Origin: Acorus gramineus
Taxonomy: Eukaryota > Streptophyta > Magnoliopsida > Acorales > Acoraceae
Assembly: GCA_030737835.1 (NCBI GenBank)
Contig: CM060847.1
Span: 19,178,898-19,242,897, forward strand
Length of the DNA: 64,000 nucleotides
Direction: 5' to 3'
Shown here: positions 1 through 64,000 of the stretch, piece by piece
How positions within the stretch are numbered: position 1 is the first letter of the stretch
How the letters are laid out: each line of letters begins with the position of its first letter
Notes under the pieces: generated by a model
Told to the model about the DNA's origin: nothing
The model's input: only the letters and a program-made list of their open reading frames with translations
Database searches by the model: none
Position numbers and translations under genes: made by a program

Positions 1-483
1 AACAAGCCAGGGAACACCGACAACAGACTTGGATCGAACGTCACCGCGGTGAACGTGAATAAGATAGCTGGTCTAAACACTTTGGGCATCTCTCTCGCCC
101 GCATCGACTTCGCTCCATACGGGCTCAACCCACCACACACGCACCCCCGAGCAACGGAGGTACTTACGGTGATTGAGGGCACTCTCCTCGTCGGCTTCGT
201 CACTTCCAACCCCCAAAACCGTCTCATCTTCAAAGTCCTCAACGCGGGTGATGTTTTCGTGTTTCCTGAAGGGCTCATTCATTTCCAGTTCAACCGTGGA
301 CACAAGAACGCGGTGGCAATCGCAGGTTTGAGTAGCCAAAACCCCGGTGTGATCACTGTCGCTAATGCGGTGTTTGGATCGAATCCGAAGATCGATGATG
401 GCATTCTCGCCAAGGCATTTCAGGTGGACAAGAAAGTGATAGACTATCTCCAGAGCCAGTTCTGGATGGACAATAATAACTAG
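1..483 (+). CDS. Germin-like protein, 3' part of exon 2 (GLP copy 0, cut by window edge)
   Basis: The reading frame is open from base 1 to a TAG at 481-483 and matches residues 62-221 of the complete copies further right. It contains cupin box 1 ([10 protein letters not shown], metal ligands His, His, Glu) and box 2 ([16 protein letters not shown], the fourth ligand His). The predicted product is a secreted, glycosylated, manganese-binding beta-barrel protein of the cell wall; GLPs of this type act as oligomers and some have superoxide dismutase activity (family knowledge). It differs from copy 1 by Gln for Lys in SNPQNRL and by Leu for Val near DDGIL. AATAAA lies at 585-590. The signal peptide, exon 1 and the intron are outside the window, so whether the whole gene is intact cannot be judged. 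Confidence 0.88.
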
Positions 484-1150
484 TGTTTTATTATGTCTAT
501 CATTTCCTTAATTAAAAAATAACCTTGACGATTATTGTTTCAATAAGCAGAGCATGTATCCACTTGTTTTGCAGTTATTTAAATAATAAAGAATGTATTT
601 GTTATCATAAATTAATATTGGTAATGATCATAATGATACACAGTGTCTAGTGATTGTGTTTATTTATGTTGGTCCGTCTCAGTGAAAAGGAGAACAACAA
701 AGAAAACAAGAGAAAAAAAAATACTTTCGAATACGAATTTATCTGTTTTACTTACTAAAAATAAAAAAAATTTACTCAATTTTTTAATATCTTATTTTTA
801 TACACCCTTCACCAGTGTTCTGATATGCGGTGTACGGTTTATCAGTGGTTAGGGTACCACACAGAATATATGCGGTATGAGTGAATATATGTGGCTATAA
901 TATTTTATTAATAAAAAATTATTATGTAATGATTTATAAACAATAGATAACAAGATAAGTTTTGAAGACATTACAAATCAGATCTCATTTTCTCTTCCTT
1001 TTAATCACACATCATGACATTAATGTTATTATTATTATTATGAACAAGAACATAATTAATAAAAAAAGATTATTTTATTTTATATATGGACGGATACTAG
1101 TGGTGGTTATTCATAATATTAATTAATTATAATTGTTTAAAAATCCCTAT
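484..1150 (+). repeat. GLP 3' flank (AT-rich, shared by copies 0-3)
   Basis: AT-rich non-coding DNA after copy 0, colinear with the sequence following copies 1, 2 (inverted) and 3. It carries the polyadenylation signal and a conserved stretch with TGATATGCGGT and a nearby palindromic GGTACCGCACAG-like segment. It lacks the TTTTGCTACGAA-rich insertion found about 560 bases after the other copies, so that insertion came after copy 0 had separated. No gene seen. Confidence 0.7.
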
Positions 1151-1640
1151 ATAAAGTCCATTATAAACTCATCACCCATGTGACTTTTTTGCCGGGTGGC
1201 TTTCTTTCCACTCATACATGGATTCACACTCGTGCACCCAGTCCACGTATGTATTCATTTTATTGAGATATAAAGAGACTGTGAGAGATTGAGAGAGACA
1301 GAGTTCAAGCGCAGATGAAGACCTTGTTCGGTGGATGGTGATCGAAAGTCTTCGGATCTACGGTGTGGAGAGATAGAGAAGGAGATCGGTGGTCGCTGCG
1401 GTGAAAGTCGGTGGTCGAAGGAGGAGCAGATCGCTGCGGTGGAGGTCAGTAATCGAAGAGGAGGAGCAGCCGAGCAGGTTGATTTAGGGCAGGACAAATG
1501 GGTTAGAATGAGAAGAAAACCCCGTTTCTTCTTTTTTTTCTCTAACAGAGAAGACCCCCCGTTAGAAGGAGAGAGATAACCCAACCAATTTAAATTTGCT
1601 GAATGGCCCGCTTATATGTTATATGGGTGTAGCATGCATA
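1151..1640. other. Unassigned segment, possible transposon debris
   Basis: A purine-rich segment with GA-rich runs and short chance reading frames on both strands, none resembling a known protein. Bases about 1520-1640 (TTTTTTTCTCTAACAG onward) resemble 63460-63545, where the same sequence is fused to the stub of GLP copy 5. A shared piece at two unrelated junctions suggests a mobile element remnant, class unknown. Confidence 0.35.
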
Positions 1641-2535
1641 TAATAATTTTTTTAATAATTATTAAATAAATTATTTGTGAAATTTACTATGAAATCACAA
1701 ATAAAAGAGTTATCGTTTAACTTAAAATTTATTAATAAAAGAGTTATTAAATAAATCATTTGCATATATAGATATTTCAATCAATCCTATATTGTCAAAA
1801 TGTGAAACTCCAAAACCAACAATATATCTCGAATGCGTAAAATAACGACATTCATGTACAATTTAAATAATTTGGAGGGGAATTGTTAGAAATAACGTAT
1901 CATCAAGGATATTTTGCTGAAATGTGATTTTTTTAGGGGATACATACACAAAAAATGTTACGAATTATGGATCTTGGGATGCAATCGATCAGGATAAAAT
2001 TAAACAATTCAAGGAAGGACACAGAATTACGTGGTTCAACAAATTTTGCCTACGTCATCCATGGAGCATATTAGAGATCAATCAACTATCAACAAGAAGT
2101 TTTTACAATGATCACACCGAAAATAAAAATCCTAGAGCCTAATGAAAAACATGATATGTCCTTTTACAGTGATATCTCATTAATTAAGGGCAACAATGTC
2201 AATACACAAAAAAGGACAAACCCCGTCCAACTCTACGTCGCGCCAACAATCCTCTAGGCACATCATCATGCTACATAATAAAACAATCTCCCACATAGAG
2301 ACTGAATTAAAAGTAAAAAACTTCTATCAAAATGATCAATCTATAATCTTGTGTGCTCATCCTTGCCCTCAAGCTAGAAGATCAACTAAAGGTACGCACA
2401 GCTCCAGTTTTTCTATGGTCACTGTCTTAATCATCATGTTTGCTGGATTCTTGCTTTCTTGGATATTTTCAAGCAATATAGACTCCCACATCCAAAAGCG
2501 TCCTGATGAAGTGATGTTGAAGTCCTATATAGTTG
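1640..2535. repeat. LTR-element-like remnant, first copy
   Basis: The first 500 bases (TTGTTAGAAATAAC, then GGATCTTGGGATGCAATCGA) recur as a direct copy at about 12690-13193. The rest (about 2090-2535) recurs inverted at about 25440-25915, and part of it again at about 54140-54510. The short frames inside look like chance. The text resembles old Copia-type retroelement debris, but I see no diagnostic protein motif, so the class is uncertain. It directly abuts the CACTA end at about 2536. Confidence 0.4.
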
Positions 2536-2880
2536 GTGTCAATACTACAAAAAAGGTCAAAATCATGGCTAAAAACCGTGATCAAAAGTATTAGATCACA
2601 GTTCACAACCGGTGATCTACAGATCAAGCTGTGATCTTTTGTTGGTGACCGTGATCTTGTGATTGATGATTTTATCACGGTGGATAACCTGATTGTTTGT
2701 TGGTAAAGACCACGGTTTAATTGGCAACTGTGATATTTTGTTAGGCAACGATTATGGTTTTAGGATCCCCCGTGATTGTTAGTTGGTTAACTATCACGGT
2801 GGTTATGAGAAATGTGATTTTTCCTTAGTAAGGATCATGATTTATTTGGTGACCGTGTTTTTTTTTTTTTTTTTTGCTTG
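2536..2880. mobile_element. CACTA (En/Spm) terminus with subterminal repeats
   Basis: Starts with a degenerate terminal motif (TACTACAAAAAAGGTC; the inverted copy at 25438 reads CACTACTACAAAAAAGG). About 300 bases of short motifs in both orientations follow, variants of ACCGTGAT, ATCACGG and GGTGACCGTGAT. Dense subterminal repeats inside a CACTA-type end are the family hallmark, being binding sites for the element's own protein. An inverted copy of the whole block lies at about 25068-25440. Confidence 0.65.
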
Positions 2881-4430
2881 GTAAATAAATTTATATTTCC
2901 TTGCAAAACTTACAAGTGTACAAGAGTACTTTGAAGCAATAGAAGATCAATGGGGGGGGGGGGGGGAAGAGGATTTAGAGTAGTTCAGGTGACTCTCTAT
3001 TACAAAATATGGGAGTGGGGGTTTGGTGGGGTTATAGGGAACAAAGTTTCATCTTATGCCAAAGTGTAATTCAACCCATACGGGTTGAATTTGGTGACCG
3101 TGATAATTTACAATATGAGAATATTATATTTACATTTGAACCATGATCTTTTCCTCGAAACTGCATATATATTTAATAGTCTTTCATGAATAAAACCACC
3201 TCATGATACCCAAAAAACCATTTGGATATAAATCAATTTCCATACAATTGTTCTAATACATCCACCTATTTTCATGCAAATACAAGCTGAAAATATTCAA
3301 AATAAATCTTGTATTTGAATAAAATACATCAAAATATCATGTTGAGCCTCAACTACTTAATAGTGGTGCCAATTTCAAAATAAAAAACTAAAATTAAATA
3401 AAAAACTGCAATTGTACTCACAATATTCAATTATATAAATTTTTGAATTATGTTGCACCACTCATTCCTCAATGTAGCTATTTCATCTTTTGTGTAGGAG
3501 ACTATTTCTTCGAACTACATGTGCGACTTAAATATGATATTAATTAGCCAATGAATTTAAATATATCAACCCAAACAAAAAATAGAGATCTTACCTTTTG
3601 AAAAATATAAATTTCTGGGTTTTCGATGATATCTTTCATTTACTTCATTACAAAATAACCACATTTGATATTTCCTCTTTGCTTCGAGCACTACAAATAT
3701 AAGTAAATCATAAATTCTAGGAAAAAAAATTATATAACATCATAGATATAATATTCAATAGTTAAAAATGCCTTGGAAATATTTGGGAGCAAACATAATG
3801 CATTGCTACAAGAAACAAAAGGCTCCGATCCAATGACTAAAATGTATTCACACTTAACTATCATTTTAGTAACCAAATATGATGTCTCACATTATTAACA
3901 AATTAAATTTAAATAGTTAGAGCTTTGCAAAAGGGAATAAAAAAAGAGCCATTCTCAACCTTTAGGGACTTATATATATATATGAAAGGAATGAAATGAT
4001 TGTAGCAATATAAACATAAAAAACAACTAAAGAGCACAAGCCTTCCATGTTCCAACATTTAAATCTGCCCAAGCTCATGATCCAATGATTAAAACAATGA
4101 CCTCACTTTTTTTATCCCACCATTCTTCTCCCATTTTCATCCTTGTTTCCGGTATGCACATGGTTGTCTTTAGCTTTCTCAAGCACAGATTGTTTAAAGA
4201 AAAAAAAAACTTGGTTTTGTTTGTGTGATCAAGTTTTTTTTTTTAAAAAAAAGATATATGCATATATGATTCCAAAAGATACCTCAGAAGAAAAAACTTT
4301 GAATCCATGTTTTATGATTTCATGATTTCAAAAGAAATTAAAAGATACAACAGTCATACCAAAACTTGAATCCAAGAGGTGATTTTTTTTACTTGCTTCC
4401 AATACTCATGTTGTATGTTTTCAATGCCCT
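2881..4430. other. Degenerate CACTA interior and unassigned AT-rich DNA
   Basis: AT-rich sequence between the CACTA terminus and its transposase remnant. It contains a run of 15 G at 2952-2966 and several poly-A and poly-T runs. The segment ACCCATACGGGTTGAATTTGGTGACC at about 3076-3100 echoes the subterminal repeats. No reading frame with recognisable similarity; probably decayed element interior. Confidence 0.35.
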
Positions 4431-4639
4431 ACAAAGAAACAATTTTGATATTAAGAGTAATGTTGTAATAAATATGAGGAGTACATGAACATAAAAATAC
4501 TTACAGGTTTTATGACCGTTTTGATTTCTTTACGTATCAAATGTGCCAATGGATCCAAATAATAAACTATATGTTCATTGGGGCTCATGATCAACAAGAT
4601 CCAACGTTGGCTAAACATTTTCAATAATTAAAATATGAA

Positions 4640-5690
4640 AATGTTAAAAATGCAATGAACATAATATTATAAATATACGTAAGTTATGAAATTTAGAAAA
4701 TTACCCCAGGTTACAAGGCAATAGAAATAGATCAACATGGGGAGCATTCCCAAACCGATCAGTCAATGCCCGCACAACTATTGATGATTTTTAGGCGGAC
4801 ACAGAAGTAGGATAAATCAATAACTGGAATTTACATTCACCTGCTGTAAATAGCTAAAAATTAAGAATAAATATTAGAAATTTAATGAATCTGTGATTGC
4901 ATACCACGTAGATATGATAATTTAACTCATCTCATGTACACCATACGACATGTGACATATAATGGGGAATCTACTGGATGACGCAATTGACCATCAGGAT
5001 CTATTTGACAAGCATGCCATGTTAAATCTTTGGCTATTTTTGCAGACTGGAACATTCTTTTCAATCTTGGAATAGGTGGAGTGTACCATAAAACTTTTGT
5101 AGGCCCACCTTTATTTTTCTCATTTGGTTTTTTATTTTCTTTCCATCTAGATACCCCACAAGTGGGACAAGAACTTAACTCCTTAAACTCCTTTCTGTAT
5201 AGTATGCAATCATTCGAGCATACATATATTTATCCATAGTCCATTCCTAACACATTCAATGTCTTCTTATCCTCGTACATGGATAAAGGTATCTCATTTT
5301 TTTTTCTGGCAACATCTCAGCCAACAATTGAAAAAGTTCTGAAAAACCTTTATCAGACCATCCATTCCTCGCTCTCACAGCATACAATTTGGCCAAAGTA
5401 AACAACTTTGTAAATTTCATGCATCCTGGATAAAAAGGTTTTACGGCATCTTCAAGTATGTCCTTAAACAAATCGGGATCACTTGTGTAATTATCATGTA
5501 TTGCTTCAACCATTTCGATTGTATTATTAGCAACTTCATCTAAAGGATTTTCAAACTACCCATCAGATACATTTTGTATTTTTATTCTACTTGTAGTTTG
5601 TCCAATAGGTATTCTTTCTACATCCCAGACTCATGTCCGATAACTCGAATGAAAATCATTAAAAACTAGATGGCCTTTTAACAAGCAAAT
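4640..5690 (-). pseudogene. CACTA TNP2-type transposase, 5' part remnant (left arm)
   Basis: On the - strand, 5513-5256 encodes a segment with KPFYPGCMKFTKLFTLAKLY and NGWSDKGFSELFQLLAEMLP, matching the conserved start of TNP2-type transposases of En/Spm elements (consensus YPGC..FTKL..L..LY..K.RNGWSDKSF..LL..L..MLP). Upstream sequence corresponds to ISRI-type text before the domain, and downstream sequence, traced through its inverted copy at 32700-51300, continues as transposase. The frame is interrupted many times, so no active protein is made. It lacks the N-terminal transposase-associated domain segment that the right-arm copy keeps at 32248-32448. Confidence 0.75.
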
Positions 5691-5708
5691 AGTATGGAAT
5701 TTTAAGTT

Positions 5709-6171
5709 GCCTACAGAAACAGCTTACCATTACAATGACATATTGGCAAACATCATCCGATCCATTCAATTTATTTTATTTTATTTCAAATGCGTTCTCG
5801 TCCCAGAATGAGGGGAAAGAAAAGTCAGTTGAACAATTCTTCGTTAATATAAAATTTCATAGAGATTTTCTTGGATTAATTCACCACCATATATCTGAAT
5901 GTGTCTGGTAAACATTAACTACTCATTATAAGATTAAAAGAATACTTATTTGACCAGGTCAAATTCTGGACAGAGATTACTTGTTATTATGACATTAATC
6001 TAATAAAGTGGACAGAGTCTGATTGATTTACTGACCATTTCAATGGCACCTGATCACTCTTCAATAACTATAAATAGCCAGCCATACACGAGAACTCACA
6101 ACCCACCAATCTCCAAATACTTCTGAGAACCTAAGCTTAGAGTAAGCTAAGTATTATTTGGATTGAATACA
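5709..6171 (+). promoter_or_regulatory. Promoter and 5' leader of GLP copy 1
   Basis: Contains a 13-base perfect palindrome TTGACCAGGTCAA at 5950-5962, formed by two head-to-head W-box cores (TTGAC), and a TATA box TATAAATA at 6070-6077, about 95 bases before the ATG. The block from about 5715 to the ATG is nearly identical before copies 2 and 3 and recognisable before 4 and 5. W-boxes bind WRKY factors, and W-box-rich promoters are known for other defence-induced GLP clusters, so pathogen or wound induction is a reasonable inference. Confidence 0.7.
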
Positions 6172-6972
6172 ATGGCTTCTGCAATGTTGATAGTTGTCCT
6201 CCTCGCCATGGCTTCCTCGGTTGTCCTCGCCTCGGACCCCAGCCCACTCCAAGACTTCTGCGTCGCCGACAAAGCTTCTCCAGGTACTACTATTAACACA
6301 CGCAGTTTCTATGCTTGATCAACTAGTACTTTATCACGTGATTGAATTGTCTAAATACATGTAATAATACTTGTATATAGAGAGCTCATTATGTTAACTG
6401 GGTATTTCATGTTTCCAGTTCTGGTCAATGGATTCGTCTGCAAGAACCCCATGGATGTGAATGCCGAGGACTTCTTCTTCTCAGGCCTGAACAAGCCAGG
6501 GAACACCGACAACAGACTTGGATCGAACGTCACCGCAGTGAACGTGAATAAGATAGCTGGTCTAAACACTTTGGGCATCTCTCTCGCCCGCATCGACTTC
6601 GCCCCATACGGGCTCAACCCACCACACACGCACCCCCGAGCAACGGAGGTACTTACGGTGATTGAGGGCACTCTCCTCGTTGGCTTCGTCACTTCCAACC
6701 CCAAAAACCGTCTGATCTTCAAAGTCCTCAACGCGGGTGATGTTTTCGTGTTTCCTGAAGGGCTCATTCACTTCCAGTTCAACCGTGGACACAAGAACGC
6801 GGTGGCAATCGCAGGTTTGAGTAGCCAAAACCCCGGTGTGATCACTGTCGCTAATGCGGTGTTTGGATCGAATCCGAAGATCGATGATGGAATTGTCGCC
6901 AAGGCATTTCAGGTGGACAAGAAAGTGATAGACTATCTCCAGAGCCAGTTCTGGATGGACAATAATAACTAG
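6172..6972 (+). CDS. Germin-like protein (GLP copy 1), two exons
   Basis: Exon 1 is 6172-6283 and exon 2 is 6419-6972; the 135-base intron has GT and AG ends (GTACTACT...TTTCCAG). The spliced product is 221 residues, the usual GLP length. Residues 1-20 form a hydrophobic signal peptide ending VVLA before SDPSP. Cys30 and Cys45 are placed for the conserved disulfide, and Asn74 is in an NVT glycosylation site. Cupin box 1 gives His107, His109 and Glu114; box 2 ([16 protein letters not shown]) gives His155, completing the metal site. The protein should be exported to the apoplast and assemble as an oligomer; oxalate oxidase or superoxide dismutase activity cannot be decided from sequence. AATAAA lies at 7074-7079. 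The product is identical to copy 2. Confidence 0.94.
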
Positions 6973-7540
6973 TGCTTTATTATGTCCTTCATTTCCTTAA
7001 TTAAAAAATAACTTTGACGATTATTGTTTCAATAAGCAGAGCATGCATGCACTTGTTTTGCAGTTATTTAAATAATAAAGAATGTATTTGTTTTCATAAA
7101 TTAATATTGGTAATGATCATAATGATACACAGTGTCTAGTGAATGTGTTTTATTTTTACTGGTCCATCTCCGTGAAAAGGAGAACAACAAAGAAAACAAG
7201 AGAGAAAAAAATAATTTCGAATACTAATTTATCTGTTTTACTTACTAAAATTAAAAAATTTACTCAATTTTCTAATATCTTATTTTTATACACCTTTCAC
7301 TAGTGTTCTGATATGCGGTATACAGTTTGTTAGCGGTTAGGGTACCGCACAGGATATATGCGGTATGAGTGAGTATATGTGGTTCTATAATATTTTATTA
7401 ATAATTTTTTTTTAATATGTAATAATTTATAAACAAGAGATAACAAGATAAATTTTGGAGACATTACAAATCAGATCTTTTTTTTCTCTTACTTTTAATC
7501 ACACATCATGGCATTAATGTTATTATTATTATGAACAAGA
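6973..7540 (+). repeat. GLP 3' flank after copy 1
   Basis: AT-rich non-coding DNA colinear with 484-1050, with the inverted flank of copy 2 (30420-30981) and with the flank of copy 3 (55825-56392). It holds the poly(A) signal at 7074-7079 and the TGATATGCGGTATACAG segment. No gene. Confidence 0.75.
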
Positions 7541-8030
7541 AAACAGGGCATTAGCTGCCAAATCATTTCTTTGCAAATCGTTTGCTGCAAAACTTTAATT
7601 TCGTAGCAAAATGTGACAATTGGCGACAAAATAATATTCGTTGCTAAAGGCCATTTGTGCGTAGCAAAAGATACCCTTTTGCTACGACAATCTAAGCGAA
7701 GCAAAAAGTCTCTTGTTCCTACGAAATTATTTCGCAGAAAATGGTTATCTTTTGCAACGAAAATAACTCGCATTCAAAAGGTTATCTATTGTGATGAATT
7801 TTTTATTTTCACAGCAAAAGATAACCTTTTGCTACGAACCTTTTGCTACGAACTTACTTCGCAGCTAAAAGTGTATGAATTTAATATTAAAAAAATGCAA
7901 ATCTTCCCATGTGAAATATTTCACATGAAAAGTTTAAATTTTCTTAGAAAAATCTTTCCCTTTGAAATTTTTTTAATGCAAAACCATTTGATAAATTAGC
8001 GAAACAAAACATAAATCTAAGATGATACAA
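7541..8030. mobile_element. TTTTGCTACGAA-rich repeat block, probable DNA-transposon piece
   Basis: Begins AACAAGAAAACAGGGCATTAGCTGC and then shows many short motifs in both orientations: TTCGTAGCAAAA, TTTTGCTACGAA, AAAAGATAACC and CGAAATAATTTCG-type palindromes. This resembles the subterminal region of a CACTA-like or other DNA transposon. It is inserted into GLP 3' flank that is uninterrupted after copy 0. Copies follow GLP copies 2 and 3. Copy 1 lacks a 27-base stretch (TTATGTAACTGCCTCGTACA region) that the other two share and has one extra CTTTTGCTACGAAC unit. The 128-codon open frame here is a by-product of the repeats. Confidence 0.55.
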
Positions 8031-8034
8031 ATAC

Positions 8035-8232
8035 CTACATCAGATGACAATCTGTATATACACAAAGATCTATGTGTTGTTCAATCATCGCAACCATAAA
8101 AGACTCTCTAAACCCTTCAATATGCAAAGTTGGGATTTGGATGACTATCAATGCAAGTGCTACTAGGCTATTGATTGAAACGGATTCTACCACTATTTTT
8201 GCTTGGGTCAAAGGGAAGGGGTGCCACCCTTG
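8035..8232 (+). pseudogene. LINE RNase H-like fragment, upstream half
   Basis: The + strand encodes KDSLNPSICKVGIWMTINAS followed by LLIETDSTTIFAWVKGKG. The IETDS..V..WVKGKGC pattern is typical of the RNase H-like domain at the end of plant L1-type LINE proteins (and of related host gene fragments). The coding sense stops at the hAT-type insert and resumes after it at 8803. Copies lie at 29719-29900 (inverted) and 56900-57097. Confidence 0.55.
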
Positions 8233-8794
8233 TAGGCCTGTCAATAGGACGGATACGGATTGAATAGGCCCATATCCGTATCCGTATCCGAATTGGATAT
8301 TTAAAAAAATATCTGTATCCGATATCCGACGGATATTTCAAAACACATATCCGTATCCGATCCGAAAATCCGGATACAGATTCGGATAATATCTGAAATA
8401 TCCGAACCAAATTAAAATATAAAGAATTTATGAAATCTTAAGTCCTAACATGGTTAAATAGGTATCCACCAAAGACATAGAAACACAAATCTTAATATAG
8501 TTAAACAAGTATCCAACATGGTTAAATAGGTTTGTGTTTTGTCCTAAATCATGAGCCATTGAATTTTCAGTTAAGGGTTGAAACTAATTTTAACATATAT
8601 AAATAAAATAACAGTTCGGATACGGATATTGTTCGGATCGGATATAGGTTATATCCGATCCGATCCAAAAATTTTTGGATACGGATAATTTGGTTCGGAT
8701 ACGGATACAGATTTTTGGATATCGGATATTTTTTCATTTTCGAATACGGATTCGGATCGGATAAGGATATTTTTTTGGATAATTGACAGGATTA
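8233..8794. mobile_element. Non-autonomous hAT-type element with ATCCGTATCC repeats
   Basis: The ends are imperfect inverted repeats: TAGGCCTGTCAAT at the left and ATTGACAGGATTA at the right. A perfect 8-base target duplication CACCCTTG flanks the element at 8225-8232 and 8795-8802. The 562-base interior is rich in ATCCGTATCC / GGATACGGAT and GGATCGGATA motifs toward both ends and encodes nothing. An 8-base duplication with TAGG..TGTCAAT ends is the pattern of hAT elements. It splits a LINE RNase H fragment. Copies: 29220-29710 (inverted) and a truncated one at 57098-57225. Confidence 0.8.
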
Positions 8795-8802
8795 CACCCT
8801 TG

Positions 8803-9240
8803 GAGCTCGATTCAATGTCTCTGATATATCCACCAAGCCCTAGCTGTTCTCCATGAGTTGTCTATCTCTCACATTCAATGGGAGGGCAACGTCCAAGTAT
8901 ACCTTTTGGCTTCTTATCATTCAGACTGGGGTGATTCTATCATCCTCCCATCTGATGTATGGCATGATTTATAGGCAGCCCTAGATCGTGACAAATCTGG
9001 CATTCCTTTTGTATGCAAAAGGGCATTCCTTTTGTATGCAAAAGAATGAAAGGATCTCTTGTCTTTTGCATATTCTTGTCTTGAATGCATTGAGTGGCTT
9101 TCTGAGTATTAAGGCATGCAGTTCGACTTGGATCGTTCTTCCCTCCATTGTGTTATGAATTCATTCTCTGCTTTTCATTTTGTAAAGATCATGAAATTTT
9201 TTGTAAAGATTTTCCTCATATAGCAATACAATATTGGTTA
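8803..9240 (+). pseudogene. LINE RNase H-like fragment, downstream half
   Basis: Continues from the hAT-type insert with the + strand sense VLHELSISHIQWEGNVQVYL and ASYHSDWG, matching the LL..LSISH..REGN..AD.LA end of LINE RNase H domains. The catalytic Asp position of the N.(A/V)D.LA motif is not preserved. Further on there is only decayed text, including a short tandem duplication of GCATTCCTTTTGTATGCAAA at about 9001-9045. Non-functional. Confidence 0.5.
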
Positions 9241-9422
9241 CCAATAAATAAAAAACAATGATTAGTCCCTTCCATACACTTTCCCATCCTTGTTGTCTAG
9301 AAGGAGACTCTCCAATTCATCCCAAAAACGGGATGGTTGATAAAAGGAGGTGCATATTGCATACTGATGAAACTAATTAAGGATTCCCAGATAATGTTCC
9401 CTCTATGTTTTGGAAGGTTATT
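9241..9422. other. Unassigned spacer
   Basis: About 180 bases between the LINE fragment and the short LTR element. Nothing recognised. The inverted counterpart is about 28650-28800. Confidence 0.3.
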
Positions 9423-11953
9423 TAATGCAGCATAGGAATTACACTCTCCTGTGGATCGCATCAAGGATGCAAGATCTATAGCTACAATGATGTTGTTGAT
9501 TTGCGAAGAATACCAGGATGATGGGCTTCAACGAGTCTGTTGATTCTTAAGAATACCAAAAACGATTGAAATTCTATGTAGTTGTTTATCCTTATAGGAT
9601 AACAAAATAAAATAGAGAAAATAAATAAATTCTATTTGTCAAAATATGAATTAATTATGTGATTACAAGGCCTATTTATAGAGCAGAGAATCCAACAAAC
9701 TAAAAAATTATTAAAATTGTAAATTAACCATAATCATCCATTTGTTAGTCCACAATGTTGATCGAATGGTCCATGATCACGCTATATCATTCCCTCCCTC
9801 TTGAGGAAATCTCGTCCTCGAGTTTGGTTGAACGATCTGGTGATGAAGTCAGAGCAATTGAAGACATGATTCACTGAATTTTGATTCTATGGCTTCAAGG
9901 TAATTCAACAAATCAACTTTTGCATTCTTTTGATCTCCGGAAGTCATAGGATTTTTTTTTTAATCTATATTGGATTGGAATGAAAATGATGGTCTCGTGT
10001 GTAAAATGCTTCTTGTGATGACTTTTAGATGGTGAAGAAGTACGAGTTAATTGAACGGGATAAAACATTTGAGGGGAGCTTTTGGGCACAATCTCCTTCA
10101 TCTCTTCATCAAAGATAGGTGGAAGGTCTGTTTCCTCGATCACTTCATCAATGATTTGTGGAAGGTTCGCATGCTCAATCTCTTCATCAAAGATAGGTGG
10201 AAGGTTCACATTTTCAATGTCTTCATCGAAGATGGGTAGAACGTTAACATTTTCAATCTCTTCATCGAAGATAAGTGGAAGGTTTGCCTCTTTGAACGGG
10301 TTGTCAAAATCACCATCAATAGGCTCCTTCACCACAGATCATGGGGCTAGTGACCGTGGGGTTGGTGGTTGCTCCCGATGTTGCATAAATACCGTCATCG
10401 CCTCCATCTGCTTTGTTAGCACATAGAATCGCTCATTCATTAACTAGTTCATTGCGTTGGTGAACTATTGGGCTTCATCACAACTATAGGCTTCGGTAAG
10501 AGGATGTCTTCTTAGTGGCATCTTCTCTTTTTTTTTAAATCTATATTGGATTGGAATGAAAATGATGTTCTCTTGTGTAAAATGCTTCTTGTGATGACTT
10601 TTAGATGGTGAAGAGGTATGAGTAAACTGAACGGGATAAAACATTTGAGGGGAACTCTTGGGCACAATCTCCTTCATCTCTTCATCAAAGATAGATGGAA
10701 GGTCTATTTCCTCGATCACTTCATCAATGATTTGTGGACGGTTCGCATCCTCAATCTCTTAATCGAAGATAGGTGGAAGGTTCGCATCTTCAATGTCTTC
10801 ATCGAAGATAGGTAGAACGTTCGCATTTTCAATCTCTTCATCAAATATAAGTGGAAGGTTTTGCCTCTTCGAACAGGTTGTCAAAATCACTATCAATAGG
10901 CTCCTTCGCCACAGATCATGGGGCTAGTGAGTAGTGACCGTGGGGTTGGTGGTTGCTCCCGATGTTGCATAAATGCCGTCATCGTCTCCATCTGCTGTGT
11001 TAGTGCATAGAATCGCTCGTTCATTAACTAGTTCATTGCGTCGGTGAACTGTTGGGCTTCATCACAACTGTAGGCTTCGGTAAGAGGATGTCTTCTCGGC
11101 GGCATTTTCTCTTTTTTTTTTTTTGAGTACATGGTGGATTGGAATGAAAAGTGTAATTTGAGGGATTGAGTGTTTTTTTGGATGAAAACTTGGGTGTGAG
11201 TGGTCGAATGAATTTTTTTTTTTAATTTGAAAACGTGATGTAATCGGTGGGGGGTGTATGGGTTGGCTGATTATCATGGAGATGAATTATTATTTTTTAT
11301 TTTTATTATTTTTTTGTGTGTGGTGTTGTACGGATGGGATGGGGTGGGATGGATTTTTTTTTTCAGGTTTGGGGTTGTATGGATGTGATGGGATTTTTTT
11401 TTTATGGGATGGATCACGGATTACCTAGATGAATCAACGAGGCTATAATACCAACTGATGCAGCGTAGCCCTACGCTCTTCTTCAGATCCGACCAAAGAT
11501 ACAAGATCTGCAGGCTTCAATAACGCTGTTGATTATTCACGAAGAATGTTAGGACGGCGGACTTCAACAATCTGTTGATTTCTCGAAGAAATACCAGATG
11601 GTGGAACTCTACGTAATTGATATTCACCATGAATAACTAAATGAAGGAAATAAATAAATTCTAATAACCAAATCTTTTTCTTAATTATGTGATTTCAAAG
11701 TCTATTTATAAAAGAGTTCTAACAAACTAGGATCTCAACAACTCTTTCAAATCACAAATAAATCTAACTAAATCCTAACTAAATTCATATTCGAAATCAA
11801 ATTCAAAAATTCAAATCTAAATTCAAATTCACATTTTTAAAATAGAAAAGAAATCCTAACAAACTGGAAAATTATTAAAATTGTAAATCAATCATCCTCT
11901 TACATTTGATAGTCCTCAATGTCGATCAAACGATCCATGATCACGCTACATCA
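9423..11953 (-). mobile_element. Short non-autonomous LTR retroelement with gag-like acidic-repeat region (left arm)
   Basis: Read on the - strand: 5' LTR about 11456-11953 (498 bases, TGATGTAGCG to CTGCATCA), a degenerate initiator-tRNA-Met primer site at 11441-11454 (TTGGTATTATAGCC), a short interior, a polypurine tract at about 9790-9806, and the 3' LTR at about 9423-9789. The interior has a gag-like opening (MPPRRHPLTEAYS) and an acidic region built from about 14-residue units of the type LPPIFDEEIENAN. No pol domains are seen, so it resembles the TR-GAG class of small LTR elements. An internal tandem duplication of about 585 bases is present here but not in the right-arm copy. Fossil, broken; no target duplication recognised. 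Confidence 0.7.
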
Positions 11954-12059
11954 TCTCCAAATGTCTTTAAAATCCTCACTCAACAGGAAGAGATTGGTAA
12001 TGATAGAATAAAAGTTTTGTGAATATTTCTTTGATCTCTTTTTCTATCTCATGACAATT

Positions 12060-12600
12060 TTTACTTCTAATTTAGTAGACGAGCGTTAGCAGCTATGCAA
12101 CGATCTTGTCACATTATTCTAATGCTCTCTGGGTAATTCGAGGGGACTTCAATGAAATGAGCTTCTGCCGTGAGAAAGTGGGTGGCTTTCCACCGCATAC
12201 TCATGTAATTTGTGGGAACTCGACCGTTTCTTTGGTTAACTTTCCCTGGATTGATAGTTTTACTCATTTTCATTTTCATCAACTTGGAGAAGGTCTTTCA
12301 GATCACTCGGTTCTCAAGCTTCTTGTAAATCTATTCTTATCCTAGAGGCCTAAACCTTTTAAAAATATTTTCAGATGTTCAAATTCCATCCAATTTTTTA
12401 GGCAGTAGTGGCCTAGTGGCCGAAGGTTGGGTGAGGGATTTACCTGGAACTCCTCTGTTTTAGCTTGCCAAGAAACTTCAGCATATGAATGCTATTCTCA
12501 GGAAGTGGAATAAGGAGGTCTTTGACTAGTTCAACATGCTCTCCAATCCAGTTAGTCTGAAACTAGTTTTTTCATCCACTCACGATGTGCATGTAAATAA
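12060..12600 (+). pseudogene. L1-type LINE fragment: endonuclease end and following linker
   Basis: The + strand encodes ALWVIRGDFNEMSFCREKVGG and later LGEGLSDHSVLKLL. GDFN and SDH are the catalytic-site motifs of the apurinic-type endonuclease of plant L1 elements. Downstream text (KPFKNIFRCSNS, then MNAILRKWNKEVFD) fits the linker between endonuclease and reverse transcriptase. No reverse transcriptase follows. The order relative to the RNase H fragment at 8-9 kb is reversed, so these are two separate LINE fragments. Inverted copy at about 26040-26590. Confidence 0.65.
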
Positions 12601-12689
12601 AAAAAAAATTGAAAAAGCTAACCTGCATCAACACCCTTAAATTTTTTTTACCCATTTATATACAATATAATGTATCATTTTATATATAT

Positions 12690-13193
12690 AATTGTTATAA
12701 TAAATTTTTTAATAATTATTAAATAAATCATTAGTGAAATTTATTATGAAGTCACAAATAAAAGAGTTATCTTATAACTTAAAATGGGTTGTTTTTCTTC
12801 CATATATAGATATTTCAATCAATCCTATATTGCAAAAATGCCCCATTTGAAACTCCAAAACCAACAATATATCTCGAATGGGTAAAATAACAACATTCAT
12901 GTACAATTTAAATAATTTGGAGGGGTATTGTTAGAAATAACAAATCATTAAGGATATTTTGCTGAAATGTGATTTTTTTAGGGGATATATACACAAAAAT
13001 GTTACGAATTATGGATCTTGGGATGCAATCGATGAAGATAAAATTAAACAATTCAAAGGAAGGACACAGAATTACGTGGTTCGGCAAATCTTGCCTATGT
13101 CCTCCATGGAGCATACTAGAGATCAATCAACTACCAACCAGAAGTTTTTACAATGACACACCGAAAATAAAAACCCTAGATCCTAATTAAAAA
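12690..13193. repeat. LTR-element-like remnant, second copy
   Basis: Direct copy of about 1640-2130 (TTAATAATTATTAAATAAAT, then GGATCTTGGGATGCAATCGA, then the TTTTTACAATGA segment). It ends abruptly where the chromovirus begins at 13194. Together with 1640-2130 it brackets a unit of about 11 kb holding the CACTA piece and GLP copy 1. No protein recognised. Confidence 0.6.
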
Positions 13194-15867
13194 TGTTATA
13201 TATGTGTCACTTTTAGCCTTCTGGTCACCATTGGAGCATTCTGGCAGTTTTTCAACTTTTTCTTTTTTCGATCGGAACCGCTAAAATTTTGGACTTTTGG
13301 CTATAATCATGAGCTTGAGAACTCCGATTGAAAATCTAACTACACATTATGTGTTCTGGTGCCATTTCAAGCCACTCACGAAAATTTCATCGAATTTCGG
13401 TAACGTTCAGAATTTCGCTGTTCCGAATCGTATCTGGGTTTTGACCAAGCGAGAAGTCATTGGGAGACTTGACCAAGTCAAGTTTGACCCTTGACTTGGT
13501 CAATGATTTTTGTTTGTTAGTGTGGCTAGGTTGACTTGAGGTCAAAGTTCACAAAATAACCTAATTTTTCTAAGTGTGTGAGTGTGTGAGTGTGTGTGTG
13601 TGTGTGTGTGTGGCCTTTAAGTGAGGTCCACGCCCACCAATAGTTCCCCTCCCTATTCATCTTCTTCTCTCTCTCAAGCTCTCACATTCCCTCTCTTTAA
13701 ATCCCCTTTTTGATCTAGTAGATGTGGTGGAAAAGAAAAGCCATTGAAGGAGAAAAGGGAGGTGAGGACGCGATCTATCTTCCCATGGTCTTGGATTTGT
13801 GTTTCCCTTTGTTTGACCTCCTCTCATGGCACCTTTTCTCCTCTGTTTTCAGCCATTCTTGGGCTGAGAAGAGGGCTTGGTGGTGGTGGTCTTGGTGGCG
13901 GGGTTTCGGTGCGCGAAGGGCACCCGAGTTCCTCCCTTTCCCTTCCTCTCTTTGGGTGAGTCCTTCTCCTCCCATTTCCTTGTTTAGATGCATGTTTAGG
14001 GTTTGCATATGGGTATGCATGGTATGCATGGAGGTTGGGGGGTTAGAGGGGGCTGTTGAGGGTGTGGGATGGGCTCGGCGTGCGCGCGAGTCTGCGCGCG
14101 CAGGCAGTGCAGGCGCACGCAGTCGGGCACGCTGGGGGCGTGCGCACGTACGCGCGGACACGGGCGTGCGCGGGGTGTGCTGCGCAGGGGGCGCAGTGCG
14201 CGCAGTGCATGCAGGTGTGCACGCGAGGTGCTGCGCTAGGGCACAGTGCGCGCGGGTGCACCCGGGGGCTGGACGCGCGGTGCGTGCGGGCGCGTGCGAG
14301 CGTGCGCGAGAGCGTGCGGCGTGTCTGGGTGAGCGGACAGGGGCGCGACAGCGCTCCTGGGCGCGCGGGCTGGGGCGCGGGCGTGCGTGCGTGCGTGCGC
14401 ACACGTGCGTGTGCGTGCGTGCGCACCTGTGCGTGTGCGTGCGGGTGGCCGTGCGCATGGCTGCCGCGAGTGCGGGGGGGGGGGTGTCGGGGCACTCGGA
14501 CTCGCGTGCGTGCGGGCCGTATGCATGCTTGTCCGAGTGTCGAGTATTTCTAGTCTATTTCTTGCGTATTTGTATAGATTACTCACCATTTTGATTTCCC
14601 ATGTCTCGCAGATCTTGACGGGCGGTCACGCGACGACCCGGGTTTTGGTGAGTGGGACAATCCAACCCAGTAGGGAGGCGTTCGATGCACATAGGAGTGC
14701 ATTGCCCTCCCGTGGGGCACCATAATAGCATATTAGCTTGTAATAAATGTATAGTTATGCATGCATGATAAATATGATATATCCATGCCACCTTAGACTT
14801 TGTATGCTAGGGATATGCACCCTTATATCATGTATAGCGGCCCTTGCATGATTAGACACCAAGCCCCAGACTATGCATGTTCCCATCTAGTTTAATTTAA
14901 TTAAATCTAATGTGATCATATAGTTACAAGCATGCCGTAGAGAATATTGTAACCTTGTGGTTATGATATATGTCTCCCCGCATCTTAGTTATGCGCCCTG
15001 GAGGAATTCTTGAGAATTCATGACATTATTTAGCGTTACCATTGGTGTCGACGGATCCATGAGGATCGTATCCGTGTGAGTAGACTGTCTTCTCCTTGTT
15101 GGTTGGATCCGATGTAGGTACTCCCCGGCGATGGCTGACCTGACAGAGGGCTTCCGTCCGGTACCTCCGATGTGTTCAGACAGTACTGGTAGTTAGAGTG
15201 GACTAGGTCGAGGCTACGAGGGTGGGAAAGGGCTACCGGATGGACTAGGGGTGGGGAAGCGGTCTAGTATGCCCCAAGAGGCCTATGTCACCCCTCGGAG
15301 GGGGTGAGGGTGAGGGGAGGGAAAGTGGGTTGGCGATGAGACGACCCACTAGATTGTGTAGTTACTGCCACGTAGGGGCTATAAATTATTTGAGGTTAAT
15401 ATGAATTGTGATGCATGGGTTGTGCTATTCACTGAGCGTGTGGCTCACCCCTCACATATATTTTTCTCCAGTTATACCTGAGTCGGATCTGAAGGAGGAG
15501 CTCCCCGAGGCACATCAGCAGTAGCGGAGCAGCGTCACGTTCTGCGAGTGAGAGGCCATCAGCATCCCCCTTTGATTGTATGTATTGTATTCCGTGCTTG
15601 GGCACACGTTTGTATTATATTTGGACGTCGTTGTATATATTGGCTCTCACAGGACAGTTGATTATGTATCGGGTCTGTAATATGTCGTTTGAATTACAGA
15701 CTTAGTCTTTAGCTTCCGCTATTTGTATATATATTATGTCAGCCTCATTGTTGTCTGTGTTGTCATTTTTGATGTATTTTAGAGTATGTTATTGACCTCC
15801 TATATAGACTGCTGATATCATATATACCATTGCCGCGTCTCGGGGACGGCCGCCCTGGGGCGTGACA
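13194..15867 (+). repeat. Left LTR of chromovirus A
   Basis: Runs from TGTTATATATGTGTCACTTT to GGGGCGTGACA. It contains an AT-rich start, a (TG)n tract at about 13577-13612, a TATA-like CTTTAAATC near 13697 that probably marks the promoter, and at about 14065-14490 an extremely GC-rich, alternating purine-pyrimidine tract (GCGTGCGTGCGTGCGCACAC type). Apparent long reading frames across that tract on both strands are by-products of its composition. Confidence 0.88.
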
Positions 15868-15982
15868 AAAGTTTGTATTAGAGCCTGGTCCTATCATAGC
15901 CAATTGTTTTTCGTAGAGATGAGTCCTAGGATTTCTATATGAGTATTTTGATCCTAGTGTCTGGTTTTCTTAGGTTGCTGAT

Positions 15983-17330
15983 ATGCCTCCTCGTAGAGGA
16001 ATGCGTGGACGTGGTCCCTCTCGGCCTTTGGAGGTTCCCGGACCTACCAGAGGTGAGGATGCTACTGGAGAGTCCTCGGCTATGGGGCCAGGACTGGCGC
16101 AGGAGCCTCCTGCATGGGAGCGTGCTTACACTCGGTTAGAAGATCTGGTGGAGACTCAGAGCAGACCACTTGAGGCCCAGACGAGGGCGTTAGCTGAGCA
16201 GGCTCGAGAGATTCAGGAGCTGAGGGCGGCCCGCGAGGCAGTTCCACAGGTCCCCTTGGTGGCAGATCCACCTGTGGTGCCCGACGTACCCCCTGTTCCC
16301 GTGGTGATTCCAGCGGTGGGAGTTCAGGATCCCCTGGAGAGGGAGGTGGAGCTGGAGGCTGCAGCGCGAGTGCATCAGAGTGGCCTCACTGCCTTTCTGA
16401 AGCTCCATCCTCCCGAGTTCTATGGACAAACGACGGACCCCCTTGCCCCTGAGCGATTGTTGATGGAGGTGGACAAGATCTTCTCAACCATGCACTGCAC
16501 CGACCACCAGCGTGTCTCCCTGGCCACCTTCATGCTGAAGGGTAGCGCCGCCGACTTGTGGGCCACCCGATCGGTGGACATTCCCGAGGGAGTGGAGCGG
16601 CTTTTATGGGCGGGGTTCCGGAGGTATTTCCTGGAGGTGTACTTCCCGTTTTTGACTCGCCAGATCGTGATGCGGGAGTTCAAGCAGCTGACGCAGGGCT
16701 CCATGTCAGTGGCGGACTACTCCACACGCTTCACGAGGCTTTCCAGGTTCGCCCCAGCCTTGGTGATGGATGAGGAGACGCGGTGCCGTCGTTTCGAGAT
16801 GGGTCTCATTAGCACCATCCGGGTGCATGTCTCTTCTCAGGCGTTCACGAGGTACTCTGACTTGGTGTCTTGGGCGAAGACAGTCGAGCGAGACCTCGGG
16901 GTCTCCATGGGGGTTCCAACCCCTTCTGCAGACCAGAGACTTCCCAGGAGCCAGGACCAGGGACAGCGCAAGAAGAAGCGACCCCGCTTTGATCAGTCAG
17001 CGGCTGCCGCTATTCCAGTCGATGTGGTGCCAGTGCGAGGTCCAGCACCCATTGCGGAAGTACCAGTCCAGGCCATGCAGCCGGGGAGGCGGCGCTGTTA
17101 CCATTGTCGGTGCGTCGAGCATATTGCATATGATTGCCCTGATGCTGACCGACCCCGCGTGCTGCCTCCGCAACAACAGCAGCAGCTATAGCAGCAACCG
17201 TACCAGCAGCGACCTCAGCGCCAGCAGCAGCAGCGGCCTCAGCGCCAGCAGCAGCAGCAGCCTCAGCGTCAGCAGCAGCAGCCACAAGATGGTCGTGTTG
17301 ACCAGAGGAGGCAGCCAGTGCAGCCTGCGA
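15983..17330 (+). mobile_element. Chromovirus A gag region
   Basis: Starts MPPRRGMRGRGPSRPLEV. The retrotransposon gag core follows (PPEFYGQTTDPLAPERLLMEV through MSVADYSTRFTRLSRFAP), then a basic segment (RKKKRPRF), a zinc knuckle CYHCRCVEHIAYDC and a Gln-rich, CAG-repeat tail. It would form the particle shell and bind element RNA. Treated as a fossil part of element A. Confidence 0.85.
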
Positions 17331-17399
17331 GGCGTGCCCCTGCTCCTCAGCTGCAGTTTGTTTAGGGCAGAGTTGTAGCACTCTCGGTCGAGGAGGCGC

Positions 17400-20300
17400 A
17401 GGCTTCGGGTAGCGTGGTCCGAGGTATTGTTCAGATCTCCCAGCTCCCTGCATATGTGTTATTTGATTCCGGAGCCACGCACTCGTTCGTGTCTCCCGCT
17501 TTTGCAAGACAGATGGGCGTGGCGTCTGCCCCTCTTGATGTTATCCTGGAGATATCATTGCCCGTCGGAGACCGTATTCTCCTCCGTTCTGTGTACCAAG
17601 GGTGTACTATGGTGATTGCGGAGCATGAGTTTCCAGTGGAGTTGGTAGAGCTCGCCATGTCGGACTTCGATGCCATCCTGGGAATGGATTGGCTTTCAGC
17701 TAGTCACGCCAGCATCGATTGTTTTGCCAAGTCGGTGTCTTTCCACCTTCCGGGTCGGAGGTCCTTCCAGTTCGTGGGCGATCGTGACATAGCCCCTTTG
17801 GGGGTTCGTGTCATCCATTCAGGCGTGGAGACTCCTTCAAGGAGGATGCGAGGGCTTTCTGGCGTATGTTGTTGAGGAGGACGCACCGCTGCGGGCAGAT
17901 ATCAGTCAGACTCCGGTCAGGGAAGAGTATCCCGAGGTTTTCCCCGATGATCTTCCGGGATTACCACCGGATCGCGCGATCGAGTTTGAGATAAATCTGA
18001 TTCCAGGGACCGAGCCGATTTCGAGAGCTCCGTACCGGATGGCCCCAGCAGAGCTGAAGGTGCTCAAGGAGCAGTTGGAGGAGTTGCTGGAGAAGGGCTT
18101 CGCACGTCCGAGTGTTTCTCCGTGGGGAGCCCCTGTTTTGTTTGTGCGGAAGAAGGGCGGTTCGCTGCGGTTTTGTATTGATTACAGGCAACTGAACAAG
18201 CGGATCGTGAAGAACAAGTACCCCTTGCCACGGATTGACGATCTGTTTGACCAGCTCCAGGGAGCGTGTGTCTTTTCTACGATCGATCTCTGTTCGGGCT
18301 ACTATCAGCTGAAGATCCGGGAGGCAGACATTCCGAAGACGGCCTTTTGTACCCATTATGGGCACTACGAGTTCAGAGTACTGCCATTTGGGTTGACGAA
18401 TGCGCCGGCGGCCTTCATGGATCTGATGAACCGGGTGTTTCGGCCCTTCCTCGACTCCTTCGTGGCAGTCTTCATCGATGATATCTTGGTGCACTCGAGG
18501 AGTCTTGAGGAGCACGCTCACCATTTCCGCACTGTCTTGGAGACTTTGGCCCGACATCAGTTGTTCGCCAAGTTCAGTAAGTGCGAGTTTTGGTTGGAGC
18601 GTATGGCCTTTTTGGGCCACGTGATTTCCGGCGAGGGCATATCTGTGGACCCGGACAAGACGCTCGCCGTGTCGAATTGGCGTCGACCGTCGAACCCCAC
18701 AGAGATTCGGAGCTTCCTGGGCTTGGCGGGTTATTACATGAGGTTTGTCGAGGGTTTCTCGAAGATAGCTGTTCCCCTTACCCGCCTCACTCGGAAGGAT
18801 GTCCGGTTTGAGTGGTCCCCAGCTTGCGAGGAGAGCTTCCTGGAGTTGAAGCGAAGGCTCACCTCAGCGCCAGTTCTTACCCTTCCGTCTGGGAGTGGTG
18901 GGTTCGCAGTTTACTCCGATGCATCGCGGTTGGGTGTGGGTTGCGTCCTGATGCAGCACGGTAAGGTTGTGGCTTACGCATCGAGTCAGTTGAAGCCCCA
19001 TGAGCAGAATTACCCCACCCACGACTTAGAGTTGGCAGTGATCATCTTTGCCCTGAAGATGTGGAGGCACTAGCTCTATGGCGAGGAGTTCGAGCTCTTT
19101 ACTGATCACAAGAGCTTGACTTATTTGCAATCCCAGCCGGAGCTCAACATGCGTCTGAGACGTTGGGTCGAGTTCCTGAAGGACTATGATTGTGACATCG
19201 CTTACCATCCGGGTAAGGCGAATGTCGTGGCGGATGCTCTCAGCAGGCAGCCCTTGGGTATGGCCGCTTACATGGCTGTACGTCATTGGAGGCTTCTGGA
19301 GGAGGCCGCTTGCGGGATCAGCGTTCGAGAGACTCCTACAGGTGGCTTTTTGGCCAGGCTAGTAGTGCAGCCCGTTCTTCTCGACGAGATCCGCACGGCT
19401 CAGGGGCAGGATCTTCACTTTCTAGTCCTCTCTGAAGGCGTCGCCCGGGGCGAGCGTCCGGACTACCAGATTCGCGAGGACGGGATCCTGCGGTTCAGAG
19501 GTCGAGTATGCATTCCTGACGACGCAGAGCTGAAGCAAAAGATCTTAGACGAGGCCCATCGTTCGAGGTACACAGTGCATCCTGGTGGCACGAAGATGTA
19601 CAGGGGCCTTCGTCATGACTACTGGTGGCGCGGGATGAAGACGGATATTGCCCGTTTCGTTGCCCGTTGCTTGGTATGCCCGCAGGTGAAGTCGGAGCAT
19701 CAGCGTCCTGCGGGGAAGCTGCAGTCCATTGAGATCCCTCAGTGGAAGTGGGAGCAGATCACCATGGACTTCGCTTTGGGTTTGTCGAGGTCACGTTCGG
19801 GTCGCGATGCCATCTGGGTAATCGTTGACCGACTGACGAAGTCCGCTCATTTCCTCCCCATCCGACTCACCGATATTCTGGACACCCTGGCGCAGTTGTT
19901 TGTCTCCGAGATTGTTCGTCTCCATGGCACTCCCGTCAGCATCATTTCTGATAGAGACGCGCGATTTACTTCGAGGTTCTGGCGTAGCCTTCAGCACGCC
20001 CTTGGTACGAACCTCCACTTCAGTACAGCGTTTCATCCGCAGACGGACGGCCAGTCGGAGAGGACGATTCAGACCCTGGAGGACATGCTGCGAGCTTGCG
20101 TTCTCGATTTTGGGGGCAGTTGGGAGAGGCATCTTCCGTTCGTGGAGTTTGCCTACAACAACAGCTACCACTCGAGTATCAGGATGGCTCCATACGAGGC
20201 GCTTTATGGCCGCAGCTACAGGTCCCCCTTGTGTTGGGACAAGGTCGGAGAGCGCCAGTTGGAGGGACCAGAGATCATCCACCAGACCTCAGAGATGGTC

Positions 20301-20810
20301 AAGACGATTTGCGAGTGAATCCGAGTCGCTCAGAGCCGTCAGAAGAGCTACGCCGATCGTCGTCACCGTGAGCTCGCCTTCGAGGTTGGTGACCATGTCT
20401 TCCTGAAGGTGTCCCCGATGAAGGGCATCTTCCGTTTCGGAGTGCGGGGCAAGCTGAGTCCGCGTTTCATTGGGTCGTTCCTCATCCTCGAGCGAGTTGG
20501 AGAGGTGGCCTATCGCATAGCTCTGCCCCCACAGCTGGCTCAGGCCCATGACGTCTTCCATGTCTCGCAGTTGAGGCGTTACGTCCATGATCCTGCTCAC
20601 GTCATTCCATTCGAGCCGCTCGTCTATGAGCCAGACTTGTCATTCGTGGAGCAGCCGATCGAGATCCTGGACCGACGCGAGAAGAGGCTCCGCACCAAGA
20701 TCATCCAGTTGGTTAAGGTGCGATGGCAGCACCGTTCCGGTGCCGAGGCCACTTGGGAGCTCGAGGACGCCATGCGTGACGCATATCCGCATCTTTTCCC
20801 TTCCTAGATG
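17400..20810 (+). mobile_element. Chromovirus A pol region: protease, RT, RNase H, integrase, chromodomain
   Basis: Domains in order, approximate positions: protease with the FDSGATHS active-site motif near 17465; reverse transcriptase about 17990-18700 with the FIDD form of the catalytic box; RNase H about 18850-19250 ([14 protein letters not shown]); integrase about 19450-20250 with the HHCC zinc finger (CLVC) and a DDE core ([14 protein letters not shown]); and a chromodomain at about 20640-20807 (VKVRWQHRSGAEATWELEDAM). The chromodomain defines chromoviruses and targets integration to particular chromatin. The region is broken. Confidence 0.85.
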
Positions 20811-20855
20811 TTTTTGTATTTATTTTGAGGACAAAATTTCCTAAGGGGGGAAGAA

Positions 20856-23482
20856 TGTTATATATGTGTCACTTTTAGCCTTCTGGTCACCATTGGAGCA
20901 TTCTGGCAGTTTTTCAACTTTTTCTTTTTTCGATCGAAAGCGCTAAAATTTTGGACTTTTGGCTATAATAATGAGCTTGAGAACTCCGATTGAAAATCTA
21001 ACTGCACATTATGTGTCCTGGTGCCATTTCAAGCCACTCACAAAAATTTCATCGAATTCCGGTAACGTTCAGAATTTCACAGTTCCGAATCGTATCTGGG
21101 TTTTGACCAAGCGAGAAGTCATTGGGAGACTTGACCAAGTCAAGTTTGACCCTTGACTTGGTCAATGATTTTTGTTTGTTAGTGTGGCTAGGTTGACTTG
21201 AGGTCAAAGTTCACAAAATAACCTAATTTTTCTAAGTGTGTGAGTGTGTGTGTGTGTGTGTGTGTGGCCTTTAAGTGAGGTCCACGCCCACCAATAGTTC
21301 CCCTCCCTATTCATCTTCTTCTCTCTCTCAAGCTCTCACATTCCCTCTCTTTAAATCCCCTTTTTGATCTAGTAGATGTGGTGGAAAAGAAAAGCCATTG
21401 AAGGAGAAAAGGGAGGTGAGGACGCGATCTATCTTCCCATGGTCTTGGATTTGTGTTTCCCTTTGTTTGACCTCCTCTCATGGCACCTTTTCTCCTCTGT
21501 TTTCAGCCATTCTTGGGCTGAGAAGAGGGCTTGGTGGTGGTGGTCTTGGTGGCGGGGTTTCGGTGCGCGAAGGGCACCCGAGTTCCTCCCTTTCCCTTCC
21601 TCTCTTTGGGTGAGTCCTTCTCCTCCCATTTCCTTGTTTAGATGCATGTTTAGGGTTTGCATATGGGTATGCATGGTATGCATGGAGGTTGGGGGGTTAG
21701 AGGGGGCTGTTGAGGGTGTGGGATGGGCTCGGGCGCACGTGCATGGTCATCCGCGCGCGTGCGCGCGAGTCTACACGCGCAGGCAGTGCAGGCGCGCGCA
21801 GTCGGGCGCGCGTACGTGGGGACGCACGGGCGTGCGCGCGGACGTGCGCGGGGTGTGCTGTGTGGGGGGCGCAGTGCGCGTAGTGCATGCGGGTGTGCGC
21901 GCGGGTGCACCCAGGGGCTGGACGCGCGGTGCACGAGGGTGCGCGCGAGCGTGCTGCGTGTCTGGGCGAGCGGGCAGGGGCGTGGCAGCGCTCCTGGGTG
22001 CGCGGGCTGGGGCGCGGCCGTGCGTGCGTGCGTGCGCACCCGTGCGTGTGCGTGCGGGTGGCCGTGCGCATGGCTGCCGCGAGTGCGGGGGGGGGGGGGG
22101 TGTCGGGGCACTCGGACTCGCGTGCGTGCGGGCCGTATGCATGCTTGTCCGAGTGTCGAGTATTTCTAGTGTATTTCTTCGTATTTGTATAGATTACTCA
22201 CCATTTTGATTTCCCATGTCTCGCAGATCTTGACGGGCGGTCACGCGATCACCCGGGTTTTGGTGAGTGGGACAATCCAACCCAATAGGGAGGCGTTCGA
22301 TGCACGTAGGCGTGCATTGCCCTCCCCTGGGGCACCATAATAGCATATTAGCTTGTAATAAATGTATAATTATGCATGCATGATAAATACGATATATCCA
22401 TGCCACCTTAGACTTTGTATGCTAGGGATATGCACCCTTATATCATGTATAGCGGCCCTTGCATGCTTAGACACCAAGCCCCGGACTATGCATGTTCCCA
22501 TCTAGTTTAATTTAATTAAATCTAATGTGATCATATAGTTACAAGCATGCCGTAGAGAATATTGTAACCTTGTGGTTATGATATATGTCTCCCCGCATCT
22601 TAGTTATGCACCCTGGAGGAATTCTTGAGAATTCATGACATTATTTAGCGTTACCATCGGTGTCGACGGATCCATGAGGATCGTATCCGTGTGAGTAGAC
22701 TGTCTTCTCCTTGTTGGTTGGATCCGATGTAGGTACTCCTCGGCGATGGCTGACCTGACAGAGGGCTTCCGTCCGGTACCTCCGATGTGTTCGGACAGTA
22801 CTCGTAGTTGGAGTGGACTAGGTCGAGGCTACGAGGGTGGGAAAGGGCTACCGGATGGACCAGGGGTGGGGAAGCGGTCTAGTATGCCCCAAGAGGCCTA
22901 TGTCACCCCTCGGAGGGGGTGAGGGTGAGGGGAGGGAAAGTGGGTTGGCGATGAGACGACCCACTAGATTGTGTAGTTACTGCCACTTAGGGGCTATAAA
23001 TTATTTGAGGTTAATATGAATTGTGATGCATGGGTTGTGCTATTCACTGAGCGTGTGGCTCACCCCTCGCATATATTTTTCTCCAGTTATATCTGAGTCG
23101 GATCTGAAGGAGGAGCTCCCCGAGGCACATCAGCAGTAGCGGAGCAGCGTCACGTTCTACGAGTGAGAGGCCATCAGCATCCCCCTTTGATTGTATGTAT
23201 TGTATTATGTGCTTGGGCACACGTTTGTATTATATTTGGACGTCGTTGTATATATTGGCTCTCACAGGACAGTTGATTATGTATCGGGTCTGTAATATGT
23301 CTTTTGAATTACAGACTCGGTCTTTAGCTTCCGCTATTTGTGTATATATTATGTCAGCCTCATTGTTGTCTGTGTTGTCATTTTTGATGTTGTTTAGAGT
23401 AAGTTATTGGCCTCCTGTATAGACTGCTGATATCATATATACCATTGCCGCGTCTCGGGGACGGCCGCCCTGGGGCGTGACA
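20856..23482 (+). repeat. Right LTR of chromovirus A, shared with a second internal region
   Basis: 2627 bases, TGTTATATATG to GGGGCGTGACA, closely similar to the left LTR including the GC-rich alternating tract (about 21730-22110). It is followed at once by another primer site (TGGTATCAAAGCC, 23488-23500) and gag, so it acts both as 3' LTR of element A and 5' LTR of the next partial copy. Confidence 0.88.
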
Positions 23483-25067
23483 AAAGTTGGTATCAAAGCC
23501 TGGTCCTGTCAGAGCCAATTGTTTTTCGTAGAGATGAGTCCTAGGATTTCTATATGAGTATTCTGATCCTAGTGTCTGGTTTTCTTAGGTTGGTGATATG
23601 CCTCCTCGTAGAGGAATGCGTGGACGTGGTCCCTCTCGGCCTTTAGAGGTTCCCGGACCTACCAGAGGTGAGGATGCTACTGGAGAGTCCTCGGCTATGG
23701 GGCTAGGACTGGCGCAGGAGCCTCCTGCGTGGGAGCGTGCTTACGCTCGGATAGCAGATTTGGTGGAGACTCATACCAGAGCACTTGAGGCCCAGACGAG
23801 GGGGTTAGCTGAGCAGGCTCGAGAGATTCAGGAGCTGAGGGCGGCCCGCGAGGCAGTTCCACAGGTCCCCTTGGTGGCAGATCCACCTGTGGTGCCCGAC
23901 GTACCCCCTGTCCCCGTGGTGATTCCAGCGGTGGGAGTTCAGGATCCCCTGGAGAGGGAGGTGGAGCTGGAGGCTGCAGCGCGAGTGCATCAGAGTGGCC
24001 TCACTGCCTTTCTGAAGCTCCATCCTCCCGAGTTCCATGGACAGACGGCGGACCCCCTTGCCCCTGAGCGATGGTTGATGGAGGTGGACAAGATCTTCTC
24101 GACCATGCACTGCACCGACCGCCAGCGTGTCTCCCTGGCCACCTTCATGCTGAAGGGTAGCGCCGCCGACTAGTGGGCTACCCGATCGGTGGACATTCCC
24201 GAGGGAGTGGAGCGGCTTTTATGGGCGGGGTTCCAGAGGTATTTCCTGGAGGAGTACTTCCCGTTTTCGACGCGCCAGATCGTGATGCGGGAGTTCGAGC
24301 AGCTGACGCAGGGCTCCATGTCTATCGCGGACTACTCCACACGCTTCATGTGGCTTTCCAGGTTCGCCCCAGCCTTGGTGATGGATGAGGAGACGCGGTG
24401 CCGTCATTTCGAGATGGGTCTCATTAGCACCATCCGGGTACATGTCTCTTCTCAGGCGTTCATGAGGTACTCGGACTTGGTGTCTCGGGGGCGAAGACAG
24501 TCGAGCGAGACCTCGGGGTCTCCATGGGGGTTCCAACCCCTTCTGCAGACCAGAGACCTCCAGGAGCCAGGACCAGGGACAGCGCAGGAAGAAGCAGCCC
24601 CGCTTTGATCAGTCAGCGGCTGCCGCTATTCCAGTCGATGTGGTGCCAGTGCGAGGTCCAGCACCCATTGCGGCAGTACCAGTCCAGGCCATGCAGCCAA
24701 AGAGGCGGTGCTGTTACCATTGTTGGCGCGTCGGGCATATTGCATATGATTGCCCTGATGCTGGCTGACCCCGCGTGTTGCCTCCGCAGCACCAGCAGCA
24801 GCAGCTACAGCAGCAGCCTCAGCGCCAGCAGCAGCAGCAGCAGCAGCCACAAGGTGGCCATGTCGACCAGAGGAGGCAGCCAGTGCAGCCTGCGAGGCGT
24901 GCCCCTGCTCCTCAGCCGCAGTTTGTTCAGGGCAGAGTTGCAGCACTCTCAGCCGAGGAGGCGCAGGCTTCGGGTAGCGTGGTCCGAGGTATTGTTCAGA
25001 TCTCCCAGCTCCCTACATATGTGTTATTTGATTCCGGAGCCACGCACTCGTTCGTGTCTCCCGCTTT
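23483..25067 (+). mobile_element. Second chromovirus internal region (A'), partial fossil
   Basis: Primer site 23488-23500, then gag starting MPPRRGMRGRGPSRPLEV at 23598, gag core, zinc-knuckle region, Gln-rich CAG-repeat tract, and the beginning of the protease (FDSGATHS) near 25030. It stops there against an inverted CACTA end. The LTR-interior-LTR-interior order is that expected from unequal recombination between LTRs of two copies, or from head-to-tail insertion. It is closely similar to A and is broken. Confidence 0.85.
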
Positions 25068-25440
25068 GATTTCTCCTCGTCGGTCACCAAATAAATACAA
25101 ATATATTTACCAAGCAAAAAAAAGGTGGTCATCAAATAAATCATGATCCTTACTAAGGAAACACTCACAGTTCTCATAACCACCGTGATAGTTAACCAAC
25201 TAACAATCACGGGGTAGCCTAAAAACGTAATCGTTGCCTAAAAAAAGATCACGGTCACCAATTAAACCGTAATCTTTACCAACAAACAATTATGGTTATC
25301 CACCATGATAAAATCATCAATCAAAATATCACGGTCACCAAAAAAAGATCACCGCTCGATCAGTAGATCACCGGTTGTGAATTGTGATCTAATACTTTTG
25401 ATCACGGTTTTTAGCCGTGATTTTGACCTTTTTTGTAGTA
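25068..25440. mobile_element. CACTA terminus with subterminal repeats, inverted copy
   Basis: Reverse complement of about 2536-2880: ACCGTGAT and ATCACGG motifs in both orientations, ending in GACCTTTTTTGTAGTAGTG, the complement of CACTACTACAAAAAAGGTC. It abuts the truncated chromovirus internal region. Confidence 0.65.
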
Positions 25441-25915
25441 GTGACACCAACCATATAGGAATTCAATATCACATCATCAGGACGCTTTTGGATGATGAGA
25501 GTCTATATTGCTTGTAAATATCCAAGAAAGCAAGAATCCAGCAAACATGATGATTAAGACAGTAACCACAGAAAAACTGGAGTTGTGCGTAGCTTTAGTT
25601 GATCTTCTAGCTTGAGGACAGGGATGAGCACACAAGATTATAGATCAATCATTTAGATAGAAGTTTTTTACTCTTAATTCAGTCTCCAAGTGGGAGATTG
25701 TTATATTATGGAGCATGATGATGTGCCGAGAGGATTGTTGGCGTGACACAGAGTTGGACGGGGTTTGACTTTTTTGTGTATTGGCATTTTTGCCCTAAAT
25801 TAATGAGATGTTACTATAAAAGGACATCTCATGTTTTTAATTAGGCTCTAGGGTTTTTATTTTCCGTGTGGCATTGTAAAAACTTCTAGTTGGTAGTTGG
25901 TAGTTGGTAGTTGAT
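25441..25915. repeat. LTR-element-like remnant, inverted copy
   Basis: Reverse complement of about 2090-2535, including the TTGTGTGCTCATCC and GAAAATAAAAACCCTAGAGCC segments. It joins the right arm at about 25916 through a triple GTTGGTA repeat. No protein recognised. Confidence 0.55.
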
Positions 25916-26039
25916 TTAATAATTATTAAAAAAATTTATTATATCAATTATATATATATATATATATATAAAATGATACATTATATTGTATCTAAATGGG
26001 TAAAAAAAATTTAAGGGTGTTGATGTAGGTTAGCTTTTT

Positions 26040-26590
26040 CACTTTTTTTTTTTATTTACATGCACATCGTGAGTGGATGAAAAAAACTAGTTTCAGACTA
26101 ACTGGATTGGAGAGTATGTTGAACTAGTCAAAGACCTCCTTATTCCACTTCTTGAGAATAGCATTCATATGCTGAAGTTTCTTGGCAAGCTAAAACAGAG
26201 GAGTTCCAAGTAAATCCCTCGCCCAAGCTTCGGCCACTAGGCCACTACTGCCTAAAAAATTGGATGGAATTTGAGCATCTGAAAAATATTTTTAAAAGGT
26301 TTAGGCCTCTAGGATATAAATAGATTTACAAGAAGCTTGAGAACCGAGTGATCTGAAAGACCTTCTCCAAGTTGATGAAAATGAAAATGAGTAAAACTGT
26401 CAATCCAGGGAAAGTTAACCAAAGAAACGGTCGAGTTCCCGCAAATTACATGAGTATGCGGTGGAAAGCCACCCACTTTCTCACGGCAGAAGCTCATTTC
26501 ATTGAAGTCCCCTCGAATTACCCAGAGAGCATTAGAATAATGTGACAAGATCGTTGCATAGCTGCTAACGCTCGTCTACTAATTAGAAGT
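26040..26590 (-). pseudogene. L1-type LINE endonuclease fragment, inverted copy
   Basis: On the - strand 26548-26309 encodes the same RGDFNEMSFCREKVGG and GLSDHSVLK text as 12106-12345. The linker sequence follows at lower coordinates. Non-functional fragment. Confidence 0.65.
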
Positions 26591-26700
26591 AAAAATTGTC
26601 ATGAGATAGAAAAAGAGATCAAAGAAATATTCACAAAACTTTTATTCTATCATTACCAATCTCTTCCTGTTGAGTGAGGATTTCAAAGAGATTTTGGAGA

Positions 26701-28649
26701 TGATGTAGCGTTATCATGGATCGTTTGATCGACATTGAGGACTATCAAATGTAAGAGGATGATTGATTTACAATTTTAATAATTTTCCAGTTTGTTAGGA
26801 TTTCTTTTCTATTTTAAGAATGTGAATTTGAATTTAGATTTGAATTTTTTAATTTGATTTCGAATTTGAATTTAGTTATGATTTAGTTAGATTTATTTGT
26901 GATTTGAAAGAGTTGTTGAGATCCGAGTTTGTTAGGACTCTTTTATAAATAGACTTTGAAATCACATAATTAAGAAAAAGATTTGGTTATTAGAATTTAT
27001 TTATTTCCTTCATTTAGTTATTCATGGTGAATATCAATTACGTGGAGTTCCATCATCTGGTATTTCTTCGAGAAATCAACAGATTGTTGAGGTCCACCGT
27101 CCTAACATTCTTCGTGAATAATCAACAGCATTGTTGGAGCCTGCAGATCTTGTATCTTTGGTCGGATCTGAAGAAGAGCGTAGGGCTACGCTGCATCAAT
27201 TGGTATTATAGCCTCGTTGATTTATCGAGGTAATCCGTGATCCATCCCATTAAAAAAAAATCTCATCCCATCCATACAACTTCAAACCCGAAAAAAAAAA
27301 ATCCATCCCATTCCATCCGTACAACACCAAACCCCTCACAAAAAAATAATAAAAATAAAAAATAATAATTCATCACCATTACCATCAGCCAACCCATACC
27401 CCCACGGATTACATCACGTTTTCAAATTAAAAAAAAATATCATTTGGCCCCTCACACCCAAGTTTTCATCCAAAAAAAACCCAATCCCTCAAATTACTCT
27501 TTTCATTCCAATCCACCATGTACTAAAAAAAAAAGAAAAAAAAAGAGAAGATGCCGCCAAGAAGTCATCCTCTTACCGAAGCCTACAGTTGTGATGAAGC
27601 CCAACAGTTCACCGACCCAATGAACTAGTTAATGAACGAGCGATTCTATGCGCTAACACAGCAGATGGAGACGATGACAGCATTTATGCAACATCGGGAG
27701 CAACCACCAACCCCACGGTCACTAGCCCCATGATCTGTGGCGAAGGAGCCTATTGATGGTGATTTTGACAACCCGTTCGAAGAGGCAAACCTTCCACTTA
27801 TATTCAATGAAGAGATTGAAAATGCGAACGTTCTACCTATCTTCGATGAAGACATTAAAGATGCAAATCTTCCACCTATCTTCGACAAAGATATTGAGGA
27901 TGCGAACCTTTCACAAATCATTGATGAAGTGATTGAGGAAACAGACCTTCCACCTATCTTTGATGAAGAGATGAAGGAGATTGTGCCCAAGAGTTCCCCT
28001 CAAATATTTTATCCCGTTCAATTTACTCGTACCTCTTCACCATCTAAAAGTCATCACAAGAAGCATTTTACACAAGAGACCATCATTTTCATTCCAATCC
28101 AATATAAATTAAAAAAAAAATCCTATGACTACCGGAGATCAAAAGAATGCAAAAGTCGATTTGTTGAATGACCTTAAAGCCATAGAATCAAAATTCAGTG
28201 GATCATGTCTTCAATTGCTCCGACTTCATCACCAGATCGTTCAACCAAACTCGAGGATGAGTTTTCCTCAAGAGGGAGGGAATGATATAGCGTGATCATG
28301 GACCATTCGATCGACATTGTGGACTAACAAATGGATGATTATGGTTAATTTACAATTTTAATAATTTTTTAGTTTGTTGGATTCTCTGCTATATAAATAG
28401 GCCTTGTAATCACATAATTAATTCAGATTTTGACGATAAGAATTTATTTATTTTCTCTTTTTTATTTTGTTATCCTATGAGGATTAATAACTACATAGAA
28501 TTTCAATCGTTTTTTATATTTTTAAGAATCAACAGACTCGTTGAAGCCCATCGTCCTAGTATTCTTCGTAAATCAACAACATCATTGTAGCTGTAGATCT
28601 TACATCCTTGATCCGATCCACAGAAGAGCGTAATCCCTATGCTGCATCA
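26701..28649 (+). mobile_element. Short non-autonomous LTR retroelement with gag-like acidic-repeat region (right arm)
   Basis: LTRs at 26701-27198 and 28283-28649 (TGAT(G/A)TAGCG to CTGCATCA), primer site TTGGTATTATAGCC at about 27200-27213, polypurine tract AAGAGGGAGGGAA just before the right LTR. The interior carries a gag-like start near 27551 and, at about 27737-28130, acidic units of the pattern NLPPIFDxxIEDA followed by a basic His/Lys-rich tail (SKSHHKKHF). No pol. About 1.95 kb in all; it lacks the internal tandem duplication of its left-arm partner. Fossil, broken, TR-GAG-like. Confidence 0.7.
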
Positions 28650-28799
28650 AATAACCTTCCGAAACATTGAGGGAACATTATCTGGGAGTCCTTAATTAGT
28701 TTCATCAGTATGCAATAGGCACCTCCTTTTATCAACAATCCTGTTTTCGGGATGAATTGGAGTCTCCTTCTGGACAACAAGGATGGGAAAGTGTATGGA

Positions 28800-29211
28800 A
28801 GAGACTAATCATTGTTTTTATTTATTGCTAACCAATATTGTATTGCTATATGAGGAAAATCTTTACAAAAAATTTCATGATCTTTACAAAATGAAAAACA
28901 GAGAATGGATTCATAATACAATGCAGGGAAGAAAGACCCAAGTCGAACTGCATGCCTTAATACTAAAAAAGCCACTCAATGCATTCAAGACAAGAATATG
29001 CAAAAGACAAGAGATCCTTTTATTCTTTTGCATACAAAAGGAATGCCAGATTTGTCAAGATCTAGGGCTGCCTATAAATCATGCCATACATCAGATGGGC
29101 GGATGATAGAATCACCCAGTCTGAATGATAAGAAGCCAAAAGATATACTTGGACGTTGCCCTCCCATTGAATGTGAGAGATAGACAACTCATGAAGAATT
29201 GAATCGAGCTC
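28800..29211 (-). pseudogene. LINE RNase H-like fragment, downstream half, inverted copy
   Basis: Reverse complement of 8803-9220, encoding LHELSISHIQWEGNVQVYLL on the - strand. Open frames seen on the + strand here are antisense shadows. Confidence 0.5.
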
Positions 29212-29219
29212 CAAGGGTG

Positions 29220-29710
29220 TAAGCCTATCAATTATCCAAAAAAATATCTGTATCCGATCCGAATCCGTATCCGAAAATGCAAAAAATATCCGATATCTGA
29301 AAATCTGTATTCGTATCTGAACCAAATTATCCGTATCCAAAATTTTTTGAATCGGATCGGATATAACCTATATCCGATCCAAACAATATCCGTATTTGAA
29401 CTATTATTTTATTTATATATGTTAGAATTAGTTTCAACCCTTAGATGAAAATCCAATGGGTCATGATTTAGGGCAAAACACAAACATATTTAACCATGTT
29501 GGATACTTGTTTAACTATATTATGATTTGTGTTTCTATGTCTTTGGTGGATACCTATTTAACCATGTTAGGACTTAAGATCTTATAAATTCTTTATATTT
29601 TAATCTGATTCGAATATTTTAGATATTATCCAAATCCGTATCCGGATTTTTGGATCGGATACAGATATGTGTTATGAAATCGATCCGTATCCGTCCGATT
29701 GACAGGCCTA
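29220..29710. mobile_element. Non-autonomous hAT-type element, inverted copy
   Basis: Inverted counterpart of 8233-8794. Ends TAAGCCTATCAAT and ATTGACAGGCCTA, flanked by CAAGGGTG (29212-29219) and CAAGGGAG (29711-29718), a slightly decayed 8-base target duplication. Interior of ATCCGTATCC-type motifs; no coding. Confidence 0.78.
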
Positions 29711-29718
29711 CAAGGGAG

Positions 29719-29900
29719 GCACCCCTTCCCTTTGACCCAAGCATAAACAGTGGTAGAATCCGTTTCAATCAATAGCCTAGTAGCACTTGCATTGATAGTC
29801 ATCCAAATCCCAACTTTGCATATTGAGGGTTTAGAGAGTCTTTTATGGTTGCGATCATTGAACATCACATAGATCTTTGTGTATATACAGATTGTCATCT
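29719..29900 (-). pseudogene. LINE RNase H-like fragment, upstream half, inverted copy
   Basis: The - strand encodes SICKVGIWMTINASATRLL followed by IETDSTTVYAWVKGKG, as at 8100-8220. It sits on the far side of the hAT insert from its downstream half. Confidence 0.55.
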
Positions 29901-29939
29901 GATGTAGGTATTTGTATCATCTTAGATTTATGTTTTGTT

Positions 29940-30425
29940 TCACTAATTTATCAAATGGTTTTGCATTAAAAAAATTTCAAAGGGAAAGATTTTTCTAAGA
30001 AAATTTAAACTTTTCATGTGAAATATTTCACATGGGAAGATTTGCATTCTTTTTATATTAAATTCATACACTTTTAGCTGCGAAAAAAGTTCGTAGCAAA
30101 AGGTTATCTTTTGCTGTGAAAATAAAAAATTCATCACAATAGATAACCTTTTGGATGCGAGTTATTTTCGTTGCAAAAGATAACCTTTTTCTGCGAAATA
30201 ATTTCGTAGGAACAAGAGACTTTTTGCTTCGCTTACATTGTCGTAGCAAAAGGTATCTTTTGCTACGCAAAAATGGCCTTTAGCAACGAATATTATTTTG
30301 TCGCCAATTGTCACATTTTGCTACGAAATTAAAGTTTTGCAGTAAACGATTTTCCTGTACGAGGCAGTTACATAAAAAAGCAAAGAAATGATTTGGCAGC
30401 TAATGCCCTGTTTTCTTGTTCATAA
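29940..30425. mobile_element. TTTTGCTACGAA-rich repeat block, inverted copy
   Basis: Reverse complement of the block at 7541-8000. It retains the 27-base ATGTAACTGCCTCGTACA-type segment seen in the copy-3 block and missing from the copy-1 block. Non-coding. Confidence 0.55.
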
Positions 30426-30981
30426 TAATAATAACATTAATGCCATGATGTGTGATTAAAAGTAAGAGAAAAATAAGATCTGATTTGTAATGTCTCCAAA
30501 ATTTATCTTGTTATCTCTTGTTTATAAATTATTACATATTAAAAAAAAATTATTAATAAAATATTATAGAACCACATATACTCACTCATACCGCATATAT
30601 CCTGTGCGGTACCCTAACCGCTAACAAACTGTATACCGCATATCAGAACACTAGTGAAAGGTGTATAAAAATAAGATATTAGAAAATTGAGTAAATTTTT
30701 TAATTTTAGTAAGTAAAACAGATAAATTAGTATTCGAAATTATTTTTTTCTCTCTTGTTTTCTTTGTTGTTCTCCTTTTCACGGAGATGGACCAGTAAAA
30801 ATAAAACACATTCACTAGACACTGTGTATCATTATGATCATTACCAATATTAATTTATGAAAACAAATACATTCTTTATTATTTAAATAACTGCAAAACA
30901 AGTGCATGCATGCTCTGCTTATTGAAACAATAATCGTCAAAGTTATTTTTTAATTAAGGAAATGAAGGACATAATAAAGCA
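30426..30981 (-). repeat. GLP 3' flank of copy 2
   Basis: Reverse complement of 6973-7540, nearly identical. The poly(A) signal reads TTTATT at 30875-30880 on the + strand. Confidence 0.75.
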
Positions 30982-31782
30982 CTAGTTATTATTGTCCATC
31001 CAGAACTGGCTCTGGAGATAGTCTATCACTTTCTTGTCCACCTGAAATGCCTTGGCGACAATTCCATCATCGATCTTCGGATTCGATCCAAACACCGCAT
31101 TAGCGACAGTGATCACACCGGGGTTTTGGCTACTCAAACCTGCGATTGCCACCGCGTTCTTGTGTCCACGGTTGAACTGGAAGTGAATGAGCCCTTCAGG
31201 AAACACGAAAACATCACCCGCGTTGAGGACTTTGAAGATCAGACGGTTTTTGGGGTTGGAAGTGACGAAGCCAACGAGGAGAGTGCCCTCAATCACCGTA
31301 AGTACCTCCGTTGCTCGGGGGTGCGTGTGTGGTGGGTTGAGCCCGTATGGGGCGAAGTCGATGCGGGCGAGAGAGATGCCCAAAGTGTTTAGACCAGCTA
31401 TCTTATTCACGTTCACTGCGGTGACGTTCGATCCAAGTCTGTTGTCGGTGTTCCCTGGCTTGTTCAGGCCTGAGAAGAAGAAGTCCTCGGCATTCACATC
31501 CATGGGGTTCTTGCAGACGAATCCATTGACCAGAACTGGAAACATGAAATACCCAGTTAACATAATGAGCTCTCTATATACAAGTATTATTACATGTATT
31601 TAGACAATTCAATCACGTGATAAAGTACTAGTTGATCAAGCATAGAAACTGCGTGTGTTAATAGTAGTACCTGGAGAAGCTTTGTCGGCGACGCAGAAGT
31701 CTTGGAGTGGGCTGGGGTCCGAGGCGAGGACAACCGAGGAAGCCATGGCGAGGAGGACAACTATCAACATTGCAGAAGCCAT
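30982..31782 (-). CDS. Germin-like protein (GLP copy 2), two exons, inverted
   Basis: Exon 1 is 31782-31671 and exon 2 is 31535-30982 on the - strand, with the same 135-base GT-AG intron as copy 1. The 221-residue product is identical to copy 1: signal peptide 1-20, Cys30/Cys45 pair, Asn74 glycosylation site, metal ligands His107, His109, Glu114, His155, and C-terminus [15 protein letters not shown] box (TATTTATA on the + strand, 31867-31874) and the W-box palindrome (31981-31993) lie upstream. The gene is complete and probably expressed. It faces copy 1 across about 24 kb. Identity with copy 1 in introns and flanks points to recent duplication or ongoing gene conversion. Confidence 0.94.
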
Positions 31783-32240
31783 TGTATTCAATCCAAATAA
31801 TACTTAGCTTAGGTTCTCAGAAGTATTTGGAGATTGGTGGGTTGTGAGTTCTCGTGTATGGCTGGCTATTTATAGTTATTGAAGAGTGATCAGGTGCCAT
31901 TGAAATGGTCAGTAAATCAATCAGACTCTGTCCACTTTATTAGATTAATGTCATAATAACAAGTAATCTCTGTCTAGAAATTGACCTGGTCAAATAAGTA
32001 TTCTTTTAATCTTATAATGAGTAGTTAATGTTTACCAGACACATCCAGATATATGGTGGTGAATTAATCCACGAAAATCTCTATGAAATTTTATATTAAC
32101 GAAGAATTGTTCAACTGACTTTTCTTTCCCCTCATTCTGGGACGAGAACCCATTTGAAATGACATAAAATATATTGAATGGATCAGTTGATGTTTGCCAA
32201 TATGTCATTGTAATGGTAAGCTGTTTCTGTAGTTTAGATT
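31783..32240 (-). promoter_or_regulatory. Promoter of GLP copy 2
   Basis: Mirror image of the copy 1 promoter: W-box palindrome TTGACCTGGTCAA at 31981-31993 and TATA box at 31867-31874. The upstream limit, at about 32235, abuts CACTA-derived sequence, which confines the shared promoter to about 450 bases. Confidence 0.7.
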
Positions 32241-32247
32241 GTTTTGA

Positions 32248-32994
32248 TTGAGGAAAAATTCTTTTGTTGAATCAAAATGGATAAATCTTAGGTGTTTAAG
32301 GATAGAAGATTATCAAAATATTTTAAAGGAGTTAAATAATTTTGTAAATTTTGCAATGGTCCATGCGGGTAACAGTGATACAATGTGTTTTCCATGTATG
32401 CGATGTGGCAACTTACAATTGCTGATTAAAAGGCCATCTATTTTTTAATGATTTTTATTAAAGTTATCGGACGGGAGTGGATGGAGAAAGAATACCTATA
32501 GGACAAACTACAAGTAGAATAAACATACAAAATGTATCTCATGGGGGGTTTGAAAATCCTTTGGATGAAGTTGCTAATAATACAATCAAAATGGTTGAAG
32601 CAACACATGATAATTACACAGGTGATCCCAATTTGTTTAAGGACATACTTATCCATATACGAGGCTTAGAAGACGTTGAATGTGTTGGGAATGGACTATG
32701 AAAAAATACATGTATGCTCGAATGATTGCATACTATACAGAAAGGAGTTTAAGGACTTAAGTTCTTGTCCTACTTGTGGGGTATCTAGATGAAAAGAAAA
32801 CAAAAAAACCAAATGAAAAACATGAAGGTGTGCCTACAAAAGTTTTATGGTACTTTCCAACTATTCCGAGATTTAAAAGAATGTTCTAGTCTACAAAAAT
32901 AGCCAAAGATTTAACATGGCGTGCTTGTCAAACAGATCCTGATGGTCAATTGCATCATCTAGTAGATTCCCCATTATATGTCACATGTCTTATG
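32248..32994 (+). pseudogene. CACTA TNP2-type transposase remnant, N-terminal part (right arm)
   Basis: 32248-32448 encodes a transposase-associated domain (KWINLRCLRIEDYQNILKEL, then CFPCMRCGNLQLL, the CPC.KC.N zinc-binding pattern). Later text reads CILYRKEFKDLSSCPTCGVS and KVLWYFPTIPRFKRMF, then HLVDSP, all hallmark TNP2 motifs of En/Spm transposases. Several stops and frame changes interrupt it. At 32994 an LTR element is inserted, and the transposase sequence continues at 51077. Confidence 0.78.
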
Positions 32995-34226
32995 TGTAGA
33001 TACCCAAATTTTGACCGTCCAAAGAAAGGAAATTTACTTCAAGTAATATTGGAAACAATCACATTTGGACATCTAATAGATAACTCCCTTAGAAACCAAG
33101 ACCGGAAACCCTAAGTCCAGCACTTAGAAAAATCTAAGAACCTGGACATGGGCAGCTACTTGAGAGTAGCCGCCCCATACGAGGCGGCTAGTTTCAACTA
33201 GCCACCCCTCAAACCGACCCCAAACCGCCTTTCTGGATGGGACATAAAGCAAGCATGATTGTGGCGGATTGTCCCTTTTAGCCGCCCCATCTCGACCGGT
33301 TCAACCATAATAACCGACCCAAGCCACCGCTTGTTAGAGATGGGACGTTTGGCATGTTATAATGGGGGCGGCTACCTGAGAGTAGCCGCACCATACCGGG
33401 CAGCTAGTTAACACTAGCCGCCTCTAGCCTGGACATTGTTAGAGAACAAAAATTTAATGGAAGGTCAAATCAAGCACCTTATTACCCATTTTGATCTATT
33501 GCCCAGTGGACACTTCCCTACACATCTTTTACTATAAATAGGGGGTCTCTAAGCATTCATTCATCATCAATTCATTCCCAAGCATAATCAATAATACACA
33601 ACAACCCACACTCCCAATACAATCCTATACCCCCTACACCACCACTTCAAAAACCCTTGAGAGAGAAAGTGAGAGAGAAACCCATTCCCTGCATAAATCC
33701 ACTCTCCAAAACTCAAGTTAAACCTAGCTTAACCTTTGCCAACACCCAAAACCAAACCCTACCCAGGTTGTGCCCAAATAGAACCAGGTCCTAGGCGGCT
33801 ACTTATACCCAGCCGCCCCCCACCAGGTGGCTAAATCCAACTAGCCGGCCCTTCCCCTACCCGACCTAAGTCCCAATTCTCCTTTAGTCAGGTTCCCGAA
33901 GGATAAAAGGATCCCTGTCTTCACCTCTGTGTACAGCATATCCGTGTCTCAGAGCGGAGACCCCACAAACTCCCCCACGAAGGCGATCAAATCCACCCTC
34001 AACTTTTCCTGCTTTTTTGAGAAAAGCAGGTGGTGATCACAACCACCCCTGAATCCTCTTGAGGACCCGTCGGCCGCCTCAGCCAGGAACGAAAAAACCA
34101 ACCCACCCCCCCTTCTGAGAGACGATCCGACCGAGCCTGCAAAGGCACAGCTCTCTGGATCCGAGCCTCCAAAGAACCCCCACACACGCAGACCATGAAA
34201 GCCGCCCTTGCATATATCCCATGACT

Positions 34227-34778
34227 CTAAGTCGCTGATGCACGGGAAGCTCTGCTCAAAGAAGCTCCGGTGGCTAGGGAGGCAGAGACAGAATGGTCAG
34301 GCTCGAGAGGGAGAAGGTCGAGGTCCGCCTCCGTCATAGACCCTCCCCCAACCAGCTTCCCCCTCATGGTGGCCTCCCAAAGGTAGACTTGCCGCATATC
34401 CCAATCTCTTCTCTCCAACCTCTGACGAAGGTGGCTCTCCATGCTTCTGGATCGGTCCTCGGCCACTCTCAACCTCTCTTCCAGCTCCCATGCCCTCGTC
34501 TCCGAGACCCTGAGAGCTTCCTGATCTCTATCCCCAACTGCTTGGAGAGAGAGGACCAGATCTCCCATCAAACCACCAGGCACGCTAGCCGACATCTCCA
34601 ACTCCGACACTCTAGCCTGGAGGGAGTCCCGCTCACGACCTAGAATGGAAGACTCCTCCTCCCTCAGCACGATACGGGATCGCAGCTGGTCCATCTCCTC
34701 CTCCCTCAGCACGATACGGGATCGCAGCTGGTCCATCTCCTCCTCTCTCAAAGCTTTCTCGGACCGCAACAGGTCCAC
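34227..34778 (-). mobile_element. Element C antisense region: coiled-coil segment
   Basis: The - strand frame encodes a charged helical stretch with repeated EEEMDQLRSRIVLRE units and ERDSLQARVSELE, a typical coiled coil, with an internal duplication of the RSRIVLREEEMDQL unit. It lies downstream (in - strand sense) of the PMD segment, matching the PMD-then-coiled-coil layout of plant transposon PMD proteins. Part of a fossil. Confidence 0.55.
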
Positions 34779-35020
34779 CTCATCCTCAGCCCTCGCAGTC
34801 CTCTCCCTTGCCTAATCAAGCTCCATCCGAGTAGCCAGGAGCTCACTCCAGGTCACGCCTAGCTCGTCCATCAACACGAGCTCTCGATCGTAGGCACTGG
34901 TCGGAGGAGGAGTAGAGGAGGAAGAAGCACCATCAGCTCTTGCTCTCGACAGAGCATCCACCTAAGCCTGAAGGACCTGAACCTGGTCCTGCAAGCGTCG
35001 CCTCGGCACCCGCAACCCCT

Positions 35021-36540
35021 CTACTTGCCCGGCCTGCGCTTGGAGATGCTCATTGGCAGCTTGAGCTTCTTCTCCAGCTCTTTTGGCTCTGCTTGCACCA
35101 AGAACACACCTTTTAAATATGGAGTAGAAGAAAGGAAAGACGGAGAAGAGATAGAGCTTTTTCTTATGTAAGTGTCCGGGATCTCCTCCTCCATAGTCCC
35201 AAGGATGTCAACAAATTCATGAAGGAACCATGCCATGTACTCCTCGCTGCCAACCACCTCGGGACGACGCTCGACCAAGGTCCCTCTCGCATCCCATCTT
35301 GCCACGTACACTGCATAGTTCCTCGGGAGGTTCGTATCCTGAGGAATTCCAACCACCAAGATCAGAGGACGCTTTGGCAGCAGATCAAGCACCCACTGGT
35401 TGTACCCTAGCTGGCGGACGACCCGGCTAATTGCGTAGAAGACCACCTCATTGAAGAAGATCAGTCAGATGTCCCGCGACAGCTCCTTCGGAACCTCCTC
35501 CTCAGCATAGGGCCTCCAAGTCATCTACAATATACGACAGACATGAGAAGAGAGCTTAGTCAAAAAGAAAATCAAGTACAAGCTAGAAATCCAGAAGATA
35601 TATACCTCTTCTTCCTTTAAGGCACGGAACGCCTCCCGGAACTGAGCAAGGCGACGCAAGTGAGAAGCCCCTAGAGGCACCCATCTCATAGCCCAAGGGA
35701 GGGCGCAATTGAAAACCAGCTGGGTCGGACGAGCAATGGCGAAGTGCTCGTACCCAAAAATCTCCAGAAGGAAAACCAAAACCAAAGTCAGGTGAAGAGA
35801 GTAAATAGAGATCAAATCATATCTATTTTCACTAACCATACCTGTAGAAAAGCCGCAAAACCACCAAGATTCTTGCCCCCAGCCCTCTTCACCTTCTTCG
35901 ATAACTCCACGAAGAGATGAACCAACATGGCCGCACCCCAAGCGAAGAGGCCCATCGTCGCCAAGTCCCCCATCAACAACAAGAAGTGGGAGGAGACCTT
36001 GTCGGAGGCCGTCGAGAAGAGGACCCGGCCGAAGAAATAGAGGAAGAACGCCCTCAACTCTCTCCAAGCCCTCTGTGGGCATCCAGTGGCCTCCCTAGCC
36101 TCAATCATCAACCTCCTCCTCTCAAAACTAGCCGCGGCCTCACCCTTCTGACGGCGCATGAACGAACCAAGGCCGTGCTGCCTCGAAAGCTGTCCAAGAG
36201 GGATCTGGTTCAATGTCCTCTCCCACTCCACGTACACCCAGTCGCCAATCAACTCTCGGAAGAGCGCCTTGTAGTCCGGACTGGTAGCTGCTATCACCGC
36301 CTCACCCAAAGCCGGGAGGCCTGTGATCCGCTCCACATCCTCGAGCGTTAGCATCACTGCACCAGTTGGGAGGATGAATGTGCAGCTCTCCGGATCCCAC
36401 CGCTCCACCAATGCCTCAAGATATGGGCGATGCACGTGGAAGGGCTCGATCAAGAAGAAGGAGCGAAAGCCCGCTCCATACACCAAGTCCCTCTCTCCTT
36501 GCCCCAAGGCAGAGTACCATCTCTTCGTCCCGTGCAACAA
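35021..36540 (-). mobile_element. Element C antisense region: plant mobile domain (PMD)
   Basis: At about 36540-35812 the - strand encodes RPYLEALVERWDPESCTFIL, then GAVMLTLEDVERITGLPALG and RAWRELRAFFLYFFGRVLF, then LLLMGDLATMGLFAWGAAML. These are the signature blocks of the aminotransferase-like plant mobile domain (MAIN/MAIL1 family), found in both host proteins and LTR or Mutator-like elements. Further - strand segments (about 35780-35600 and 35446-35021) look like continuing PMD-type coding separated by possible introns. Its biochemical role is unknown; host relatives act in silencing and gene expression. Part of a fossil. Confidence 0.7.
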
Positions 36541-37542
36541 GGCTTAAATGCGATTCGGCCGCTGAAACAACAGAAGAAGGGGGTTTAGTCCAAAACAAAA
36601 GACGCCCCAAAGGTAAGAATCCTAGACGAAATTTTTATTCTAAACCATGCTTAGAAAAATATTCAAATTAAACAAAGCATGAGACAGTCAAGCATAAAAA
36701 TACACCGAAGACTATTCAAAATTTACCCTGCTTAAAACTACACAAACACATTTTCTTCTTTATAAAACTATTCATCCCCGTAAAGCATGCTTATAAACTC
36801 CCATCGTGATCATCAACACATGCTTACTTGCCTTTTTATGACATTACATATCAAAGCATATCTATTTCAAAAAAATTATCACTCCCCTAAAAACTCACAT
36901 GCTCATGCAAACCGACCACCATCTCTTGTACTAGAACAACACCATACCTATATATACAAACCCACTATGCAAGCATGTTAAAACGTTCTATAGACTATGA
37001 AATAGCATGCTTATGACACTCCCACCATGATCATAAACACATGCCTACATGCCATCCTATATTACTATCACACCTAAAGGCATATTATTTCGAAGAATTA
37101 TTTCCCTTTTTCATACACATACATCTCTTATCAAAACCAACACCATATCTCTATACACAATGAAGCACCATATAAGCCATAAAGAAAAGCATGCTTATGA
37201 AATCCACCGTGATCATTTTTCATACACAAACAAGCATGCCTATTAAAAAGATGCATATATATACTTCTTACACATTTCATACCACCAAAACATATATATA
37301 CATATATCTAGAACAAAATAATAGACAAAGGGAAATAGAGGCATACCACGGCTCATGTGGCTCCAAAAGCCTACACCTCAGCCTCATCGGGAGCGTCCAT
37401 CCCGTCGTCGTCTCCCTCCTCATCATCCCCCTCCTCCTCAACCATGGCCTCCTCGGCCTCAACCTTAGCACCGGCCCCCGTGGCCCCTGCGTCCACACCC
37501 ACGGCCTCTTCGGCCCCAACCCCAACATGGACACTCTCGGCC
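36541..37542. other. Element C interior, AT-rich then low-complexity coding-like
   Basis: 36541-37340 is AT-rich with repeated (A/T)CATGCTTATGA-type segments and no recognised gene. From about 37350 to 37542 the - strand is a Ser/Ala/Pro-rich, GCC-rich stretch that resembles the low-complexity coding DNA at 48417-48960 on the other side of the nested chromovirus. Confidence 0.4.
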
Positions 37543-40500
37543 TGTCACGCCCCAGGGCGGCCGTCCCCGGGTCACGGCAAGTGTATACATGATATCAGCA
37601 GTCTATACAGGAGATCAATAAAATACTCTAAACAACAACTGAAATGACAACACAGATGAAATCAAAGCTGACATGATATATACACAGATAGCGGAAGCTA
37701 AAAAGACTGAATCTGTAATCCAAAAACATACTACAGACTCGATACATAATCATATGTCCTGTGAGAGCCAATATATACATATACAACCAAATACAATCCA
37801 AACTGGGTGCCCAAGCACAGAAATATGTACATACAATAAAAGGAAGGATGCTGATGGCCTCAAAACTCGAGGGACGTGGCGCTACTCCGCTACTGGTGTA
37901 GTCGCTCGGGAAGCTCCTCCTTCAAGTCCGCCTCGGTAATCACTGAAGAAAATAATTATGCGAGGGGTGAGCCACACGCTCAGTGAATAGCACAACCCAT
38001 GCATCACAGTTTATATTAACCACAATTAATAGCAAAAGCCTCAAAGTGGCATAATCAATACAAGTCCAGTGGTTCGTTACATCGCCGAACCACCACACCC
38101 TCACCCTCACCCCTCAATAGGTGACAAAGGATATTGGGACTCAATAGGCTGATAATCATCCTTACACAATCCTGTGGGTCGCCACATCGCCGGCCCACCA
38201 CACCCTCACCCTCACCCCTCAATAGGTGACATAGGCTCTTGGGACTGACTAGGCTGTTGGTCACCCTTGGTCCACCGATAGTCTCTCCCCACTCCGTAGG
38301 CCGTTTGGCCACTCCCACATTCGGCACAGTCCGTCTACCAAATCAGGAGGTGCCTACTGATGGGAGCCCCTGCACGGGACGACCTTTCTAACGCTGAGGT
38401 AGTCTCTATACGGATCCAACGAAGGGAACAGAACAGCCTATCCATCGCACATGATCCACTCGGATCCGCTGACAACACATCTCTACAACTCTAATGTCTT
38501 GAATTCTTCAGAATTCCACCAGCGCGCATAACCAAGATGCGGGGAATACATAAGATAATAATGAGGAAAGGAAACCTTGGGAGGACAACCTGAGGTCCCG
38601 ATATAGGACATTCCGCCAACCAAACAAGGAACACGGAGTACCCTAGCCCGGGTCTCAATGTTGACCTCGCAAGACCCCCCTTGAATATTCCCTAAGGCAT
38701 GCTAAAAATATCTTAAGTCTGCATTTAATTTAATAAATCAAACTAATAGGACGCATGCATAGGTCGAGGCTTTCCTAGCATGATAACGAGGTGACAGGAT
38801 GCACGGCTCATACACATATCCTAAGGGTGCAAGTCCCTAACATACAAGTCTAGGGTGGCATGCATTCTACACATTAATCATGCTTGCATGGATTACAATT
38901 AACAAGTTAATATCAACTGTGGTACCCAGGGGAGGGCGGTATACGCCCAAGTGCATGTAGCGCCTCCCAACTGGGTTGGGTTGTCCCACTCACCGGTAAC
39001 CGGGTCGTCGCGTGACCGTCCGTCAAGATCTGCAAGACAGGGTAACCCACTTGGTGAGTAAAATACACAAATACCACAAAATACACAAAAACACACAAAT
39101 AAACACCTAGTACTCGGGCAAACGTACATACGGCCTGTACGCACGCTAGCCCGAGCACCCCGACTCACTCCCGAACCCTCGGCAACCACCCGCACGGCCA
39201 CCCGCCCCCGGATGCACCGCCGCGCCTCAGCCCAGCGCACCCAGGCGCACCGCCGGGCCCCTGCCCGCACGCCTGGACACGCTGCCGAGCCACCCGGGTG
39301 CACCGCGCACCCACTGCGCCCCATCGCAGTGGCCCGCGCGCACACCGCACGCCCCGCGCCCAGCTCCTCACCCCGCGCGCACCATCGCTCGCCCAATCGC
39401 GCCCTCGCCTCGCTCCGCGCGCACCCCGCGCGCACCACCGGCTGCCCAGCGCTCCATCGACTCGCCGCGCGCGCACAGCGCGCTGCGCCCCCGCGCAGCG
39501 CTCCGCGCGCCCCGCACGGCGCCCTGCACACAGCGCCCCATCGCCCACGACCAGCGCCCAGCACACCCGCGCCCAGCACGCCCTCCAGCTCCACCCGAGT
39601 GCACGCCCACGCGCACATCCGCGCGCACGCGCGCGCGCGCCCAGCCTGCTGCTCTGCCTGCTGCGCTGCTTGCTGCCTGTGCTGCCAACCTGCCCGAGGC
39701 AGTCAACCACCCTGCCCGAGCCACCCTACCTCCTCTATCCGGCCACCAATCACCTCCAACAGCCACCAATCACGCCCCCTCACAGCCAACAACACCCAAA
39801 CCCACCCTCCTAACAAGCATCTAAACATGGAAAAGAAGGAAAAGAGCTTACCCAAAGGAAGGAGAGGGAAGGAAGGGAACCGGAAGCTCTTCTCGCACCG
39901 AAATGCCTCTCCAAGGATCTCCACCACCAAGACCTCTTCCCACCTCCGAACGGGCTCAGATCTGAGGAGAAGAGAGGGCGGGAGAAAGGGCAAGACACGT
40001 CGGAATTCGAATCCGAAAACACCGGGGTGTAGATCGGGACCGGATCTATCCTTTCTATGTTTTGAGTTTTAAGTTCTAAGCCCTCTAGGTGGCTCAAAAC
40101 TTAGAAAAGAGAGAGAGGGGGAGAGAGAAATTCCAAGGAAGGAGAAGATGAATAGTGGGAGATATTTTAGCTTCTCACTTTAAATAAGTCAAACCTCACT
40201 TGAATTAGGGCTAATAAAGATTAATTAGGCTTAAGGACTAGATTAGGTGAGTTAAGTGGGCTTTGACTTGGGTCAACCCAACCACACAAAAAAACAAAAA
40301 GGGTTGACCAAGTCATGGGCCCACTTTGATTGAGTCAACTCTCCCAATGACTTCTCGCTCGGTAAAAACCCGGATACGCCCCGAAAATGTGAAATTTCAG
40401 AAACGTTGCCGGAATTCGATGAAAATTTCATGAGTGGCTTAGAATGGCACCAGGACACATAATATGCAGTTAGATTTTTAATCGGAGTCCTCTAGCTCAG

Positions 40501-40662
40501 GACGATAGCTAACAGTCCAAAATTTTAGCGGTTCCGATCGAAAAATGAAAAAACTCAAAAACTGCCAAAATGCTCCAATGGTTACCAGCAGGTAAAAAGT
40601 GACACATATATAACATTCTCCCCCCTTAGGAAATTTTGTCCTCAAAATAAATACAAGAACAT

Positions 40663-43500
40663 CTAAGAAGGGAAAAGATGCGGATACGCGTCACGCATGG
40701 CGTCCTCGAGCTCCCAAGTGGCCTCGGCACCGGAACGGTGCTGCCATCGCACCTTGACCAGCTGGACGGTCTTGGTGCGGAGCCTCTTCTCGCGGCGGTC
40801 CAGGATCTCAATCGGCTGCTCAACGAAAGACAAGTCCGGCTCGAAGACGAGCGGCTCGAACGGGATGACGTGAGCAGGATCGTGGACATAGCGCCTCAGC
40901 TGCGAGACATGGAAGACGTCATGGGCCTGAGCCAACTGTGGGGGCAGAGCTATGCGATAGGCCACCTCTCCAACTCGCTCGAGGATGAGGAACGGCCCAA
41001 TGAAACGCGGACTCAGCTTGCCCCGCACACCGAAACGGAAGATGCCCTTCATCGGGGACACCTTCAAAAACATGGTCACCGACCTCGAAGGCGAGCTCAC
41101 GGCGACGACGGTCGGCGTAGCACTTCTGATGACTCTGAGCGACTCGGATACGCTCGCGAATCGTCTTCACCATCTCTGAGGTCTGGTGAACGATCTCTGG
41201 TCCCTCCAACTGGCGCTCTCCGACCTCGTCCCAACACAGGGGGGCCTACAGCTGCGGCCATAGAGTGCCTCGTAAGGAGCCATCCGGATGCTCGAGTGGT
41301 AGCTGTTGTTGTAGGCAAACTCCACCAACGGAAGGTGCCTCTCCCAACTGCCCCCAAAATCGAGAACACATGCTCGCAGCATGTCCTCAAGAGTCTGGAT
41401 CGTCCTCTCTGACTGGCCGTCTGTCTGCGGATGAAACGCTGTACTGAAATGGAGGTTCGTACCAAGGGCGTGCTGGAGGCTACGCCAGAACCTCGAAGTA
41501 AAACGCGCGTCTCGATCGGAAATGATGCTGACTGGAGTGCCATGGAGATGGACAATCTCGGAGACAAATAACTGCGCCAGGGTGTCCAGAGAATCGGTGA
41601 GTCGGATGGGGAGGAAATGAGCAGACTTCGTCAGCCGGTCGACGATCACCCAGATGGCATCGCGACCCGAACGTGACCTCGGCAAACCCGAGACGAAGTC
41701 CATGGTGATCTGCTCCCACTTCCACTGAGGGATCTCAATGGACTGCAGCTTCCCCGCAGGGCGCTGATGCTCCGACTTCACCTGCTGGCATACTAGGCAT
41801 CGGGCAACGAAACGGGCAATATCCGTCTTCATCCCGCGCCACCAGTAGCCGCGACGAAGGCCCCTGTACATCTTCGTGCCACCAGGATGCACTGTGTACC
41901 TCGAACGATGGGCCTCGTCCAGAATCTTCCGCTTCAGCTCTGCGTCGTCGGGAATGCACACTCGGCCTCTGAATCGCAGGATCCCGTCCGCGCGAATCTG
42001 GTAGTCCGGACGCTCGCCCCGGGCGACGCCTTCAGAGAGGACTATAAAATGCGGATCCTGAGCCTGAGCCGTGCGGATATCGTCGAGAAGGACTGGCTGC
42101 ACCACCAGCCTGGCCAAAAAGCCACCCGCAGGAGTCTCTCGAACACTGATCCAGCAAGCGGCCTCCTCCAGAAGCCTCCAACGACGGACAGCCATGTGGG
42201 CGGCCATGCCCAAGGGCTGCCTACTGAGCGCATCTGCACCGACATTCGCCTTACCCGGATGGTAAGCGATGTCACAATCATAGTCCGTCAGGAACTCAAC
42301 CCAACGTCTCTGACGCATGTTGAGCTCCGGCTGGGACTGCAGATATGTCAAGCTCTTATGATCAGTAAAGAGCTCGAACTCCTCTCCATAGAGGTAATGC
42401 CTCCACATCTTCAGCGCAAAGATGATCGCTGCCAACTCAAGGTCATGGGTGGGGTAATTCTGCTCATGGGGCTTCAACTGACGAGACGCGTAAGCCACAA
42501 CCTTACCGTGCTGCATCAGGACGCAACCCACACCCAACTGCGATGCATCTGTGTAAACTGCGAACCCACCACTCCCAGACGGAAGGGTAAGAACTGGCGC
42601 TGAGGTGAGCCTTCGCTTCAGCTCCTGGAAGCTCTCCTCGCAAGCAGGGGACCACTCGAACCGAACATCCTTCCGAGTGAGGCGGGTAAGAGGAACGGCT
42701 ATCTTCGAGAAACCCTCGACAAACCTCCTGTAATAACCCGCCAAGCCCAAGAAGCTCCGAATCTCTGTGGGGTTCGACGGTCGACGCCAATTCGACACGG
42801 CGAGCGTCTTCTCCGGGTCCACAGATATGCCCTCACCGGAAATCACATGGCCCAGAAAGGCCATACGCTCCAACCAGAACTCGCACTTGCTGAACTTGGC
42901 GAACAACTGATGTCTGGCCAAAGTCTCCAAGACAGTGCGAAGATGGTGAGCGTGCTCCTCAAGACTCCTCGAGTACACCAATATGTCATCGATGAATACT
43001 ACCACAAAGGAGTCGAGGAAGGGCCGAAATACCCGGTTCATCAGATCCATGAAGGCCGCTGGCGCGTTCGTCAACCCGAATGGCAGTACTCTGAACTCGT
43101 AGTGCCCATACAGGGTGCGAAAGGCCGTCTTCGGAATGTCTGACTCCCGGATCTTCAGCTGGTAGTACCCCGAGCGGAGATCGATCTTGGAAAAGACACG
43201 CGCTCCCTGGAGCTGGTCAAACAGATCGTCGATCCGTGGCAACGGGTACTTGTTCTTCACTGTCCGTTTGTTCAGCTGCCTGTAATCAATACACAGCCGC
43301 AGCGAACCGTCCTTCTTCCGGACGAACAGGACAGGGGCTCCCCACGGAGAAACACTCGGACGTGCGAAGCCCTTCTCCAGCAACTCCTCCAACTGCTCCT
43401 TGAGCACCCTCAGCTCTGCAGGGGCCATCCGGTACGGAGCTCTCGAAATCGGCTCGGTCCCCAGAATCAGATTGATCTCAAACTCGATCGCGTGATCCGG
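40663..43500 (-). mobile_element. Chromovirus B pol region: RT, RNase H, integrase, chromodomain
   Basis: On the - strand: reverse transcriptase about 43430-42720 ([26 protein letters not shown]), RNase H about 42600-42200 ([14 protein letters not shown]), integrase about 41960-41200 with its CLVC zinc-finger end, MDFVSGLP and ISDRDARF, and the chromodomain about 40850-40663 (VKVRWQHRSGAEATWE). Copying, RNA removal, insertion and chromatin targeting of the element. Part of a fossil. Confidence 0.88.
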
Positions 43501-45461
43501 CGGTAATCCCGGAAGATCATCGGGAAAACCTCAGGATACTCTGCCACGACCGGAGTCTGACTGATATCTGCCCGCAGCGGTGCATTCTCCTGAGCAATGT
43601 ACGCTAGAAAGCCCTCGCATCCACCCTGAAGGAGTCTCCACGCCTGCATGGACGACACGAACCCCAAAGGGGCTACGTCACGATCGCCCATGAACTGGAA
43701 GGACCTCCGACCCGGAAGGTGGAAAGACACCGACTTGGCAAAACAGTCGATGCTGGCGTGACTAGCCGCAAGCCTATCCATTCCCAGGATGGCATCAAAG
43801 TCCGTCATCGCGAGCTCCACCAGCTCCACTGGAAACTCATGCTCCGCAACCTCTACCGCACACCCTCGGTACACAGAACTGAGGAGAATACGGTCTCCCA
43901 CGGGCAATGATATCTCCAAGATAGCATCCAAAGGGGCGGACGCCACGCCCGTCCGTCTCGCGAAAGCGGGAGACACGAACGAGTGGGTGGCTCCGGAATC
44001 AAACAATACATAAGCAGGAAGCTGGGAGATCTGAACAGTACCTCTGACCACGCTGTCTGATGCCTGACCCTCCTCTACCGAAAGCGCTGCCACTCGGCCC
44101 TGGGCGAACTGCGGCTGAGGAGCAGGGGCACGCCTCGCCGGCTGCGCTGGCTGCCTCCTCTGATCAGCACGGCCACCCTGTGGCTGCTGCTGCTGACGCT
44201 GAGGCTGCTGCTGCTGCTGGCGCTGCTGCTGAAACGGCTGCTGAAACGGCTGCTGCTGCAACTGCTGCTGCTGCGGAGGCATCACTCGGGGTCGGCCAGC
44301 GTCGGGGCAATTATACAAGATATGCCCGACACGCTGACAGTGATAACAGCGCCGCGTCTCTGGTCGCCTCGCCTGGACTGGCACTGCTGCGATGGGTGCT
44401 GGACCTCGCGCTGGCACCGCATCTGCTGGAGGAGAGGCAGCCGCTGACTGCTCAAAGCGGGGCCTCTTCTTCTTGCGCTGTCCCCGGTCCTGGCTCCTGG
44501 GTGGCCTCTGGTCTGCCGACGGGGTCGAAGCCCTCACGAGGATCCCGAGGTCTCGCTCAACTGTCTTCGCTCGAGACACTAAGTCGGAGTACCTCGTGAA
44601 TGCCTGGGAGGTAACGTGCACCCGAATGGCGCTGCTGAGACCGAGCTCAAATCGACGGCACCTCGTCTCCTCGTCCATCACCAAAGCTGGAGCAAATCTG
44701 GATAGCCTCGTGAAGCGCGTGGAGTAGTCAGCGACAGACATAGAGCCCTGCGTCAGCTGCTCAAACTCCTGCATCACTATCTGACGTGTCGAGAAGGGGA
44801 AGTACTCCTCCAAGAAATATCTCCTGAATCCCGCCCACGTAAGCTGCTCCACACCCTCGGGGATGTCCACTGATCTAGTAGCCCACCAGTCGGCGGCGCT
44901 ACCCTTCAGCATAAAAGTGGCCAGGGAGACTCGCTGGCGGTCGGTGCAAAGCATGGTCGAGAAGATGGTATCCACCTCCATCAACCATCTCTCTGGAGCA
45001 AGGGGGTCCTCCGTCTGACCCTGGAACTCGGGAGGGTGGAGCTTCAGAAAGGCTGAGAGGCCACTCTGCTGCACCCTCGCTGCAGCCTCTAGCCCCACCT
45101 CCCTCTCCTGGGGATCCTGAACTCTGACCGCCGGAACCACCACGGGAACTGGGGGTACATCGGGTACCACAGGTGGATCTGCCACCAAGGGAACCTGCGG
45201 AACTGCCTCGCGGGCCGCCCGCAGCTCCTGAATCTCCCGTGCCTGATCTGCCAATACTCTGGTCTGGGCCTCCAATGCCCTGGTCTGCGTCTCCACCAAG
45301 TCTGCTATCCGCGCAAACGCGCGCTCCCAGGCAGGAGGCTCCTGCGCCAATCCTGGCCTCACGGCTGAGGACTCACCAATAGCATCCTCGCCCCTGGTAG
45401 GTCCGGAAACCTCCAAGGGTCGAGAGGGACCACGTCCGCGCCGTCCTCTGCGAGGAGGCAT
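43501..45461 (-). mobile_element. Chromovirus B gag-protease region
   Basis: Starts MPPRRGRRGRGPSRPLEV at 45461. Gag core with PPEFQGQTEDPLAPERWLME and WWATRSVDIPEG, basic segment RKKKRPRF, zinc knuckle CYHCQRVGHILYNC (about 44345-44304), a Gln-rich tract encoded by CTG/CAG repeats (about 44280-44190), and the protease with FDSGATHSFV near 44000. The layout equals that of element A gag. Confidence 0.88.
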
Positions 45462-48416
45462 ATCAGCAACCTAAGAAAACCAGACACTAGGATCAGAATA
45501 CTCATATAGAAATCCTAGGACTCATCTCTACGAAAAAGAAGACAATTGGCTCTGACAGGACCAGGCTCTGATACCAACTTTTGTCACGCCCCAGGGCGGC
45601 CGTCCCCGGGTCGCGGCAAGTGTATACATGATATCAGCAGTCTATACAGGAGATCAATAAAATACTCTAAACAACAACTGAAATGACAACACAGATGAAA
45701 TCAAAGCTGACATGATATATACACAGATAGCGGAAGCTAAAAAGACTGAATCTGTAATCCAAAAACATACTACAGACTCGATACATAATCATATGTCCTG
45801 TGAGAGCCAATATATACATATACAACCAAATACAATCCAAACTGGGTGCCCAAGCACAGAAATATATACATACAATAAAAGGAAGGATGCTGATGGCCTC
45901 AAAACTCGAGGGACGTGGCGCTACTCCGCTACTGGTGTAGTCGCTCGGGAAGCTCCTCCTTCAAGTCCGCCTCGGTAATCACTGAAGAAAATAATTATGC
46001 GAGGGGTGAGCCACACGCTCAGTGAATAGCACAACCCATGCATCACAGTTTATATTAACCACAATTAATAGCAAAAAGCCTCAAAGTGGCATAATCAACA
46101 CAAGTCCAGTGGGTCGCTACATCGCCGAACCACCACACCCTCACCCTCACCCCTCAATAGGTGACAAAGGATATTGGGACTTAATAGGCTGATAATCATC
46201 CTTACATAATCCTGTGGGTCGCCACATCGCCGGCCCACCACACCCTCACCCTCACCCCTCAATAGGTGACATAGGCTCTTGGGACTGACTAGGCTGTTGG
46301 TCACCCTTGGTCCACCGATAGTCTCTCCCCACTCCGTAGGCCGTTTGGCCACTCCCACATTCAGCACAGTCCGTCTACCAAATCAGGAGGTACCTACTGA
46401 TGGGAGCCCCTGCACGGGACGACCTTTCTAACGCTAAGGTAGTCTCTACACGGATTCAACGAAGGGAACAGAACAGCCTATCCATCGCACATGATCCACT
46501 CGGATCCGCTGACAACACATCTCTACAACTCTAATGTCTTGAATTCTTCAGAATTCCACCAGCGCGCATAACCAAGATGCGGGGAATACCTAAGATAATA
46601 ATGAGGAAAGGAAACCTTGGGAGGACAACCTGAGGTCCCGATATAGGACATTCCGCCAACCAAACAAGGAACACGGAGTACCCTAGCCCGGGTCTCAATG
46701 TTGACCTCGCAAGACCCCCCTTTAATATTCCCTAAGGCATGCTAAAAATATCTTAAGTCTGCATTTAATTTAATAAATCAAACTAATAGGACGCATGCAT
46801 AGGTCGAGGTTTTCCTAGCATGATAACGAGGTGACAGGATGCACGGCTCATACACATATCCTAAGGGTGCAAGTCCCTAACATACAAGTCTAGGGTGGCA
46901 TGCATTCTACACATTAATCATGCTTGCATGGATTACAATTAACAAGTTAATATCAACTGTGGTACCCCAGGGGAGGGTGGTATACGCCCAAGTGCATGTA
47001 GCGCCTCCCAACTGGGTTGGGTTGTCCCACTCACAGGTAACCGGGTCATCGCGCGACCGTCCGTCAAGATCTGCAAGACAGGGTAACCCACTTGGTGAGT
47101 AAAATACACAAATACCACAAAATACACAAAAACACACAAATAAACACCTAGTACTCGGGCAAACGTACATACGGCCTGTACGCACGCTAGCCCGAGCACC
47201 CCGACTCACTCCCGAACCCTCGGCAACCACCCGCACGACCACCCGCCTGCGGATGCACCGCCGCACCTCAGGCCGCGCACCCAGGCGCACCGTCGGGCCC
47301 CTGCCCGCACGCCTGGTCACGCTGCCGAGCCACCCGGGTGCACCGCGCGCCCACTGCGCCCCATCGCAGCAGCCCGCGCGCACACCGCACGCCCCGCGCC
47401 CAGCTCCTCGCCCCGCGCGCACCATCGCTCGCCTAATCGCGCCCTCGCCTCGCTCCGCGCGCACCCCGCGCGCACCACCGGCTCGCCCAGCACTCCATCG
47501 ACTCGCCGCGCGCTCACAGCGCGCCTGCGCCCCCGCGCAGCGCTCCGCGCGCACACCCCCGCACGGTGCCCTGCACACAGCGCCCCATCGCCCACGACCA
47601 GCGCCCAGCACACCCGCGCCCAGCGCCCAACACGTGCGCCTAGCACACCGCCCAGCACGCCCTCCAGCTCCACCCGAGCGCACGCCCGCGCGCATGTTCA
47701 CGCGCACACGCGCGCGCGCCCAGCCTGCTGCTCTGCCTGCTGCGCTGCTTGCTGCCTGTGCTGCCAACCTGCCCGAGGCAGTCAACCACCCTGCCCGAGC
47801 CACCCTACCTCCTCTATCCGGCCACCAATCACCTCCAACAGCCACCAATCACGCCCCCTCACAGCCAACAACACCCAAACCCACCCTCCTAACAAGCATC
47901 TAAACATGGAAAAGAAGGAAAAAGAGCTTACCAAGGAAAGGAGAGGAAAGGAAGGGAACCGGAAGCTCTTCTTGCACCGAAATGCCTCCCCAAGGATCTC
48001 CACCACCAAGACCTCTTCCCACCTCCGAAAGGGCCGGATCTATCCTTTCTATGTTTTGAGTTTTAAGTTCTAAGCCCTCGAGGTGGCTCAAAACTTAGAA
48101 AAGAGAGAGAGGGGGAGAGAGAAATTCCAAGGAAGGAGAAGATGAATAGTGGGAGATATTTTAGCTTCTCACTTTAAATAAGTCAAACCTCACTTGAATT
48201 AGGGCTAATAAAGATTAATTAGGCTTAAGGACTAGATTAGGTGAGTTAAGTGGGCTTTGACTTGGGTCAACCCAACCACACAAAAAAACAAAAAGGGTTG
48301 ACCAAGTCATGGGCTCACTTTGACCGAGTCAACTCCCCCAATGACTTCTCGCTCGGTAAAACTGTCAAAATGCTCCAATGGTTACCAGCAGGCCAAAAAG
48401 TGACACATATATAACA

Positions 48417-49800
48417 CGGCCCCCGCGGCCTCAGTCCCTACACCCTTGCCTTCCTCTGCACCAACTGTGCCGGAGGCTAAAGCCTCAAAGGCACCCTTAG
48501 CCCTTCTCTCCTCCTCCTCAACCCTGGCCTTTGTGGCCCCCCTGTCCAACATCCCCACAATAGCGTCTAAAGATGCCCTCACCTCCTCACTAACTCCCTC
48601 AGCCCCTACCCCCTCGACCGCACCCTCAGCTGGTCCTTCGGCCTCCAAAACTACGCCTTCGGCAATCGCCGATTGGGCCCCACGCCTCCTCTTGCGTGTA
48701 TAACCTATCACACTACCCCCTACCCCCAAGACAGCCCCCGAGGATGCACCCACACCTCCACCCTCGCCCACCAATGGCATCTCTGCCGATTGGGTCGTCT
48801 CCTCCACGACCCTCCTCTCCGCCCCGTCGCTCTCTGATGACCTAGTCCCCGAGGCAGCCCCCCTCTGCCCTCGGGAAGACCAGAGACGCTTCATCATCGA
48901 AGCCGTCTTCTTCCCCTTCGTCATCTCCTCCGATTTCATGAAGAAAAGAAAACCCACCCCAAAGGAAACTAGGGCTTCAAAATCAAGAAGAAAGGAGTGA
49001 TCTAGGGCGAATCAAAGTAAAGGAAATAAAGGTTTTTTGGTTTCAAGCAGAGAAGAAGAAGAAGAGAGGGAAGAGCAACCGTTTTTATAAACGTGCAGGA
49101 GAGAGAGGGTCCCTTTTTCGGTTATAAAGGGCCCAGTCGGCCGGCGGCTACTCGCGAGTAGCCCTCCCCCCCTATCCAACGGCTAAATACAAGTAGCCAC
49201 CCCTCCCTGCTGGCTAAACACCACTAGCCGCCCCCTGCCAGCTTCTCAAACACTCTTATTTCCTAGTTTTCTAAAACCAAACAGCCATGTATTGGTTTAT
49301 TTCCAAGTTTTACTTGATTAAACACAACTTTTTTGAAGTTTTACCACAATTAACACTACCATTCAGTTCAAATTTGTTCAGTTCTAGTTCTTTTTTGAAA
49401 TCTTTGTCTTTCGAATGATCCAATTCACCAAATCAAAAACACTTTATTTTACTTTCTGTCCGCGATATCTCCTTGATTTGCTGAGCTACCCAAGCACGGG
49501 TACGGTAGGAACAAGGAAACTGACGCTGGGCTGCTCTGTGCACGATGGCTAAGAACCTCGTCCGAGGGTTGGATCACTCGCTTCCTTACTTTTACTCACT
49601 CCCCCACCTGGATCACTCCTTAGATGACTATTCTAGTCAAAACCCAGCCTCTGATGACCTAAATTAAACTCCCTGAATGGTATTTGGTCATGTGTCCTAA
49701 ACTTCTTGAAGGCTGGACCGACCAAAATAAGGGTCTCTTTCCTTATCATTGATCGACGACTTTTTGTTTCACGCAAAGACTCCGTCCGATGAGGGACAAT
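48417..49800 (-). mobile_element. Element C interior, right part with low-complexity coding-like stretch
   Basis: 48957-48440 on the - strand opens with MKSEEMTKGKKTASMMKRLW and runs into Ala/Gly/Glu/Val-rich low complexity; it may be the beginning of the antisense PMD-type reading region. 48960-49260 is purine-rich leader-like DNA containing short copies of the GGCGGCTA..TAGCCG motif also found in the LTRs. 49260-49800 is AT-rich and ends with the polypurine-like tract before the right LTR. Part of a fossil. Confidence 0.5.
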
Positions 49801-51076
49801 TGTAGATACCATAATTTTGACCGTCCAAAGAAAAGAAATTTACTTCAAGTAATATTGGAAACGACCACATTTGGACATCTAACAGAAAACTCCCTTAGAA
49901 ACCAAGACCGGAAACCCTAAGTCCAACACTTAGAAAAATCTAAGAACCTGGACATGGGCGGCTACTTGAGAGTAGCCCCTCATACCAGGCGGCTAGTTTC
50001 AACTAGTCGCCCCCCAAACCAATCCCAAACCGCCTTTCTGGATGGGACATAAAGCAAGCATGATTGCGGCGGATTGTCCCTTTTAGCCGCCCCATCTCAG
50101 CCGGTTCAACCTTAGTAACCGACACAAGCCACCGCTTGTCAGAGATGGGACGTTTGGCAGGTTATGATGGGGGTGGCTACCTGAGAGTAGCCACCCCTCA
50201 CCAGGCGGCTAGTTAACACTAGCCGCCCCTAGCCTGGACATTGTCAAAGAACAAAGATTTAATGGAATGTCAAATCAAGCACCTTATTATCCATTTTGAT
50301 CTATTGTCTAGTTGACACTCCCCTACACATCATTTACTAAAAATAGGGGGTCTCTAAGCATTCATTAATCATCAATTAATTCCCAAGCATAATCAATAAT
50401 ACGCAACAACCCACATTCCCAATACAAGCCTATACCCCCCACACCACCACTTCAAAAACCCTTGATAGAGAAAGTGAGAGAGAAACCCATTCCTTGCATA
50501 AATCCACTCTCTAAAACCCAGATTAAACCTAGCTTAGTCTTTGCCAACACCCAAAACCAAACTCTACCCAGGTTCTGCCCAAATCGAACCAGGTCTCAGG
50601 CGGCTACTTATACCCAGCCGCCCCCACCAAGCGGCTAAATCCAACTAGCCAGCCCTTCCCCTACCCCACCTAAGTCCCAATTCTCCTTTAGTCAGGTTCC
50701 CAAAGCAAAAGAGGATCCTTGTCTTCACCTCTGTGTATGGTATATCCATGTCTTAGAGTTGAGACCCCACAAACTCCCCCACGAAGGCGATCAAATCCAC
50801 CCTCAACTTTTCCTGCTTTTTGAGAAAAGCAGGTGGCGATCACAACCACCCCTGAATCCTCTTGAGGACCCGTCGGCCGCCTTAGCCAGGAACGAAAAAA
50901 CCAAACCACCCCCCCTTCCGAGAGACGATCTGACCGAGCCTGCCAAGGCGCAGCTCTCCGGATCTGAGCCTCCGAAGAACCCCCACACACGCAGACCCCA
51001 AAAGGAGCAGGAAGAGAGGGAGGAAGGCTTTCTGGAGCACCCCCAACCACCCCCCTTCCAAAATCCGATACCGACA
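49801..51076 (+). repeat. Right LTR of element C
   Basis: TGTAGATACC to ATACCGACA, 1276 bases. It contains several GGCGGCTAG..CTAGCCGCC-type inverted segments and a TATA-like ACTAAAAATAGGGGG near 50340, and is followed by the TTATG target duplication. The left counterpart is 32995 to about 34193. Confidence 0.75.
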
Positions 51077-51600
51077 TTATGGTGTACATGAGGTAAGTTA
51101 AATTATCATATCAATGTGGTATGCAATCATAAATTCATTAAATTTCAAATATTTATTATTAATTCTCAGCTATTTACAAAAGGTGAATGTAAATTCCAGT
51201 TATGGATTTATCAATCCTACTTCTGTGTCCGCCTAAAAAACATCAATAGTTGTGCGGGCTTTGACTGATCGGTTTGGGAATGCTCCCCATGTTGATCTAT
51301 TTCTATTGCCTTATAACCTAGAGTAATTTTCTAAATTTCATAAGTTACGTATATTTATAATATTATGTTCATTGCATTTTTAACATTTTCATATTTTAAT
51401 TATGGAAAATGTTTAGCCAACATTGGATCTTGTTGATCATGAGCCCCAATGAACATATAGTTTATTATTTGGATCCATTGGCACATTTGATTCGTAAAGA
51501 AATCAAAACGGTCATAAACCTGTAAGTATTTTGATGTTCATGTACTCCTCATATTTATTACAAAATTACTCTTAATCTTAAAATTGTTTCTAAGGGAGCT
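51077..51600 (+). pseudogene. CACTA TNP2-type transposase remnant, continued (right arm, distal)
   Basis: Picks up exactly where 32994 stopped: GGTGTACATGAGGTAAGTT is the reverse complement of the left-arm text near 4930. It includes the inverted counterpart of 4740-4800 (FGNAPHVDL-type text) and ends at about 51595, mirroring 4430. Broken. Confidence 0.7.
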
Positions 51601-51639
51601 GGGAATCAAATATAAACCTGTAAGTATTTAAAAATAACA

Positions 51640-51960
51640 CACATTTCCTTATGTCCTTCATTTCCTTAAAAAAAACTCTGACGTTTATTGTTTCAATAAG
51701 CAGAGCATGTATGCACTTGTTTTGCAGTTATTTAAGTAATAATGAATGTATTCATAATGATCATAATGATACACTGTGTCTAGTAATTGTGCTTATTTAT
51801 GCTCTTCCTTCTCGGTGAAAAGGAGAACAACAAACAAAACAAGACAGAAAAATATACTTTGGAATACAAATTTACTCTGTTTTACTCACCAAAATAAAAA
51901 TTTACTCTGTTTTCTAATTTCTCATTGTTTTACACCCTTCACAATACACTACACATGATT
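51640..51960 (+). repeat. Orphan GLP 3' flank
   Basis: Sequence from CCTTCATTTCCTTAAAAAAA onward, with TTGTTTCAATAAGCAGAGCA, matches the 3' flank right after the stop codon of the GLP genes (as at 497-800), but no GLP exon precedes it. It marks a GLP copy whose gene body has been lost. Confidence 0.7.
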
Positions 51961-52330
51961 TTTTTATAAAAATCAAGCAGCAACAAGGATTTTTCAACTC
52001 CCAATAGAATGTTTCACCTCTCAATATATTTAATGGTATAAATGCCAATTACTTTTCAAGGTGATGTTTGGTTTCTCTTCAGACACACTTGATGACTCTT
52101 AAAGTCTCCAAGACAACGATATTAAAATCTATAAATTTGTTTAATGTTCCAACAATGCCTCCAATATACGAACTTTGTTTTGCACACCCAAACTTGCTAC
52201 ATCTCTTTTGAAATCCTTTCTGACTAATAGTTTTGTGAATATATCCACTTTTTTATTCAGGTTTTTTAAAGAATGGAGCTCCCTAGGATTTAATCCATTT
52301 ACTTCTTTCACACAATGGGGAGGTGCTTAC
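51961..52330. repeat. Dispersed repeat shared with the window end
   Basis: Direct copy of about 63640-64000 (CTCCCAATAGAATGTTTCAC, then GGTGATGTTTGGTTTCTC, then AATGTTCCAACAATGCCTCC). Possibly antisense Copia-type debris, but no motif is secure. In both places it follows GLP-derived sequence. Confidence 0.45.
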
Positions 52331-53540
52331 CGATTTAACTAAAGTTTTATTCGGTTTTATAGTAGTCCACATGAATAATTTCTTCTTTCAAAAGCTCTAT
52401 ACAATAATTTCTTCTCACAAGCTCTGGATAAAAAGGTAATATAGAATCAAATTGGATCATTCACCAAACCATCAACACCAAACCATAACTCTTAGACTCA
52501 TGTTATTGTGCTCTCAAAGGTATACATATTCAATTCACTGGAGTTAAACACCAACAACTCCTCTGTATTTTGGGATGCCAGAGAAGAAGTTGTTGGATGT
52601 AATTGCGGCCACAATGGATGTAACCGAGGCCAAAATGGGATGAACTTGAATTTAGCTTGAGTTGCAACTCCAATAAGGAATACAGAGTTCCTATCACTAA
52701 CAAGTGTTCCGAATCCTGCTCTTGTATCAGACTCCAATCATCATGCTACATCAAATGCTGCTTCTTTTTTTCTTCTACGAAGATAAAAAAGAATTGGGTT
52801 GGGTATGTGTCTGTGAAACCTCAGGATTTAAAATGATTAGGTGCAAGAAATTATGGTGCAAGAAATTTGATGTTAATTGTAACATCCTATACTTACACAT
52901 AAAGATATTGTATGCTTTGACACTTGTTAAGCTCGGGACTTTAAAAAGTGTCTTGGTGTGTAAGAGAAGTGCTCGTGGGACTACATTCATGGTGTGCAGG
53001 AATGCACATCACCATCATCCTCACCCCATTCATAAGTCTCCAGGGACTCTTTGTTATCCCTGCCCAATAGCGAACAAATCGTTAATTTTCCTTTTTGCAA
53101 GATAAATACATGTGGTAGGTGTGTAACACTATAGAAAAATGATATAAGAATCTAATCTATGTCAAGATCTTAGGCAACCTCTCTCAAAGAGAAGGAAAAG
53201 TAAAATAATCCAATATTATTTATAGATAAAAGTTGAATATGTCATTTGGCTACAAGTCTTTATTATAAGAACTCAATAAGACCTCCTTAAACCTAATTGC
53301 AAGCTTACTGAAAATAGAAAATATTAAATAAATATAACAGCTATTTATTCTAAGATCCTACAAATCAATCAGAATATATGGCAAACAATTCTGATATTTG
53401 TTTAAAGAAAAACAACCACGCAAATTATTAACATAAATAACAAATTTGCTTATTTAATAGCTTTAATGATGAAATATAGCAAAAATAAATATCTCTACGA
53501 AATAATTTAGCATGTCAGTTTATGGGATTCTGAGATGGTC
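52331..53540. other. Unassigned AT-rich DNA
   Basis: Several short open frames, none resembling a known family. Low GC, frequent A and T runs, no inverted termini noticed. Probably decayed retroelement or intergenic DNA. Confidence 0.3.
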
Positions 53541-54150
53541 TCAATTATTCTTGTTATCTGCTATTCTCGCAAATTTCTTCCTGGATCTATTTTGATGGAC
53601 TGATCCTTCTAATAACATATCGGTCATCCGTTCTATATCATTCTCCTTCACTTGAGAAGAACTTGACCTCGAGTTCAAATGAAAAGAATTTGATAGATTA
53701 GGGGGTTGATATTTGATGTAGTATGTCTCCTTGGATGTAGGGCTGGTTAACAAAGATTTGCCCTTATCCTTCAGAGACTTGGGGACCGGCTATTGTCCCA
53801 AGGGGACATTGCGATTTTGTGTCTCCTAGAAAAATACATAAGTGTTGTCGCGGCCTCGATTGGTGATGTCAACGTTGTATTTCTAAGGTCTATCCAACAA
53901 TACACGGTTAGCATCCATGCCCACCACGTTGAGACGCCCCACGTCTCTACATTATTTACAGATAGAGATAGGTATCCTACAAACTTTTGTTACCTTTACG
54001 AACATGCCTTTCTTGATCCAACATATAGAGTAAGGCGCGTGATGCATCTCCGTTGGTAGCTTTAAAAGTGGTCCACCAATTTTCTCGAAATAAAATTTTT
54101 GAAGCTCCCACTATCCACGATCAAATCGCATACATTCTTGTTCATCATGT
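53541..54150 (-). mobile_element. Ty3/gypsy-type fragments, fossil
   Basis: At 54150-54061 the - strand encodes NKNVCDLIVDSGSFKNFISR, the DSG active-site neighbourhood of a gypsy-type retropepsin. At 53753-53541 the - strand has NSRSSSSQVKENDIERMTDM and VHQNRSRKKFARIA, resembling the tail of gypsy polyproteins (GxND....R.RAKK). The middle is missing. Two small remnants of an old element, heavily broken. Confidence 0.45.
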
Positions 54151-54520
54151 AAGGGCAAAAATGCCAATACACAAAAGAGGTCAACCCCCACCTGACTCTA
54201 CGTAGCGCCAATAATCCTTTGGGCACGGATTAGGCTCCATAATATAATAATCTCCTACTTGGAGACTGAATTAAGAGTAAAAAACATCTATCAAAATGAT
54301 CGATCTTTAACCTTGTGTGCTCATCTTGGTTCTCAAGCAAGAAGATTAATGGAAGCTGTGCACAACTCCAATTTTTTTTGTAGTCACTGTCGTAGTCAAT
54401 ATGTTAGCTGGATTCTAGCTTCCTCGGATCTTCTCAAGCAATATAGACTCCCATCGTCCAAAAGCATTCTGAAGAAGTGATGACGAAGTCCTATGTGGTT
54501 CGTGTGAACTACACAAACTG
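54140..54520. repeat. LTR-element-like remnant, fourth copy
   Basis: Matches about 2190-2530 in direct orientation (CTCTACGT..CGCCAA, then GAGACTGAATTAA, then CTCAAGCAATATAGACTCCC) and its inverted copy at 25440-25800. It directly precedes the GLP copy 3 promoter, as its relative precedes the CACTA element at 2536. Confidence 0.5.
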
Positions 54521-55023
54521 TTTACCATTACAAGAATTTTTCCTGAATCGAAACAATCTAAACTACAGAAACAGCTTACCATTACAATGACATATTGGCA
54601 AACATTATCCGATCCATTCAATTTATTTTATTTTATTTCAAATGCGTTCTCGTCCCAGAATGAGGGGAAAGAAAAGTCAGTTGAACAATTCTTCGTTAAT
54701 ATAAAATTTCATAGAGATTTTCTTGGATTAATTCACCACCATATATCTGAATGTGTCTGGTAAACATTAACTACTCATTATAAGATTAAAAGAATACTTA
54801 TTTGACCAGGTCAAATTCTGGACAGAGATTACTTGTTATTATGACATTAATCTAATAAAGTGGACAGAGTCTGATTGATTTACTGACCATTTCAATGGCA
54901 CCTGATCACTCTTCAATAACTATAAATAGCCAGCCATACACGAGAACTCACAACCCACCAATCTCCAAATACTTCTGAGAACCTAAGCTTAGAGTAAGCT
55001 AAGTATTATTTGGATTGAATACA
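54521..55023 (+). promoter_or_regulatory. Promoter of GLP copy 3
   Basis: W-box palindrome TTGACCAGGTCAA at 54802-54814 and TATA box at 54922-54929. From about 54550 it is almost base-for-base the copy 1 promoter. The first part carries a local duplication of an AACTAC..ACCATTACAA segment. Confidence 0.7.
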
Positions 55024-55824
55024 ATGGCTTCTGCAATGTTGATAGTTGTCCTCCTCGCCATGGCTTCCTCGGTTGTCCTCGCCTCGGACCCCAGCCCACT
55101 CCAAGACTTCTGCGTCGCCGACAAAGCTTCTCCAGGTACTACTATTAACACACGCAGTTTCTATGCTTGATCAACTAGTACTTTATCACGTGATTGAATT
55201 GTCTAAATACATGTAATAATACTTGTATATAGAGAGCTCATTATGTTAACTGGGTATTTCATGTTTCCAGTTCTGGTCAATGGATTCGTCTGCAAGAACC
55301 CCATGGATGTGAATGCCGAGGACTTCTTCTTCTCAGGCCTGAACAAGCCAGGGAACACCGACAACAGACTTGGATCGAACGTCACCGCAGTGAACGTGAA
55401 TAAGATAGCTGGTCTAAACACTTTGGGCATCTCTCTCGCCCGCATCGACTTCGCCCCATACGGGCTCAACCCACCACACACGCACCCCCGAGCAACGGAG
55501 GTACTTACGGTGATTGAGGGCACTCTCCTCGTTGGCTTCGTCACTTCCAACCCCAAAAACCGTCTGATCTTCAAAGTCCTCAACGCGGGTGATGTTTTCG
55601 TGTTTCCTGAAGGGCTCATTCACTTCCAGTTCAACCGTGGACACAAGAACGCGGTGGCAATCGCAGGTTTGAGTAGCCAAAACCCCGGTGTGATCACTGT
55701 CGCTAATGCGGTGTTTGGATCGAATCCGAAGATCGATGATGGAATTCTCGCCAAGGCATTTCAGGTGGACAAGAAAGTGATAGACTATCTCCAGAGCCAG
55801 TTCTGGATGGACAATAATAACTAG
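55024..55824 (+). CDS. Germin-like protein (GLP copy 3), two exons
   Basis: Exon 1 is 55024-55135 and exon 2 is 55271-55824, a constant 48,852-base offset from copy 1, with the same intron. The 221-residue product differs from copies 1 and 2 only by Leu for Val in DDGILAKAF. Signal peptide, Cys30/Cys45, Asn74-Val-Thr, ligands His107, His109, Glu114 and His155 are all intact. Poly(A) signal at 55926-55931. Intact and probably functional; same secreted cupin role as the others. Confidence 0.94.
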
Positions 55825-57225
55825 TGCTTTATTATGTCCTTCATTTCCTTAATTAAAAAATAACTTTGACGATTATTGTTTCAATAAGCAGAGCATGCAT
55901 GCACTTGTTTTGCAGTTATTTAAATAATAAAGAATGTATTTGTTTTCATAAATTAATATTGGTAATGATCATAATGATACACAGTGTCTAGTGAATGTGT
56001 TTTATTTTTACTGGTCCATCTCCGTGAAAAGGAGAACAACAAAGAAAACAAGAGAGAAAAAAATAATTTCGAATACTAATTTATCTGTTTTACTTACTAA
56101 AATTAAAAAATTTACTCAATTTTTTAATATCTTATTTTTATACACCTTTCACTAGTGTTCTGATATGCGGTATACAGTTTGTTAGCGGTTAGGGTACCGC
56201 ACAGGATATATGCGGTATGAGTGAGTATATGTGGTTCTATAATATTTTATTAATAATTTTTTTTTAATATGTAATAATTTATAAACAAGAGATAACAAGA
56301 TAAATTTTGGAGACATTACAAATCAGATCTTTTTTTTCTCTTACTTTTAATCACACATCATGGCATTAATGTTATTATTATTATGAACAAGAAAACAGGG
56401 CATTAGCTGCCAAATCATTTCTTTGCTTTTTTATGTAACTGCCTCGTACATGAAAATCGTTTGCTGCAAAACTTTAATTTCGTAGCAAAATGTGACAATT
56501 GGCGACAAAATAATATTCGTTGCTAAAGGCCATTTGTGCGTAGCAAAAGATACCCTTTTGCTACGACAATCTAAGCGAAGCAAAAAGTCTCTTGTTCCTA
56601 CGAAATTATTTCGCAGAAAATGGTTATCTTTTGCAACGAAAATAACTCGCATTCAAAAGGTTATCTATTGTGATGAATTTTTTATTTTCACAGCAAAAGA
56701 TAACCTTTTGCTACGAACTTACTTCGCAGCTAAAAGTGTATGAATTTAATATTAAAAAAATGCAAATCTTCCCATGTGAAATATTTCACATGAAAAGTTT
56801 AAATTTTCTTAGAAAAATCTTTCCCTTTGAAATTTTTTTAATGCAAAACCATTTGATAAATTAGCGAAACAAAACATAAATCTAAGATGATACAAATACC
56901 TACATCAGATGACAATCTGTATATACACAAAGATCTATGTGTTGTTCAATCATCGCAACCATAAAAGACTCTCTAAACCCTTCAATATGCAAAGTTGGGA
57001 TTTGGATGACTATCAATGCAAGTGCTACTAGGCTATTGATTGAAACGGATTCTACCACTATTTTTGCTTGGGTCAAAGGGAAGGGGTGCCACCCTTGTAG
57101 GCCTGTCAATAAGACGGATACGGATTGAATAGGCCCATTATCCGTATCCGAATTGGATATTTAAAAAAATATCTGTATCTGATATCCGACGGATATTTCA
57201 AAACACATATCCGTATCCGATCCGG
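55825..57225. repeat. Duplicated downstream block of GLP copy 3
   Basis: Direct copy of 6973 to about 8360. In order: GLP 3' flank (to about 56392), TTTTGCTACGAA repeat block (about 56393-56880), LINE RNase H-like half (56900-57097), and the left end of the hAT-type element (TAGGCCTGTCAAT at 57098), cut off at about 57225 where the copy 4 promoter starts. No independent gene. Confidence 0.75.
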
Positions 57226-57481
57226 ATATGATTAAAAGAATAGCTATGGCCAAACTTATTTGACCAGGTCAAATTCTAGACAGAGATTACTTGTTATTAT
57301 GCCATTAATCTAATAAAGTGGACAGTGTTTGATTGATTTGCTGACCATTTCAATGGCACCTGATCACTCTTCAATAACTATAAATAGCCAGCCATACACG
57401 AGAACTCACAACCCACCAATCTCCAAATACTTCTGAGAACCTAAGCTTAGAGTAAGCTAAGTATTATTTGGATTGAATACA
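57226..57481 (+). promoter_or_regulatory. Promoter of GLP copy 4
   Basis: W-box palindrome at 57260-57272 and TATA box at 57379-57386, like the intact copies. It begins abruptly inside hAT-derived sequence, so only about 255 bases of the common promoter remain. Confidence 0.65.
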
Positions 57482-60400
57482 ATGGCTTCTGCAATGTTGA
57501 TAGTTGTCCTCCTCGCCATGGCTTCCTCGGTAGTCCTCGCCTCAGACCCCAGCTGTCACGCCCCAGGGCGGCCGTCCCTGGGTCGCGGCAAGTGTATACA
57601 AGATATCAGCAGTCTAAACAGGGAATCAATAAATCACTCTAAACAACTACTAAAATGACAACAACACAGATGAAAGCAAGGCTGACATAATATATACACA
57701 GATAGCGGAAGCTAAAAAGACTGAGTCTGTAATCCAAAAACATACTACAGACTCGATACAAATCAAATGTCCTGTGAGAGCCAATATATACACATACATC
57801 CAAATAATACACAACTGGGTGCCCAAGCACAGAATATATACATACAATCAAAAGGAAGGATGCTGATGGCCTCAGAAACTCGCGGGACGTAGCGCTACTC
57901 CGCTACTGGTGCAGTCGCTCAGGGAGCTCCTCCTTCAAATCCTCCTCAGTAATCACTGGAAAAACAATTATGCGAGGGGTGAGCCACACGCTCAGTGAAC
58001 AGCACAACCCATGCATCACAGTTTATATTAACCACAAATAATCAACAACTAGCCTCAAAGTGGCAAATCAACATAAATCCAATGGTTCGTGCATCGCCGA
58101 ACCACCATACCCTCACCCTCACCCCTCAATAGGTGACATAGGATATTGGGACTTATAATCATCCAAACACATCCATACCCATCCATACACCCTCACCCTC
58201 ACCCCTCAACAGGTGACATAGGATATTGGGACTGACTAGGCTGTTAATCACCCTTGGTCCACCGATAGCCTCTCCTCCACACCGTAGCTTACCTGGTCTA
58301 CTCCCACGTTCAGCACAGTCCGAGTCCAAGATCAGGAGGTGCCTACTGATGGGAGCCCTCTCTCAGGATAGCCTGCTATTGCCTGGTCTACTCCCACATT
58401 CAGCACGGTCCGAGTCCAAGATCAGGAGGTGCCTACTGATGGGAGCCCTCTGTCAGGATAGTCTGTCTATGCTGAGGAGTCCCTACACGGATCCAACGAA
58501 GGGGAGAGAAACAGCCTACCCACACGCATATGATCCACTCGGATCCGCTGACAACACATCTCTACAACTCTAGTGTCTTGAATTCATCAGAATTCCTCCA
58601 GGGCGCATAACCAAGATGCGGGGAACATGCATTAATGTAGATGGGAAAAGAAACCTTGGGAGGGCACCATGAGGTCCCGATATAGGACATCCCGACAACC
58701 AAACAAGGAACACGGAGCACCCTAGCCCGGGTCTCAATGTTGACCTCGCAAGGCCCCTTAATTTTCCCTAAGGCATGCACTAATAGTACCGGTTGCATTT
58801 AATTTAACAAATTAAACTAATAGGAGCATACAAAGGCCGAGGCTTTCCTAGCATGATAACAAGGTGACAAGGATGCATGGCCCTTACACAACCTAAGGGT
58901 GCAAGTCCCTAACATACTCAGTCTAGGGTAGCATGCATACTACATATCAATCATGCTTGCATGGATTACATATTAAACAGGTTAATATTAATCTATGGTG
59001 CCCCAGGGGAGGACGGTATACGCCTAAGTGCATATAGCGCCTCCCAACTGGGTTGGATTGTCCCACTCACCGGAAGTCGGGTCGTCGCGCGACCGTCCGT
59101 CAAGATCTGCAAGACAGGGTATCAACTTGGTGAGTAAAATCCACAAATACCACAAAAATACACAAAAATACTCTAAAAGTACCCAACACTCGGGCAAACG
59201 TACATACGGCCCGTACGCACGCTAGCCCGAGCACCCCGACTCACCCCCGCACCACCGGCAACCACCCGCACGGTCACCCGCCCCCGGATGCACCGCTGCG
59301 CCCCAGCCCGCGAGCCCAGGTGCCCTGCCGAGCCCCTGCCCGCACGCCAGGACACGCCACCGAGCTCCCCGGGTGCACCGCGCGCTCACTGCGTCCCAGC
59401 GCAGCAGCCTGCGCGCACGCCGTACGCCCCGCGTCCAGCGCCCCGCCCCGTGCGCACTCCGCGTGCTCCACCACGCGCATCACCCTTCGACCAGCCGCTC
59501 ACCCAGCCCCGGGTGCACCCGTGCGCACTGCGCCCAAGCGCAGCTCCCCGCACGCGCACCCGCCCGCTTGCACCCACTGCTCTCCTCACCGCGCGCACGC
59601 CTGCGCCTCTGCCCAGCGCCCCGCGTGCATGCTCCTGCACGGTGCTCAGCGCCCAACGCCCCAGCACCCTCGCCCACCACACCCAGCACGCCTAGCACCC
59701 AGCACGCCCAGCACCTAGCACGCCTGCGCGCACGTCTGCCCGTACGCGCGTTCGCGCCCTACCGCTGCACGCCTGCTGCGCCTGCCTGATGCACTGCCTG
59801 TGCTGCCTGCTGCCCGAGACTACCAACCTCTCTGCCCGAGCTCCTCTACCACCAACCACAGGCCACCAATGGCCTCCGACCGCCCCCAACCACCACCGAC
59901 AGCCACCCACAGCCGCCGACCACCACCCAACCTCAAAACCACCCTCCTAACAAGCATCTAAGCCAAAAAAAGAAGGAAAAAGAGCTTACCAAGGGAAGGA
60001 AGGGAAGTTCGGTTGCTCTCCGCGCACCGAAACACCTCCCCAAAGACCTCCACCGCCAAGCTCTTCCTTAGCCCTCGAAATGGCTCAAATCAGGGGAGAA
60101 AAGAGAGGGGGAGAAGGGGCTAAACACCTCGGAATTCGAATCCGAAAACACCGGGGTGTAGATCGGGACCGGATCTAACCTTTCTATGTTTTGAGTTTTA
60201 AGCTTCAAGCATCCTAGGTGGCTCAAAACTAAGAAAAAGAGAGAGGGGGGAGAGAGAAATTCCAAGGGAGAAGATGATGAATAGTGAGGAACCTTTTTAG
60301 CTTTCACTTTAAATAAGTCAACACTCACTTGAATTAGGTTAAACAAGATTAATTAGGGCTTAGAGAAGGTTTAAGTGGGATTTGACTTGGGTCAACCCAA

Positions 60401-61455
60401 CCACACAAAAAAACAAAAAGGGTTGACCAAGTCATGGGCCCACTTTGACCGAGTCAACTCTCCCAATGACTTCTCGCTCGGTCAAAACCCGGATACGCCC
60501 CGGAACTGCAAAATTTTGGAAACGTTACCGGAATTCGATGAAAATTTCGTGAGTGGCTTAGAATGGCACCAGGACACATAATATGCAGTTAGATTTTCAA
60601 TCGGAGTCCTCTAGCTTAGGACGATAGCTAACAGTCCAAAATTTTAGCGGTTCCGATCGAAAAACGAAAAAAACTCAAAAACTGCCAGAATGCTCCAATG
60701 GTTACCAGCAGGCTAAAAAGTGATACATATATAACACCAGCCCACTCCAAGACTTCTGCGTCGCCGACAAAACTTCTCCAGGTACTAAGATTAACACACG
60801 CAGTTTCTATGCTTGATCAACTAGTACTTTATCACGTGATTGAATTGTCTAAATACATGTAATAATACTTGTATATAGAGAGCTCATTATGTTAACTGGG
60901 TATTTCATGTTTCCAGTTCTGGTCAATGGATTCGTTTGCAAGAACCCCATGGATGTGAACGCGGAGGACTTCTTCTTCTCAGGCCTGAACAAGCCGGGGA
61001 ACACCAACAACAGACTTGGATCGAACGTCACCGCGGTGAACGTGAATAAGATAGCTGGTCTAAACACTTTGGGCATCTCTCTCGCCCGCATCGACTTCGC
61101 CCCATACGGGCTCAACCCACCACACACGCATCCCCGAGCAACGGAGGTACTTACGGTGATTGAGGGCACTCTCCTCATCAGCTTCGTCACTTCCAACCCC
61201 CAAAACCGTCTCATCTTCAAAGTCCTCAACGCGGGTGATGTTTTTGTGTTTCCTGAAGGGCTCATTCACTTCCAGTTCAACCGTGGACACAAGAACGCGG
61301 TGGCAATCGCAGGTTTGAGTAGCCAAAACCCTGGTGTGATCACTGTCGCTAATGCGGTGTTTGGATCAAATCTAAAGATCGATGAGAGCATTCTCGCCAA
61401 GGTGTTTCAGGTGGACAAGAAAGTGATAGACTACCCAGTGAGATTGGTAGCTTGA
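57482..61455 (+). pseudogene. Germin-like protein pseudogene (GLP copy 4) split by a solo LTR
   Basis: Exon 1 begins at 57482 but is interrupted after 57553 by a 3183-base solo LTR; the rest of exon 1 is 60742-60781, and exon 2 is 60917-61455. Splice sites are kept. Exon 2 still has both cupin boxes and all four ligands. It differs at several sites (NTNNRL for NTDNRL, LISFV for [14 protein letters not shown] for SNPKIDDGI), more divergence than among copies 1-3. Its C-terminus reads [10 protein letters not shown] instead of [15 protein letters not shown], because the sequence changes after codon VIDY. The insertion removes the normal signal peptide context, so a functional secreted protein is unlikely. 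Confidence 0.88.
57554..60736 (-). mobile_element. Solo LTR of the chromovirus A/B family, fossil
   Basis: Starts TGTCACGCCCCAGGGCGG and ends ACATATATAACA, the same termini as the LTRs of element B in the same orientation. Perfect 5-base target duplication CCAGC (57549-57553 and 60737-60741). No internal region, so it is what remains after recombination between two LTRs. It contains the family's GC-rich tract (about 59220-59770). Clearly diverged from the B LTRs but the same family. Confidence 0.9.
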
Positions 61456-62297
61456 GCCAGTGAGTGAATTCAGGTTTGTATGTATGTAATTTAAGCTCAT
61501 AGGTAGTTAAGTTACTTCACAAATAAATGTAACTGGGGAGTTGTATGTAAGTAACTGTCTCTGAAGACACATCCAGTGAGATTGGTAGCTTTAGCCAGTG
61601 AGTGAATTCAAACACATATATATGTAATGTAATCTTACAAGTATGCAATATAACAAAGTTTCCAGCCAACTCTTGATAAAATAGTATGTAAGCAGTAGTT
61701 AAATCATGGGCTTGGAGAATTTTGAAGACCATCAGATATCAAATATCTTCATGTAACTATGTAGCAGTGGTTTTCCAGGTAGTTGATCATGTTCAACTTC
61801 ACTTGGCATTTGTAAGTTGTACAAGTTGTAATGATTAAAGCATAAATTGATGTGTGATGTTTAATTTGTAGTTTTTTTTAATGAGAACAGTAATTGAATA
61901 AGATATAGTTGATCATGTTCAGTTTCACTTGGCATTTGAACATATATAGTTGGTGAAACATAAATTGGTCTTCAATGAAAAACCAAACCATCTAAGATTT
62001 AAAGACATAATGATGAGTTGATTCTCCTGATTGGATTTTAATGTGACCCAAACCTGAAAATATGTTAATTAGTAATTGGAGTATTATCCAATAAGATCTG
62101 CATAATTGATTTTTTATATTGGATTTTAATGCAAACTGACTTGTCCAACTGATAATTTGAGAAACTAAACAACAACTATTCCAATTGATATAAGCATAAC
62201 TAAACAACACATTTTTCCATTAAAAAAAAAACAGAGAGACTTCCATTAAAAAAAAGAGTGGTAGAAATATCAACTCAAAATGTGACAGAGAGGAGAA
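61456..62297. other. Unassigned AT-rich DNA with small direct repeats
   Basis: The block CCAGTGAGATTGGTAGCTT plus AGCCAGTGAGTGAATTCA occurs at about 61435-61470 and again at about 61571-61610. GTTGATCATGTTCA plus TTCACTTGGCATTTG occurs at about 61782-61812 and 61909-61938. The first repeat is also what replaces the normal end of GLP copy 4. No gene seen. Confidence 0.4.
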
Positions 62298-62450
62298 ACC
62301 CAAATAGACCTGCGCGATCTCCTTCATCTTAATGAGCACCGTCGACGAGATCTCCTTGGGGGCGAAATGCTTCTGCTTGTCCTTAAAAGAGATGACGATC
62401 ATCGGCTTGTCACCGGGGTTGGGGATCACCTTGAAGGGCCAGAACTTCAT
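62298..62450 (-). pseudogene. Hsp70 nucleotide-binding-domain fragment
   Basis: The - strand encodes KFWPFKVIPNPGDKPMIVIS, then FKDKQKHFAPKEISSTVL and IKMKEIAQVYLG. This matches the KLWPFKV..GP.DKPMI.V.YKGEEK.F..EEISSMVL.KM+EIAEAYLG segment of cytosolic plant Hsp70, about 51 residues starting just after the position where plant Hsp70 genes commonly have their intron. Neither the preceding ATPase start nor the following VTVPAYF motif is present. It has diverged from the consensus and is a captured or retrocopied fragment, not a gene. Confidence 0.8.
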
Positions 62451-62952
62451 TTTTTTTTTTTTTTGTTCATCTGGTTTGAGAGAGAAACCTAAAAGAAAAA
62501 AAAATGAATGAGGGAGAAAAAGAGAGAGTCCACCATTAACAAACCTTCATATTGTTTTTTTTGTTCTTCTAGTTTGAGAGAGAAGGAATGGGTGGAATGG
62601 AGAGGTCACTGGTGTGATAGTAGCCGGTTTCATCTGGTTTCTTTTAAAAAAATAAAAAACAATCTGCACCTTCTGATTGTAAGTTCAGCGATCGGACGGT
62701 ACTCACCAATTCCTGCACGATGCACCCAATCCCGTCCTGACCGCACAATATCAATTCTGTGTATATATATATATATATATATATAGAGTACATATAAAAA
62801 TATTTTTTTGTATCATCTTTGTCCCAATAAAAAAATGATGATGTGGCATGATGGTCACTATTTATTCAATAATTTTTTTAAACAGTTATTAATATGACCT
62901 AAGAAAGATGGAAGAAAATTAAGACCCTTTTTTATTAGTAATATAGATAAAT
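62451..62952. other. Low-complexity region next to the Hsp70 fragment
   Basis: Contains a poly-T run at about 62449-62463, two copies of a TTTTTTGTTC(A/T)TCT(G/A)GTTTGAGAGAGAA segment (about 62455-62485 and 62553-62583), and an (AT)n microsatellite at about 62761-62785. No gene. Confidence 0.5.
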
Positions 62953-63475
62953 ACATGGTTGGTGGGAACTACATAAACAATTAACCATTACAATAACATA
63001 TCGGCAAACATTGTCAATTCAATTCAATTCAATTTATTTATTTATTTTTTCAAATGGGTTCTCGTTCCAGAATGAGGGGAAAGAAAAGTGAGTTGATTAA
63101 TTCTTCATTAATATAAGATTTGATTGAGAATTTCTTTGACAAAATCCACCACCACATCTGAATGTGTCTGGTAAACATTAATTGCGCATTATAAGATTAA
63201 AGCAACAGTTGGCCAAACTTATTTGATCAGGTCAATTTCTTGACAGAGATTACTTGTTATTATAACATTAATCTAATAAAGTAGACTAAGTATGTTTGAC
63301 TTACAGACCATTTCAATGACACCTGATAACTCTGCCATGCCTATATATACCCATTGGTAATCCTCAAAGGTACTCACAACCCACCAATCTCCAAATCCTT
63401 TATGAGAAACCAATCTTTCGGTAAGTATTATTTGGATTCAATACAATGGCTTCTGCAATTTTTTTCTAACAGGAC
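62953..63475 (+). pseudogene. GLP copy 5: promoter and truncated exon 1
   Basis: Diverged GLP promoter (TTGATCAGGTCAA at 63223-63235, where the first W-box core is mutated; TATATATA at 63342-63349), then a start codon at 63446 giving MASAI and a stop within a few codons, as GLP sequence gives way to TTTTTTTCTAACAG-type DNA also seen near 1524. The rest of the gene is absent. It is the most diverged promoter of the set. Confidence 0.75.
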
Positions 63476-63640
63476 AGAAAGATGACTCTACCCATTTAAA
63501 TTTGCTTAATTGCCCTTATGTGGGTGCTGCCCGCATATAGCTGCTCTTCGGCCTACACGGCTCGGTAGGTATACCGAACCGCCTGTGTGGCCTCGTATAT
63601 GTGGCTACACATACCGCATATGAGAACACTAACCTTCACA
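63476..63640. other. Junction DNA with GGTATACCG palindromic segment
   Basis: 63476-63545 resembles 1524-1640. 63546-63635 holds TAGGTATACCGAACC and ACATACCGCATATGAGAACA, which in inverse orientation resembles the TGTTCTGATATGCGGT segment of the GLP 3' flanks. Possibly a small inverted-repeat element. Confidence 0.35.
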
Positions 63641-64000
63641 ATACACTAAACACAGTTTTTATTATAACAATGAACAAGGACTTTCGAACTCCCAATACAA
63701 TGTTTCACCTCTCAATACATTCACGGTATAAATGCCAATTACTTTTCAAGGTGATGTTTGGTTTCTCTACGGACACAGTTGATGATCCTTAAGTCTCCAA
63801 GACAACGACATTAAAATCTATAAAGTGGTTTAATGTTCCAACAATGCCTCCCATGAACAAAATTTATTTTTTACACCCAAACTTGTTACATCTCTTTAGA
63901 AAACTTGTATGCCTAATGGTTTTGTGAAAATATTAACTTTTTTATTTGTTTTTTTTTTAAGAATGGTGCTCCCTAGGATTTGATCTATTACCTCTTTCAC
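63641..64000. repeat. Dispersed repeat shared with 51961-52330
   Basis: Direct copy of 51961-52330, continuing past the window end. No protein recognised. Confidence 0.45.

Follow-up and report, generated by a model that had tools for sequence, protein, structure and literature searches.

An inverted unit in a germin-like gene array, and near-identity confined to the tract around its gene

The window analysed here (the whole stretch of 64,000 nucleotides, C1:19178898-19242897) carries two germin-like (GLP) genes with identical coding sequences, one in each of two mirrored units, the left arm L and the right arm R. The arms are near-identical in a tract of about 1.6 kb around the gene, and the flanks to the left and right are more diverged than the tract; the tract is therefore younger than the arms. 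The best explanation, which we regard as probable, is that R is an inverted member of a GLP array and that the tract was later homogenised by ectopic gene conversion. The proteins would then be identical because this homogenisation was late. A preliminary description of this DNA had instead put the identical proteins down to mirror duplication of one segment. This is not supported, since in two flank blocks L and R are no closer to each other than L is to a third unit, D.

Two mirrored units within a GLP array

The arms were delimited by self-BLAST and arm-by-arm BLAST (Table 1). The mirrored arms of the preliminary description were confirmed as six blocks in mirror order at 90.4-96.5% identity, far above chance. 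The inverted match also goes beyond single transposons. Some of its blocks are nevertheless dispersed repeats: on the left side, positions 4430-4957, 4964-5711, ~8400-8796 and part of ~11450-11955 are also found on other contigs. A match restricted to transposons was rejected, as the GLP core and the parts at 8.9-9.95 and 11.2-12.7 kb are common to the arms with their order kept. The arrangement had been called head-to-head, but the plus-strand left gene and the minus-strand right gene converge, and the orientation is tail-to-tail. L and R adjoin in the array, with a spacer of ~13 kb that is mostly retrotransposon. A hairpin transcript, raised as a possibility in the preliminary description, would have to read through both arms with this spacer between them. 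R takes up nearly a full period of the array, starting at 4435 and coming round to the counterpart of 2898; L has the first part only (13128-13193) of its inward continuation.

Table 1. Coordinates of the features in the window; mismatches are given as mismatches/aligned bases.
Feature	Position	Strand	Details
Left arm L, one direct-orientation GLP unit	4435-12727	+	BLAST; sister copy C 99.8% in two flank blocks
Inner part of right arm R (inverted GLP unit)	25911-32994	-	BLAST
Right arm R, outer part, beyond LTR insertion	51077-51591	-	Starts with target site duplication (TSD) copy TTATG (51077-51081)
R inward continuation	25093-25899	-	Window 2083-2898 and unit D 19489284-19490093 are homologous
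L/R block	4435-4945 / 51591-51078		94.0%, BLAST
L/R block	4934-5298 / 33001-32639		90.4%, BLAST
L/R block	5454-5688 / 32650-32419		90.6%, BLAST
L/R block	5711-8292 / 32232-29649		96.5%, BLAST
L/R block	8329-10536 / 29688-27536		91.5%, BLAST
L/R block	10528-12727 / 28120-25911		94.3%, BLAST
Left GLP gene	6172-6972	+	Exon 1 6172-6283, intron 6284-6418, exon 2 6419-6972; 221 aa
Right GLP gene	30982-31782	-	Exon 1 31671-31782, exon 2 30982-31535
Homogenised tract	L 5969-7583 / R 30344-31974	L +	L-R 1/1604
Tract, promoter part			L-R 0/192; L-D 1/203
Tract, exon 1			L-R 0/112; L-D 2/112
Tract, intron			L-R 0/135; L-D 3/135
Tract, exon 2			L-R 0/554; L-D 19/554
Tract, 3' part			L-R 1/611; L-D 48/564 (D alignment stops at 7541)
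Tandem duplication in L, ~576 bases	9952-11150	+	Two copies, 90.9% identical; one copy in each of C, D and R
Third GLP copy G4	54563-57224	+	5 mismatches to L over 5711-8364 (2.65 kb); protein differs by V197L
Broken GLP copy G5	57226-61433	+	Exon 1 split by solo LTR 57554-60736, TSD CCAGC
Retrotransposon complex between arms	13194-25067	+	LTR-internal-LTR-gag; ends abruptly at 25067
LTR retrotransposon within R	32995-51076		TG..CA; TSD TTATG at 32990-32994 and 51077-51081; LTRs begin at 32995 and 49801
Ty3-type element nested in R's LTR insertion	37543-48361	-	gag, protease, RT, RNase H, integrase
Inner inverted junction	25067-25093		Truncated retroelement, ~25 unmatched bases, then inverted unit
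Outer inverted junction	51591-51592		R meets plus-strand array

The left GLP protein contains a Cupin_1 domain (1.8e-53), and its mature form is similar over the full length to barley germin (PDB 1fi2, 2et7; E 3.9e-55, query 21-215). Barley germin is an oxalate oxidase; any oxalate oxidase or superoxide dismutase activity of the present protein would be putative. The presence of intact genes with identical proteins in both arms was borne out, their coding sequences matching exactly, and the splice sites are the same in all 8 of the copies compared. At the site in segment C (see below) that corresponds to the third copy, G4, this gene is missing, window positions 54215 and 57226 lying ~300 bases apart there; either a recent gain in one segment or a loss in the other would account for this.

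A search of the genome (398.6 Mb, 137 contigs) with the GLP protein gave 99 matches at 1e-20, 60 of which lie on C1 between 19.0 and 20.1 Mb. Of these, 40 are at 19.01-19.61 Mb, with 32 on the plus and 8 on the minus strand; the other 20, at 19.82-20.09 Mb, comprise 6 plus and 14 minus. Five pairs of matches are halves of single genes, which leaves ~55 GLP loci over ~1.1 Mb. The locus thus qualifies as a tandem cluster, uniting several GLP genes that belong to a single clade. A second, smaller GLP group, on both strands, lies at C2 9822773-9979107; five of its members have a common score and a common in-frame stop.

The array also contains segmental copies ~70-90 kb long. Segment A (offset -78.1 kb) matches the first 6.1 kb of the window at 99.7% and then runs into 10,000 N; segment C (offset ~+88.8 kb) matches window 1-22512 and, after 10,000 N, 48621-63146. 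These N runs of exactly 10,000 (19106898-19116897 and 19289246-19299245) each cut into the copied segment where the inverted repeat lies or close to it. Among the 79 matches listed for the interior of R, no second copy near 98% over the full length was found, which is consistent with C's right arm lying inside the N run.

Elsewhere in the array, C1 19840001-19870437 and 20009001-20084975 appear to form a larger inverted repeat, one arm of which is ~45 kb longer than the other. The sampled pair 19840001-19843474 / 20084975-20081501 has 32 mismatches (95.8% including gaps) and the pair 19866501-19870437 / 20012922-20009001 has 6 (99.5%). The view that inverted duplications are rarer than tandem ones is weakened for this array, where 22 of the 60 GLP matches are on the minus strand and this larger inverted repeat lies ~0.65 Mb off.

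Divergence of the flanks and identity of the tract

Unit D (19485727-19493909) lies in direct orientation ~300 kb from L and has the order expected of a tandem array: its arm tail leads continuously into a stretch resembling window 1638-3217, which is followed by one resembling 4200-5688 and by the GLP gene. Two flank blocks outside the gene, 8896-9950 and 11202-12727, were compared between units. Divergence there is 110/2512 for L-R, 107/2527 for L-D and 82/2490 for R-D, but 5/2558 for L and its sister C. Since L-R is about equal to L-D and R-D is lower, R is an inverted member of the array and not demonstrably a copy of L. Shared derived sites in the flanks (the outgroup covers part of one block) number 3 for R-D, 5 for L-D and 2 for L-R; from these sequences, L, R and D would have split at about the same time, in star-like fashion. 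A sister relationship of R and D was considered but not adopted: their closeness, unrooted, is partly due to the longer branch of L, the tree with two outgroups has a support of 73 and the derived sites are indecisive.

The differences that had been described between the arms are real, although one must be read the other way round. About 190 bases had been taken as extra on the right; the segment (R 32233-32418, minus strand, ~186 bases) is present in both R and D, with 13 mismatches in 185, and BLAST found none of it in L, C or A. It was therefore lost in the left lineage rather than gained on the right. The tandem duplication of L is single in C, and the first 9 informative sites of C's copy agree with left copy 1 and the next 36 with copy 2. 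This is a clean join of both left copies, so C lost one; recombination has thus also taken place elsewhere in the array.

Within the tract L and R differ at 1 of 1604 positions. Outside it the aligned arms differ at 257 of 5106 positions, a count that, like that for the tract, leaves out the badly alignable stretches 8290-8370 and 9940-11150. The longest mismatch-free run between L and R is 1500 columns; the best of 10,000 shuffles gave 359. The core (5711-7541) has 11 mismatches in 1820 between L and R, far fewer in proportion than the two flank blocks (Fisher p=5.7e-16). In the control pair L-D there is no such dip (core 79/1807 against the flank value, p=0.82). The control is not flat for all pairs, as R-D divergence is higher in the core than in the flanks (p=0.024). 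The edges of the tract are sharp: R-specific bases lie on either side, and L, G4 and C agree just outside.

It could be argued that R arose by a recent plain inverted duplication of L, the identical genes being its direct relic, and the mirror order over 8 kb, the identical coding sequences and the position of L and R as neighbours would all fit. However, the flank blocks of the pair are far more diverged than its core, D is as near to L, and nearer to R, than L is to R, and the ~185 bases that R shares with D are not in L. Only flanks that mutate many times faster than the core would rescue this explanation, and the L-D control speaks against them; we consider it improbable. Alternatively, purifying selection could hold both genes identical, in keeping with the intact genes and the conserved splice sites. 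Against this, the identity also covers the intron and ~600 bases 3' of the gene, and the coding sequence of D, a unit equally related in the flanks, departs from that of L at 21 positions, of which 10 fall in residue-changing codons. Selection as the sole cause is very improbable indeed.

Confinement of the near-identity to the 1.6-kb tract points to later gene conversion. We infer that conversion, rather than other copying or a consensus artefact, made the tract, and that L and R were direct partners. At sites 6895 and 7272 L agrees with R against G4 and C, and at site 7480 L agrees with G4 against R and C; this pattern of 2:1 weakly favours direct exchange between L and R. G4 may have been a participant in the conversion, given its near-identity to L over the whole 2.65 kb and its state at site 7480. 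Furthermore, L and C differ at 21 of 1828 core positions, in excess of their flank blocks (p=6.8e-5); exchange therefore went on after the segmental duplication that separated L and C, in one or the other. Between L and C there are 23 differing sites over the tract, some of which have the outgroup state while others are found in C only, and change in C or in L, R and G4 could either be the source. As in a gene-converting palindrome, the inverted arms bear genes and the tract identity stands far above that of the flanks, with a control pair to set it against. Homogenisation nevertheless covers ~1.6 of 8.3 kb and does not reach over most of the arms.

Insertions, junctions and assembly

The right arm has been broken by a later insertion, the LTR retrotransposon that separates its two parts. 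The insertion site is empty in L, C, A and D. A frame of 243 aa at 35812-36543, inside this element, matches a plant mobile domain (1.9e-27). Together with the germin-like cupin and the Ty3-type elements, this domain indicates a plant genome. D is likewise an empty site for the retrotransposon complex between the arms, the left flank running on there unbroken. The two LTRs of the insertion in R differ by a K2P of 0.0975, against 0.0495 for the arms. This order conflicts with an insertion younger than the split, so that faster change of the LTRs or some other exchange is needed to explain it. LTR-based dating was dropped for this reason, and no dates were drawn.

At the inner inverted junction the unit is preceded by retroelement and unmatched bases; it is a single instance among the 68 matches listed, none of the others spanning it. 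A 9-base word shared near this junction was left unused, as it could be chance. The outer junction occurs again in segment C, where 701 bases match at 100%. With retroelement and unmatched bases inside and no unit sequence outside, the junctions give no clean picture of either an inversion or an inverted duplication. Inversion in place of an existing direct unit, without duplication, would agree with R spanning nearly one full array period. It would leave unit sequence beyond the right-hand breakpoint, but BLAST of 3001-6000 against 50801-52600 found no substantial match past 51591, and on the left the break falls within a truncated retroelement. As a later deletion could mask an inversion, this origin of R is possible, if rather doubtful.

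It is also conceivable that the near-identity or the structure is partly an artefact of assembly or polishing, through cross-copy read correction or collapsed or duplicated haplotype segments. The equivalent placing of the 10,000-N runs in segments A and C, the high identity of A to the start of the window and the single instance of the inner junction among the matches listed would be in line with this. The window, however, is free of N, as is the surrounding 172 kb (19116898-19289245); the outer junction is repeated exactly in C, the TSD of the LTR insertion is clean, and the tract has sharp edges, with many R-specific bases on each side. We think an artefact unlikely.

Returning to the explanation by an inverted array member and later conversion, the course of events was probably as follows. 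The GLP array would have grown through tandem and segmental duplication, and one unit, R, would have come to lie reversed beside the direct unit L, the units having split at a similar time (3-5% flank-block divergence). R would later have been split by its LTR retrotransposon, the arms themselves being parted by another retroelement complex. Much later, the ~1.6-kb tract comprising the promoter-proximal region of the GLP gene, the gene and its 3' flank would have been equalised by ectopic gene conversion, most likely of L with R.

Relation to known clusters and palindromes

GLP clusters are well known (PMC5085655, PMC12348945); for tandem members, the first of these papers gives counts of 11 (rice chromosome 8) and 12 (Arabidopsis chromosome 5). 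There, as here, germin-like genes with two exons have multiplied at a single locus. The array described here differs in its 60 matches (~55 loci), its extent of ~1.1 Mb, the presence of both orientations and its segmental copies of ~70-90 kb; the word "orientation" is absent from PMC5085655. A literature search by titles and abstract openings found no published description of this inverted GLP pair. PMC5085655 links rice GLP arrays with quantitative disease resistance, and so the upkeep or change of array members may have some practical bearing.

Near-identical mirrored genes are easily mistaken for a fresh inverted duplication. The present pair is a clean example of homogenisation within a large GLP array, for which the flanks and the non-coding control bases could be brought to bear, as could a third unit that lies in array order. 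More tentatively, and we would not put it above a minority view, the locus may be an amplicon-like array outside the known sex chromosomes, in which inverted units recur and exchange, and direct conversion between inverted neighbours keeps a stress-related gene identical while its surroundings drift. If this were true, the pair in the window would be an old, small case, and the repeat at 19.84/20.08 Mb would be both younger and larger.

Arm-to-arm gene conversion is known from the palindromes of the mammalian Y chromosome. It has also been described for palindromes of the willow W chromosome, with a 3-kb stretch without paralogous variants (PMC7023750). There too, the inverted arms are older than a far shorter near-identical stretch. 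The present case differs from the willow palindromes so described in having 8-kb arms, a 1.6-kb tract and a third, direct copy, G4, that is near-identical as well. It is a fresh instance of two known kinds, the GLP cluster and conversion between inverted arms, by a mechanism that is already known.
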